In this document: piece by piece, positions 1-36,811 of the stretch
Layout of the letters: each line of letters begins with the position of its first letter
How positions within the stretch are numbered: position 1 is the first letter of the stretch
Virus record (IMG/VR): IMGVR_UViG_3300042502_002168
Coordinates: 1-36,811 of that record
Source: a virus
Length of the DNA stretch: 36,811 bases
Strand: one strand, 5' to 3'
Program-made: the position numbers and the translations under genes
Notes under the pieces: generated by a model
What the model was told of the DNA's origin: nothing
The model's database searches: none
The model's input: the letters and a program-made list of their open reading frames with translations, nothing else

Positions 1-127
1 GAGATCGCCGGAACCAACGTCCAGCACATCGCAATGGTCGCGACCATGATCGGAAAGGCGCTCGCCGACTATCTCGCTCCAGAGGATTACACCCCGCCAG
101 TCCCATACACCATCCACGATGACGGCA
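1..127. repeat. Terminal direct repeat (assembly overlap), first copy
   Basis: Bases 1-127 are identical to 36685-36811. An exact 127-base overlap equals a common maximum k-mer length of short-read assemblers, so this is best read as proof of a circular (or circularly permuted/cohesive-end) genome rather than a biological terminal repeat. The unique genome length is 36,684 bp. Confidence 0.93.
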
Positions 128-147
128 CCGTCACCATCGACCCATAA
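1..147 (+). CDS. 3' part of a small late protein that crosses the contig junction
   Basis: This is the tail end of a 115-residue protein whose start lies at 36484. Because bases 1-127 are identical to 36685-36811, the reading frame runs unbroken across the join and stops at TAA 145-147. The visible C-terminal half has an amphipathic or hydrophobic helix (AMVATMIGKALADYLAP) followed by a proline-rich turn and a TIHDDGTVTIDP ending. It sits between the tail fiber and the lysis genes, so a fiber chaperone or lysis accessory role is possible, but no family is recognised. Confidence 0.8.
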   Translation, partial: EIAGTNVQHIAMVATMIGKALADYLAPEDYTPPVPYTIHDDGTVTIDP

Positions 148-153
148 CACATC

Positions 154-423
154 ATGACTAAGGAAACTGGAGACCCCATTACGCTCCGCAAAGTCGGCGC
201 AGGAACGACGGTAGAAACAACAACATCACCGCCACCCACCGGCGTGATCCTTATACCGCCGCTCGGTCTGGACCGGGTCGCCAAGCTAACGGACGGTTTC
301 CGGGAATGGTGGAAAAAACACGGCCCTAACTCCACGCAGGCTCTCATCGATGCCATCGCCATCATCGCCGAGGTCCTCAAGCCAACACCGCCACCCGCTC
401 CCCCTGCCGCACCCACGCCATGA
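154..423 (+). CDS. Hypothetical late protein, proline-rich C terminus (89 aa)
   Basis: An 89-residue protein starting at ATG 154, seven bases after the previous stop. There is no Shine-Dalgarno site, as for other late genes here. The middle part (about 40-78) looks helical (VAKLTDGFREWWKKHG, then ALIDAIAIIAEVL), and the last dozen residues are almost all proline and alanine. Its stop overlaps the next start as ATGA at 420-423, so the two are translationally coupled. The position just before the lipoprotein and endolysin genes suggests a lysis or virion-release role. The family is not recognised. Confidence 0.65.
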   Translation: MTKETGDPITLRKVGAGTTVETTTSPPPTGVILIPPLGLDRVAKLTDGFREWWKKHGPNSTQALIDAIAIIAEVLKPTPPPAPPAAPTP

Positions 424-608
424 TCCGCCGCATCCTCCTTGCCTCCGTCGTCGCCCTCCTCCCGTCCTGCGCATCCAACGGCGGCCTCAGCGTCGCCTAC
501 GGAGGCAACATCGGCCCGGTTCCCTATCGTGTTTCCTACAGCGGCGGAAAGGCCACCGTCTCAATCCGCGCCCCGTGGCGAAATCTCATCCCTGACGATT
601 CCAAGTGA
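420..608 (+). CDS. Small lipoprotein-like protein, candidate outer-membrane spanin (62 aa)
   Basis: A 62-residue protein with a typical export start: MIRR, a hydrophobic stretch ILLASVVALL, then PSC at residues 15-17. Cys17 could be lipidated, although the LPSC box has an unusual proline at -2. The mature part is about 45 residues, comparable to Rz1-type o-spanins, and it is directly upstream of the endolysin. It overlaps the previous gene by ATGA and the endolysin by GTGA (605-608). No inner-membrane spanin partner was found next to it, so the spanin reading is an inference from size, signal and position. Confidence 0.6.
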   Translation: MIRRILLASVVALLPSCASNGGLSVAYGGNIGPVPYRVSYSGGKATVSIRAPWRNLIPDDSK

Positions 609-1087
609 GCTACTCCAAACGCACCCTTGAAAACCTCGGTGGCCTCAACCGCAAAGCCCGCGCCAAGTTTGAAGCCTTCTTCGCCGCCGCCGCTCCCATC
701 TTCGAACGGCACGGAGTCACCTTTGAAGTCCTCAGCGGCCTCCGCTCCTACTCTCAGCAGGCCGCTCTCTACGCCCAAGGCCGCACCAAGCCCGGGGAAA
801 TCGTCACCAAAGCGCCCCCTGGCTCCAGCTGGCACAATTACGGCTTGGCGGTGGATCTGGGCCTGTTCAAGGGCGGCGTTTATCTGGACAAAAACAACCC
901 GCGGCTAGCTGACAAGGTATATGCGGAGCTGGGGGTGTTGGCAAAGTCGATGGAAATTGAGTGGGCTGGCTATTGGACGAGCTTTACGGAGACTCCCCAT
1001 TTCCAGCACCGTCCGGGGATTGCGTCGATTGCTGCTGCAAAGGCGAAACTGAAAGCCGTCGGCCTCGACGTCCAGAAGATGCTGTGA
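605..1087 (+). CDS. Endolysin, M15-type peptidoglycan peptidase (160 aa)
   Basis: A zinc peptidase of the VanY/L-alanyl-D-glutamate peptidase type that cuts peptide bridges of peptidoglycan at lysis. The SGLRSYSQQAALYAQGR block (44-60) and the SSWHNYGLAVDLG block (74-86) are the family signatures. Likely Zn ligands are His77, Asp84 and His132 (in ETPHFQ). At 160 residues it is a single catalytic domain with no obvious wall-binding domain or signal peptide, so it needs the holin. The start is GTG at 605, overlapping the previous stop. The GC-skew of the + strand flips inside this gene near base 850-900. Confidence 0.9.
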   Translation: MSYSKRTLENLGGLNRKARAKFEAFFAAAAPIFERHGVTFEVLSGLRSYSQQAALYAQGRTKPGEIVTKAPPGSSWHNYGLAVDLGLFKGGVYLDKNNPRLADKVYAELGVLAKSMEIEWAGYWTSFTETPHFQHRPGIASIAAAKAKLKAVGLDVQKML

Positions 1088-1173
1088 CCGTCCCGCCGCC
1101 CGTTTGCGCTCATTTGCGGTAGCTGCAAAATCGCAAAATGTAGCAGCCATGTATCAGTCCGCGGCCCAAAATA

Positions 1174-1209
1174 ACCCCTCCACCGGGGAATTTCTCGAAG
1201 TGGAGGGGT
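1174..1209 (-). terminator. Hairpin terminator, probably of the split host tRNA
   Basis: A perfect 10-bp stem (1174-1183 with 1200-1209) around a 16-nt loop. Read on the minus strand it begins 2 bases after the tRNA CCA end and is followed by TTATTTT, the layout of a tRNA gene and its Rho-independent terminator. The phage would thus bring a new tRNA 3' end together with a terminator when it integrates. It may also end late transcription on the + strand after the endolysin. Confidence 0.65.
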
Positions 1210-1211
1210 AA

Positions 1212-1246
1212 TGGTCGGGCTGGCGGGATTCGAACCCACGATTGGG
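1212..1246 (-). other. attP: Putative attP core: 3' end of a tRNA gene (probably tRNA-Pro)
   Basis: On the minus strand this reads a T stem GTGGG, T loop TTCGAAT, T stem CCCGC (1239-1223), then the 3' acceptor strand CAGCCCG (1222-1216), discriminator A and CCA (1212-1214). Only the 3' part is present: no matching anticodon arm or 5' acceptor strand follows, so it is not a functional tRNA. An acceptor 5' strand of CGGGCTG with discriminator A fits tRNA-Pro. It lies about 100 bp upstream of the integrase, the classical place of a tRNA-directed attP. Confidence 0.8.
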
Positions 1247-1343
1247 AAAGGAGTAATTGTGACGGGGTGGTGAAGGGGGAGACGGGTGTGGTTGCGGGTG
1301 GTGTGCGGTTGCGGATGTATCAGGGATGTATCAGGGGTGAGGG

Positions 1344-2603
1344 ATGGCATCGGTGCACAGACGGAAGGGGACGAAGAACTGGTTCGCGCTTTTCCTGCTG
1401 CCGGGAGGGAAGCGGTTCTTTCGTTCGACGGGGCTGGAGGACAAGGCGGCGGCGCAGAGGTTGGCGGATGAATGGGAGCGGCTGGCGCGGGGGCCGGTGC
1501 CCGGGTCGCTGGATCAGGCGCGGCGGGTGACGGCGGAGCTGGTGGACGGGCTGATGGGGAGTGTGGGGGTGGCGCGGATCACGTGCAGACAGTATGTGGA
1601 GCGCTGGCTGGAGGGGTTGAAAGGGACGGTGGCGGACTCGACCCTGGCGTTTTACCGCGGGGCGCTGGTGGCGTGGCTGAAGTGGCTGGGGGAGCGTGCG
1701 GATGAACCGCTGGACAGCATTCAGCATGAGGATGTGGTGGCGTGGCGGTTGGCGGAGTTAGGCAGGGTGCGGGCCAAGACGGCATCCCAGCGGACGAAGG
1801 CGCTGCGGGCAATGTTTGCGGAGGCGAAGGCGCTGGGTTTTGTGCATCGCGACCCCACCGCGGGTCTGCGGGCGCTGCGGGTGCGGCCGGTGGACAGGGA
1901 GGAGCGGGCCCGCCGGCCGTTCACGCGGAAAGAACTGGCAAGGGTGCTGGCGGCGGCGGAGGGAGACTGGGCGCTGGTGGTGCGGCTGGGTCTGGAAACG
2001 GGGCAGCGGCTGGGGGATCTGGTGCGCATGGATTGGCGGGATGTGGATGGTGACGCTGGCCTGTGGACGGTGAGGACGTCGAAGAAGGGGCGGCGGCTAG
2101 TTTTGCCGTTGTCTGCGGGGGTGCTGGCGGCGCTCAAGGAAAGGGCGGCATCGGCCGTGGGGACGGCGGTGTTCCCCACCATGGTGAGTCAGCTGACGGC
2201 GGCGGGGGGCGTGGGCACGCTCAGCAACCAATTCTCCATGCTTCTCTGGCAGCTGGGCCTGAGGCAGTACAGTCCGCATGACAGGATAGCCAAGGGGGGC
2301 AAAAAAGCGGAGCTGGTGGCGGCGGGGGCGGATCGGCGGGAACAGCAGGAGCTGAGCTTCCACAGTCTCCGGCACACGGCCCGGACGTGGCTGGAGGAAG
2401 CGGGGCAGCCGAAGGCCGTCATCGATGCGTTGATAGGACACAGCGGGGACACTGGCAAAATCTACACCACGGTGGGACTGGATGCGCTGCGGGCGGCGGC
2501 GGCGGTGCTGGGGGCGGTGAAATCTGTTGCCAGCGGCGGGGAGAATGTGGCAGCGTCAAAAAATGAAGGCAACCCTCAAACAACAGAAACCGGACAGGGA
2601 TGA
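1344..2603 (+). CDS. int: Tyrosine-type site-specific integrase (419 aa)
   Basis: A tyrosine recombinase that inserts the phage at, and excises it from, a host tRNA gene. Residues 1-60 resemble an arm-binding domain, about 75-165 a SAM-like core-binding domain, and about 190-385 the catalytic domain. The catalytic set is visible: Arg222 (ETGQRLGD), Lys247/248 in the beta hairpin, His340 and Arg343 (HSLRH), His366 (IGHSGD) and Tyr374 (KIYTT). Residues after 390 are a polar tail. It lies next to the attP core and is convergent with the minus-strand block, separated by a hairpin terminator. Confidence 0.95.
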   Translation: MASVHRRKGTKNWFALFLLPGGKRFFRSTGLEDKAAAQRLADEWERLARGPVPGSLDQARRVTAELVDGLMGSVGVARITCRQYVERWLEGLKGTVADSTLAFYRGALVAWLKWLGERADEPLDSIQHEDVVAWRLAELGRVRAKTASQRTKALRAMFAEAKALGFVHRDPTAGLRALRVRPVDREERARRPFTRKELARVLAAAEGDWALVVRLGLETGQRLGDLVRMDWRDVDGDAGLWTVRTSKKGRRLVLPLSAGVLAALKERAASAVGTAVFPTMVSQLTAAGGVGTLSNQFSMLLWQLGLRQYSPHDRIAKGGKKAELVAAGADRREQQELSFHSLRHTARTWLEEAGQPKAVIDALIGHSGDTGKIYTTVGLDALRAAAAVLGAVKSVASGGENVAASKNEGNPQTTETGQG

Positions 2604-2718
2604 AGTCATGGGGGCGGAGCTGGATCGGCTGGAGCAGCTGGCTATGGATCTGCTGACGGAGCTGCGGTGGATCCGCCGGGGTCTCCGCCGGAAAAGCAAA
2701 CGCCCCGTCTCCGGGTGA
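2563..2718 (+). CDS. Small basic protein overlapping the integrase end (51 aa)
   Basis: A 51-residue ORF starting at ATG 2563, in another frame than int and overlapping it by 41 bases. It has a helix ELDRLEQLAMDLLTELRWI followed by a strongly basic tail (RRGLRRKSKRP). The terminator hairpin begins inside its last codons. Size, charge and position would fit a recombination directionality factor or an int-linked regulator, but no excisionase signature is visible. It could also be a chance ORF. Confidence 0.45.
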   Translation: MKATLKQQKPDRDEVMGAELDRLEQLAMDLLTELRWIRRGLRRKSKRPVSG

Positions 2719-2753
2719 AGGAGCGGGGCGTCGGAGCCGGTGGGCTCCCGTTT
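2700..2753 (+). terminator. Terminator region after the integrase
   Basis: Two consecutive hairpins: ACGCCCCG (2700-2707) pairs with CGGGGCGT (2724-2731), and GGAGCC (2733-2738) pairs with GGCTCC (2743-2748) around GGTG, followed by CGTTT. It lies in the convergent gap between int and the minus-strand zinc-ribbon gene and could stop transcription from either side. The U-tract is weak. Confidence 0.6.
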
Positions 2754-2806
2754 GGGTATGAGCCATCGTGCGGGGAACAGCGTGGGCCGTTCTATCCGCT
2801 GGGGAT

Positions 2807-3019
2807 CTAGGCCGACGGCGGCGGGGTGTCAACGGGTGGAATCCGCGGGCGCCCGCGGCGGCCGGGTGGGTAGCAGGTGTTGCACTTCCGGGTGCCGTCC
2901 GATCGTTTAGAGCGGGTGGCGCTGCCGCAGGCTGGGCAGGCCCATGGCGCGTTGCCTTTGGCTTTGAGCCCGCGTGCGGCGCGTTTGGCCCGTGCGTGGA
3001 GTGCCTGGCGGGTGGGCAT
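2807..3019 (-). CDS. Small zinc-ribbon protein (70 aa)
   Basis: A 70-residue basic protein with a Cys4 zinc ribbon: Cys28-x2-Cys31 and Cys46-x2-Cys49, flanked by Arg/Lys-rich segments (residues 9-21 and 38-59, including GRRGRPRI, an AT-hook-like stretch). This points to nucleic-acid binding. Its start overlaps the stop of the upstream gene (ATGA at 3019), and it is the last gene of the minus-strand operon. The target is unknown. Confidence 0.75.
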   Translation of the reverse strand: MPTRQALHARAKRAARGLKAKGNAPWACPACGSATRSKRSDGTRKCNTCYPPGRRGRPRIPPVDTPPPSA

Positions 3020-3348
3020 CAGGACGGGCTGCTGTGCTGGAACCAGCGTGTGGTGGCGTATGGCAGGGCGTGGAGTTGCTGGCGAAACTCTGTCTCAAAG
3101 GTTTGTGCCAATGTAAGGAAGCCCCGATCCTCGCAGGCCGCAAAGAACTCGTCCCGGGTCACGGACTGGAAGATCATCTTGGGGACGCGTTCCAGTTCCA
3201 GCCGAGGGAAAATCTCGTAGCACGCGCAATGATAGTGCCCCACTTTTTTCTCGGTGCCGTGTGGCATGGCAGTGAGATAGAGCTGGGCCAGTTTGACGGC
3301 CATGGTCACCAGCCGGGGATCTGAAGCATCTGGGAGGAAGGGGTCCAT
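3019..3348 (-). CDS. Hypothetical protein of the minus-strand operon (109 aa)
   Basis: A 109-residue soluble protein with no recognised family. It contains a KKVGHYHCACYEIFPRLELER segment around residues 34-54 (His and two Cys close together) and a helical second half. It is transcribed with its neighbours from the promoter near 4200 and is coupled by a 3-base overlap to the zinc-ribbon gene downstream. It may be an accessory (superinfection or host-interaction) protein, a suggestion made only from its location beside int. Confidence 0.6.
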   Translation of the reverse strand: MDPFLPDASDPRLVTMAVKLAQLYLTAMPHGTEKKVGHYHCACYEIFPRLELERVPKMIFQSVTRDEFFAACEDRGFLTLAQTFETEFRQQLHALPYATTRWFQHSSPS

Positions 3349-3361
3349 GTTGTGAGGCTAA

Positions 3362-3571
3362 TCAAGGTTGGCGGTGGGATCCGTCAGCATCGACGTCGGC
3401 GTAGTAGGGGCAGTTGTTGGCGTCGATGAAAAGACGCTGGCCGGCGGCGTTGGTTTCCGGCAGAACGGTCTCGACGCTCACTACGGTATATCCTTTGACG
3501 TTGGGAGTGGTCGCTTGCGTCTTGCGAAGAGGTTGGCCGGTGGTGAGGTTGGAGAGGACGAATTTTTTCAT
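3362..3571 (-). CDS. Hypothetical small protein (69 aa)
   Basis: A 69-residue protein starting MKKFVLSNLTTGQPLRK. Its leader reads AACCCCAACCGACCCAGACC before the ATG, a variant of the repeated leader found before the next two genes of this operon, which supports a real start. Predicted beta strands dominate (GYTVVSVETVLP, QRLFIDANN). No function is recognised. Confidence 0.6.
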   Translation of the reverse strand: MKKFVLSNLTTGQPLRKTQATTPNVKGYTVVSVETVLPETNAAGQRLFIDANNCPYYADVDADGSHRQP

Positions 3572-3595
3572 GGTCTGGGTCGGTTGGGGTTGGGG

Positions 3596-3841
3596 TCAAA
3601 GGTCGGCGATATGCGGGGCGAGGATTTTGAAACCATCGACTGCTTCCCGGGCGGCTTGCATCAAATCAGGTTCGCGGGCCTCAAGACCGTTTCCGTCCTG
3701 CCAGTCGTATTCGGTGGCGTCGTCGTAAAAGTCGCGCCCGTTCCCCGCTGGCGTCTTGACGCTGACGCCGCCGCCGCTTCCGTCATTGGCGAGGATTTCG
3801 GTGCAGATGAATCTGTGTGCTGAGATTTCAATGGATTTCAT
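3596..3841 (-). CDS. Hypothetical small acidic protein (81 aa)
   Basis: An 81-residue acidic protein beginning MKSIEISAHRF, with a Gly/Asp-rich middle and a C-terminal helix (DLMQAAREAVDGFKIL). The start is supported by a conserved leader, ACAACCACAACCGCCCACTC, right before the ATG; the same leader, with single changes, precedes the gene at 3878-4135. Function unknown. Confidence 0.6.
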   Translation of the reverse strand: MKSIEISAHRFICTEILANDGSGGGVSVKTPAGNGRDFYDDATEYDWQDGNGLEAREPDLMQAAREAVDGFKILAPHIADL

Positions 3842-4160
3842 AGGAGTGGGCGGTTGTGGTTGTCTGTCGGGTAAATGTCAGGCGTCGGTCAGTGTCCAGC
3901 GGTACGTTTTCCCGCTCACTTCCACCTCTCCCTCCATCTCGTTGTCTGTCTCCGTAATGGCGTCCTCGATTGCCTCGTAAGCGCCATCTGCTAGGACGGC
4001 TGGGCAGTCGCGGATGCTGCCGGAGACGGTTTGCAAGCCGTCGGAGTTTTCCCCGATGGTCCAGTCGAACTTTCCGTCTCCGGCCCAGATGCCGTTTTCT
4101 GAAATGCTGATGTCGTAGGTGGTGGTGGTGCTCATAGGAGTGGTCGGTTGTGGTTGTGTG
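3842..4160 (-). repeat. Repeated A/C-rich 5' leader before minus-strand genes
   Basis: On the minus strand the bases just before the ATG codons at 4135 and 3841 are nearly identical: ACAACCACAACCG, then A or C, then CCACTCCT before ATG. A weaker copy (AACCCCAACCGACCC) precedes the ATG at 3571. None contains a Shine-Dalgarno sequence; CTCCT is in fact like the anti-SD itself. Confidence 0.6.
3878..4135 (-). CDS. Hypothetical small acidic beta-rich protein (85 aa)
   Basis: An 85-residue protein, first gene after a strong minus-strand promoter. It starts MSTTTTYDISISENG and shows alternating hydrophobic positions typical of beta strands (FDWTIGE, GKTYRWTLT) with an acidic helix between (AYEAIEDAITETDNEM). 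The SD-less leader ACAACCACAACCGACCACTC precedes the ATG. No family is recognised. Strong promoter and first position suggest it is made in the lysogen, perhaps with a protective role. Confidence 0.6.
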   Translation of the reverse strand: MSTTTTYDISISENGIWAGDGKFDWTIGENSDGLQTVSGSIRDCPAVLADGAYEAIEDAITETDNEMEGEVEVSGKTYRWTLTDA

Positions 4161-4183
4161 CTGCCGTGAGTGGCAACGGGGTC

Positions 4184-4211
4184 AGAATAAATCAGGGGTT
4201 GAGCTTGTCAA
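4184..4211 (-). promoter_or_regulatory. Sigma70-type promoter for the minus-strand small-gene operon
   Basis: On the minus strand, a perfect -35 TTGACA (4211-4206), a 16-bp spacer and a -10 TATTCT (4189-4184). It lies in an AT-rich island and would start RNA about 40 bases before the gene beginning at 4135. It is the best promoter match I found in the window and probably acts in the prophage. Confidence 0.75.
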
Positions 4212-4253
4212 CGTATTATCTGGAATTTTTTTTAAGTGAGGGAAAAGAGGGGA

Positions 4254-4676
4254 TCAGGCGATGCGGCTGAGGAGTCGCCAGTGCTGGGTGGTGGGGTTGT
4301 GGAGGTAGTGGTCGCTGGGGACGAGTTGGCCGGTGGTGAGGTAGTGGAGGACATCGGCAAGGGGCCAAGTGCCGAGGATCTCCCCATTCCGGCGGATGGT
4401 GAGCTGGTCCGGGACGTCGGCGAGGCTGCTGGTGGGGATGGCGGCGGGGGTGGGGGCGCGGGTGGCGGCAAGGATGGCGGCGGTCTGGCGCTCCAGAGCC
4501 TCGGCCGCGGCGCGTTCTGCGGAGGCGCGGTTGCCGAGGACGACGGCAATGAGGACGCCGAGGGGGCCGAAGAGGAGGCCGAGAACGAATCCGTTCCCCC
4601 GCTGGCCGGGGCCTGCAAGGGTGGAGCCGATGAGGGCGCAGAGAATCCAGACGAAGAGGATGGCGATAGGGTCCAT
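4254..4676 (-). CDS. Membrane protein with C-terminal GYF_2-like domain (140 aa)
   Basis: A predicted membrane protein: two hydrophobic segments near residues 4-21 and 30-47 (the second GLLFGPLGVLIAVVLG), an Ala/Glu-rich linker, and a C-terminal domain (about 91-137) with the DUF4339/GYF_2 pattern: LTIRRNGEILGTWPLADVL, then TGQLVPSDHYL and a W near the end. GYF_2 domains are common in bacterial membrane proteins and are thought to bind peptides. I chose ATG at 4676; a TTG at 4715 would add 13 residues before the hydrophobic segment. The role may be superinfection exclusion, which is inference. The + strand stays G-rich here although the gene is on the minus strand. Confidence 0.7.
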   Translation of the reverse strand: MDPIAILFVWILCALIGSTLAGPGQRGNGFVLGLLFGPLGVLIAVVLGNRASAERAAAEALERQTAAILAATRAPTPAAIPTSSLADVPDQLTIRRNGEILGTWPLADVLHYLTTGQLVPSDHYLHNPTTQHWRLLSRIA

Positions 4677-4779
4677 GGTGGGGCGATGGTACGCGAAACA
4701 CGCGGGAGGCGTCAAGGAGAGCGCGTGGGCGTGTGTGAGGACGGGCGGGAACGTGTGCGGGCGGTAGTGTGCGGCCCCG

Positions 4780-4818
4780 AAAAAACCCCGCTCCGGTATC
4801 TCCGGGCGGGGCTTTTTT
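4780..4818. terminator. Bidirectional Rho-independent terminator
   Basis: Six A residues (4780-4785), CCCCGC (4786-4791) paired with GCGGGG (4806-4811), an inner CCGG/CCGG pair, and six T residues (4813-4818). The symmetry gives a terminator on both strands. On the minus strand it follows the gene ending at 4836 and separates the repressor unit from the downstream GYF_2 gene. Confidence 0.85.
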
Positions 4819-4835
4819 ATGGGTGGGGGATGTGG

Positions 4836-5066
4836 TTACGGGTGGGAGACTGGTGGCGGCAGTTCTGCGGCACACATGGCTTCAATATCGGCTTTCATCC
4901 GGGCAAGGGTGGCCACCATTTCCGGGTACGGATCTGGCAGAATGTTCGTGATTTGGGAACTTTCTTGGGAACGGGAAGAGAGCTTGGGTGGTTCCGGCGG
5001 CGGCAATTCCAGCCGGTAGCATTGGATGGAACCGGAAGCGGAGGATGGTGTGGGTTCTGGATTCAT
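4836..5066 (-). CDS. Hypothetical proline/serine-rich small protein (76 aa)
   Basis: A 76-residue protein downstream of the repressor-like gene and ahead of the bidirectional terminator. The first 45 residues are rich in Pro, Ser and Glu and look disordered, followed by a short helix (EMVATLARMKADIEAMCAAEL). It forms a two-gene unit with 5082-5450. The family is not recognised, and a partner or modulator of the repressor is possible. Confidence 0.55.
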   Translation of the reverse strand: MNPEPTPSSASGSIQCYRLELPPPEPPKLSSRSQESSQITNILPDPYPEMVATLARMKADIEAMCAAELPPPVSHP

Positions 5067-5081
5067 GAGGATGGCGGGGTG

Positions 5082-5450
5082 TCAGTCTTCTGCGGGAGGA
5101 GTAGTTTCCTCGGCAACCTTGGACTGTTGAGTATCAGGTGCTGTGTAGACGATGGGTTTTTTGTGAGTAGCTCCGCGGATCAGCTCAAGCAGTAGCTCTT
5201 CGACGCTGATGTTCCGGGACGCGGCGACGCGGGAAAGGTTGATCAAGTCGGGCAACATAAGGGGCAACGTCAAGGTGCCGAGGGCCTGCGCAATCAGATT
5301 ATCCATGAGGAGGGCAACTGTGGCAGGGATTGGTTGGCTGTCTGCCCATCGGCTGACGGAGGCAGGGGTGGTGCCCAAGCGGACGGCGAGTTCGCGGCCA
5401 TTGAGCCGCAGGATGTGACGCTGGGCGTGGCTGAATTCTGAGTTGGTCAT
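5082..5450 (-). CDS. XRE-type HTH plus ribbon-helix-helix protein, candidate repressor (122 aa)
   Basis: A likely DNA-binding regulator, divergent from the early operon, in the place of a CI-type repressor. Residues about 12-58 form a helix-turn-helix (GRELAVRLGTTPASVSRWAD). Residues about 60-95 have an RHH pattern: strand LTLPLMLP, helix DLINLSRVAASRN, then ISVEELLLELIRG. The tail is polar. The last block matches SVEELVVGLIRNL in the divergent protein at 5545-5781. There is no peptidase domain, so induction would not be by LexA-like self-cleavage. I chose ATG at 5450; TTG at 5459 is an alternative. Confidence 0.75.
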   Translation of the reverse strand: MTNSEFSHAQRHILRLNGRELAVRLGTTPASVSRWADSQPIPATVALLMDNLIAQALGTLTLPLMLPDLINLSRVAASRNISVEELLLELIRGATHKKPIVYTAPDTQQSKVAEETTPPAED

Positions 5451-5470
5451 GAGAGACAAATGCCCTAAAA

Positions 5471-5543
5471 ATTACAGAGTGCAACTTTTTGCTTGCGCGG
5501 TTACGGAGAGGAAGTATTCTGGCGGAACATTACACAGAGTAAT
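5471..5543. promoter_or_regulatory. Divergent control region with TTAC...GAG repeats and candidate promoter
   Basis: The 94 bp between the two divergent regulators hold three related sites: ATTACAGAGTGCAA at 5471, GTTACGGAGAGGAA at 5500 and the perfect 15-bp palindrome ATTACACAGAGTAAT at 5529-5543, which ends one base before the ATG of the RHH gene. A candidate + promoter is TTGCGC (5493-5498), 16-bp spacer, TATTCT (5515-5520), with the same -10 and spacing as the promoter at 4184-4211. The third site would lie near the RNA start, as expected of an operator. Confidence 0.5.
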
Positions 5544-5544
5544 T

Positions 5545-5781
5545 ATGAACGCTCCTGCCACTCCCGCCGACCTGCAATCTCCCCCGCTGCCACAAGCGAC
5601 AGCGACCATCACGCTCCGTATCGCCCTCAGTCCGGCACTGTCGGCGCAGGAACTGGTGGGCCTGCATCAGTCGGCTGAACAGGCCGGCCAGTCTGTGGAG
5701 GAGTTGGTGGTGGGTCTGATCCGCAATCTCCCACAGGTGCAGATGCCCTCTGCGGAAGCTCAACCAGCCGTCGCCGCGTGA
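5545..5781 (+). CDS. Stand-alone ribbon-helix-helix regulator (78 aa)
   Basis: The first gene of the early operon. After a Pro-rich start, residues about 19-65 give an RHH (Arc/MetJ-like) pattern: strand TITLRIALSP, helix LSAQELVGLHQSAEQAG, then QSVEELVVGLIRNLPQ. The last segment is shared with the C-terminal half of the divergent XRE-RHH protein, so the two may compete for the same operators or form mixed dimers, in a Cro-like role. It overlaps the next gene by GTGA (5778-5781). Confidence 0.7.
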   Translation: MNAPATPADLQSPPLPQATATITLRIALSPALSAQELVGLHQSAEQAGQSVEELVVGLIRNLPQVQMPSAEAQPAVAA

Positions 5782-6146
5782 GTGACATCGCCGAAAAACT
5801 GGACAGGCTGGAGGCCGGGCTGGCCGTGATCGGCGAGCGGATCGACCGGCTGGCGGCGATGTTCGAGGAGGTGCGGTGCGCGGCGGAGACGGCGAAGCGG
5901 CGGGATCTGGAGTTTCAGGCGTGTTTGGCGGTAGGGCGGGCGAGGGAGGAGGCGATCGAGGAGCGGCTGGCTGAGGTGGGGACGGCTGTGATCCTGACAA
6001 ACGGCGAGAAGCAGAAACTGGTGAAGAACGCTCTGGGCCTCCAGAGCGAGAAGGCGCTGCAAGGCCTGATCCCCCGCGGGGCCATCTACTTCCCGAAGAA
6101 TGACCGGCCGGGCGCGCCGGCGGCCGGGGCGGAAGGAATCCGCTGA
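5778..6146 (+). CDS. Coiled-coil early protein (122 aa)
   Basis: A 122-residue protein starting at GTG 5778, coupled to the RHH gene by a 4-base overlap. Residues 1-70 are strongly helical with heptad-like spacing (IAEKLDRLEAGLAVIGERIDR), suggesting a coiled coil; the C-terminal third is more polar and ends in a Gly/Ala-rich tail. It is probably a regulatory or structural adaptor, and no family is recognised. Confidence 0.65.
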   Translation: MSDIAEKLDRLEAGLAVIGERIDRLAAMFEEVRCAAETAKRRDLEFQACLAVGRAREEAIEERLAEVGTAVILTNGEKQKLVKNALGLQSEKALQGLIPRGAIYFPKNDRPGAPAAGAEGIR

Positions 6147-6154
6147 CACCCGAC

Positions 6155-6170
6155 AAGGCACCGGTGCCTT
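6155..6170. promoter_or_regulatory. Perfect 16-bp palindrome
   Basis: AAGGCACCGGTGCCTT is a perfect 16-bp inverted repeat in the 51-bp gap between the coiled-coil gene and the HTH gene at 6198. It could be an operator for the HTH protein or an RNA hairpin that tunes its expression. No T-tract follows, so a terminator is unlikely. Confidence 0.5.
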
Positions 6171-6197
6171 CCCAATCCCAAAAACGTCCCCTTCCCC

Positions 6198-6557
6198 ATG
6201 TCCCGAAAAGTCCCCCTCACTCCCCCGACTGAAGCCACGTCCCCCGGCGCCCGTGTGCGTTGGCTGCGGCGCTCTGTCTCTGACTGCGGCAGGAAAAAGC
6301 TCTGGGACCAGGCGCATCTGGCGGGATTGGCCGGGGTGTCCCGCAGAACGGTGGTCCTCATGGAACAGGACAGCTACGAGGTGAAGGAGCGGCAGTGGGA
6401 GGCGGTGGTGCGGGCGTTGGGCGTGACGATGGAACTGCTGCACATGCCGCTGCGGCAGTGGGTGGCGGCGGTGAAGCGCCTGAAGTGTCCCGCGACAGGA
6501 TTCACGGGGGAGGAAGCGGCGAGGTGGGCGGGGCCGCAGATGCACCGGAGTGTGTGA
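6198..6557 (+). CDS. HTH transcriptional regulator (119 aa)
   Basis: An XRE/Cro-like DNA-binding protein. Residues about 17-75 hold the HTH: GARVRWLRRSVSDC, then AHLAGLAGVSRRTVVLMEQ with the recognition helix at about 48-57. A C-terminal extension contains PLRQWVAAV. Residues 17-92 align without gaps to residues 108-183 of the Zn/HTH protein at 12357-12962, with about one third identical by eye, so the two are paralogous domains. It is a probable second regulator of the early operon. Confidence 0.75.
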   Translation: MSRKVPLTPPTEATSPGARVRWLRRSVSDCGRKKLWDQAHLAGLAGVSRRTVVLMEQDSYEVKERQWEAVVRALGVTMELLHMPLRQWVAAVKRLKCPATGFTGEEAARWAGPQMHRSV

Positions 6558-6564
6558 ACCATTT

Positions 6565-6656
6565 CCGCGGGGCCTAGCCGTGACTGCCGCTGCCGCGGCG
6601 GGCCGGGGGTTTCTAACTACACGGGGTCGGAAATTCACCCCGAGGGGGCCCCGCGG
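6565..6656 (+). ncRNA. Candidate structured RNA (three-way junction) in the early operon
   Basis: In the 160-bp gap between 6557 and 6718, CCGCGGGGCC (6565-6574) pairs perfectly with GGCCCCGCGG (6647-6656). Inside are two hairpins: CTGCCGC (6584-6590) with GCGGCGG (6595-6601) around TGCC, and CGGGGT (6622-6627) with ACCCCG (6637-6642) around a 9-nt loop. The fold could be a leader RNA, attenuator or small RNA for the downstream genes. High GC raises the chance of accidental pairing. Confidence 0.4.
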
Positions 6657-6717
6657 ATTCCATCTCTTGAACTCATGCGAACCGGGCGCGTGCCCACAAC
6701 CTCTAACGAAACGACCC

Positions 6718-6882
6718 ATGATGAAACGAGAAACCAAACACTGTGCCGAACGGCTCCGAGGGCCGGGCGAGCGGATAACCCTCCTCCTGCTGATCCTCCT
6801 CTCCGGCTGGCTGGGAGGCGCGGCCGTCTATCAAACCATCCAGTCCGCGAAAGCTGTCTGGGAATACTACAGCCCCAACTGA
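6718..6882 (+). CDS. Small single-span membrane protein (54 aa)
   Basis: A 54-residue protein with a basic N terminus (MMKRETKHCAERLRG) and one membrane span at about 20-42 (ITLLLLILLSGWLGGAAV), then a short polar tail. The topology is probably N-in. The start is ATG 6718 or 6721. It follows the structured gap and is 3 bases from the next gene. Early small membrane proteins of phages often act on the host envelope or exclude rivals; that is inference. Confidence 0.65.
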   Translation: MMKRETKHCAERLRGPGERITLLLLILLSGWLGGAAVYQTIQSAKAVWEYYSPN

Positions 6883-6885
6883 CCC

Positions 6886-7443
6886 ATGAATATTCTCAGG
6901 AACATATTGAAAGGGACGGCAAAGCCTGCGGTACCGCGGCCGGTGCCGATGGTGCCCATGACGCAACATCCCGCCCGATCCCAAGCGGTGGAGGTGCTGG
7001 AGCTGCGGCTCAAAGAGGCGATGCCGTTCCGCAACCAAGAGGTGATAGAGGAGGGCTATGAGCCATCCCCTGCCCCCCGTGCGCTGCTGATGGCAGCAGG
7101 GCGGATCAGGCAGGCGGAGGATAACAAGCTGGCCCAGACGGAACGGGAACTGGTGATGGAGCGGCTGCGGACGAAGGACCTGCGGGAGCAGCTGCTGGAG
7201 CTGGATGCCCGGCTGACGGTGCTCCAAGAGGCTGGGTATTCAGACCTAGTCGAGGATTATGAAGGCCTGTCCCCTGACGATGTGATTTCGTGGGTGGAGC
7301 GGGTGCTTCTGCCGGCGTATGGGAGGGCAGTGGCGAAACTGAAGGCGTTGAGTGAGCCAGCCCAGCTGGCGAAAGCGGATCCCGTGTATGATTACGAGGA
7401 GCTGGCGGCGGCGGGGGTGTTTGCGAAAGGAGGTGCGGCATGA
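6886..7443 (+). CDS. Hypothetical early protein with coiled coil (185 aa)
   Basis: A 185-residue protein. The first 35 residues are basic and Pro-rich; residues about 75-120 form a long charged helix (RQAEDNKLAQTERELVMERL and on), typical of coiled-coil dimerisation; the C terminus is a mixed helical domain ending KGGAA. It overlaps the next gene by ATGA, and a perfect AAAGGAGGTG Shine-Dalgarno for that gene lies within its last codons. No family is recognised. Confidence 0.65.
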   Translation: MNILRNILKGTAKPAVPRPVPMVPMTQHPARSQAVEVLELRLKEAMPFRNQEVIEEGYEPSPAPRALLMAAGRIRQAEDNKLAQTERELVMERLRTKDLREQLLELDARLTVLQEAGYSDLVEDYEGLSPDDVISWVERVLLPAYGRAVAKLKALSEPAQLAKADPVYDYEELAAAGVFAKGGAA

Positions 7444-7712
7444 GCGTGCAGCGGATGAAGGCCCCGCAGAAGCGGGCAACGAAGAAGGCGGCGGCGACGG
7501 GGCCGAAGATGGTGCTGGGGTGGATCTCCCCTGCCCCATCCCAACAGGGGCAACCGGTGTGGGATGTGGTGCTCATTCCCCCGGGGACGAAGCAGGCGCT
7601 GGAGGCTGGGGAGCAGGTGGAGGGGCGCTTCTATGCGAGGGTGCCCGCGGCGACTCAGCAGGCGGCCATGAAAGCGGCGCAGGCGAAGTGGGCCGAAAGG
7701 GGGGCGGCATGA
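7440..7712 (+). CDS. Hypothetical small basic protein (90 aa)
   Basis: A 90-residue protein with a Lys/Arg-rich N terminus (MSVQRMKAPQKRATKKAAAT), a short beta-rich core (KMVLGWISP, VWDVVLIPPG, EGRFYARV) and an Ala-rich C-terminal helix. It has one of the best Shine-Dalgarno sites of the genome (AAAGGAGGTG) eight bases before its ATG, and it overlaps the following start by ATGA at 7709. Function unknown. Confidence 0.65.
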   Translation: MSVQRMKAPQKRATKKAAATGPKMVLGWISPAPSQQGQPVWDVVLIPPGTKQALEAGEQVEGRFYARVPAATQQAAMKAAQAKWAERGAA

Positions 7713-8071
7713 AGGGGGGCCCTCACAAATTAGTCTCCGTTCCTCCGACGGATGTGCAGAGGGCGATGGCATGGGCCCATGGCTCCAGTGTGGGGGAACT
7801 GTCTCTGCTGGGGCAGCATCATGTGAAGGTGCTGGCGGATGAGGTGCGGTATCTGCAAGCGGTGGAGGACAGTCTGCTGGATGAGACGGGTGAGGTGCAC
7901 TCTCGCCAGTTGTCCCCGGTGCTGGAATCCAGCGGCGGGCTCCAGACGTGGGAAAAGGTGCTGCTGGTGGCGGTGCTGCTGGTGGCGGTGCTGGCAAGCG
8001 GTGCGCTGCTCTGGATAGCCATGATGATGGCGGCGGCGACGGGGAATGCGGAGGCGCTCAATGCTCAATAA
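7709..8071 (+). CDS. C-terminally anchored membrane protein (120 aa)
   Basis: A 120-residue protein whose first 75 residues are soluble and helical and whose residues about 82-108 form one membrane span (VLLVAVLLVAVLASGALLWI), leaving a short Ala-rich tail. The tail-anchored arrangement suggests the soluble part faces the cytoplasm. It starts at ATG 7709, overlapping the previous stop. This is the second small membrane protein in the early operon. Function unknown. Confidence 0.65.
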   Translation: MKGGPHKLVSVPPTDVQRAMAWAHGSSVGELSLLGQHHVKVLADEVRYLQAVEDSLLDETGEVHSRQLSPVLESSGGLQTWEKVLLVAVLLVAVLASGALLWIAMMMAAATGNAEALNAQ

Positions 8072-8090
8072 CTGAAACCCATGAACTCTG

Positions 8091-8396
8091 ATGAATTCAA
8101 GAACTCTGGAAATGCTGCTGCGGGCCGCGGAGGTGAAGGCGAAGGAACTGGGGGCAACGCGGGTGACGATAGACCATGTGGTGCATGCGTGGCTGAGCAT
8201 GGATCGGGAAGGGACGCTGGCAAAGGCGATGCGGGAGCGGGGGGTGACGCCGGAGGTGGTGGCGAGGGTGTGCAGGTTCGCCGACGCGGCCATGGACGAG
8301 CGGCTGCGGGTGCTCCCCTATCCGGAGAAGGTGGCGATGCACCGGCGGCTGGGGGAGCTGCTGGCGCAGCAGGATGTGGGGGGGACGGGATGCTGA
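8091..8396 (+). CDS. Clp N-domain-like protein (101 aa)
   Basis: A 101-residue helical protein whose residues 4-60 follow the pattern of one repeat of the ClpA/ClpB/ClpC N-terminal domain: LEMLLRAAEVKAKELGA, then VTIDHVVHAWLS in the place of the usual eHLLlaLL, then LAKAMRERGVTPEVV in the place of the usual vLxxlGvd. There is no ATPase domain. A free N-domain could bind Clp substrates or adaptors and so alter host proteolysis. An alternative ATG at 8081 lies in another frame and is less likely. Family assignment is by pattern only. Confidence 0.6.
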   Translation: MNSRTLEMLLRAAEVKAKELGATRVTIDHVVHAWLSMDREGTLAKAMRERGVTPEVVARVCRFADAAMDERLRVLPYPEKVAMHRRLGELLAQQDVGGTGC

Positions 8397-8635
8397 CGAG
8401 GTGGCGGTATCTGACGGGGCTGGACGGGCGAATTGGCCTGCGGGTGACGGTGGCGGAGCGGAAGGCCGGGGTGATCCGTTATGTGGCGCAACTCCTCATT
8501 CCAACGGTGTGCTCGACGAGGCATCGCGCATTCCGCAGTGCGGTGGTGGTGGCGCAGGAAAAAGGGGTGGGCGGGCTGACGATGCTTCAGCTGATGCTGG
8601 AAGCCAAGCGGAAAGGAGCGTTCCCATGGACCTGA
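8390..8635 (+). CDS. Hypothetical small basic protein (81 aa)
   Basis: An 81-residue basic protein starting at ATG 8390, overlapping the previous gene by 7 bases. Residues 1-45 look beta-rich (RIGLRVTVAERKAGVIRYVA), the rest helical, ending EAKRKGAFPWT. Its last codons carry the Shine-Dalgarno (GGAAAGGAG) of the next gene, with which it overlaps by 10 bases. No family is recognised. Confidence 0.6.
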   Translation: MLTRWRYLTGLDGRIGLRVTVAERKAGVIRYVAQLLIPTVCSTRHRAFRSAVVVAQEKGVGGLTMLQLMLEAKRKGAFPWT

Positions 8636-8982
8636 AAGCCATGGCGCAGCAGATGGCGGCTCTAACCGCTGCCCTCCCCGAAATGCAAAAGCAGCTGAAG
8701 GAGGCGGCGGTGCGTGAGGCGGTGGACGGCGGGGCCATGGTGCGGGTGGTGCCGGAGTGGTTCCCGCGGCCGGTGCGTGCGGAGGCGGGATCTGGCGGGA
8801 ATGTGGACCCGTGGTTCGGCCTCACCCAGGCGGACTGGGTGGCGGAGATGAAGGCGGGGTTCTCCGGTTGGATGCAGACGACGGAGGGGAGCGGCAGGCC
8901 GAAGGTGCTGATCAATTACGAGGCGGCGCGTGAATGGCTCCAGCAGAAGTGGCAGCGGCAGCGGGAGAGGAGGCTGGCGTGA
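8626..8982 (+). CDS. Hypothetical early protein (118 aa)
   Basis: A 118-residue protein: an N-terminal helix (MAQQMAALTAALPEMQKQL), a Trp-rich middle (VVPEWFPRP, DPWFGLTQADWVAEM, FSGWMQTTEG) and a basic C-terminal helix (EWLQQKWQRQRERR). Start ATG 8626 is preceded by GGAAAGGAG. The basic tail may touch nucleic acid. It overlaps the following mini-ORF by GTGA (8979-8982). Function unknown. Confidence 0.6.
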   Translation: MDLKAMAQQMAALTAALPEMQKQLKEAAVREAVDGGAMVRVVPEWFPRPVRAEAGSGGNVDPWFGLTQADWVAEMKAGFSGWMQTTEGSGRPKVLINYEAAREWLQQKWQRQRERRLA

Positions 8983-9044
8983 ATCGTCAGGAAAAGCGTG
9001 CGGCGAGGGCGGCGGCGATGTATCGGGAAGGGGGTGGGGAGTGA
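8979..9044 (+). CDS. Very short basic ORF, possible relay peptide (21 aa)
   Basis: GTG at 8979 overlaps the previous stop, and TGA at 9042-9044 overlaps the GTG (9041) of the next gene, so the 22 codons exactly bridge two genes. The peptide is basic and Ala-rich and ends REGGGE, encoded by the G-rich junction element that recurs three more times in this operon. It may exist mainly to carry ribosomes on to the next gene. Confidence 0.45.
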   Translation: MNRQEKRAARAAAMYREGGGE

Positions 9045-9286
9045 GTGCGGAAATCGAGGAGTGGCTTCCAATGCGAAGCGCGCCGCGTGACGGCACCGTG
9101 ATTGAAGTGTTGATCTATCATCGCAACCGCCGGTATGCGAAGAAGCGCGAGAAGCATGAGTGGACTGGCACCGCTCAGGCATATTGGACCAACCACAATC
9201 ACGGCGGCTGGGTGTGGATGGGCATGATGGGGCAGTTCCGCGGGTGGCGGCCAATCGAGCTGAAAGCCGGAAAGGAGGACGCGTGA
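9041..9286 (+). CDS. DUF551-like small protein (81 aa)
   Basis: An 81-residue protein with the DUF551 pattern: an N-terminal block WLPMRSAPRDGTVIEVLIYH and a C-terminal GWRPIEL, with a Trp-rich middle (NHGGWVWMGMMGQF). This family is common in phages and has no known function. It starts at GTG 9041 after the repeated G-rich junction. Its last codons contain AAAGGAGGAC, a strong Shine-Dalgarno for the next gene's GTG at 9283, giving a 4-base overlap. Confidence 0.7.
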   Translation: MSAEIEEWLPMRSAPRDGTVIEVLIYHRNRRYAKKREKHEWTGTAQAYWTNHNHGGWVWMGMMGQFRGWRPIELKAGKEDA

Positions 9287-10143
9287 GCCCTGACCAGCTG
9301 GAAGCGTTGTGTGAGTGGGCGGCTGGGGAGCGGGCGGCGGGAAGGTCGTGGGCGGCGATGGAGGAGCAGCTGGTGGGGGTGTCTGAGGAGGTGGTGGGGA
9401 GGTTGCCGAATCTGGTGGAGGCGTGGCTGGGCAGGCAGAGGCTGATGACGAAGCGGGAGGCGAATGGGGACCGTCGCGCCAAGGGGGAGCGGAGTGTGGG
9501 GGCGCAATCGATGGAGGTGATCCCGGGGGTGGAGGCCGCGGCGGCGGCGGGGGAATTGGTAGCGGATCCGGTCCTCATCGATAGGGCCAATGCGCTGCGG
9601 GTGGTCACCTATCTCCGGGATGGGATGCTGCGGGTGCGGTGGCGTTGGCGTTATGTGAGGGTGATGCGATTGGCGACGGGGGAATCATGGGAGGTGGTGG
9701 AGGGTCCGGGGGAGGCTGTGGTGATGGACGGGGAGGTGGTGAAGTGGCTGGTGCAGGCGGTGGTGGTGCGGGATGCTGCGGGTGCGGTGGTGGCGGTGTT
9801 CCCGGAAAGCAGGGCGTTCTGGAGGCGGGAAGGATGTGGTGGGCCGCATCGGCGGCAGGGTGGGCGGCTGGAGATTCAGCGGCGGGAGGCGGATTGCCGC
9901 GAGCTGGATCTGAGGGAGCTGGCGGCGAGGCTGGCCGCCGTGCTGGCCACGGCGCTGGGGGCGGATGGCAGTGGGTTCAAGGACAACGCGGAGCTGGCCC
10001 GGATTCTGGGGGTGACGCGGGAGGCGGTGCGGGTGCGCAAGCTGCGCATCGCCCAAAATGCAGGGATGCGTGCGGTGGAGGGTCTGGCCCCGGCGAGGGC
10101 GGCGGGGGGCAAGGCGGCCCAGCGGAAGCGGCGGGGGGAGTAA
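9283..10143 (+). CDS. Early protein with C-terminal HTH (286 aa)
   Basis: A 286-residue protein. The N-terminal 45 residues form a helical module (LEALCEWAAGERAAGRSW, then EEVVGRLPNLVEAWL). The middle (about 105-185) is beta-rich, with many Arg/Trp/Val residues. The C-terminal 55 residues hold an HTH-like motif (NAELARILGVTREAVRVRKL) preceded by an aspartate/leucine-rich helix, and end in a Lys/Arg tail. It probably binds DNA at a replication or regulatory site. Start GTG 9283 has a perfect AAAGGAGG box. No named family is recognised. Confidence 0.65.
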   Translation: MSPDQLEALCEWAAGERAAGRSWAAMEEQLVGVSEEVVGRLPNLVEAWLGRQRLMTKREANGDRRAKGERSVGAQSMEVIPGVEAAAAAGELVADPVLIDRANALRVVTYLRDGMLRVRWRWRYVRVMRLATGESWEVVEGPGEAVVMDGEVVKWLVQAVVVRDAAGAVVAVFPESRAFWRREGCGGPHRRQGGRLEIQRREADCRELDLRELAARLAAVLATALGADGSGFKDNAELARILGVTREAVRVRKLRIAQNAGMRAVEGLAPARAAGGKAAQRKRRGE

Positions 10144-10179
10144 CTGATTTTTCTGAAAACCATAACAAGACCCATACCC

Positions 10180-10965
10180 ATGAAACCCCAACTGATGACG
10201 ATCACGCCGAAGATCGCAAAGCAGATGCTTCAGGCGAATGCAAGGAACCGACAGGTGTCAGAACCCAATGTGGCACGTCTGACAAAGGAGATGAAGTCGG
10301 GGCGCTGGAAGCTGAACGGAGACATGATCCGGCGGAGCAAGGACGGGAACATCCTAGATGGGCAGCACCGGCTGATGGCGGTGGTGAGGTCTGGGGTGAC
10401 CATTCAGAGCTGGGTGATGGATGATGTGCCGGACGATGTGTTCGACACCATCGATGTGGGCAAAAAAAGGAGCACGGCCGATACGCTGAGCTGTCTGGGG
10501 GAAAAGAATGCGAGGGATCTGGCGGCGACGCTGACGTTGATAGAGCGGTACATGACGGGGCGGGCGGAGAGCCAAGTGGAATACTCCAACTCGGAGATGG
10601 AGGGCCTGCTGATCAAGTATCCCGATGTGCGGGAGCACTTGGTGTCCAATGGGAACAGGACGCCGCTGATCCAGCCATCGGTGCTGAATTGCTGCCACTA
10701 CCTTTTCTCCAAGAAGGATCCCGAGCTGGCGAATGAGTTTATTGAGAAGGTGGTGCGCGGGATAGGTCTGGAGATGGGGGATCCCTGGTATGTGCTGAGG
10801 GAGCGGCTGGTGGAGAATTCAATTTCGAAGGCAAAGCTGCCAAAGACTCAGGTCTGGGCGCTCTGCATCAAGGCGTGGAACTATGCCCGGGACGGGAAGC
10901 GGATTTCCTGCCTGAAACTCATCAGAGAGGGACCGCATGCGGAGGGCGTGCCGGTGGTGCGCTGA
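10180..10965 (+). CDS. ParB/Srx-fold phage protein with DGQHR motif (261 aa)
   Basis: A member of the phage ParB-like group. Residues 6-66 show the pattern ITPKIAKQML, NRQVSEPNVARLTKEMKSGRW, then ILDGQHRLMAV with Asp60-Gly-Gln-His-Arg64, the nucleotide-binding signature of ParB/Srx folds. It is followed by FDTIDVGKKRSTADTLS, and the rest is helical. Such proteins are frequent in phage replication blocks, but their job is not settled (DNA binding or NTP use). The leader has no Shine-Dalgarno but is A/C-rich (ACCATAACAAGACCCATACCC). Confidence 0.8.
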   Translation: MKPQLMTITPKIAKQMLQANARNRQVSEPNVARLTKEMKSGRWKLNGDMIRRSKDGNILDGQHRLMAVVRSGVTIQSWVMDDVPDDVFDTIDVGKKRSTADTLSCLGEKNARDLAATLTLIERYMTGRAESQVEYSNSEMEGLLIKYPDVREHLVSNGNRTPLIQPSVLNCCHYLFSKKDPELANEFIEKVVRGIGLEMGDPWYVLRERLVENSISKAKLPKTQVWALCIKAWNYARDGKRISCLKLIREGPHAEGVPVVR

Positions 10966-11016
10966 AAAAAACTCATCCCGGCAGCGGGTAACTAACACAA
11001 ACCAAGACACAACGAT

Positions 11017-12360
11017 ATGGAAGACATCACGAATGATCAGGACAGGCTGGACGCGATCAAGGCCGCGGCGGAACAGGCAGCAGAGACGCCGGAGAAGCCG
11101 AAGGCGAAGCGCGAGCGGAAGCCGCGGGCGGGGGTGCCGGTATTGAGGGCGATGGTGGAGGCGAAGCGGTTCGCGAGGTCCGTCGGCATGGTGCGGCGGG
11201 CTTGCGGCAAGGGTCCGCTGGCGGTGCTGGGGAGTATCTTTCTGCGGAAGGAGCGGGGCATGCCGGTGATGACTCTGCTGGCGACGAATCTGGATCTGTG
11301 GGCAACGCTCACCATTCCGCTCAACGAGGAGGGTCTGCTGGGGGATGAGGGCGGGATCTGTGTGCCGGCGGGGGGATTGGCGAAGCTGCTGAGTGAGGTG
11401 GATGCCGAGGAGCTGGAGCTGGAGGTGAGTGCCGGAAAGCTGAAGCTGCGGGCGGGGCATTGGAAGGCGGAGCTGATGGGGTTGGAGCCGGATGCGTTCC
11501 CTGACATGGGGCTGGCGAGGGAGGGGCGGCGGGTGGATCTGGGATCCTTCCCCGAAGTGGTGATCAACAAGCTGCTGACGCATGTGTTGCCAGCGGTCTC
11601 GGCGGACGAAACGCGTTATGTGCTCAATGGGGTGAGGCTGGAGTGCGGGTGGGTGAAGGAGGGGATCTGTGCGGTGGCGACGGACGGGCGGAGGCTGTCG
11701 AGGCTGGCGTTCTGGGATGCGGCGCTGAGTCCGGTGGTGGAGGCGTGGGCGCTCATTCTCCCCGCCCCTGCGGCGAAGCTGCTGGCGGAGGCGCTGTCGG
11801 TCCAGGACAAGGCGCGGGTGCAGTGGTGGGGGTTTGCGGTGGATGAGGAGAAGGAGATGAGGTCGGTAGAGGTGGAGTTGGCCGGGGGGCTGGTGGTGAA
11901 CTCGAAGCTGATCAAGGGGGAGTATCCGCACTACAGTAGGGTGATCCCGGAGGGGACGAGTGAGCAGGTGACGATCAATGGGGAGGCGCTGGCGCTGATG
12001 TGTGGGCGGGCGGCGGTGATCAATGACGCTGGGGTGACGATCGAGATGGAATCCCGGGAGGTGAGGGTGACGTCTGAACAGCAGGATGTGGGGCGTTGGC
12101 GGGAGGTGGATGAGATCATCGCGGAGGCGGGGCAGCCTGACCGGAAGTTTGAGGTGCGCCTGAACCCTGACTACACGGGTGTCCTGGCGCTGGGCCAGAG
12201 TGGCCGGCTGGATGTGGGCCATGCGCGGGATCTGGGGCCGCTGGTGTGGCGGGCATCCGTCCCGGCCGGGGAATACGAGGGGGAGCTGACGGCCATCCTG
12301 ATGCCGCTCCGGAATGATGGTGAAGCGGTGACGGCCCAACAAGAAGGGGGTGAGGAATGA
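11017..12360 (+). CDS. dnaN: DNA polymerase III beta sliding clamp homologue (447 aa)
   Basis: A phage-encoded DnaN-like clamp. Family signatures are visible: PVLRAMVEAKRF (41-52), LLATNLDLWATLTIP (87-101), FPDM (161-164), SADETRYVLNGVRLE (195-209) and AVATDGRRLS (219-228); the C terminus keeps an ILMPLR end. At 447 residues it is longer than usual clamps (about 370), with a charged N-terminal extension of about 40 residues. No polymerase or clamp loader is present, so it must work with host factors. It lacks a Shine-Dalgarno (leader ACACAAACCAAGACACAACG) and ends in the G-rich ATGA junction shared with other early genes. Confidence 0.88.
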   Translation: MEDITNDQDRLDAIKAAAEQAAETPEKPKAKRERKPRAGVPVLRAMVEAKRFARSVGMVRRACGKGPLAVLGSIFLRKERGMPVMTLLATNLDLWATLTIPLNEEGLLGDEGGICVPAGGLAKLLSEVDAEELELEVSAGKLKLRAGHWKAELMGLEPDAFPDMGLAREGRRVDLGSFPEVVINKLLTHVLPAVSADETRYVLNGVRLECGWVKEGICAVATDGRRLSRLAFWDAALSPVVEAWALILPAPAAKLLAEALSVQDKARVQWWGFAVDEEKEMRSVEVELAGGLVVNSKLIKGEYPHYSRVIPEGTSEQVTINGEALALMCGRAAVINDAGVTIEMESREVRVTSEQQDVGRWREVDEIIAEAGQPDRKFEVRLNPDYTGVLALGQSGRLDVGHARDLGPLVWRASVPAGEYEGELTAILMPLRNDGEAVTAQQEGGEE

Positions 12361-12962
12361 GCATGGTACTGGAACGGCGGAAGCAGTGCCCGAACTGCCT
12401 TCGGTTCTTCAAGAAGCCTGAGCGGATGACGCTGCGGAAGTGGGAGGCGCAGGAGCTGTGCAGCCTGACGTGTCTGGGGGACTCCCGGCGGAAAAAGGCT
12501 GGGGGCTGGAGGACGCAGACGAAGGAGTGTGAGGGATGTCAGCAGGTGTTCCGGCCGACGGCGGAGATGCGGAAGCGGGACTGGGAGCAGAACCGGACAT
12601 GCTCCTCCTACTGTGCCATAGCGGTAGCCACGGGGCGGCGGGTGGTGCCGATGGTGCCGGAGGAACAGGTGGAGCCGGGGCAACGGCTGATGTTCCTGCG
12701 GCGGTGTGTGCGGGCCGCCGGTGGGAAGCTGCCGTGGACGCGGCAGATGCTGGCGGCAGACACCGGGATCAGTGAGGGGACGATCATGAAGATCGAGGAG
12801 GGGCGGACGGTGATGGTGGGGGATTGGCAGGAAAAGGTGTGCGCGGTGCTCAAGGTGCCGACGTGGCTCCTAACGGTGCCTGTGCGGCGTTGGGTGCAGG
12901 TGGTGGTGGGGTCGGGGCTTACGGCGACGCATGCGGTGGTGGTGAAAGGGGGTGGGGAGTGA
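12357..12962 (+). CDS. Protein with two tandem zinc fingers and an XRE-like HTH (201 aa)
   Basis: Two repeats of a Cys4 finger with identical spacing come first: Cys11-x2-Cys14-x20-Cys35-x3-Cys39 and Cys58-x2-Cys61-x20-Cys82-x3-Cys86, each with F and W at equal places. A helix-turn-helix domain (about 108-183) follows: GQRLMFLRRCV, then MLAADTGISEGTIMKIEEG and PVRRWVQVV. The HTH part is paralogous to the regulator at 6198-6557. It is probably a DNA-binding regulator or replication factor. It overlaps the clamp gene by ATGA and the next gene by GTGA. Confidence 0.78.
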   Translation: MSMVLERRKQCPNCLRFFKKPERMTLRKWEAQELCSLTCLGDSRRKKAGGWRTQTKECEGCQQVFRPTAEMRKRDWEQNRTCSSYCAIAVATGRRVVPMVPEEQVEPGQRLMFLRRCVRAAGGKLPWTRQMLAADTGISEGTIMKIEEGRTVMVGDWQEKVCAVLKVPTWLLTVPVRRWVQVVVGSGLTATHAVVVKGGGE

Positions 12963-13549
12963 AGCCTGACGACATCGAGTTCAAGGTGTGCGAGCGGCTG
13001 TGGGCCATGTACGGCGAAAGGGCGCGGCCTCTCATCGCTGACATCGAGCAGCGTCAGGCCTTCGGGCTAGCGAAATACCCGACACGGCTTGCGGAGAACC
13101 CTGCCCCGCTGAAAGCAAGGCTGAGGCACCTGCTGGAGGAACTGCTGGACGGGGCGGTGTATACGGAGTGGTGCGCAACGGGGCGTTCTTACATGCCTGT
13201 AGTGCGAGAGTATTGGGCCATGCAGCAGACGCTGCTTGCGATGGCATTCGGGATAAAGGACCACATCCCGGACGAGGAACCGACGGCGAAGCCGCGGGAG
13301 AAGGAGGAGGTGGTGGGGAGAACGGCGCAGGAAATCGTGGACCAGACGAATGAGCTGGCCCGTGAGCTGTATCGTCTGCGGGGATATGTGAGGCCGCGGG
13401 GCTATCGGTTCGACAAGGCAACGCATCCGCAGGAGGTGGAGGCCTGGAACGGGGCATGCGAGGCGCAGCTGTTGCTGACGCAGACGGATGTGGATGATGC
13501 GTTGCAGGAACTGGATGGGGAACTGGATGAGGAAGGGGGTGAGGAATGA
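12959..13549 (+). CDS. MazG-like NTP pyrophosphohydrolase-type protein (196 aa)
   Basis: A helical protein resembling phage MazG-like/all-alpha NTP pyrophosphatases in residues about 20-65: QRQAFGLAKYPTRLAEN, then LRHLLEELLDGAVYTEW, the usual EExxDxxxY helix. The rest is acidic and helical (VVGRTAQEIVDQTNELARELY), ending DEEGGEE. Such enzymes trim nucleotide pools or alarmones. Start GTG 12959 follows the repeated junction AAAGGGGGTGGGGAGTGA. Family assignment is by motif only, and the full set of metal-binding acids was not confirmed. Confidence 0.6.
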   Translation: MKPDDIEFKVCERLWAMYGERARPLIADIEQRQAFGLAKYPTRLAENPAPLKARLRHLLEELLDGAVYTEWCATGRSYMPVVREYWAMQQTLLAMAFGIKDHIPDEEPTAKPREKEEVVGRTAQEIVDQTNELARELYRLRGYVRPRGYRFDKATHPQEVEAWNGACEAQLLLTQTDVDDALQELDGELDEEGGEE

Positions 13550-13830
13550 GAACAGAGCATGATCGAGCGGCGAGGTGGTTTCATGCATGGATGCAGGTGT
13601 TGATGCAGCGCAGTCGAAAGGACTGCATTCGTTGGCAAAAACGGAGCATCTGGGCGATGCACCGGTTAGTGAGGGCCCGCCGCGCTGAAGCGGAGAGGGG
13701 GCCACGGTGCAGTTTTTGCGAATTCCCAGGTCATGATGAGAGTGAGGAAGCGTGTGCGGTCAGAACAAGGTCGGTGGGAAGATGGGAGCAGTGCGGGCGA
13801 ATTTGGCGTGGAGAGGGGGCTGGCGAATGA
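13546..13830 (+). CDS. Small basic Cys-containing protein (94 aa)
   Basis: A 94-residue basic, Trp-rich protein (AARWFHAWMQVLMQ, CIRWQKRSIWAMHRL) with CSFCEFPGH at about 55-63 and a Cys14 residues beyond His63, a possible CxxC...H...C zinc knuckle. It starts at ATG 13546 after the identical G-rich junction used by the clamp gene, and its stop overlaps the primase ATG at 13827. It is probably nucleic-acid binding, and its place right before the primase suggests a replication role. Confidence 0.6.
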   Translation: MRTEHDRAARWFHAWMQVLMQRSRKDCIRWQKRSIWAMHRLVRARRAEAERGPRCSFCEFPGHDESEEACAVRTRSVGRWEQCGRIWRGEGAGE

Positions 13831-15023
13831 GCCGCGGGCACCTGCCAGCGTGGTCGGCGGCGGAGGCGCGGGGGATCATGGAACAGATCCTCGGACGGAC
13901 GCTGGATGCGAATGGGGCGACGGTGTGCCCGGGGGATGCCGCGCACACGACGAGTCACGGCAAGCCGGACTTCAAACTCTTCACGGTGGGAAAGGTGCCG
14001 TATGCGCATTGCTTCCACACGAATTGTTATGACCGGGTGATGGAGGTGAACAGGGAGATGTGGCGGAGGCTGTTTGGGAAGGTGCGTGGTGGGGAGGACC
14101 GGGCGTTTCAGGAAAGCGGGATGCGGCGGGTGAAGGAGGTCATCAAGAAGCGTCAGGACTTCTCGGCGCTGGCGTTGGCATCTGAGCAATTGTCCGGGCT
14201 GGTGGTGGGGAGGAGGTGGTTGCGGGAGCGGAGTCCCATCGATCCGGAGGGGGTGTCGGCGACGGGTTTTCTCCAGGCGCTCTACGGCTGCGGGGAGAAG
14301 GTGCTGGTGTTCGAGCGGATGATGAGTCAGGGGGAGTATGGGTTTGTGAGGACGTCGGCGGGTGGGCATTGGGTGGAGCTGGGGCGGGACCGGCGGGAGG
14401 CGCATGTGGTGCTGGAGGGGCAGGAGGTGCCGGGGCCGTTGAGGGCTGGGAAGGAGGGGATCTGGTACCTCGCGCAACCGGTGGATGGGCATTGGTATCT
14501 GGACCCGGACCTCATCGATCGGCAAACGGGGCTGCCGAAGTGGAGCCGGAGGAGCAAGCTGGCGGTGACGGACTGGAGGTTTATGGTGTTGGAATCGGAT
14601 TCGGCGAGGGTGGACCATTGGCTGAATTTCATCGTGCAGCTGGGGCTGAGGATTGTGGCGCTGTACACTTCGGGCGGGAGGTCGGTGCATGCGTTGGTGA
14701 GGGTGAATGCGGGGAGTCGGGCGCAGTGGGATGAGATGTGCCGGATGATGCAGCCGATTCTTTCCCTGCTGGGGGCGGACCCGGCAGCGATGTCATCGGT
14801 AAGGCTGACGCGGCTGCCGGGGTGCATTCGCCGGGGGAAGATGCGTCAGGAACTTTACAGGGATCCGTCAACTGGGGCGGAGGAAAAGCGGTCGGTCTAT
14901 CATCGTTTCGAACAACCTCTCATGCAGCGTCTACTCTATCTGAACCCGGGCGCGGAGGCGGTCCCGATCCTGAATCTGCAACCGGTGCGGAGCATCGTGG
15001 ACGAGGAGGCGGCAGATGCTTAA
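13827..15023 (+). CDS. Primase with zinc finger and AEP-type catalytic core (398 aa)
   Basis: Probable primase of the archaeo-eukaryotic (AEP/PrimPol) type, making primers for phage replication. A zinc-binding N terminus is visible (Cys34, His40, then HCFHTNC with Cys62, His64 and Cys67). The core has FMVLESDS (253-259; Glu256 and Asp258 as likely metal ligands), YTSGGRSVHALVRV (280-293; His288) and SSVRLTRLPG (323-332), the three AEP motifs. I chose ATG 13827 because it overlaps the previous stop as ATGA; 13752 is an alternative. The helicase is a separate downstream gene overlapping by 8 bases. Confidence 0.8.
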   Translation: MSRGHLPAWSAAEARGIMEQILGRTLDANGATVCPGDAAHTTSHGKPDFKLFTVGKVPYAHCFHTNCYDRVMEVNREMWRRLFGKVRGGEDRAFQESGMRRVKEVIKKRQDFSALALASEQLSGLVVGRRWLRERSPIDPEGVSATGFLQALYGCGEKVLVFERMMSQGEYGFVRTSAGGHWVELGRDRREAHVVLEGQEVPGPLRAGKEGIWYLAQPVDGHWYLDPDLIDRQTGLPKWSRRSKLAVTDWRFMVLESDSARVDHWLNFIVQLGLRIVALYTSGGRSVHALVRVNAGSRAQWDEMCRMMQPILSLLGADPAAMSSVRLTRLPGCIRRGKMRQELYRDPSTGAEEKRSVYHRFEQPLMQRLLYLNPGAEAVPILNLQPVRSIVDEEAADA

Positions 15024-16899
15024 CGAGGGTGCGGGCGGGGAGGTGCTGCCGGAGCAGATGCGGGAGCTGCAAGCGGCTCTGGCTCCATTGGCGGAGCGTC
15101 ACAATCTGCCGGCTCCAAGGTCGGATCTGGGGCCGGAGGTGTACATCGGGCCGGGGAGTGATCTGAGGGAGATCGCGATGAAGCTGGGGGAGATTTGTCG
15201 AGACCCTTCGAAGGGGTTGTTTTTCTCTGATCCGGAGATCGTGACGATCGATCGGGAGAAGGGTTCGACGGAGATCATGACGCCGGACAGGTTCCGGAGT
15301 TGGATCGCGGACTGGGCGCTCATCGGGGCGCGTTATGAGAAGAGCACGGGGCGGGTGGAGAAGTGTACGCTAGGCTGTGAGATGGCGCGGGGGGTGCTCG
15401 CGAGTGACCACTTCCGGCGGAAGATCCCGCGGCTGGCGGCGGTGAACGTCATCAAGCAGCCGGTGAAGCGGCGTGGGGGGAAGGTGGAGCTGCTGCCGGT
15501 GGGGTATGACGCGGAATCGCAGGTGTACACGCTGGAGGGTGGGCTGGACTATCCGGAGGACATGAGCATCGATGACGCCATCGTGTTCTTCAGGCGGCTG
15601 TACACGACGTTCCCATGGGGGGACGAGGGGCGGAGTCTGGGGGTGCACATGGCGGCGGGCCTGACGTTGTATTGTCAGCATCTGCTGCCGACGGGGACGC
15701 TGACGCCGATGTTTGTGTATAACGCAAATCAGGGGGGGTCGGGGAAGAGTTTGTTGGCGACGATCTGGCTGTGGGCGATGTATGGGTCGGCCGAGACGAT
15801 GAATCTGGTGGAGGGGCATGATGAGATGAAGAAGGAGCTGGACACGGCGGCGCAGGCGATGACGCCTTACGTCTTTTTTGATGACCAGGACGGTTGGTTG
15901 GAGAATCGGCTGCTGAACTCGTGGCTGACGTCGCGGGTTTGGGCGGGGCGGGTATTGGGGACGCCGCGGAAGTTCAGCATGCCTAAGCGGGCGGTGACGA
16001 TCCTGACGGGGAATAATGTGACGCTGAGTCCGTTCCTGAGTCGGCGGAGTGTGCTGTCGGATTTGTTCGCGAAGCAGCAGTTGGTGGACAGGGTATTGCC
16101 GGCGGACACGATCCACATGGACGATGCGTGGATGGCGGAGGAGGCGAATCGGAAGGCGGTGTTGGGGGCGTTGTGGGCGCTGGTCCGGTGGTCGTGTGTG
16201 CCGCGGGAGGAGCTGGTGGTGGTGGATGGGAAGGAGGTGTCGCAGGTGGTGCAGGGTCGGCTATTGGGCGACGGGAAGCGGGCGCGGCCCACGGGTAAGC
16301 CGCTGGATTCGTTCGAGACGTGGAGCAAGATCATTCCACAGATCGTGGTGGATGGGATGTTCGGGGATCCGCTGGAGCGGCCGAATCTGCCGGATGCGGG
16401 AGACAAGAGCGGTCAGGAGATGCGGCAGCTGATGCGGGCGGTGATCAAGGAGCATCTGTGGAAGGAGGTGCCGCAGATGGAGCCGGATGGTGAGGGGGGA
16501 TTTGTGGCGAGCGGGGAGATGGTGCTGGTGCCGATACAGGCCGCACGGGTGGAGCTGAGCCAGATGCTGAGGCTGGCGAGGCGGCTGGGGTTGTTCTCGG
16601 AGATTCTGGAAACGACGGATCTGGTGCTGGTGGACCTGCAACGTGGGGGCAAGGGCAAGGGGTTCTGGAGGGAGAAGTATGCGGAGGGGCTGGGCTGGGA
16701 GGAGCGGCTGCCGGAGACGGACGAGGAGCGGCGGGCACAGGCTGAGAGCTGGTATGACAAGAGCATGGCGAACAAGCTGGCGGCCCGGGTGAAGGGGGTG
16801 CAGGCGCAGTACTTCACCGGGGACGATGGGGCGGTCTATCAGCTGGGGGATCGGGTGGCGGGCCGGGTGTCTTCGTTCATGATCCGGCGGGTGAGCTGA
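15016..16899 (+). CDS. Replicative helicase/ATPase, SF3-D5-like (627 aa)
   Basis: Probable replicative helicase. Walker A is NQGGSGKSLLAT with Lys244, Walker B is YVFFDDQDG with Asp289-Asp290, and a TGNN sensor (331-334) is followed by a conserved SRRSVLSDLF block with a likely arginine finger (Arg343/344). This order is that of phage SF3/D5-type helicases that work with AEP primases. Residues 1-190 form an N-terminal domain and 430-627 a long C-terminal region with winged-helix character. It overlaps the primase by 8 bases and is the last early gene before a terminator. Confidence 0.8.
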   Translation: MLNEGAGGEVLPEQMRELQAALAPLAERHNLPAPRSDLGPEVYIGPGSDLREIAMKLGEICRDPSKGLFFSDPEIVTIDREKGSTEIMTPDRFRSWIADWALIGARYEKSTGRVEKCTLGCEMARGVLASDHFRRKIPRLAAVNVIKQPVKRRGGKVELLPVGYDAESQVYTLEGGLDYPEDMSIDDAIVFFRRLYTTFPWGDEGRSLGVHMAAGLTLYCQHLLPTGTLTPMFVYNANQGGSGKSLLATIWLWAMYGSAETMNLVEGHDEMKKELDTAAQAMTPYVFFDDQDGWLENRLLNSWLTSRVWAGRVLGTPRKFSMPKRAVTILTGNNVTLSPFLSRRSVLSDLFAKQQLVDRVLPADTIHMDDAWMAEEANRKAVLGALWALVRWSCVPREELVVVDGKEVSQVVQGRLLGDGKRARPTGKPLDSFETWSKIIPQIVVDGMFGDPLERPNLPDAGDKSGQEMRQLMRAVIKEHLWKEVPQMEPDGEGGFVASGEMVLVPIQAARVELSQMLRLARRLGLFSEILETTDLVLVDLQRGGKGKGFWREKYAEGLGWEERLPETDEERRAQAESWYDKSMANKLAARVKGVQAQYFTGDDGAVYQLGDRVAGRVSSFMIRRVS

Positions 16900-16921
16900 G
16901 GCTGGTGAGGTGCGAACCAGA

Positions 16922-16966
16922 GGGCGGGAATCTGCTGGGCTGAGGCCTGCGGGTTCCCGCCCTTTT
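16922..16966 (+). terminator. Rho-independent terminator of the early operon
   Basis: GGGCGGGAA (16922-16930) pairs perfectly with TTCCCGCCC (16954-16962), followed by TTTT (16963-16966). It stands 22 bases after the helicase stop and separates early from late transcription. Confidence 0.88.
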
Positions 16967-17490
16967 CGCGTGGGGCTGGGGGTGGTGGCGTGGGCCTGCT
17001 GGGTGCTCGCCCGTGCCGCGCTGCCCCGCGCCCCTTCCCCGCATCCCCTGTCGTTTTTGTTGCGCGGGGTTCGCACCTTATGCGGTTTTCGGGGGCGGAA
17101 GAGGGGGTAAAGGCTCCCTTCGGTCGCTGGGCGGGGGCCATTGGCTGGGGTGAGGTTCGCTGGATTCGCGGCGGTTCGCGGTCCATGGCTTCTGCAAGTG
17201 GTTGATTCTAAAGGCTAATGTTCAAGGTGAGAACCTTTCGAAACGTTCTCCTACTTTGATGCTTACCTCATTTCCGGGGTAAGGGGCGCATAGTGGGTGC
17301 GGAGGGTCCGCGGGGACTGCTTCGGCCCGGTGTCGCGCATGTCGCGGAATGGGTCGATTTTCTGGGGGGTAAGGAATCTTTTTCTAGCCAAAGTGCCGTT
17401 GCGAGTTGCCCGAAGGCCGCAAACGACGGGCGCGCCGGAATCTGCGTTTTTTCTTGTCGTTTTTGTCCGTTCCGGGGTTTGACGCCGGGG
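16967..17490. other. Non-coding early/late border region
   Basis: About 520 bp without a convincing gene. It contains the early terminator's flank, a GC-rich stretch, a 22-bp near-palindrome at 17229-17250, a CTTACC/GGTAAG inverted repeat (17262-17267 with 17278-17283), T-rich runs near 17445-17465 and a TTTGACGCC element at 17478. An open frame in phase with terS extends back to 17293, but its composition does not look coding. In lambda-like phages cos lies exactly here, upstream of the small terminase gene. Confidence 0.6.
17229..17250. other. 22-bp near-perfect palindrome, candidate cosN or operator
   Basis: GAGAAC (17229-17234) and GTTCTC (17245-17250) enclose C, the 8-bp palindrome TTTCGAAA (17236-17243) and C. 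Only the single C/C pair breaks the symmetry. It is 240 bp upstream of the likely terS start, where lambda-type phages carry cosN, itself a 22-bp partly symmetric site. A late-operon operator is the main alternative. Confidence 0.5.
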
Positions 17491-17494
17491 GTGG
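17478..17494 (+). repeat. TTTGACRCC element, copy 1 (before terS)
   Basis: TTTGACGCCGGGGGTGG. The last bases include the likely GTG start (17491) of terS. Related 17-mers stand before the genes at 20301, 23077 and 28533. Confidence 0.55.
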
Positions 17495-18243
17495 GGGCTG
17501 TGGGAGACCCTTCTGAGTTCCAGCTGGCCGCCACGCCGCCCCGCCGGGGAACGGCGGCGGTGGCGCTGCTGTATGCGCCGACGGAATCGGGTGACATCCT
17601 GCGGCGGCTGCAACGATGGAAGCGGGCGGGAGCCGAAGCGGGAAAAACGGCGCCCCTGGGAGATCCGGTGGCAATGGTGGAGTGGTACGCGGAGATGCGG
17701 CGGGGCGGGCATTTCAAACAGGTTTGCCCGGACATCCTCCTCGCCGCCGCGGCGCGACACAGTCGCCCGCCTGCGGCAGCGGAATCGGCCCCGGCTGCGC
17801 CCCCCGTGGCTCCGGATCCAGTTCCCGCTCCATCGCCGCCCCCAGCGGCATCCCCGCCGCCCGCGGCGAATGTGGCGCTCCCGGCGGAGGATCTGACACC
17901 CAAGCGTCGGCTGGAGCGGCTGGAGGAGGAGGAAGCGAGGCTTCATGGGCGCTACCTCGAAGTCTTGGCAAAGAACGGCACGGACGCCGAGCTGGACGTG
18001 CACCGGGCCCGGTGGTCGGACATGTCCGCCCTTGTCGTCCAGACCCGGCAGCGGCTGGAAAAGTCCAAGGACCTCCTCGACCCCGCCGAGGTCAACTCCG
18101 CCCTCCCCGCCGTCCTCTCCGCCCTCATGCAGGCCGTGGTCAAAGAATTGTCCTTCGAGTTCCCCGGCGAAAAAGTCATCGCCGCCGCCAAACGCGCATG
18201 GGAACGCGCCCCGGCCAACGTCGCCCAGCTCCTCGCGACATGA
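17491..18243 (+). CDS. terS: Terminase small subunit, probable (250 aa)
   Basis: Assigned mainly from position directly before the GpA-type large subunit and from its build: an N-terminal helical region about 24-80 (TAAVALLYAPTESGDILRRL, then VAMVEWYAEMRRGGHF), a Pro/Ala-rich linker (about 93-128), a coiled coil with LTPKRRLERLEEEEARLHGR, and a C-terminal helical part. Small terminases recognise packaging sites and form rings. The start is uncertain: GTG 17491 or 17500 fit; an in-phase ATG... form at 17293 would add 66 residues of poor composition. The GC skew flips inside this gene. It overlaps terL by ATGA (18240-18243). Confidence 0.65.
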   Translation: MGAVGDPSEFQLAATPPRRGTAAVALLYAPTESGDILRRLQRWKRAGAEAGKTAPLGDPVAMVEWYAEMRRGGHFKQVCPDILLAAAARHSRPPAAAESAPAAPPVAPDPVPAPSPPPAASPPPAANVALPAEDLTPKRRLERLEEEEARLHGRYLEVLAKNGTDAELDVHRARWSDMSALVVQTRQRLEKSKDLLDPAEVNSALPAVLSALMQAVVKELSFEFPGEKVIAAAKRAWERAPANVAQLLAT

Positions 18244-20282
18244 GCGCCCGCCGACCCCTCAACCTCCAGCTGGTCGGCCAGTGGATTGAGATCATCCGCG
18301 ACCTCCCCCTGTTTCAGCCAGAGCCACCGATCCGCGAATGGGTGGAAAGCCACAACATCCCCGTCCCAGCCGCACACAATCGAATGGCTGCAGCCGCTGG
18401 GAAAAAGTGGGACTTTTCCCAGTTTTGCGTCCTCGCCGACTGGGCCTTTGAATTCATCAAGGAAGCCGAAAGCGACGTCCTCTTCGCCGACGGCAGCGTC
18501 CGCCGCGTCCGCCATCGCAAGGCCACCGTCCTCAAGGATTCGCAATCCGGCCTCAGCACCGTGGCGATGCACGCGATAGCCTGGTGGATCCACCATCGGG
18601 GCGGGAATACCATCCTTGTTACCGACTGCCGGCAACAGGCCCGCGATTTCGCCCGCGACCGCCTCGAACCCCTCATCGACGCCTACCCGGAACTCGCCAA
18701 TTCCAAAGACCACAAACGCACCACCGCCCTCGCCCTTCGGTACAACCGCGGGGGCACCCTGTATCTGGGCGGCGGACAATCCGCTAGCGAGTTCATTTCA
18801 AAGCCCGCCAGCCTAGCCATTGCCGACGAAGTCGCCAAGCACGACCTCATCGATGACATGCCGTCCCTGAAGCTCCTCGAAAACCGGCTCGCCGCCGACG
18901 ACGACGGAAAACTCCTTGCCTTCTCCACCCCATCCAACGCCCTCGAATACGAAGAGCACCCCGTCTCCGGCCAACTCCTCCCCGTCCTCACCAAGGAAAC
19001 CATCATCCACGCCCACTATCTTCGCGGCACACAGGAACGCGTCGAAGTCCCCTGCCCCCACTGCGGACACTATCAGGAACTGAAGCTGGAAAACCTCAAG
19101 TTCGGCCATTGCAAGGAATCCCTGCCCTTTGGCGAGAACGAAACCAAACCCGTCTGGAACCGCGACCGCATCGACCGCGAGACATACTTCCAATGCGAGA
19201 CCGATAACAACTGCCCGCCCATCACCGAGGACTACAAACCCTCCATGATCGCGGCCCGCCGCCTCGTCGCCCAGAACCTCTCCCCCGACGTCGGCCACCG
19301 CTCTCTGCAAGCCGGAGCCTTCCTGAACCTAGCCTTTTCCTCCCGCCGCTGGGGCAGCATCGCCAACGCCTTCCTCACCGCCACCGAATCCGGCGGAGAA
19401 GGAAACATGAAAGCCTTCTACACCGACATCCTCGGCCTGCCCTTTGCCAGATTCAAAACCCGAAAAGCCGCCGTCGCCCCGGTGGCAAAGCTCAAACGTG
19501 GCTACCGCCGCCTCGAATGGGACGGGAAGCCGCGTCTCAAGATCCCCCTGAACGCCGCCGAAATCCGCTTTGTGGGCATGACCGCCGACGTTCAACGCGG
19601 CCAGGGGAACGCGTCAGGAGAGATCGGCAGCGTCGAATGGATGCTCTGGGCCGCCGGCTGGGATGGCTCCGTGTGGGTCCTCGACTGGGGCTCGGTTGCA
19701 GAACTCAGCGACCTCCCCGACGTCGTCGCCGACCGCCAATTCACCGACCGCGACGACCCTGACAACCCGTGGTCCGTCGCCGTCGTCTGCGTTGATACCG
19801 GCTACCGCGCCGACCTCGTCCACGAGTTTCTTGCCGGAGAAGGCGGCAGCACCGGAGCCCCTGGCATCCGCTGGGTCGGCATCCGCGGGAAAGACGCCAT
19901 CAAAGACAAAATGGCCCGCGTCAAAGCCCGCTGGGTCAAGCAATTCCCCGCCCGGGACAAGTACGGAAATGCCTGCACGCTCCGCATCATCCAGATCAAG
20001 GCGGACCATTGGGAACACGAACTCCACCTCGAACGCATCGCCAAAGCCGCCGACGGGAAATCCACCCGGCCCACGGTCAACCTTCCCGTCGATACCCCAG
20101 AAGAAGTCCTGACGGAAATCGGCAACATGGAGCATTTTTATGACAAGCCGAACAAAGGCAACGTCCGCGAGCTGAAGTGGCGCAAGCGCCAGATGTCCCT
20201 GCCCAACGACAAGGCGGACCTCATCAAATACGCCGTCGTTGTCATCGATGCCGTCGAAGCCGACGAAGAAACCCAACTTTGA
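18240..20282 (+). CDS. terL: Terminase large subunit, GpA family (680 aa)
   Basis: The packaging motor and nuclease. The ATPase region has a lambda-like variant Walker A, KDSQSGLST (Lys99 at the front, no Lys in the usual place), and Walker B LAIADE (Asp196, Glu197). A Cys-rich insert (CPHCGHYQEL with Cys272 and Cys275, then HC at 290-291) is typical of GpA proteins. The nuclease domain shows GMTADVQ (Asp450) and VVCVDTG (Asp519). Length is close to that of lambda gpA (641). It overlaps terS by ATGA. The stop lies inside the TTTGACGCC element. Confidence 0.93.
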   Translation: MSARRPLNLQLVGQWIEIIRDLPLFQPEPPIREWVESHNIPVPAAHNRMAAAAGKKWDFSQFCVLADWAFEFIKEAESDVLFADGSVRRVRHRKATVLKDSQSGLSTVAMHAIAWWIHHRGGNTILVTDCRQQARDFARDRLEPLIDAYPELANSKDHKRTTALALRYNRGGTLYLGGGQSASEFISKPASLAIADEVAKHDLIDDMPSLKLLENRLAADDDGKLLAFSTPSNALEYEEHPVSGQLLPVLTKETIIHAHYLRGTQERVEVPCPHCGHYQELKLENLKFGHCKESLPFGENETKPVWNRDRIDRETYFQCETDNNCPPITEDYKPSMIAARRLVAQNLSPDVGHRSLQAGAFLNLAFSSRRWGSIANAFLTATESGGEGNMKAFYTDILGLPFARFKTRKAAVAPVAKLKRGYRRLEWDGKPRLKIPLNAAEIRFVGMTADVQRGQGNASGEIGSVEWMLWAAGWDGSVWVLDWGSVAELSDLPDVVADRQFTDRDDPDNPWSVAVVCVDTGYRADLVHEFLAGEGGSTGAPGIRWVGIRGKDAIKDKMARVKARWVKQFPARDKYGNACTLRIIQIKADHWEHELHLERIAKAADGKSTRPTVNLPVDTPEEVLTEIGNMEHFYDKPNKGNVRELKWRKRQMSLPNDKADLIKYAVVVIDAVEADEETQL

Positions 20283-20294
20283 CGCCCCGGGTAA
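20277..20294 (+). repeat. TTTGACRCC element, copy 2
   Basis: CTTTGACGCCCCGGGTAA spans the terL stop codon (TGA 20280-20282) and ends 6 bases before the next ATG. It is related to the elements at 17478, 23024 and 28481. Confidence 0.6.
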
Positions 20295-20300
20295 ACAGCG

Positions 20301-20588
20301 ATGACCCCCAACCCCGAAATTGTCCGCGCCCTCGCGGATACCTACACCCTCGAACAGCTCCACGGCATCCGCCAGACGGCCCTCGAAGTGAACGCCGAAG
20401 CGGGCACAGGCTCCCGCAGTTACGAAGGCTCCAGCTTCAGCATTTCCAAGGAAAACTGCGCTCAGATCATCGCCGAGTGCAACGCCGCCATCGATGCCAA
20501 ACGCACCGCATCCGACGGCAATGATCCCATCCTGACACAAACCCCCATGGGAATCCGAATCGACTACAGCCGCCGCCGCATCGAATGA
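20301..20588 (+). CDS. gpW-like head-tail joining protein (95 aa)
   Basis: A 95-residue helical protein between terL and the portal gene, the place of gpW in lambda. Its core (VRALADTYTLEQLHGIRQTA, then SRSYEGSSFSISKENCAQII) follows the gpW-like pattern of a helix, a short beta hairpin containing a modified-base-like S/F-rich strand, and a second helix. gpW-type proteins seal the portal after packaging. It has no Shine-Dalgarno and overlaps the portal gene by ATGA at 20585. Confidence 0.65.
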   Translation: MTPNPEIVRALADTYTLEQLHGIRQTALEVNAEAGTGSRSYEGSSFSISKENCAQIIAECNAAIDAKRTASDGNDPILTQTPMGIRIDYSRRRIE

Positions 20589-22123
20589 AAAAACGCTCCC
20601 GCTCCCGCGTCCAGACGCTCGCCGCCTCCCGCGCCATTTCCCCCCCTGACGCGGCACCTATTCCCGGTGCCTACATGACGGGCATTGCCGCAGCCGACCA
20701 CAGCACAGCGCACGGGTACATCTATTTCCCGAACCTAACAGGCAAGACCCAGCTGCGCGACTTGACCCTTCGCGAAGCCCGGAAGCGCTCCCAGTGGGCC
20801 GCTTGGAATATCCCCCCAGCCCGGAAAGCCACCCGCGACCTCGCACGCTGGGTCGGGGCCGTGCGCATGATCCCGTCCACCACCGACGAGGCCTTCAACG
20901 ACGCAGTGCTGGAATGGTGGACAGAGACTTATTCAAAGCGCCCTGGGAATTACGACGCCTCCGGCAAGTTCACCGACAGCGGATTCCTCACAAACGCCCT
21001 CTTTTCCGTCTTTAGAGATGGCGACATGCTCGCAATTCACGGCACCGACGAAACCGGCGCCCCCATCGCCATCGCCGTCGAAAGCGCACTCATTGCCAAC
21101 CCTTCCAAAGGAGCCGTGGGAGAATGGTGCGACGGCGTGCGAGTCGGCCCTCACTACAAGCACCTTGCCTATCACGTCCGCAGCGAAGCCGATTGGCACA
21201 CCGCCGAAGGCCCCGGGCAAATCATTCAGGCCAAAGACGTCCACTTCTTTGCGAACTTCGAGACCCACTCCCCCGGACGCGGCACCCCGTCGCTCATTCA
21301 CGCCATCCGGCAGCTGCTGGAGTACAGGGAAATCGATAACGATACCCGCGCCGTTCTGAAGGCGCACGGCCTTGTCGGCTTTGCCATTGAACGAGACAGC
21401 GCCAACACCCCCAGCACCAACCAGCCAGTCAGCGGAAAACTCGTCCGAGAGAACCTTGCAGAACGCGGAACCCAAACCACCGCCACAACTGCCGCGCCCT
21501 CCAGCATCCCGCAAAACATCAATCAGGTCTTCGGGAGCGGCGAGATCATGAACATGCCCCCCGGTGCGAAGATCAAGACCATCACCGACGGACGAGACTT
21601 CCCGGCACAAGCCGCCCTCAAGCAAGACATCTATCACCAGATAGCAATGGGGCTGGGCGTCCCCGTGGAACTGCTGTTCATGCTCGACAAGTTGACCGGC
21701 CCCGGAGTCCGATTTGTGCTGCAGCAGGCGCAGGATTGGCGGGAGTATTGGCTAGACCAGCAGGTGAAGTTCCTCACGGTGGATTATGTCAGGCGCGTTG
21801 AGTGGGCCATCCGCACCAAACAGGTGCCACGGCCGAAGGATTCGAAGTGGTGGCGGCACACCGTTAACTACCCCCGCGCCGTCACCATCGATGCCGGCCG
21901 GGATGCCGCCGCCCAAGACCGCCGCCTCAAATCCGGCCTGACAAATTGGCAGACGGAATACGGCGAAGAAGGGCTCCAATGGAAACAGCAGATTCGCCAG
22001 CGCGTCATCGAACTCCGGGAAGCCCTCCAAGAGTGCCAGCGCCAAAACGTCCCGCCCCACCTTTTTTTCCAGGCCGAGCCGCCCCCGGAACCCGCGCCCG
22101 CGGCGGATCCCAACGCCCCCTGA
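20585..22123 (+). CDS. Portal protein, lambda GpB-type (512 aa)
   Basis: The dodecameric vertex protein through which DNA enters and leaves. The length (512) is near lambda gpB (533). Recognisable stretches are RDLARWVGAVRMIPSTTD, FRDGDMLAIHG, HVRSEADWHTA, VHFFANFETHSPGRGTPSLI (preceded by an AKD turn) and LGVPVELLFMLDKLTGPGVRFVL near residue 355. The C-terminal part (about 440-500) has a long helix followed by a Pro/Ala tail. It is placed between gpW-like and the S49 protease as in lambda. Confidence 0.9.
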   Translation: MKKRSRSRVQTLAASRAISPPDAAPIPGAYMTGIAAADHSTAHGYIYFPNLTGKTQLRDLTLREARKRSQWAAWNIPPARKATRDLARWVGAVRMIPSTTDEAFNDAVLEWWTETYSKRPGNYDASGKFTDSGFLTNALFSVFRDGDMLAIHGTDETGAPIAIAVESALIANPSKGAVGEWCDGVRVGPHYKHLAYHVRSEADWHTAEGPGQIIQAKDVHFFANFETHSPGRGTPSLIHAIRQLLEYREIDNDTRAVLKAHGLVGFAIERDSANTPSTNQPVSGKLVRENLAERGTQTTATTAAPSSIPQNINQVFGSGEIMNMPPGAKIKTITDGRDFPAQAALKQDIYHQIAMGLGVPVELLFMLDKLTGPGVRFVLQQAQDWREYWLDQQVKFLTVDYVRRVEWAIRTKQVPRPKDSKWWRHTVNYPRAVTIDAGRDAAAQDRRLKSGLTNWQTEYGEEGLQWKQQIRQRVIELREALQECQRQNVPPHLFFQAEPPPEPAPAADPNAP

Positions 22124-22126
22124 TCC

Positions 22127-22151
22127 GCGACCCAACGAAAACCCAAAGTTT
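22127..22151 (+). repeat. Repeated SD-less leader, copy 1 (before the protease)
   Basis: GCGACCCAACGAAAACCCAA followed by AGTTT, between the portal stop and the ATG at 22157. The same 25 bases, with one change, precede the gene at 25902. Confidence 0.75.
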
Positions 22152-22156
22152 CCAGC

Positions 22157-23029
22157 ATGCTGCCTCAAAATTCCTCCCTCGACTCCCTCCTCACCGCGGC
22201 GGGCCTCGCGTCTTACCTCCAGTTCCCGGTGGCACTGGACCACGCCGCCCTCCTCCGGGAGTATTCTGGTGGCCGCGTCCGCATTGCCGCGCCCGCGGAA
22301 GGCATGGCGGACGCCAACCGGGACACGCGCCCCGATGATCCGAACGCGCTGTACGTGGTCCGCGGCCCCACGTCCGCCATCGCCATCCAGCCCGTCTGCG
22401 GCGTCATTGTCTCCGGAGCGTCCGCCAATCAAGAAGCAACGTACGGCCTCTGGAACCTCGACCGCATCCACACCGCCGTCGCCGCCGTCGCCGCGGATCC
22501 CACCATTACCGGCCTCGTCCTCCAGCTCGACACCCCCGGCGGCTCCGTCCTCGGCCTCCGCGCCGCGGCCGATGCGCTCCTTTCCCTGCAAAATCAACGC
22601 CCCGACGTCTCCGTCCTCAGCTACGCCCAGCGCCTGAATGCATCCGCTGGCATGTATCTGGCCGCGGCCACACAAACATTTCACAGCGCCCCCGGAGCCT
22701 ACGTCGGCAGCATCGGCACCATCGCCGCCCTCACAGATTACACCGGCTTCAAGGAAAAGTTCGGCATCAACACCCGCGTCTACACCGCCGACTCCACCCT
22801 CAAGGACCTCGGCCGAGGCCCCATCACCGATGCCCATGACACCCACATGCGCGACATGGTGCAGACCTACTCTGACGAATTCAAGAGTTGGATGTCCACC
22901 CGCCGCGGCATCGACCCCTCAGCCATGCACGGCCAGGCATGGGAAGCCCGCCTTGCCCCCGCCGGCATCACAGATTCCACCGCCTTCGTCACCTTCCACC
23001 AATTCCTCGCCACCGCCCTCGGGCTTTGA
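22157..23029 (+). CDS. Head maturation protease, S49/SppA type (290 aa)
   Basis: A ClpP-fold serine protease of the SppA/lambda gpC group. It has VLQLDTPGGSVLG (121-133), the nucleophile Ser163 in NASAGMYLAAAT (161-172), the strand AYVGSIGTIAAL (181-192) and a Lys pair (Lys199/Lys201) for the catalytic dyad. It would cleave the scaffold or capsid N-terminal parts during prohead maturation. There is no separate in-frame scaffold within its C terminus as in lambda; the downstream 211-aa protein may take that role. Confidence 0.9.
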   Translation: MLPQNSSLDSLLTAAGLASYLQFPVALDHAALLREYSGGRVRIAAPAEGMADANRDTRPDDPNALYVVRGPTSAIAIQPVCGVIVSGASANQEATYGLWNLDRIHTAVAAVAADPTITGLVLQLDTPGGSVLGLRAAADALLSLQNQRPDVSVLSYAQRLNASAGMYLAAATQTFHSAPGAYVGSIGTIAALTDYTGFKEKFGINTRVYTADSTLKDLGRGPITDAHDTHMRDMVQTYSDEFKSWMSTRRGIDPSAMHGQAWEARLAPAGITDSTAFVTFHQFLATALGL

Positions 23030-23058
23030 CGCCCCCGGTGAATCCAGAAGCCAATCGC
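23021..23058 (+). repeat. TTTGACRCC element with conserved stem, copy 3
   Basis: It begins GGGCTTTGACGCCCCCGGTG and goes on through GAAGCCAATCGC. GGCTTT (23022-23027) can pair with GAAGCC (23047-23052), and CGCC with GGTG inside. Copy 4 at 28478 keeps the same pairing with CACC/GGTG, a change that improves the pair. Confidence 0.65.
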
Positions 23059-23076
23059 TATCACAACGCCCACCGC

Positions 23077-23712
23077 ATGAAACTGCACCTCCTCATCGCC
23101 CTTGCCGCTGCCCTTTTTCTGTCTGGCACCGCTCACGCCGATCCCGCTGCCGCTCCGCCGCCCCCTGGCACTACCGCGCAAACGCCGGTTCCGCCTCCCG
23201 CCCCTGCTAACGCATCCCAGACCCCTCCGCCCGCCGCCCGCAAAGAGGACGAGCCGGTGAACGTCTCCGCCCTCCAGCATGTGGCCAACTTCCTTTCCGG
23301 CCGGAAGCGCAGCGCGGACAATGCCTCCAGCCTTCAGGCTCAGGTGGACACCCTCACGCAAAACATTGCCGCTCGCGATGCCACCATCGCCCAACTCCAA
23401 GCCACCATCACCGAACAGAATGGAATGCTGGAGCAGATCAGCGCATACCTCACGGAAAGCGGCCTCAGCGATCCCGCCGCAGTCGCCGCCAATCCCGCCT
23501 CCGCCTTCAGCACTGCCGTCGGCACCGGCGTTGCCGCCGCCGTCCGAACCATCGGCGTTCCGCTCGCCAACGTCCCATCGCCCGCCGCAGCCTCCGGCTC
23601 CGGTGCGACATCCCAGCTCGACGAAATCCGTGAACAGATGGCCAACACCAAAGACCCCCTCGAACGCGGCAAACTCGCCGCCCAAGCCAAAAAACTCCGC
23701 TCCGCCAACTGA
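23077..23712 (+). CDS. Coiled-coil protein in scaffold position, with signal-peptide-like N terminus (211 aa)
   Basis: It lies between the protease and the major capsid gene, where a scaffold or decoration protein is expected. Residues 1-22 look like a Sec signal peptide (MKLHLLIALAAALFLSG, THA before DP). Then comes a Pro/Ala-rich linker (23-57), a coiled coil at about 84-125 (LQAQVDTLTQNIAARDATIA), an Ala-rich region and a charged helix (LDEIREQMANTKDPLERGKL). The C-terminal half fits a scaffold. An export signal on a head-assembly protein is strange; the start ATG 23077 is the only good one after the conserved leader. Confidence 0.7.
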   Translation: MKLHLLIALAAALFLSGTAHADPAAAPPPPGTTAQTPVPPPAPANASQTPPPAARKEDEPVNVSALQHVANFLSGRKRSADNASSLQAQVDTLTQNIAARDATIAQLQATITEQNGMLEQISAYLTESGLSDPAAVAANPASAFSTAVGTGVAAAVRTIGVPLANVPSPAAASGSGATSQLDEIREQMANTKDPLERGKLAAQAKKLRSAN

Positions 23713-23751
23713 TCCTTCGCCCGTTCTCGCCACCTCTGACCACCTGACACA

Positions 23752-24957
23752 ATGCCAATTCTCAGCTCTACCGAAATCCTCCTCGATGTCATCGACGCCT
23801 TTGCCAAAAGCGTCCCCATCGCCAATCAGTTCTCTCGGAACTTCAAAGACGGCCCCATCAAGTACAACAAACAGTACCTCGGCCACATCTCCGGGATTCC
23901 GATCGTGGAAGACGTGACTAGCACGTATGCAGTCACCGGCAACTCTGCGCGGAACCTTCTCACTGACGTCCCCGTGACCGTTGACCAACGGAAAGGCGCA
24001 CGGATCTCGATGTCCAATCTGTTCGCGATTCAGGACGACAAGAACGAGTACGACAAAGTTATCCGCAATGCCGCCTATGCGGTCGGCAAGGCCTTCACCG
24101 ACAACCTTCTTGCCGCCGCTGTCTCTCAGAACTTCAGCAACTCACTGACGTATCTGGCCGCTGACAGTGATGCTGATATGCTCATTGCCGCGTGCGCACA
24201 GCTCAACACGCAAGGTGCCGACCGCATGGGCCGGACCATGATCGTGAACACCGCGGTTGCGAATGCTCTCTCCGCCGACTCCCGCCTCACCTCCCGTGAT
24301 TTTGCTGGTCAGCAACAGGGGGAAGACGGATACCGCAGCTGGCGTTCCACCAACGGCTTCGCCCTCATCCAGGAGTATCCGGACATGCCGAACGGAAACG
24401 GCACCTCCGTTACGGGCGGGGCTATTACCGCCGCGACCAATATCTACGCGAAGACCGCGCACGGCTTCCAAACCGGCCAGCGCGTGATTCTCAACTCCCT
24501 CACCAACGGAGCTGGCCTTACTGCCAACAATTACTACTTCTTCAGCCGCATCGGCGCAGACAGCGGTTACCTGTGCAGCACGCTGGCCAACGCAATCGCT
24601 GGCACGGCCATCGACGTCACTACGGATGCCAGCTCCGTCGTCCTCACCGCCGCCGATAACGTGTCCGCCTTCGCGACCGATTCCCGGGGCATCGTCTTCG
24701 TGGCCGGTCCTGAAGACCACGCCGAGCAAGATGCCATGATGGCAGCCATGGGCATCCCCCGCATTCTCGCGTTCGACACGGTGCAGGATCCCAACTCCCT
24801 CATCACCATGTCGGCCGTGAAGTTCCAAGACCCGAACACCGGCGACCTGACATTTATGCCTCTTCTGCTGTGGGGCAAAGTGGCGGGCCGCCAAGGCGGG
24901 GTCAACCCAATCGGGTACGCGACGGATAACGGAGGCCTCCTGATCCGCACCGCGTAA
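23752..24957 (+). CDS. Major capsid protein, HK97 fold (401 aa)
   Basis: The main head protein. Its position, length and mix of features fit HK97-fold capsids: an N-terminal helix (STEILLDVIDAFAKSVP), an E-loop-like beta region (FKDGPIKYNKQYLGHISGIP), the spine/P-domain part RMGRTMIVNTAVANAL (158-173) and a C-terminal beta-rich end. Residues about 221-302 look like an inserted beta domain (TAATNIYAKTAHGFQTGQRV, then AGLTANNYYFFSRI and AGTAIDVTT) of a type usually seen in tail proteins. It has no Shine-Dalgarno; the start context is CTGACACAATG. Confidence 0.85.
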   Translation: MPILSSTEILLDVIDAFAKSVPIANQFSRNFKDGPIKYNKQYLGHISGIPIVEDVTSTYAVTGNSARNLLTDVPVTVDQRKGARISMSNLFAIQDDKNEYDKVIRNAAYAVGKAFTDNLLAAAVSQNFSNSLTYLAADSDADMLIAACAQLNTQGADRMGRTMIVNTAVANALSADSRLTSRDFAGQQQGEDGYRSWRSTNGFALIQEYPDMPNGNGTSVTGGAITAATNIYAKTAHGFQTGQRVILNSLTNGAGLTANNYYFFSRIGADSGYLCSTLANAIAGTAIDVTTDASSVVLTAADNVSAFATDSRGIVFVAGPEDHAEQDAMMAAMGIPRILAFDTVQDPNSLITMSAVKFQDPNTGDLTFMPLLLWGKVAGRQGGVNPIGYATDNGGLLIRTA

Positions 24958-24989
24958 TCGTCTCCACGCCAACCGCACCACACAACACC

Positions 24990-25394
24990 ATGCGTCTCAT
25001 CGTTGTCATCGGTTACCTTGAGGAATCTCGCTCCTCGAAGCCCATCGGCGTGTACGCTGGGCGTTCGTCTGACGAAGCGGAAAAAGCCATGGAGGACAGT
25101 CAGGCGGTTCTCTTCGAAATCATCCGCAACCCCATTACGGTGCGGAAACGTCGCAAGACCCCGCTTCCTAGCCGACCACCAGCGCCTGACACCCCGCCAA
25201 CCGTCAAGGAATCCTTGCCAGTTGCCCCGGAACCCGTCAGCGCCCCAGCCCCCGTGGCTGAAGCGCTGGATGCCGACGCTGAGGCCGCCGCCAACGAAGA
25301 CACCGCCGCCAACGAAGACACCGCCCCACCAGAACCGCCCCCGGCTCCTGCCCCTACCGGCAGCATTTCCGGGAAGTCCAAGAAAGCGGCCTGA
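24990..25394 (+). CDS. Small acidic/proline-rich head protein (134 aa)
   Basis: Residues 1-52 form a small alpha/beta domain (RLIVVIGYLEESRS, SSDEAEKAMEDSQAVLFEII); from 60 on it is a low-complexity Pro/Ala/Glu tail with a perfect two-fold repeat NEDTAANEDTA, from an 18-bp tandem DNA repeat at 25290-25325. It lies just after the capsid gene and before a strong hairpin terminator, so it may be made in large amounts with the capsid. It could be a minor head or completion protein. The family is unknown. Confidence 0.6.
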   Translation: MRLIVVIGYLEESRSSKPIGVYAGRSSDEAEKAMEDSQAVLFEIIRNPITVRKRRKTPLPSRPPAPDTPPTVKESLPVAPEPVSAPAPVAEALDADAEAAANEDTAANEDTAPPEPPPAPAPTGSISGKSKKAA

Positions 25395-25415
25395 TCCCTC
25401 TCCCGCACGCAAAGA

Positions 25416-25460
25416 GCGCCCCGGCACCCGGTCTTGTCCGGGCCGGGGCGTTCCCTTTTT
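25416..25460 (+). terminator. Hairpin terminator inside the late operon
   Basis: GCGCCCCGG (25416-25424) pairs with CCGGGGCG (25443-25450), an inner CCCGG/CCGGG pair extends the stem, and TTCCCTTTTT follows. It stands 12 bases before the next ATG (25473). It may let only part of the polymerases pass, lowering expression after the capsid genes. Confidence 0.8.
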
Positions 25461-25472
25461 CAGCCCATCATC

Positions 25473-25871
25473 ATGAGCCTCGCCAACAAAGTCTTCGGCT
25501 TCCTCCACACGCAGACCGCCCGCACCTTCGGTGAAGGGTCCTATCTGTTTTTCCCTGCCACCCGTGGCGGCACCACCTACAGCATCGTCCTCCCCTGCAC
25601 CGCCGCCGCCAACCGGGGCCGCGCCAATGCAGCCATGGGCCTGCTCACAATGCCAGCCGACACCCGCACCTTCCACATCGCCGCGGTCGGCCTCCCGTTC
25701 GAGCCCCGCCCGGAGGACATCATCCTGTACGGCCCCGCCGTCCGAGATCCCGCCAACCCCGGAGCTTACATGGCAGATCCCGCCAACCCGCCGAAAAAGT
25801 ACAGGATCACCACCGCCGACAAAGCCACCTTCCACCAGCACTGGCGGATTGAGGCCGAAGTCCACGCCTGA
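25473..25871 (+). CDS. Head-tail joining protein, probable (132 aa)
   Basis: A 132-residue beta-rich protein (YLFFPATRGGTTYSIVLP, TFHIAAVGLPFEPRPEDII, YRITTADKATFH) directly after the capsid genes, where head-completion/stopper proteins occur. The start is ATG 25473, just after the hairpin terminator. Assignment is by position and fold-like pattern only. Confidence 0.55.
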   Translation: MSLANKVFGFLHTQTARTFGEGSYLFFPATRGGTTYSIVLPCTAAANRGRANAAMGLLTMPADTRTFHIAAVGLPFEPRPEDIILYGPAVRDPANPGAYMADPANPPKKYRITTADKATFHQHWRIEAEVHA

Positions 25872-25876
25872 TTCAG

Positions 25877-25901
25877 CGACCCAACGAAAACCCAAGGTTT
25901 T
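25877..25901 (+). repeat. Repeated SD-less leader, copy 2
   Basis: GCGACCCAACGAAAACCCAA followed by GGTTT, then T and the ATG at 25902. It differs from the copy at 22127 by one base, and AAAACC can pair with GGTTTT right before the start codon. Confidence 0.75.
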
Positions 25902-26657
25902 ATGGACTCCCCCAACATAATTCTTGAAATGGGCACCGATTCCCTCGGCCCCGCCTTCCGTATCTGGCAGGATCACCAGCAGCGCGTCCGCGGGAAGCAG
26001 CTCAGCGACGTCATCCGCACCGCCATGCGGTTCTGGGTCTCCTTCGCCATGGCGGAGATTGAGGCCAAGATTCCCAGCAGCGGGGCCAAAATCGCCGCCG
26101 ACCTCATGCGCCCCAGCCGCGTGGGATGGCGCACCCGGAACCTTGCCCGCACGAAAAAGCGCGGCTCCGCCTCCCTAGCCAACCGCTACCGGGACACCAT
26201 CGCCGCCAGAATCGTGTTCTTCCTGAATTACAAACAGGCCCGCCTCAAAGCCGCCTTCGGAGACGACGCCGGAGCTTACGGAGCCGTCGCCAAATTTGTC
26301 AGCGCCCGTCGCTACAGCGCCAAACACCACAAAGTCAGCGGCTTCGTCCCCGCCATGATCGAGTTTTCGAAGTACCGTTCCGGAGCCATCCGCAACGCCT
26401 CCGGCCCCCGATACCGCAACAGCCCTGGCAGCTACGCCCAGACCCTCGATGGGAACGCCGCCGAAGCCGTCGTGGCCGCATGGCCAAAGGCCACCCAACG
26501 CCCCGGACGCCCCGCCCCACTTGGCCTCGCCCGCATGGTCCCCGGCGCGTTCGAAGCCAAGGAAAACGACCTCTCCCGCCTCTTCCTCGGCTTCGTCACC
26601 AAGGACGGCCTCCTCTGGGGCGGGGCCAAAGCCGCCGGATTCAAAGTCGCCGCCTGA
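25902..26657 (+). CDS. Head-tail/neck protein, probable (251 aa)
   Basis: A 251-residue basic protein. The N-terminal part has a long helix (HQQRVRGKQLSDVIRTAM, RFWVSFAMAEIEAKIPSS), the middle is Arg/Lys-rich (RTRNLARTKKRGSASLANRY), and the C terminus is mixed. Its place after the joining protein and before the tail terminator suggests a neck or minor tail protein, similar in role to HK97 gp10 or lambda gpZ. No family is recognised with certainty. Confidence 0.55.
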   Translation: MDSPNIILEMGTDSLGPAFRIWQDHQQRVRGKQLSDVIRTAMRFWVSFAMAEIEAKIPSSGAKIAADLMRPSRVGWRTRNLARTKKRGSASLANRYRDTIAARIVFFLNYKQARLKAAFGDDAGAYGAVAKFVSARRYSAKHHKVSGFVPAMIEFSKYRSGAIRNASGPRYRNSPGSYAQTLDGNAAEAVVAAWPKATQRPGRPAPLGLARMVPGAFEAKENDLSRLFLGFVTKDGLLWGGAKAAGFKVAA

Positions 26658-26665
26658 CACATCCC

Positions 26666-27223
26666 ATGCCCGCCCCCTATTACTCACTCCCGTTTCCTCC
26701 GGAAGATCAGATCCTCGCCCAGATGGAAGCCCTCCTCCGCGAGGGCCTCCCGCCCGCGCTGGACGGAACCAACTGGACGGGGGAACTCTGCCCCTCCGGC
26801 CATTGGCTCATGCCGCAGGGAGCCCGCGTTTTCCGCGGAGACAGCCCAGCCGAGATCCAGACCCCCTGCGTCATCCTGTATTTCATGCGGGACACCGAGC
26901 CATTGCTAGTCACCCACCAGCATCACTGGCGACTGGCTCCATCCATCTCCGTCATCTGGAACCGCGACCTCACCACGCAGGAAACCGACCAGATCCGGTT
27001 TTGCCTGTTGGCGTTGTTTACTCAGGACATGATCGACCCCGTGCCAGAAGGGCAGCGCAGCGTTCACGACCGCCTCTCCCTCGACCCCACCGACGACACC
27101 CCAGGCCTCCGCGTGTTCGACGTCCGCAACGTCCAGTGCGCCCTCGACCGATCCAATGCCGGACACCCTGAGTTTGTCCTCACGTTTGAGGCGCTCTGCA
27201 TGGCTCTCCAGCTCACCGATTAA
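26666..27223 (+). CDS. Tail terminator/tail completion protein, probable (185 aa)
   Basis: A 185-residue alpha/beta protein just before the tail-tube gene, the position of lambda gpU. It begins with a helix (EDQILAQMEALLREGLP), followed by strands (PCVILYFMR, HHWRLAPSISVIWNR) and a C-terminal LTFEALCMALQL strand/helix. Tail terminators cap the tube and join it to the head. Assignment rests on position and layout. Start ATG 26666 has no Shine-Dalgarno. Confidence 0.55.
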   Translation: MPAPYYSLPFPPEDQILAQMEALLREGLPPALDGTNWTGELCPSGHWLMPQGARVFRGDSPAEIQTPCVILYFMRDTEPLLVTHQHHWRLAPSISVIWNRDLTTQETDQIRFCLLALFTQDMIDPVPEGQRSVHDRLSLDPTDDTPGLRVFDVRNVQCALDRSNAGHPEFVLTFEALCMALQLTD

Positions 27224-27229
27224 CCCACT

Positions 27230-28486
27230 ATGCCCGCCGCCTCCTTCGACGCCTCCGCAGCCGCCGCCAGCGCCATCCTTGTCCACACAATGGAGGCGTT
27301 GGATCCTGCCGTCTTTGAAACCCTCCAGGCGGAGGATGCGCTTCTGGTTCAATCGTGCCAGCGCAGCGGCTCAAGCCAGCGGATTGAGGAGACGGACAGT
27401 GCGGGAAACCTCGTCCTCTCCATCCATTACGACCAGAGGTTGGTGTACTCCATCCAAGCGGACGTTCTGGAGTGGGACGGGCTGGCGGATTACCACCCGG
27501 GCCGCGCTTTGAGTGCCCGGGCTTTGGACTTCGTGAACGGGACGCAGGCGATGCAGTTCGAGGACTCTGGGACGCTCGTCTATGTCAGCCCGCAGCAGAC
27601 GGCGGGCGCCGGCCAACTCCCCAGCATCGCCTTTCAGGTTGAGCGGCTGTTCGCCGACCTCGACACCGCCGCCTATCCGACCGGCACGGCGTCCAGCTTC
27701 ACCTATCTGGCAACGCAAGCCGTGGCGGAACTGCCAGCAAGCGCCACCGACGCCCTCCTTGCAGCCGTGTTCTTCGGGACGTCGATCAGCGGCGACCTCA
27801 CGGCGACGCTGTACAACGGCGACCCCGCGAGCGGGGGAACCGCCGTCTCCTCGGCTATTGTGTGCGACCCGTGGACGGCAGCCGCGCCCATCGTCTCCGG
27901 TGGCGATACCAGCCTCATCACGTCAAGCGAGATCACGTTCCCATCCACGGGCAACTCCCGCACCGTCACGCACGTCAGGTTCAAGCGAGGGGCCTCGCTG
28001 GTTGCGTTGGATGTTGCGCTGGGGGCAACACTTACCCTGGCAGCCAACCACGCGCTGCGGGCGGATGCGGGCGATTTCTCGGCGCAGCTTGAGTGGCCGT
28101 ATGGCCTGAGCGGTGGGACCACTCCCGCGGAGCTGGCGCTTCGCTACCTGTTCGCCGATCCAACCGCCGACCTCGTCGGGGATGCCACCGAAGTCACCAT
28201 TTCGTGCTACCCTGCCACAATCGTCGGCTCCGAACCGCTGGACGTGTTCCGCGTCTCCCGCGACTCCTCCACATGGGATCCGGTCGGAGATTCGATGTCG
28301 AACGGCACCACGCTTACGGGGACCAACATCGCCCCCGCCGGCGGCTGGGCCGTCCAGACCATTGTGGCGAGCATCGACGGCGTCGGGACGTGGTTTATTC
28401 GCCGGGAGCGGCTGATTTCCGTCGGGGCGGGGCAGCCTGTCACCATCGCAACGGGCATCCTCACCGCCGATCTAAACGGGCTTTGA
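27230..28486 (+). CDS. Major tail tube protein with C-terminal extension (418 aa)
   Basis: The probable tail tube subunit. Residues 1-160 share layout with the next gene's product: the start MPAASFDxSAAAASAI followed by HTM, then an RIE...AGN/AGL segment and matching Gly/Pro turns. After about residue 175 an added beta-rich region follows (ATLYNGDPASGG, VTHVRFKRGASLVALDVALG, ISCYPATIVGSEPLDVFRV), like the Ig-like decorations of other tail tubes. The family cannot be fixed from sequence alone. The stop codon lies within element copy 4. Confidence 0.65.
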   Translation: MPAASFDASAAAASAILVHTMEALDPAVFETLQAEDALLVQSCQRSGSSQRIEETDSAGNLVLSIHYDQRLVYSIQADVLEWDGLADYHPGRALSARALDFVNGTQAMQFEDSGTLVYVSPQQTAGAGQLPSIAFQVERLFADLDTAAYPTGTASSFTYLATQAVAELPASATDALLAAVFFGTSISGDLTATLYNGDPASGGTAVSSAIVCDPWTAAAPIVSGGDTSLITSSEITFPSTGNSRTVTHVRFKRGASLVALDVALGATLTLAANHALRADAGDFSAQLEWPYGLSGGTTPAELALRYLFADPTADLVGDATEVTISCYPATIVGSEPLDVFRVSRDSSTWDPVGDSMSNGTTLTGTNIAPAGGWAVQTIVASIDGVGTWFIRRERLISVGAGQPVTIATGILTADLNGL

Positions 28487-28514
28487 CACCTCCGGTGAAT
28501 ATTGAAGCCAACCC
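28478..28514 (+). repeat. TTTGACRCC element with conserved stem, copy 4
   Basis: It begins GGGCTTTGACACCTCCGGTG and runs through GAAGCCAACCCG. GGCTTT pairs with GAAGCC and CACC with GGTG. It covers the stop codon of the 418-aa gene (TGA 28484-28486) and leads into the ATG at 28533. Confidence 0.65.
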
Positions 28515-28532
28515 GCCACCGCCTTTCTTCCT

Positions 28533-29012
28533 ATGCCAGCCGCCTCTTTCGACACTTCCGCCGCCGCCGCGTCTGCAATCATTCTTCACACCATGGTGGG
28601 TCACGATGGGAACATTGGGGCTTCCGCCGACGAAGATGGTTTGCTGATCAGCAACGGGCTCGACATCACCACCGCTCGCGAGCGGATCGAACACAAGAAC
28701 CATGCGGGACTTGCTGTTGTTTCTGTCAGCAACAACCCAAGCGTGCGACTCCAGTTCGACGCCAAGTGCTTCAACATCGAAAGCACGATGGGGAACCCTC
28801 ACCCCGGAAAAGGGCTGCCGTTTGACGGGATTGCCAATTACATCACCGCATATCGCGCCGGCGTCACCGCGCATGATGCATCTTGGTGGGAACTCATGGA
28901 GCCTTCTATGAACGTCCCAAGCGGAGACCTCAACACCTGCCGCTTCACGGCCAATCTCTGGAACCCAGAGTATCTCGCCGCGTCCTCCTACGTTTACTGG
29001 GGGAACGACTGA
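28533..29012 (+). CDS. Second tail tube-like protein (159 aa)
   Basis: A 159-residue paralogue of the N-terminal part of the preceding protein: both begin MPAASFD(A/T)SAAAASAI followed by two residues and HTM, and both have a central RIE...AG...V/LS strand pair and a P-G-L/A turn. The short version lacks the 250-residue extension. It may be the true tube subunit with the long one as a decorated or tube-end variant, or the reverse. It is followed by a strong terminator hairpin, as expected for a highly made protein. Confidence 0.65.
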   Translation: MPAASFDTSAAAASAIILHTMVGHDGNIGASADEDGLLISNGLDITTARERIEHKNHAGLAVVSVSNNPSVRLQFDAKCFNIESTMGNPHPGKGLPFDGIANYITAYRAGVTAHDASWWELMEPSMNVPSGDLNTCRFTANLWNPEYLAASSYVYWGND

Positions 29013-29032
29013 TAACAATTTGGGGAATGGGT

Positions 29033-29076
29033 GAGCGGGCACGTTGGCAGTCCGTGCCGCGTGCCCGTTCATTTTT
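29033..29076 (+). terminator. Hairpin terminator after the tail tube gene
   Basis: GAGCGGGCACG (29033-29043) pairs with CGTGCCCGTTC (29060-29070), 11 bp with one G-U pair, followed by ATTTTT (29071-29076). It ends 8 bases before the next ATG (29085), like the hairpin after the capsid genes. Confidence 0.85.
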
Positions 29077-29084
29077 CCATACCC

Positions 29085-29921
29085 ATGAACCAGCTCAACG
29101 TCTACGACCCCGCCACCGCTGCGGCCCTCCGCGTCGTCCTTCACGCCGACATCGCACCGAAAAACTACCGGGCCGACGCCACGGGCGACGAAACGCCGAC
29201 GTGGTTCGTCCGCAGCCACGTCCCACAGGCAAGTAAACTGCTGAATCAACGCAAGATCGGGATGCTTCCTGACGACTCGCCGTTCCTCGCCGCCCTCCTC
29301 GCGGCAGACACGGCGCTGCGCTTGCTCTCGGAACCCGCCTCTGTCCTGACATGGGCGCGGCAAGGCTCATTCATTCAGACGCCGTCACTGATGCCAGCGG
29401 CACCGTTGCCGGAGACTCCAGCTTGCATGCTCATCCCGCTCCTCTCGCCCCGCGTCATGGGCCAGATCGAGCGTGACGCCATCACCGCCACCCTCTCCGC
29501 CAAGACTCCATTCCCGGCGCTCCCTCTTCACATCGCTGCGGCCGCCATCACCTGCGGCTGCGTTCCGGTAAAGCTGAGCGGGACCGCTCAACAGCCATTC
29601 CTTCACCTCACTGAGGAATCCATCACGATGCCCGGCCTGCGGCTGACGGACATGGTGAAGGCGACGGGCAGCGGGCTCGACGCCGCAAACGCGCTCCCCG
29701 GCTATCCCGTCGGAGAACACCCGTTCCTCTACGCCCTCGAAGCGGTGAAGACGGCGGCGCTTTACCGGCACGTCATGGAGCAGGCGAGGCGGAACACCAC
29801 CCACATGTTCCGCGCAAAGACCGCCCGCCAACGCTCTGCCGTCGTCAGTGAGTCCCTGCTGACAGGGAAGCGGGGCGGTTCATTCCGCGACCATCTCCGC
29901 AACCACCTCGCCGGAGTCTGA
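29085..29921 (+). CDS. Hypothetical tail-region protein (278 aa)
   Basis: A 278-residue mostly helical protein (AALRVVLHADIAPKNYR, FLAALLAADTALRLL, EALEAVKTAAL...) between tail tube and tail chaperone. The C terminus is basic (FRAKTARQRSAVV, FRDHLRNHLAG). There is no known lambda counterpart at this spot; it may be an extra assembly factor. Start ATG 29085 (leader CATACCC, no Shine-Dalgarno) lies just after the terminator hairpin. Confidence 0.6.
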   Translation: MNQLNVYDPATAAALRVVLHADIAPKNYRADATGDETPTWFVRSHVPQASKLLNQRKIGMLPDDSPFLAALLAADTALRLLSEPASVLTWARQGSFIQTPSLMPAAPLPETPACMLIPLLSPRVMGQIERDAITATLSAKTPFPALPLHIAAAAITCGCVPVKLSGTAQQPFLHLTEESITMPGLRLTDMVKATGSGLDAANALPGYPVGEHPFLYALEAVKTAALYRHVMEQARRNTTHMFRAKTARQRSAVVSESLLTGKRGGSFRDHLRNHLAGV

Positions 29922-29940
29922 ACCATTCCCCATAACCCCC

Positions 29941-30516
29941 ATGCACTGGCCAACACCATCCCCCACCGCACCGCAGCCCGAAGCGCCGCCCGCCCTTTTT
30001 CACCTGTCAGACGGCACGCCGCTCACCCTGACGTGGTCGCGCAAATCCATGTACGTCAGCCTCACTCAACGGGCGGGCGTCTCTGATCCGGAGGAAGCCG
30101 GGCTGCTGCTCTACCTCTGCTCCCCGCAATACGACCCGCGCAGCCGCTGGCGCGTTCCCGCACCGTCGGAAACGGGTGAGGATCCGGACCTTGCAGAGAC
30201 CGCGCCAGACCTCTATGCCGCCGTCCGAGTGGCCGCAGATGAATGGGCGGACCAGCACCTCACCCACACCGACTACATCGGCCTCACCGTCCTCGCTCAG
30301 GCCATCTGGCATGATGCTCACGAAACCATGGTGACGGCAGCCACCGAGACGCCGCAAAAAAAAACGGGGGAGAGTACCCCCACTGGACCGTCTCTTTCGC
30401 CAGAGCCATCACCGGAGGAAACATTGCACTCCACGACTACGCTCTCCACGTCCTCCCCGCTCGAGACGCCTACGCCGCCCTCCATGCCGCATGGTGCGAC
30501 ATCGGAATCGACCTGA
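29941..30516 (+). CDS. Tail assembly chaperone, zero-frame product (191 aa)
   Basis: It lies before the tape measure gene, the place of lambda G/GT. Residues 20-135 form the folded part (FHLSDGTPLTLTWSRKSMYV, DEWADQHLTHTDYIGLTVLA). After the A-run at 30356-30364 the zero frame becomes a Ser/Thr/Pro-rich tail of about 50 residues, which looks like the shadow of a real frame. A shift to the -1 frame at the A-run gives a more protein-like C terminus (see the next entry). Confidence 0.7.
   Translation: MHWPTPSPTAPQPEAPPALFHLSDGTPLTLTWSRKSMYVSLTQRAGVSDPEEAGLLLYLCSPQYDPRSRWRVPAPSETGEDPDLAETAPDLYAAVRVAADEWADQHLTHTDYIGLTVLAQAIWHDAHETMVTAATETPQKKTGESTPTGPSLSPEPSPEETLHSTTTLSTSSPLETPTPPSMPHGATSEST
30356..30381 (+). 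promoter_or_regulatory. Programmed slippage site: A9 run plus hairpin
   Basis: Nine A residues (30356-30364) include A AAA AAA in the zero frame (30357-30363). GGGGG (30366-30370) then pairs with CCCCC (30377-30381) around AGAGTA. A run this long also allows RNA polymerase slippage, so the shift may happen in transcription or translation. Confidence 0.75.
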
Positions 30517-30587
30517 TCACCCCGCACACAAAAGCCAGGCGACTCGCCGAGGCTGACGCAGTCATCACAGCCGCCCTAAAATCCTGA
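30363..30587 (+). CDS. -1 frame extension of the tail chaperone (74 codons)
   Basis: After a -1 shift at the A9 run the frame stays open for 74 codons to TGA 30585-30587, 6 bases before the tape measure ATG. The added sequence looks like a real helical domain (WTVSFARAITGGNIALHDYA, ALHAAWCDIGIDL, KARRLAEADAVITAALKS) and has no start codon of its own. The fusion product would be about 215 residues, like lambda gpGT, in which the T part recruits the tail tube to the tape measure. Confidence 0.75.
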   Translation, partial: NGGEYPHWTVSFARAITGGNIALHDYALHVLPARDAYAALHAAWCDIGIDLITPHTKARRLAEADAVITAALKS

Positions 30588-30593
30588 CACCTC

Positions 30594-32582
30594 ATGGCAC
30601 GCGAAGCAGCACTCTCCGCCCGGCTCAAGCTCGACGACAGCGACGTGCAGAAGAAGATCCGTGCGCAGAACACGCATTATCAGGCCCTGATCAGTCAGAA
30701 CAAGCGGTACAAGGACCGGATCGCCGCCGACAACGAAGCGGCTAGAAAGAAGGAGGAAATCCGGGAGCAACTGGCAGCCCGAAAGCAGGTGGCGCGGGAG
30801 CGGGAGAAGTTCGCAAGGTGGCAGGCCCAGAACGCCGCCGCCACCGCCGAGAAGGTGAAGCGGTGGAAAAAGGAACAGGAACTGGAAATGGTGCTGCAGT
30901 CGCACCCCGCCGCCCAGCGGATGGCGGGAAGCCGCGCCATCAACGCGCCGACCAGTGGGAAGGGCGGCAAGGGAGGGAAGGCGAACACGGTGGAGGGAGG
31001 CGCGAGCAACGCCGGGATGGCAATGCTGATGTTCTCGCAGGGCTTGGAAGATGCGCAGTACGGGCTGAAGGGCGTCCTCAATAACATCCCTCCCCTCGTC
31101 ATGGCCATGGGCGGTTCCGCGGGGCTGGCGGGGACAATCTCCATTGCAGCCGTCGCCGTCACCCAACTCACAAAGGTGATGGCGATGCTGAACAAAGAAG
31201 AGGAGTTGGCAGCCGGGAACGCCGCCCGCCTCGCTCAGTACACGAAGGGCACCACCAAGGCCGTCAAGGATGCAGAGGAAGCCGGCCGCAAGCAAGCCTC
31301 CGCCATCAATGACCAGTTCGACCTGATGGATCAAAAGCGGGAGTATGATCAACGGGAGCTATCCCGGAAGGAGAAACTGGCAGCGGCGGAGCGCGACATT
31401 CAGCAGGCGCAACTGGAGCGGCTGACCGGATCGGAGCGAATGCAGAAAGAGCATGAGTTGACCAGCAAAGCGGAGCGGGACCGCATCGCCGCGGAGGAAG
31501 CCGCAGCCCAGCGTCAGGCGGAGGTGGACGGGAAGAAGCTGGCGGACATCAGAAACCAGCAACAGGCCGCACTGGCGATGCTGGCGGAATACGAGGCAAT
31601 GAAAGTGGAGGCGGAGAAAACCGCCGCCCGTGGAAACAACGAAATCGACAACGCCGCCGCTAACAAGATGAGGCAACGGCGGGAGTCCTTCGTGTACCGC
31701 TTCGGGGAAGGGATGGCGAACATGGTAGGCAGCGACCCCGCGAAGAACCTGCGGAACAGCATGGGAAGCGCCGCCACCGCCTTCGACCCGAAGGCTGAGG
31801 CCGCTATGGCGAGGCTCCGCGCCTTCACCGAGGCAAACGCGGGCAACCTCACCACCGCCGACGCCCGTGCCCGTGCCAGCACCGGAAGGGCGGCCGACGT
31901 CGCTGTTGACCGTCAGGCCCTCGACCTCGCCGACAAAGCCTCACAGATCCGGATCGCCAACACCGCCGCCGAAGAGTTCAACGAGACGCTTCGGAAGAAC
32001 TTCGAACAGGGGGCTGAGTTCGGGCAGCTTGTGGGGAAGGTGTTCAAGAAGCTTTCCGGCGATTTCAGCGACCTCCTCCGCAAAACCCGTGAGCAGGCGC
32101 AGGCACGGAACTCATTTGAAGGAAATCTGAAGGTGCAGGAACTCCGCCAGCGTGGACAGGGACGCGCCGCGGATCGGCTAGAAAAGAAAATGTTCATGGA
32201 GAACCGCCCCGCGCAGCTCCAAAAAGAATTCAACATGAACCCGGCAGACGCAGCCGCCGCCGCGCAGCGGGAGTGGGACATTCAACACCCCGACCGTGCC
32301 GGAACCATCCGCGGGGCGAAGTCCGCACCCACCGTCAGCGGACTAGACTGGCTGAAAAACAAGGACCGCAACCCGGGCAAGCTGATGCCGCGGAATGACG
32401 AACCCAGCGCCCTCGACTGGGTGAAAGGGAAGGGCGTCGGGAAGGCCATGGGAGCCGCCCCCGGAGCGCCCGCCGCATCTGCGCAGGATCCGAACCAATG
32501 GCTGCGGAGCATCTATGAGGTGTTGCGGGAGAAGTTGAACCCACCCGGCCCCGTCGCCGACCAGCTCAAGCCCGCCAACTGA
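30594..32582 (+). CDS. Tape measure protein (662 aa)
   Basis: It sets tail length. It is almost wholly helical: a charged coiled coil at 10-100 (DRIAADNEAARKKEEIREQL), a Gly-rich hinge near 120, a conserved hydrophobic region at 141-198 (GLKGVLNNIPPLVMAMGG, then AGTISIAAVAV) typical of tape measures, and a second coiled coil at about 210-345. At about 0.15 nm per residue, the family rule, the tail would be near 100 nm, short for a siphovirus. No peptidase domain is visible. Confidence 0.88.
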   Translation: MAREAALSARLKLDDSDVQKKIRAQNTHYQALISQNKRYKDRIAADNEAARKKEEIREQLAARKQVAREREKFARWQAQNAAATAEKVKRWKKEQELEMVLQSHPAAQRMAGSRAINAPTSGKGGKGGKANTVEGGASNAGMAMLMFSQGLEDAQYGLKGVLNNIPPLVMAMGGSAGLAGTISIAAVAVTQLTKVMAMLNKEEELAAGNAARLAQYTKGTTKAVKDAEEAGRKQASAINDQFDLMDQKREYDQRELSRKEKLAAAERDIQQAQLERLTGSERMQKEHELTSKAERDRIAAEEAAAQRQAEVDGKKLADIRNQQQAALAMLAEYEAMKVEAEKTAARGNNEIDNAAANKMRQRRESFVYRFGEGMANMVGSDPAKNLRNSMGSAATAFDPKAEAAMARLRAFTEANAGNLTTADARARASTGRAADVAVDRQALDLADKASQIRIANTAAEEFNETLRKNFEQGAEFGQLVGKVFKKLSGDFSDLLRKTREQAQARNSFEGNLKVQELRQRGQGRAADRLEKKMFMENRPAQLQKEFNMNPADAAAAAQREWDIQHPDRAGTIRGAKSAPTVSGLDWLKNKDRNPGKLMPRNDEPSALDWVKGKGVGKAMGAAPGAPAASAQDPNQWLRSIYEVLREKLNPPGPVADQLKPAN

Positions 32583-32583
32583 C

Positions 32584-33351
32584 ATGGCCCAGATCCACAC
32601 CACCATCTCCCTCAACAACTACGCCACCCTCGTTGACGTCCTCGACGATCAAGGAGATCAGGAGATTGACCGGGCAGCCATGGAGATCGTCTGGCGAGGC
32701 ACGGAATCCGCCCTCCGCGCCCGGTTCCCAAAAGGCGCGGAGAACTACCCGAAGCCGCTCCCCGTCGGCGCTCGCATGCTGTGCGCGGGCGTCCGCGTCA
32801 CCCGCAACCAGTTCGGCTATATCTGGGCAAGGATCGAGTGGGAAGGCTTCCTCGAAGCGCCCTCCAGCCTCGCCGCCGGCGGCGGGCGCGTCTCCGTCGG
32901 GGCCGCCCTGCTGTCGCTCAAAAACTGGACGAACTCCTCGACCACAACGGAACTCTCGCTGCCGCTTGAGACGTCCGCCGGAATCCCTGTCATCGGCATT
33001 GCCCCGTACAACGCCACGGGGTCGCTCAAGAGAGACCGCCAACGCATCATAAACCCGGCGTGGGCGATGACGCTGGAGGGTGTGATGATCGTCAGCCGCA
33101 ACCTCCCGCCGTCCGTGCCGAAGCTCGTCGGCTTCTCGCGCCCACTCGGCCTCTCCGACGAGTTCAACTCAGCCGCCCCGAACTCAGGGGCCGCTTTGAT
33201 CAGCCAAGCAAACTGGTTCGAAGGCATCACGCCGCAGGGTGGCTGGCTGGTGCGGGATTTCCAGTCGAGCAACACCCGGATCCTCGGCCAGTGGCTCATC
33301 CTCAAGTGGACGATCCGCGCCGAATGGATCGACCGCTTCTCCCCGGCTTGA
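32584..33351 (+). CDS. Distal tail protein, probable (255 aa)
   Basis: A 255-residue beta-rich protein right after the tape measure gene, the position of distal tail/baseplate hub proteins. It has many Trp and Gly residues and strand-like segments (GYIWARIEWEGFLEA, TLEGVMIVSRNLPP, GGWLVRDFQ, LILKWTIRAEWIDRF). It starts 1 base after the tape measure stop (TGACATG). The fold is unproven. Confidence 0.55.
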   Translation: MAQIHTTISLNNYATLVDVLDDQGDQEIDRAAMEIVWRGTESALRARFPKGAENYPKPLPVGARMLCAGVRVTRNQFGYIWARIEWEGFLEAPSSLAAGGGRVSVGAALLSLKNWTNSSTTTELSLPLETSAGIPVIGIAPYNATGSLKRDRQRIINPAWAMTLEGVMIVSRNLPPSVPKLVGFSRPLGLSDEFNSAAPNSGAALISQANWFEGITPQGGWLVRDFQSSNTRILGQWLILKWTIRAEWIDRFSPA

Positions 33352-33369
33352 CACGGCTGGTCGGGAGTG

Positions 33370-33876
33370 ATGTCCACCGTCTCCTACGCCTACGTCAAAA
33401 TCGGCGCCGCTTTTGCCTTTCTGCCCACCGGGGAGACGGATCAGCTTTACCGGGAGATCCCCACCACGTCGTGCGGCATCTCCGGCAACGTCGCCCACAA
33501 ATTCCGCTTTCTGCCCGTTGGGAACGTGCTGTACACCATCGACACGTTCGGCGCTCTGGAGCTGGACGGCGTCGCCGTCCTCGACCTCGCCGGAGACCCC
33601 ATCGACTGCACTAAGATCAAAGGTCTCGTCGTTACGCTGACACCATACGACCCACTCATCCCCGCCACCGGGGCGGCGGAAGTGACCACTAACGACCTGT
33701 TCACCTCAGGCGGGTCTCTCCACCCGATGAACGTCGGCGACGTTATGGCGCTGACAAATGCAGCCGGAGTCACCAAGACCAGCGACACCAGTATTGTTAT
33801 TGAGTCGCAATCCGGCTCCGCAAACCTCGCCATCGACGTCATTATCATCGGCGCAACCGCCGGATTCTCGTCCTGA
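33370..33876 (+). CDS. Tail tip protein, probable (168 aa)
   Basis: A 168-residue beta-rich protein (SYAYVKIGAAFAFLPTG, KFRFLPVGNVLYTIDTFG, GLVVTLTPYDP, NLAIDVIIIGATAG) in the distal tail cluster. The start is ATG 33370; GTG 33367 just before it is possible. The preceding stop is followed by CACGG, resembling the TGACAC context of other late gene ends. No family is recognised. Confidence 0.55.
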   Translation: MSTVSYAYVKIGAAFAFLPTGETDQLYREIPTTSCGISGNVAHKFRFLPVGNVLYTIDTFGALELDGVAVLDLAGDPIDCTKIKGLVVTLTPYDPLIPATGAAEVTTNDLFTSGGSLHPMNVGDVMALTNAAGVTKTSDTSIVIESQSGSANLAIDVIIIGATAGFSS

Positions 33877-33880
33877 TCCC

Positions 33881-34369
33881 ATGCCACCCCCCGCCGCCGC
33901 CATCACCGACGGAGCCTTCTCCGCGGCCCCTCACATCGCCACCAAACGCCGACCCATGCCGATCATTGCTGCCGCCTTCACGCTTCCGGTGCTCGCCACC
34001 GCCCTCGCCATTCCGGCATCTGCTCTGATTATCGAGCATCCCAAGGCCGCAGATGTCTATGCCGTCCTCGGTGCCATCCTCGCATCGCTCATCTCCCTCA
34101 TCGAGGCCCGCTATAAGGGGCGGGAACTCGGCCCATCCCTCACCAATTTCCTCGCCTCCGCAGCAGCCGGATCATTCGCCCCAAAAATCGGGTTTCTCTG
34201 CCTGGTCCAACTCGGCACCCTCACGCATGAGTCCGTGATCGTCAAAGCGTGGGAAGCGTGGGCCTTCGCCGGGTTCGTGTGCGGGCTCAATGGGTGGCTG
34301 GTCATTCACGCCGCATCCGCCACCCTAAAAGGCTGGCTCACCAAAAACACCCCGGACACTAACGAATGA
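33881..34369 (+). CDS. Multi-span membrane protein, holin candidate (162 aa)
   Basis: A 162-residue protein with about four membrane spans: near 28-50 (IIAAAFTLPVLATALAIPA), 59-75 (VYAVLGAILASLISLI), 86-112 and 125-148 (EAWAFAGFVCGLNGWLVI). The loop EARYKGRELGPS is charged. The C terminus is polar. Holin size and number of spans fit, and it is the only late multi-span protein. The endolysin lies 3.4 kb further on across the tail fiber. It overlaps the fiber gene by ATGA. Confidence 0.65.
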   Translation: MPPPAAAITDGAFSAAPHIATKRRPMPIIAAAFTLPVLATALAIPASALIIEHPKAADVYAVLGAILASLISLIEARYKGRELGPSLTNFLASAAAGSFAPKIGFLCLVQLGTLTHESVIVKAWEAWAFAGFVCGLNGWLVIHAASATLKGWLTKNTPDTNE

Positions 34370-36471
34370 GCCTCCGCACCGCCGCCATCGAGGTCAGCCT
34401 GCAAAGGCTGAACATCCTGCGCATCGAGCACCCGCAGGCAAACCCGTTGCGCCTCGCGTGCATCCTCCGCGCTGGGGAGACCCTCCCCTCCGGCCTTACC
34501 CTCACCGCGGAAATCCACACCTCGCGGAACGTCGCCGCGGAAACCGCCCCGCTCGCCTCCACCACCGTCAGCGTCGGAGCCGGTGCCCTCACCTTTGATG
34601 TCGATTTTACCTCCGCCCAGCTGAACCAGACCGTCACCCCGGACAGCACCCGCGCCCTCTGGCTGGTCCTCTACGGCGTCGGGGATGCGGATCAGCTCTA
34701 CACGCTGGCCACCGCAGACCTCCTGCTAGGCTGGCACGCCATCTCCCGCCTCACGGCCTCTCCCCCCGCCACCGCCATCCTCATTGAAAAGGGCGGCGTC
34801 GCATGGGTCACCAGCCGCACCTACGCATCCGGCACCGTCGTCACTGTCGGCACCACCGCCTACGTCGCCACATCCGCCCACACATCCGGCAGCACCACCC
34901 AACCCGGCACCGGGGCCAGCTGGGCCACCGTCTGGGCCGTCCTCAGCGGAGGAGGTGGTGGTGGAGCCACTAACCTCACCAGCACGCTCGCGCCCACCAC
35001 CGTCACCATCAACAGCGACACTGGGACCGATGCCGTTATCCCATCTGCGGACGGCACAAACGCCGGTGTCCTGACGTCGGCGTTTTGGAGCAAACTCAAC
35101 GACCTCCCGACGGCTGACACGCTGGGGGCTCTCGCCACAAGGGACACTGTGGGCAGTGCCCAGATTGACTCCGATGCAGTCGGCACACTTCAAATTGCCA
35201 ACGGGGCCGTAACTGTCGCCAAAACGTCAGGTTTTGGAAACGTCGCAACGCGAAACGTCGGCACCACCACCGGAACCGCCGCCGCCGGGGACGACTCCCG
35301 TTTCCACGCCGCCGTGACGCTGGCGTCGTCCGTCGCTGACATCTTTACCCTTTCTGGCCAGGAGCTTCGGACTGGTTCATTTGATCAGGACACAATCATC
35401 TTTTACGACTTTTCCGCGAGCAAACTAACGCAACTCACTCTGGGTGCGGGCCTGACCATTAGCGGAACCGTCATCAGCGCCCCGGCGGGGGGTGGCGGCA
35501 GCGAACTGCAGATTCGAGACTCCGCAACTGGGGCCCTTGCGGCGGTAGCTGGCACATCGGTTTCCGGCACGACAGTCATCATGGGTGCGGGGGACAACCT
35601 TGGCACCGGAACCGCCGAGCGGCTCAGGCTGCGGAACACCACACCGTCAGTTAGCGGCACCAATCAAAACTCGCCAGCCGTGGCCTTTGAGGGGAGCGCC
35701 TGGCAGACCTCGGCATCCGCAAGCCAAGCTTGCGAAATACGGGCATATGTTATCCCGCAGACTGGGGCGTCAATCGCCGCCGGGCGGTTGACTTTTGAGG
35801 CCCGTCTAAATGGAGGGGCCTGGTCTGAAATCGCTGCGTTCCGCGCAGGGTTTGGGACTTCTGGTCTCTTTCTGGGATCTGGTAGTTTCGCAAATATCAT
35901 TACATCGAACAATTCTGTAGGGGTGTACGCTAGCTCAAACCAGCTGGTGCTGTCTGTATCCACAACTGGAGGTCACTTCGTGGGGCCGTTCTCCGTCCGC
36001 TCTGGAGCTAACGATGCCACTCTTAACGCCGACGCCGCCCACCAGCTTGCGCAGCGGAGCGGCACCAACGCGCAGGTTTTCCGCGTCTATGACACATTTG
36101 CCAGCGCCACCGATTACCAGCGCGTCAGCATCGCTACCGCCCGCGCCGTCCTCTCCGGCCTATCCGGTGCCAGTGTAACCGCTACCAGTCTGATTCCCGC
36201 AGGCGCAGTCGTCGTCGGGGTGACGGCCAAAGTCCTCACCGCCGTCACCGGCGCAACGTCGTGGCAACTCGGGACCGCCGCCGACCCTGACCGTTTCGCA
36301 GCCGCAGGCGGCATCGCTCTCGGCAGCACGACCCAAAACTCCGACTGGACCGCCGGAGGAATCGAATGCTTCCCCGCCGCCACAAACCTTATCCTTACCG
36401 CCAACGGATCTAACTTCACCGCGGGCTCCATCCAGATCTCCGTGCAGTACCTGCGCGGCGAAGCCGACTAA
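34366..36471 (+). CDS. Tail fiber/receptor-binding protein with chitin-binding-like module (701 aa)
   Basis: A long repeat-rich adhesin. Residues 1-125 are a baseplate-attachment-like domain. Residues about 145-195 match the carbohydrate-binding 5/12 pattern: VAWVTSRTYASGTVVTVGTT, AYVATSAHTSG, then W-ATVWAVL. A GGGGGG hinge and a shaft with phage fiber motifs (DSDAVGTLQIANGAVTVAK, then TTTGTAAAGDDSRFH) follow. The C terminus (about 615-701) is a beta-sandwich-like receptor domain (DWTAGGIECFP, then NFTAGSIQISVQYL). It binds the host surface. No chaperone-type peptidase end is seen. Confidence 0.85.
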   Translation: MSLRTAAIEVSLQRLNILRIEHPQANPLRLACILRAGETLPSGLTLTAEIHTSRNVAAETAPLASTTVSVGAGALTFDVDFTSAQLNQTVTPDSTRALWLVLYGVGDADQLYTLATADLLLGWHAISRLTASPPATAILIEKGGVAWVTSRTYASGTVVTVGTTAYVATSAHTSGSTTQPGTGASWATVWAVLSGGGGGGATNLTSTLAPTTVTINSDTGTDAVIPSADGTNAGVLTSAFWSKLNDLPTADTLGALATRDTVGSAQIDSDAVGTLQIANGAVTVAKTSGFGNVATRNVGTTTGTAAAGDDSRFHAAVTLASSVADIFTLSGQELRTGSFDQDTIIFYDFSASKLTQLTLGAGLTISGTVISAPAGGGGSELQIRDSATGALAAVAGTSVSGTTVIMGAGDNLGTGTAERLRLRNTTPSVSGTNQNSPAVAFEGSAWQTSASASQACEIRAYVIPQTGASIAAGRLTFEARLNGGAWSEIAAFRAGFGTSGLFLGSGSFANIITSNNSVGVYASSNQLVLSVSTTGGHFVGPFSVRSGANDATLNADAAHQLAQRSGTNAQVFRVYDTFASATDYQRVSIATARAVLSGLSGASVTATSLIPAGAVVVGVTAKVLTAVTGATSWQLGTAADPDRFAAAGGIALGSTTQNSDWTAGGIECFPAATNLILTANGSNFTAGSIQISVQYLRGEAD

Positions 36472-36483
36472 CACCATTGATAT

Positions 36484-36811
36484 ATGCCACTCACCCCACC
36501 AGCAGAGCCGCCCGCAGAACCGCCAGCCCGCGTAGCGGTTCGCAAATTGTTTCTCACGCCCCATGAGGAGCTTACTCGCCGTGCCGCCATCCACCGTGAA
36601 GGGTTCGCGCTAGTGTGGAGAAGCGGCACCCATTCCGCGGCTGAGTACTTTGCGGAGGCAGGAACCGACGGCGCTCTTTTCATGGAGATCGCCGGAACCA
36701 ACGTCCAGCACATCGCAATGGTCGCGACCATGATCGGAAAGGCGCTCGCCGACTATCTCGCTCCAGAGGATTACACCCCGCCAGTCCCATACACCATCCA
36801 CGATGACGGCA
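36484..36811 (+). CDS. 5' part of the small late protein that crosses the contig junction
   Basis: It starts at ATG 36484, 12 bases after the fiber stop, and continues at base 128 of the window to give 115 residues. The N terminus is Pro-rich (PPAEPPAEPPA), then comes KLFLTPHEELTRRAAIHR and a short FALVWRSGTHSA strand. The place after the fiber gene suggests a fiber assembly factor. No family is recognised. Confidence 0.8.
   Translation, partial: MPLTPPAEPPAEPPARVAVRKLFLTPHEELTRRAAIHREGFALVWRSGTHSAAEYFAEAGTDGALFMEIAGTNVQHIAMVATMIGKALADYLAPEDYTPPVPYTIHDDG
36685..36811. repeat. Terminal direct repeat (assembly overlap), second copy
   Basis: Identical to bases 1-127; see that entry. Merging the two copies restores one uninterrupted 115-codon gene (36484 to 147). 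Confidence 0.93.

Follow-up and report, generated by a model that had tools for sequence, protein, structure and literature searches.

The window, by which we mean the whole stretch of 36,811 nucleotides analysed here, carries two arms of opposite G/C imbalance: on the + strand the early arm, which runs from the attachment site attP to the terminase small subunit gene terS, is rich in G, and the late arm, which runs from terS back to attP, is rich in C. The reading that best fits the strand dependence of this imbalance, its maintenance, its two boundaries and its dependence on genomic context is that the two arms are copied in opposite directions, strand-specific mutation giving them opposite imbalances; we hold this reading with moderate confidence, and we infer that replication is the cause of the imbalance.

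The phage and its genes

The window is an IMG/VR virus record of a soil phage. Its ends are identical over 127 bp, giving a closed circle with a unit of 36,684 bp. It is a complete temperate cos phage of the lambda type, with a lambda-like terminase large subunit (TerL), a putative cos beside terS and an integrase with its attP; the gene order is endolysin, integrase, a minus-strand lysogeny-type block, early replication genes, terS, TerL, portal, protease, capsid and tail. The host is probably a verrucomicrobium, given the distant matches of TerL and of the helicase-like protein in Akkermansia phage Moulinsart and the presence of the att sequence in tRNA-Pro(GGG); TerL-based searches of bacterial genomes for prophages returned none. 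Neither an O-like initiator gene nor an O/P or Red system was recognised in the window, and no exonuclease/annealing pair among the scanned early genes. The main features are listed here, the two changes in the sign of the skew being called flip 1 and flip 2.

1..127: end repeat, identical to 36685-36811
605..1087, + strand: endolysin, M15 peptidase, the last gene ahead of flip 1 (phrog_6523, E=1.3e-24; PF13539, E=2.7e-11)
1190..17950: early arm, + strand G-rich (skew +0.66 at four-fold sites)
1344..2603, + strand: tyrosine integrase (phrog_1, E=2.4e-51; PF00589, E=9.2e-19)
3019..5450, - strand: lysogeny-type block of six genes, all C-ending on the coding strand, the intergenic DNA being G-rich on the + strand
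5082..5450, - strand: repressor-like HTH protein (phrog_409, E=9e-4), with minus-strand orthologs in the relatives G003, G006 and G010
11017..12360, + strand: phage DNA polymerase III beta clamp (phrog_947, E=7.8e-35; PF02767; TIGR00663, E=2.2e-28, below its cutoff)
13827..15023, + strand: primase-like protein (phrog_2597, E=2.5e-15, scored on the longer frame 13752-15023)
15016..16899, + strand: P-loop replicative helicase-like protein, related to a protein of phage Moulinsart (Walker A GGSGKS, Walker B YVFFDD; phrog_10537, of unknown function, E=4e-18)
17491..18243, + strand: terS (start inferred), with a zone of mixed skew and flip 2
17950..36684 and onward through 1-1190: late arm, + strand C-rich (skew -0.40 at four-fold sites)
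18240..20282, + strand: TerL, lambda-like family (phrog_15, E=4.8e-49)
27230..33876, + strand: late-arm patch of weak skew, more recently exchanged with phages like G016

Strand dependence of the skew

On raw counts, the cumulative skew of the circle has a single minimum (at 841) and a single maximum (at 17709), as the earlier note had led one to expect; the counts quoted there are exact (35 G and 9 C at 14341-14400, 12 and 27 at 19321-19380, 32 and 8 at 4261-4320), and so is its division of the circle into arms of 46:54. After removal of the mean, the cumulative skew covers a range of 2573, while 500 shuffles of the bases reach at most 416 and none of 5000 shuffles of 1-kb blocks attains the range observed.

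At four-fold sites the skew amounts to +0.655 in the + genes of the early arm (n=2040 sites; 18 of 20 genes positive) and, read on the + strand, to +0.608 in the minus genes of the same arm (n=255; positive in all six), and it is -0.408 in the + genes of the late arm (n=2972; negative in all 22); all eight four-fold codon families shift. At two-fold sites, early + genes have a C/(C+T) of 0.52 and a G/(G+A) of 0.80, early minus genes 0.82 and 0.50, and late + genes 0.78 and 0.56, so that the minus-strand lysogeny genes share the codon usage of the late genes and differ from their early neighbours. Noncoding DNA has a skew of +0.28 within the block of minus genes (n=677) and of -0.38 to -0.70 in the spacers of the late arm; its G-rich strand is also slightly T-rich, which would be expected if C changed to T more often on that strand. 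Four-fold sites of both early classes and noncoding DNA thus agree that the skew tracks the DNA strand and not transcription, as had been proposed. An asymmetry coupled to transcription was rejected: the arms have opposite skew although the reading direction is rightward in both, and the minus genes leave the skew unchanged. The comparison of arm by strand covers early + genes, early minus genes and late + genes, no genuine minus-strand gene having been found in the late arm; in relatives, the late-arm minus "genes" of the first calls turned out to be antisense frames and were discarded.

Two parts of the original description need qualification. The minus-strand gene at 4254-4676, chosen there as the example, is G-rich on the + strand as stated but is weak evidence when taken alone, its ortholog in the relative G016, which lies on the + strand, being also C-ending (-0.59); the strand argument is for this reason carried by the other minus genes and by intergenic DNA. 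The late arm is C-rich overall but unevenly so, the skew being weak at 27.2-33.9 kb and, on raw counts, slightly positive at 30.5-32.5 kb.

The skew in related phages and its two boundaries

The skew is actively maintained and is not a relic. Five relatives with TerL 66-68% identical to that of the window (G003, G006, G007, G009 and G004) show the same polarity and the same boundaries, and one of them, G006, is an independently closed circle; a weaker version of the pattern is seen in G010, whose TerL is about 28-32% identical. In the five, identity to the window at four-fold sites scarcely exceeds that of random pairing (for G003, 0.52 against 0.505 in the early arm, 0.454 against 0.416 in the late arm), the figures for relatives being approximate, as their genes come from a simple composition-based caller and some regions are uncalled. 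Since synonymous sites are saturated and both flips nevertheless persist, the skew must have been renewed after these phages parted.

In four closer relatives it is weak or missing. In G013-G016, TerL is 83-84% identical in amino acids to that of the window and many late genes are 80-92% identical, and yet the skew of TerL is +0.27 to +0.37 in these genomes against -0.67 in the window, most of their other late genes having a skew near zero or much weaker than in the window. No homolog of the integrase or the helicase of the window was found in the records of G013-G016, of which G013-G015 are incomplete contigs with their early regions outside; G016, the sole one with a readable early region, has other replication genes, among them an AAA_25 ATPase and a ResIII-type helicase, and a weak skew pattern whose maximum comes after TerL. 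These phages are mosaic: relatives swap early modules, and the late patch has been exchanged recently.

From G016 to the window, the shared four-fold sites of the genes at 18-27 kb changed from G to C and from C to G in the proportions 112:13 (TerL), 39:6, 33:9, 20:4, 21:1 and 16:0, with the exception of the capsid gene at 23752-24957 (60% identical; 21:25), and at 27-34 kb the two kinds of change are about balanced. Identity to G016 at four-fold sites is mostly 0.43-0.73 at 27-34 kb, against 0.31-0.61 for those genes at 18-27 kb that are over 80% identical. The one-sided changes, together with the balanced patch, imply that the skew belongs to the genomic context and accumulates with time; the weak skew at 27-34 kb is then explained by a recent exchange of this patch, on which the skew is not yet imposed.

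The boundaries lie next to the following elements.

1139..1157, + strand: putative integrase arm sites of the P arm, ATGTAGCAG/ATGTATCAG, predicted from the sequence and with a counterpart in G009
1174..1209: hairpin terminator adjoining the att core, kept in relatives
1212..1240, - strand: attP core, the 3' end of tRNA-Pro, an identical 29-mer in relatives; the neutral-site flip 1 falls 15-30 bp left of it
1313..1336, + strand: putative integrase arm sites of the P' arm, tandem GGATGTATCAG
16908..17180: iteron-like region, GGTTCGC x4 and AGGTNYG x3, the repeats flanking AT-rich DNA after the helicase gene; candidate origin or crr-like element
17404..17415, + strand: putative cos of 12 bases, AGTTGCCCGAAG; contig G014 begins exactly there

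Both flips had been assigned to genes, endolysin and terS; this is correct for flip 2, but flip 1 shifts from 841 on raw counts to 1183-1197 in the fit to neutral sites, that is, into attP and out of the endolysin gene. The C-rich and G-rich arms of the hairpin sharpen this fit, and the safe placement of flip 1 is between the endolysin and integrase genes. The step is abrupt in four phages, from -0.37 to -0.64 in the lysis genes to +0.64 to +0.79 in the first 600 bases of the integrase gene. The att layout before the integrase is the same in G003, G006 and G009, G010 begins within it, and the same att 29-mer recurs in the host-type contig G011, within an intact tRNA-Pro(GGG) that neighbours an argC-like gene. 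Neither a DnaA box nor an iteron was found at attP, where att elements fill the intergenic region.

Flip 2, fitted to neutral sites at 17922-18075 within terS, is a mixed zone of roughly 0.8 kb just inside cos; in five phages terS has a skew of +0.01 to +0.12, between the end of the helicase gene (+0.38 to +0.85) and the start of TerL (-0.32 to -0.66). G003 and G009 begin at a cos variant, AGTTTCCCGACC, which also forms the last 12 bases of G003. In four phages, with approximate circle lengths for G003 and G009, the early arm occupies 39-46% of the circle, flip 2 remaining fixed in terS throughout. The equal arms and antipodal terminus that two replichores would be expected to have are not what is seen; as the arm fraction varies and flip 2 is fixed, forks meeting freely do not fit and a fixed end is needed, which might be provided by cos, by a barrier, or by attP in an integrated prophage.

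Replication, rival explanations and known systems

If the two arms are frequently copied in opposite directions, strand-specific mutation would gradually build the opposite imbalance in each. The bidirectional replication proposed in the earlier note is upheld to the extent that opposite fork directions in the arms fit the data; its assignment of origin and terminus is weaker, the terminus not being antipodal. By the general bacterial rule, presumed to hold for the window's host too, the leading strand is G- and T-rich. Forks moving from the attP side to the cos/terS side in both arms, a weaker step of the argument, would make the G- and T-rich strand the leading one as in bacteria, and the abrupt flip at attP is origin-like, the blurred flip in terS terminus-like. 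An origin near attP is therefore favoured by polarity and by the sharpness of the flip at the place originally proposed, 0.85-1.3 kb; against it stand the lack of any origin-like sequence there and the presence of iterons at the other flip. From such sequence features we would place the origin near attP tentatively, with slightly less than even confidence, and we regard an origin within the iterons at 16.9-17.2 kb as rather unlikely, the remaining probability going to another cause or geometry.

In four relatives, about 280 bp right after the helicase gene contain 7-8 copies of AGGTNYG, where 0.2-0.3 are expected, on either side of an AT-rich core; the carriers are G003, G006, G007 and G008/G009, the window and G010 having variant motifs at the same place. 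This is the only repeat cluster of iteron type that was found, and it sits at the skew maximum, opposite to where leading-strand logic would put an origin. A 31-bp triple repeat behind the helicase gene of G003 was also considered as an iteron and set aside, as it is not conserved in G006. Bidirectional replication could start at this cluster, its forks either running out across the attP ends, as they might in a prophage replicating in situ, or meeting at attP. In favour of this possibility are the position of the repeats in the carriers just named, on both sides of the AT-rich core that directly follows the helicase gene, and the same position of SaPI origins (PMC7581432); with replication in situ, moreover, no terminus would be needed for the boundary to coincide exactly with attP. 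The polarity, however, would be opposite to the bacterial rule, since iterons acting as the origin imply a C-rich leading strand, and would require an exposed leading-strand template; the flip lies 0.8-1.4 kb to the right of the iterons, the terS zone being mixed and without a sharp step; and in P4 the iterons that closely follow the helicase gene, alpha, bear the annotation crr, the origin lying about 4.7 kb away. The full combination, a start at the iterons beside cos with a C-rich leading strand and with attP made an exact boundary by prophage replication in situ, appears quite unlikely on the sequence features available; if true, it would invert the bacterial GC-skew rule, and the genome would preserve a record of prophage replication that precedes excision.

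Explanations other than fork direction fare worse. Codon selection by gene class, under which early genes would favour G-ending codons and the late and lysogeny genes the C-ending codons of the host, is very unlikely: the lysogeny minus genes and the late genes do share C-ending codons, and the G016 ortholog of 4254-4676 is C-ending although it lies on the + strand, but the strand rule extends to the noncoding DNA of both arms, the late genes shared with G013-G016 are not C-ending there, and in G003/G009 the integrase and the + genes within the lysogeny region are G-ending. If 5'-3' resection proceeded inward from the cos ends during concatemer formation and left the 3' strands exposed, the polarity should come out right in either arm and change at cos; such resection predicts, however, a decay away from cos, whereas the skew has its full strength to the left and to the right of attP, and a boundary in the middle of the linear genome, from which the actual one is 2-5 kb off, and no exonuclease/annealing pair of the kind it needs was recognised among the scanned early genes, so that we consider it highly improbable. 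That the halves are modules of different ancestry, or the product of a chimeric assembly, with the skew as a relic, is hardly credible. The mosaicism described above would suit it, and the earlier note had named different ancestry of the halves as what would overturn its proposal; yet skew and boundaries persist in several relatives despite saturated synonymous sites, the independently closed circle of G006 shows the same pattern, and the late genes of relatives with swapped early modules (G013-G016) are without skew instead of having kept it.

Two modes of copying, uniformly by rolling circle or passively as a prophage, were likewise rejected, as either predicts a single sign over the whole phage, unlike the window. 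A single sign is found in prophage G017 (helicase 35% identical), where the + strand is G-rich throughout and flanking host-like genes have about +0.06 to +0.35 on the same strand; this uniform skew fits passive copying within the host chromosome, with rolling-circle copying as an alternative. The contrast suggests that the lineage of the window has not been copied mainly as a passive prophage. The phage-plasmid phase that had been put forward is not borne out, the window having an integrase, a tRNA-Pro attP and cos but no recognised plasmid genes: when the main genes were scanned against protein families, none was identified as serving plasmid replication or partition, the nearest being a weak ParB-like match of 10180-10965 (E=0.004), and a rare episomal state may exist alongside integration.

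As for known origins, no arm effect was seen around those of ICP1, lambda and P4, which were run as positive controls; the early-infection origin of ICP1 has been located near 60 kb by read depth (PMC7145576). Skew is thus no general mark of origins in phages, and leading-strand logic is no proven rule for them. Skew may instead record the copying mode of a lineage, two arms where a phage mainly uses its own forks and a uniform skew, as in G017, where it is mainly copied by the host as a prophage.

With lambda-type phages the window shares the phrog_15 terminase, the putative 12-base cos by terS, the integrase and att site, the minus-strand lysogeny genes and the order of early and then late genes; lambda differs in that no arm effect surrounds its origin, which lies in the O gene, and the window in having no recognised O/P or Red genes and in its attP, the 3' end of tRNA-Pro. 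In the helicase-iteron replicons of P4 and SaPI, too, the helicase gene is immediately followed by a cluster of repeats, SaPI origins lying directly downstream of rep helicase genes (PMC7581432), but their repeat sequence differs from that of the candidate iterons, and P4 has no GC skew. Akkermansia phage Moulinsart (ON453896) provides the best match to the helicase among described phages (28%, E=4e-32) and a distant match to TerL (22%); it has no comparable two-arm skew, and its integrase sits between the helicase and terminase genes. The closest parallel in pattern is offered by huge phages, about 30% of whose genomes show a GC skew of bidirectional type, read as replication from origin to terminus (Al-Shayeb 2020; PMC7162821), with a cumulative plot of two arms as in the window. 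Those genomes exceed 200 kb and the reading is drawn from skew alone, whereas the window is an integrating phage of about 36.7 kb whose arms are coded mostly on one strand, which makes strand and transcription separable. In most phages the directions of genes and of replication are confounded, so that GC skew indicates the origin poorly; in the window, arms coded on the same strand, minus genes inside one arm and close relatives whose counterparts of the late genes are weakly skewed or not at all allow the contribution of replication to the asymmetry to be told apart from that of coding.

Genes and exchanged segments in the two arms

Among the genes of the early, G-rich arm of the window is one for a sliding clamp, which has relatives in three phages with the same arms (G003, G006 and G009) and in the more distant G010:
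11017-12360, phage-encoded DNA polymerase III beta clamp

The minus-strand gene at 4254-4676 has an ortholog, 84% identical in nucleotides, on the + strand of G016 (10054-10476), a relative sharing the late genes; it is a movable gene, occurring in both orientations. In the late arm, the patch 27230-33876, where the skew is weak and synonymous identity to G016 is higher, is a recent exchange, the base composition of which is still unadjusted. In G014 (L042-L043), also a relative through the late genes, an additional gene (reversed coordinates 3276-4532) separates TerL from the next small gene; it is found in G015 too, and in these phages it sits near the turning point of their weak skew.

Repeats past the helicase gene and a prophage record

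Past the helicase gene of G003 (L012; reversed coordinates 36269-36361) lies an exact 31-bp tandem repeat in three copies, GGCAGTAGGGACGGCTACTTCCCGCGTAGCG, which is not present in the close relative G006; a related motif is carried by G010. The 52-kb record G017 (L053-L055) comprises a prophage and host DNA flanks with a dnaE-like gene; no skew reversal is seen at its terminase region, and its + strand is G-rich over the whole record (about +0.45 at four-fold synonymous sites).

The att region and its tRNA gene

Two features concern integration:
within 1174-1240, att region hairpin, just beyond the tRNA-Pro 3' end
L025:2937-3013, intact tRNA-Pro(GGG) beside an argC-like gene, host contig G011

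On the latter contig (L030-L031), a different partial prophage adjoins the intact tRNA gene. In G003 and G006 the att hairpin ends in a T-run, which points to the tRNA's far side; in the integrated state, the hairpin could serve as terminator for two transcripts, the late one and that of the rebuilt tRNA. The tRNA-Pro(GGG) gene beside the argC-like gene appears to be an integration site common to different prophages.
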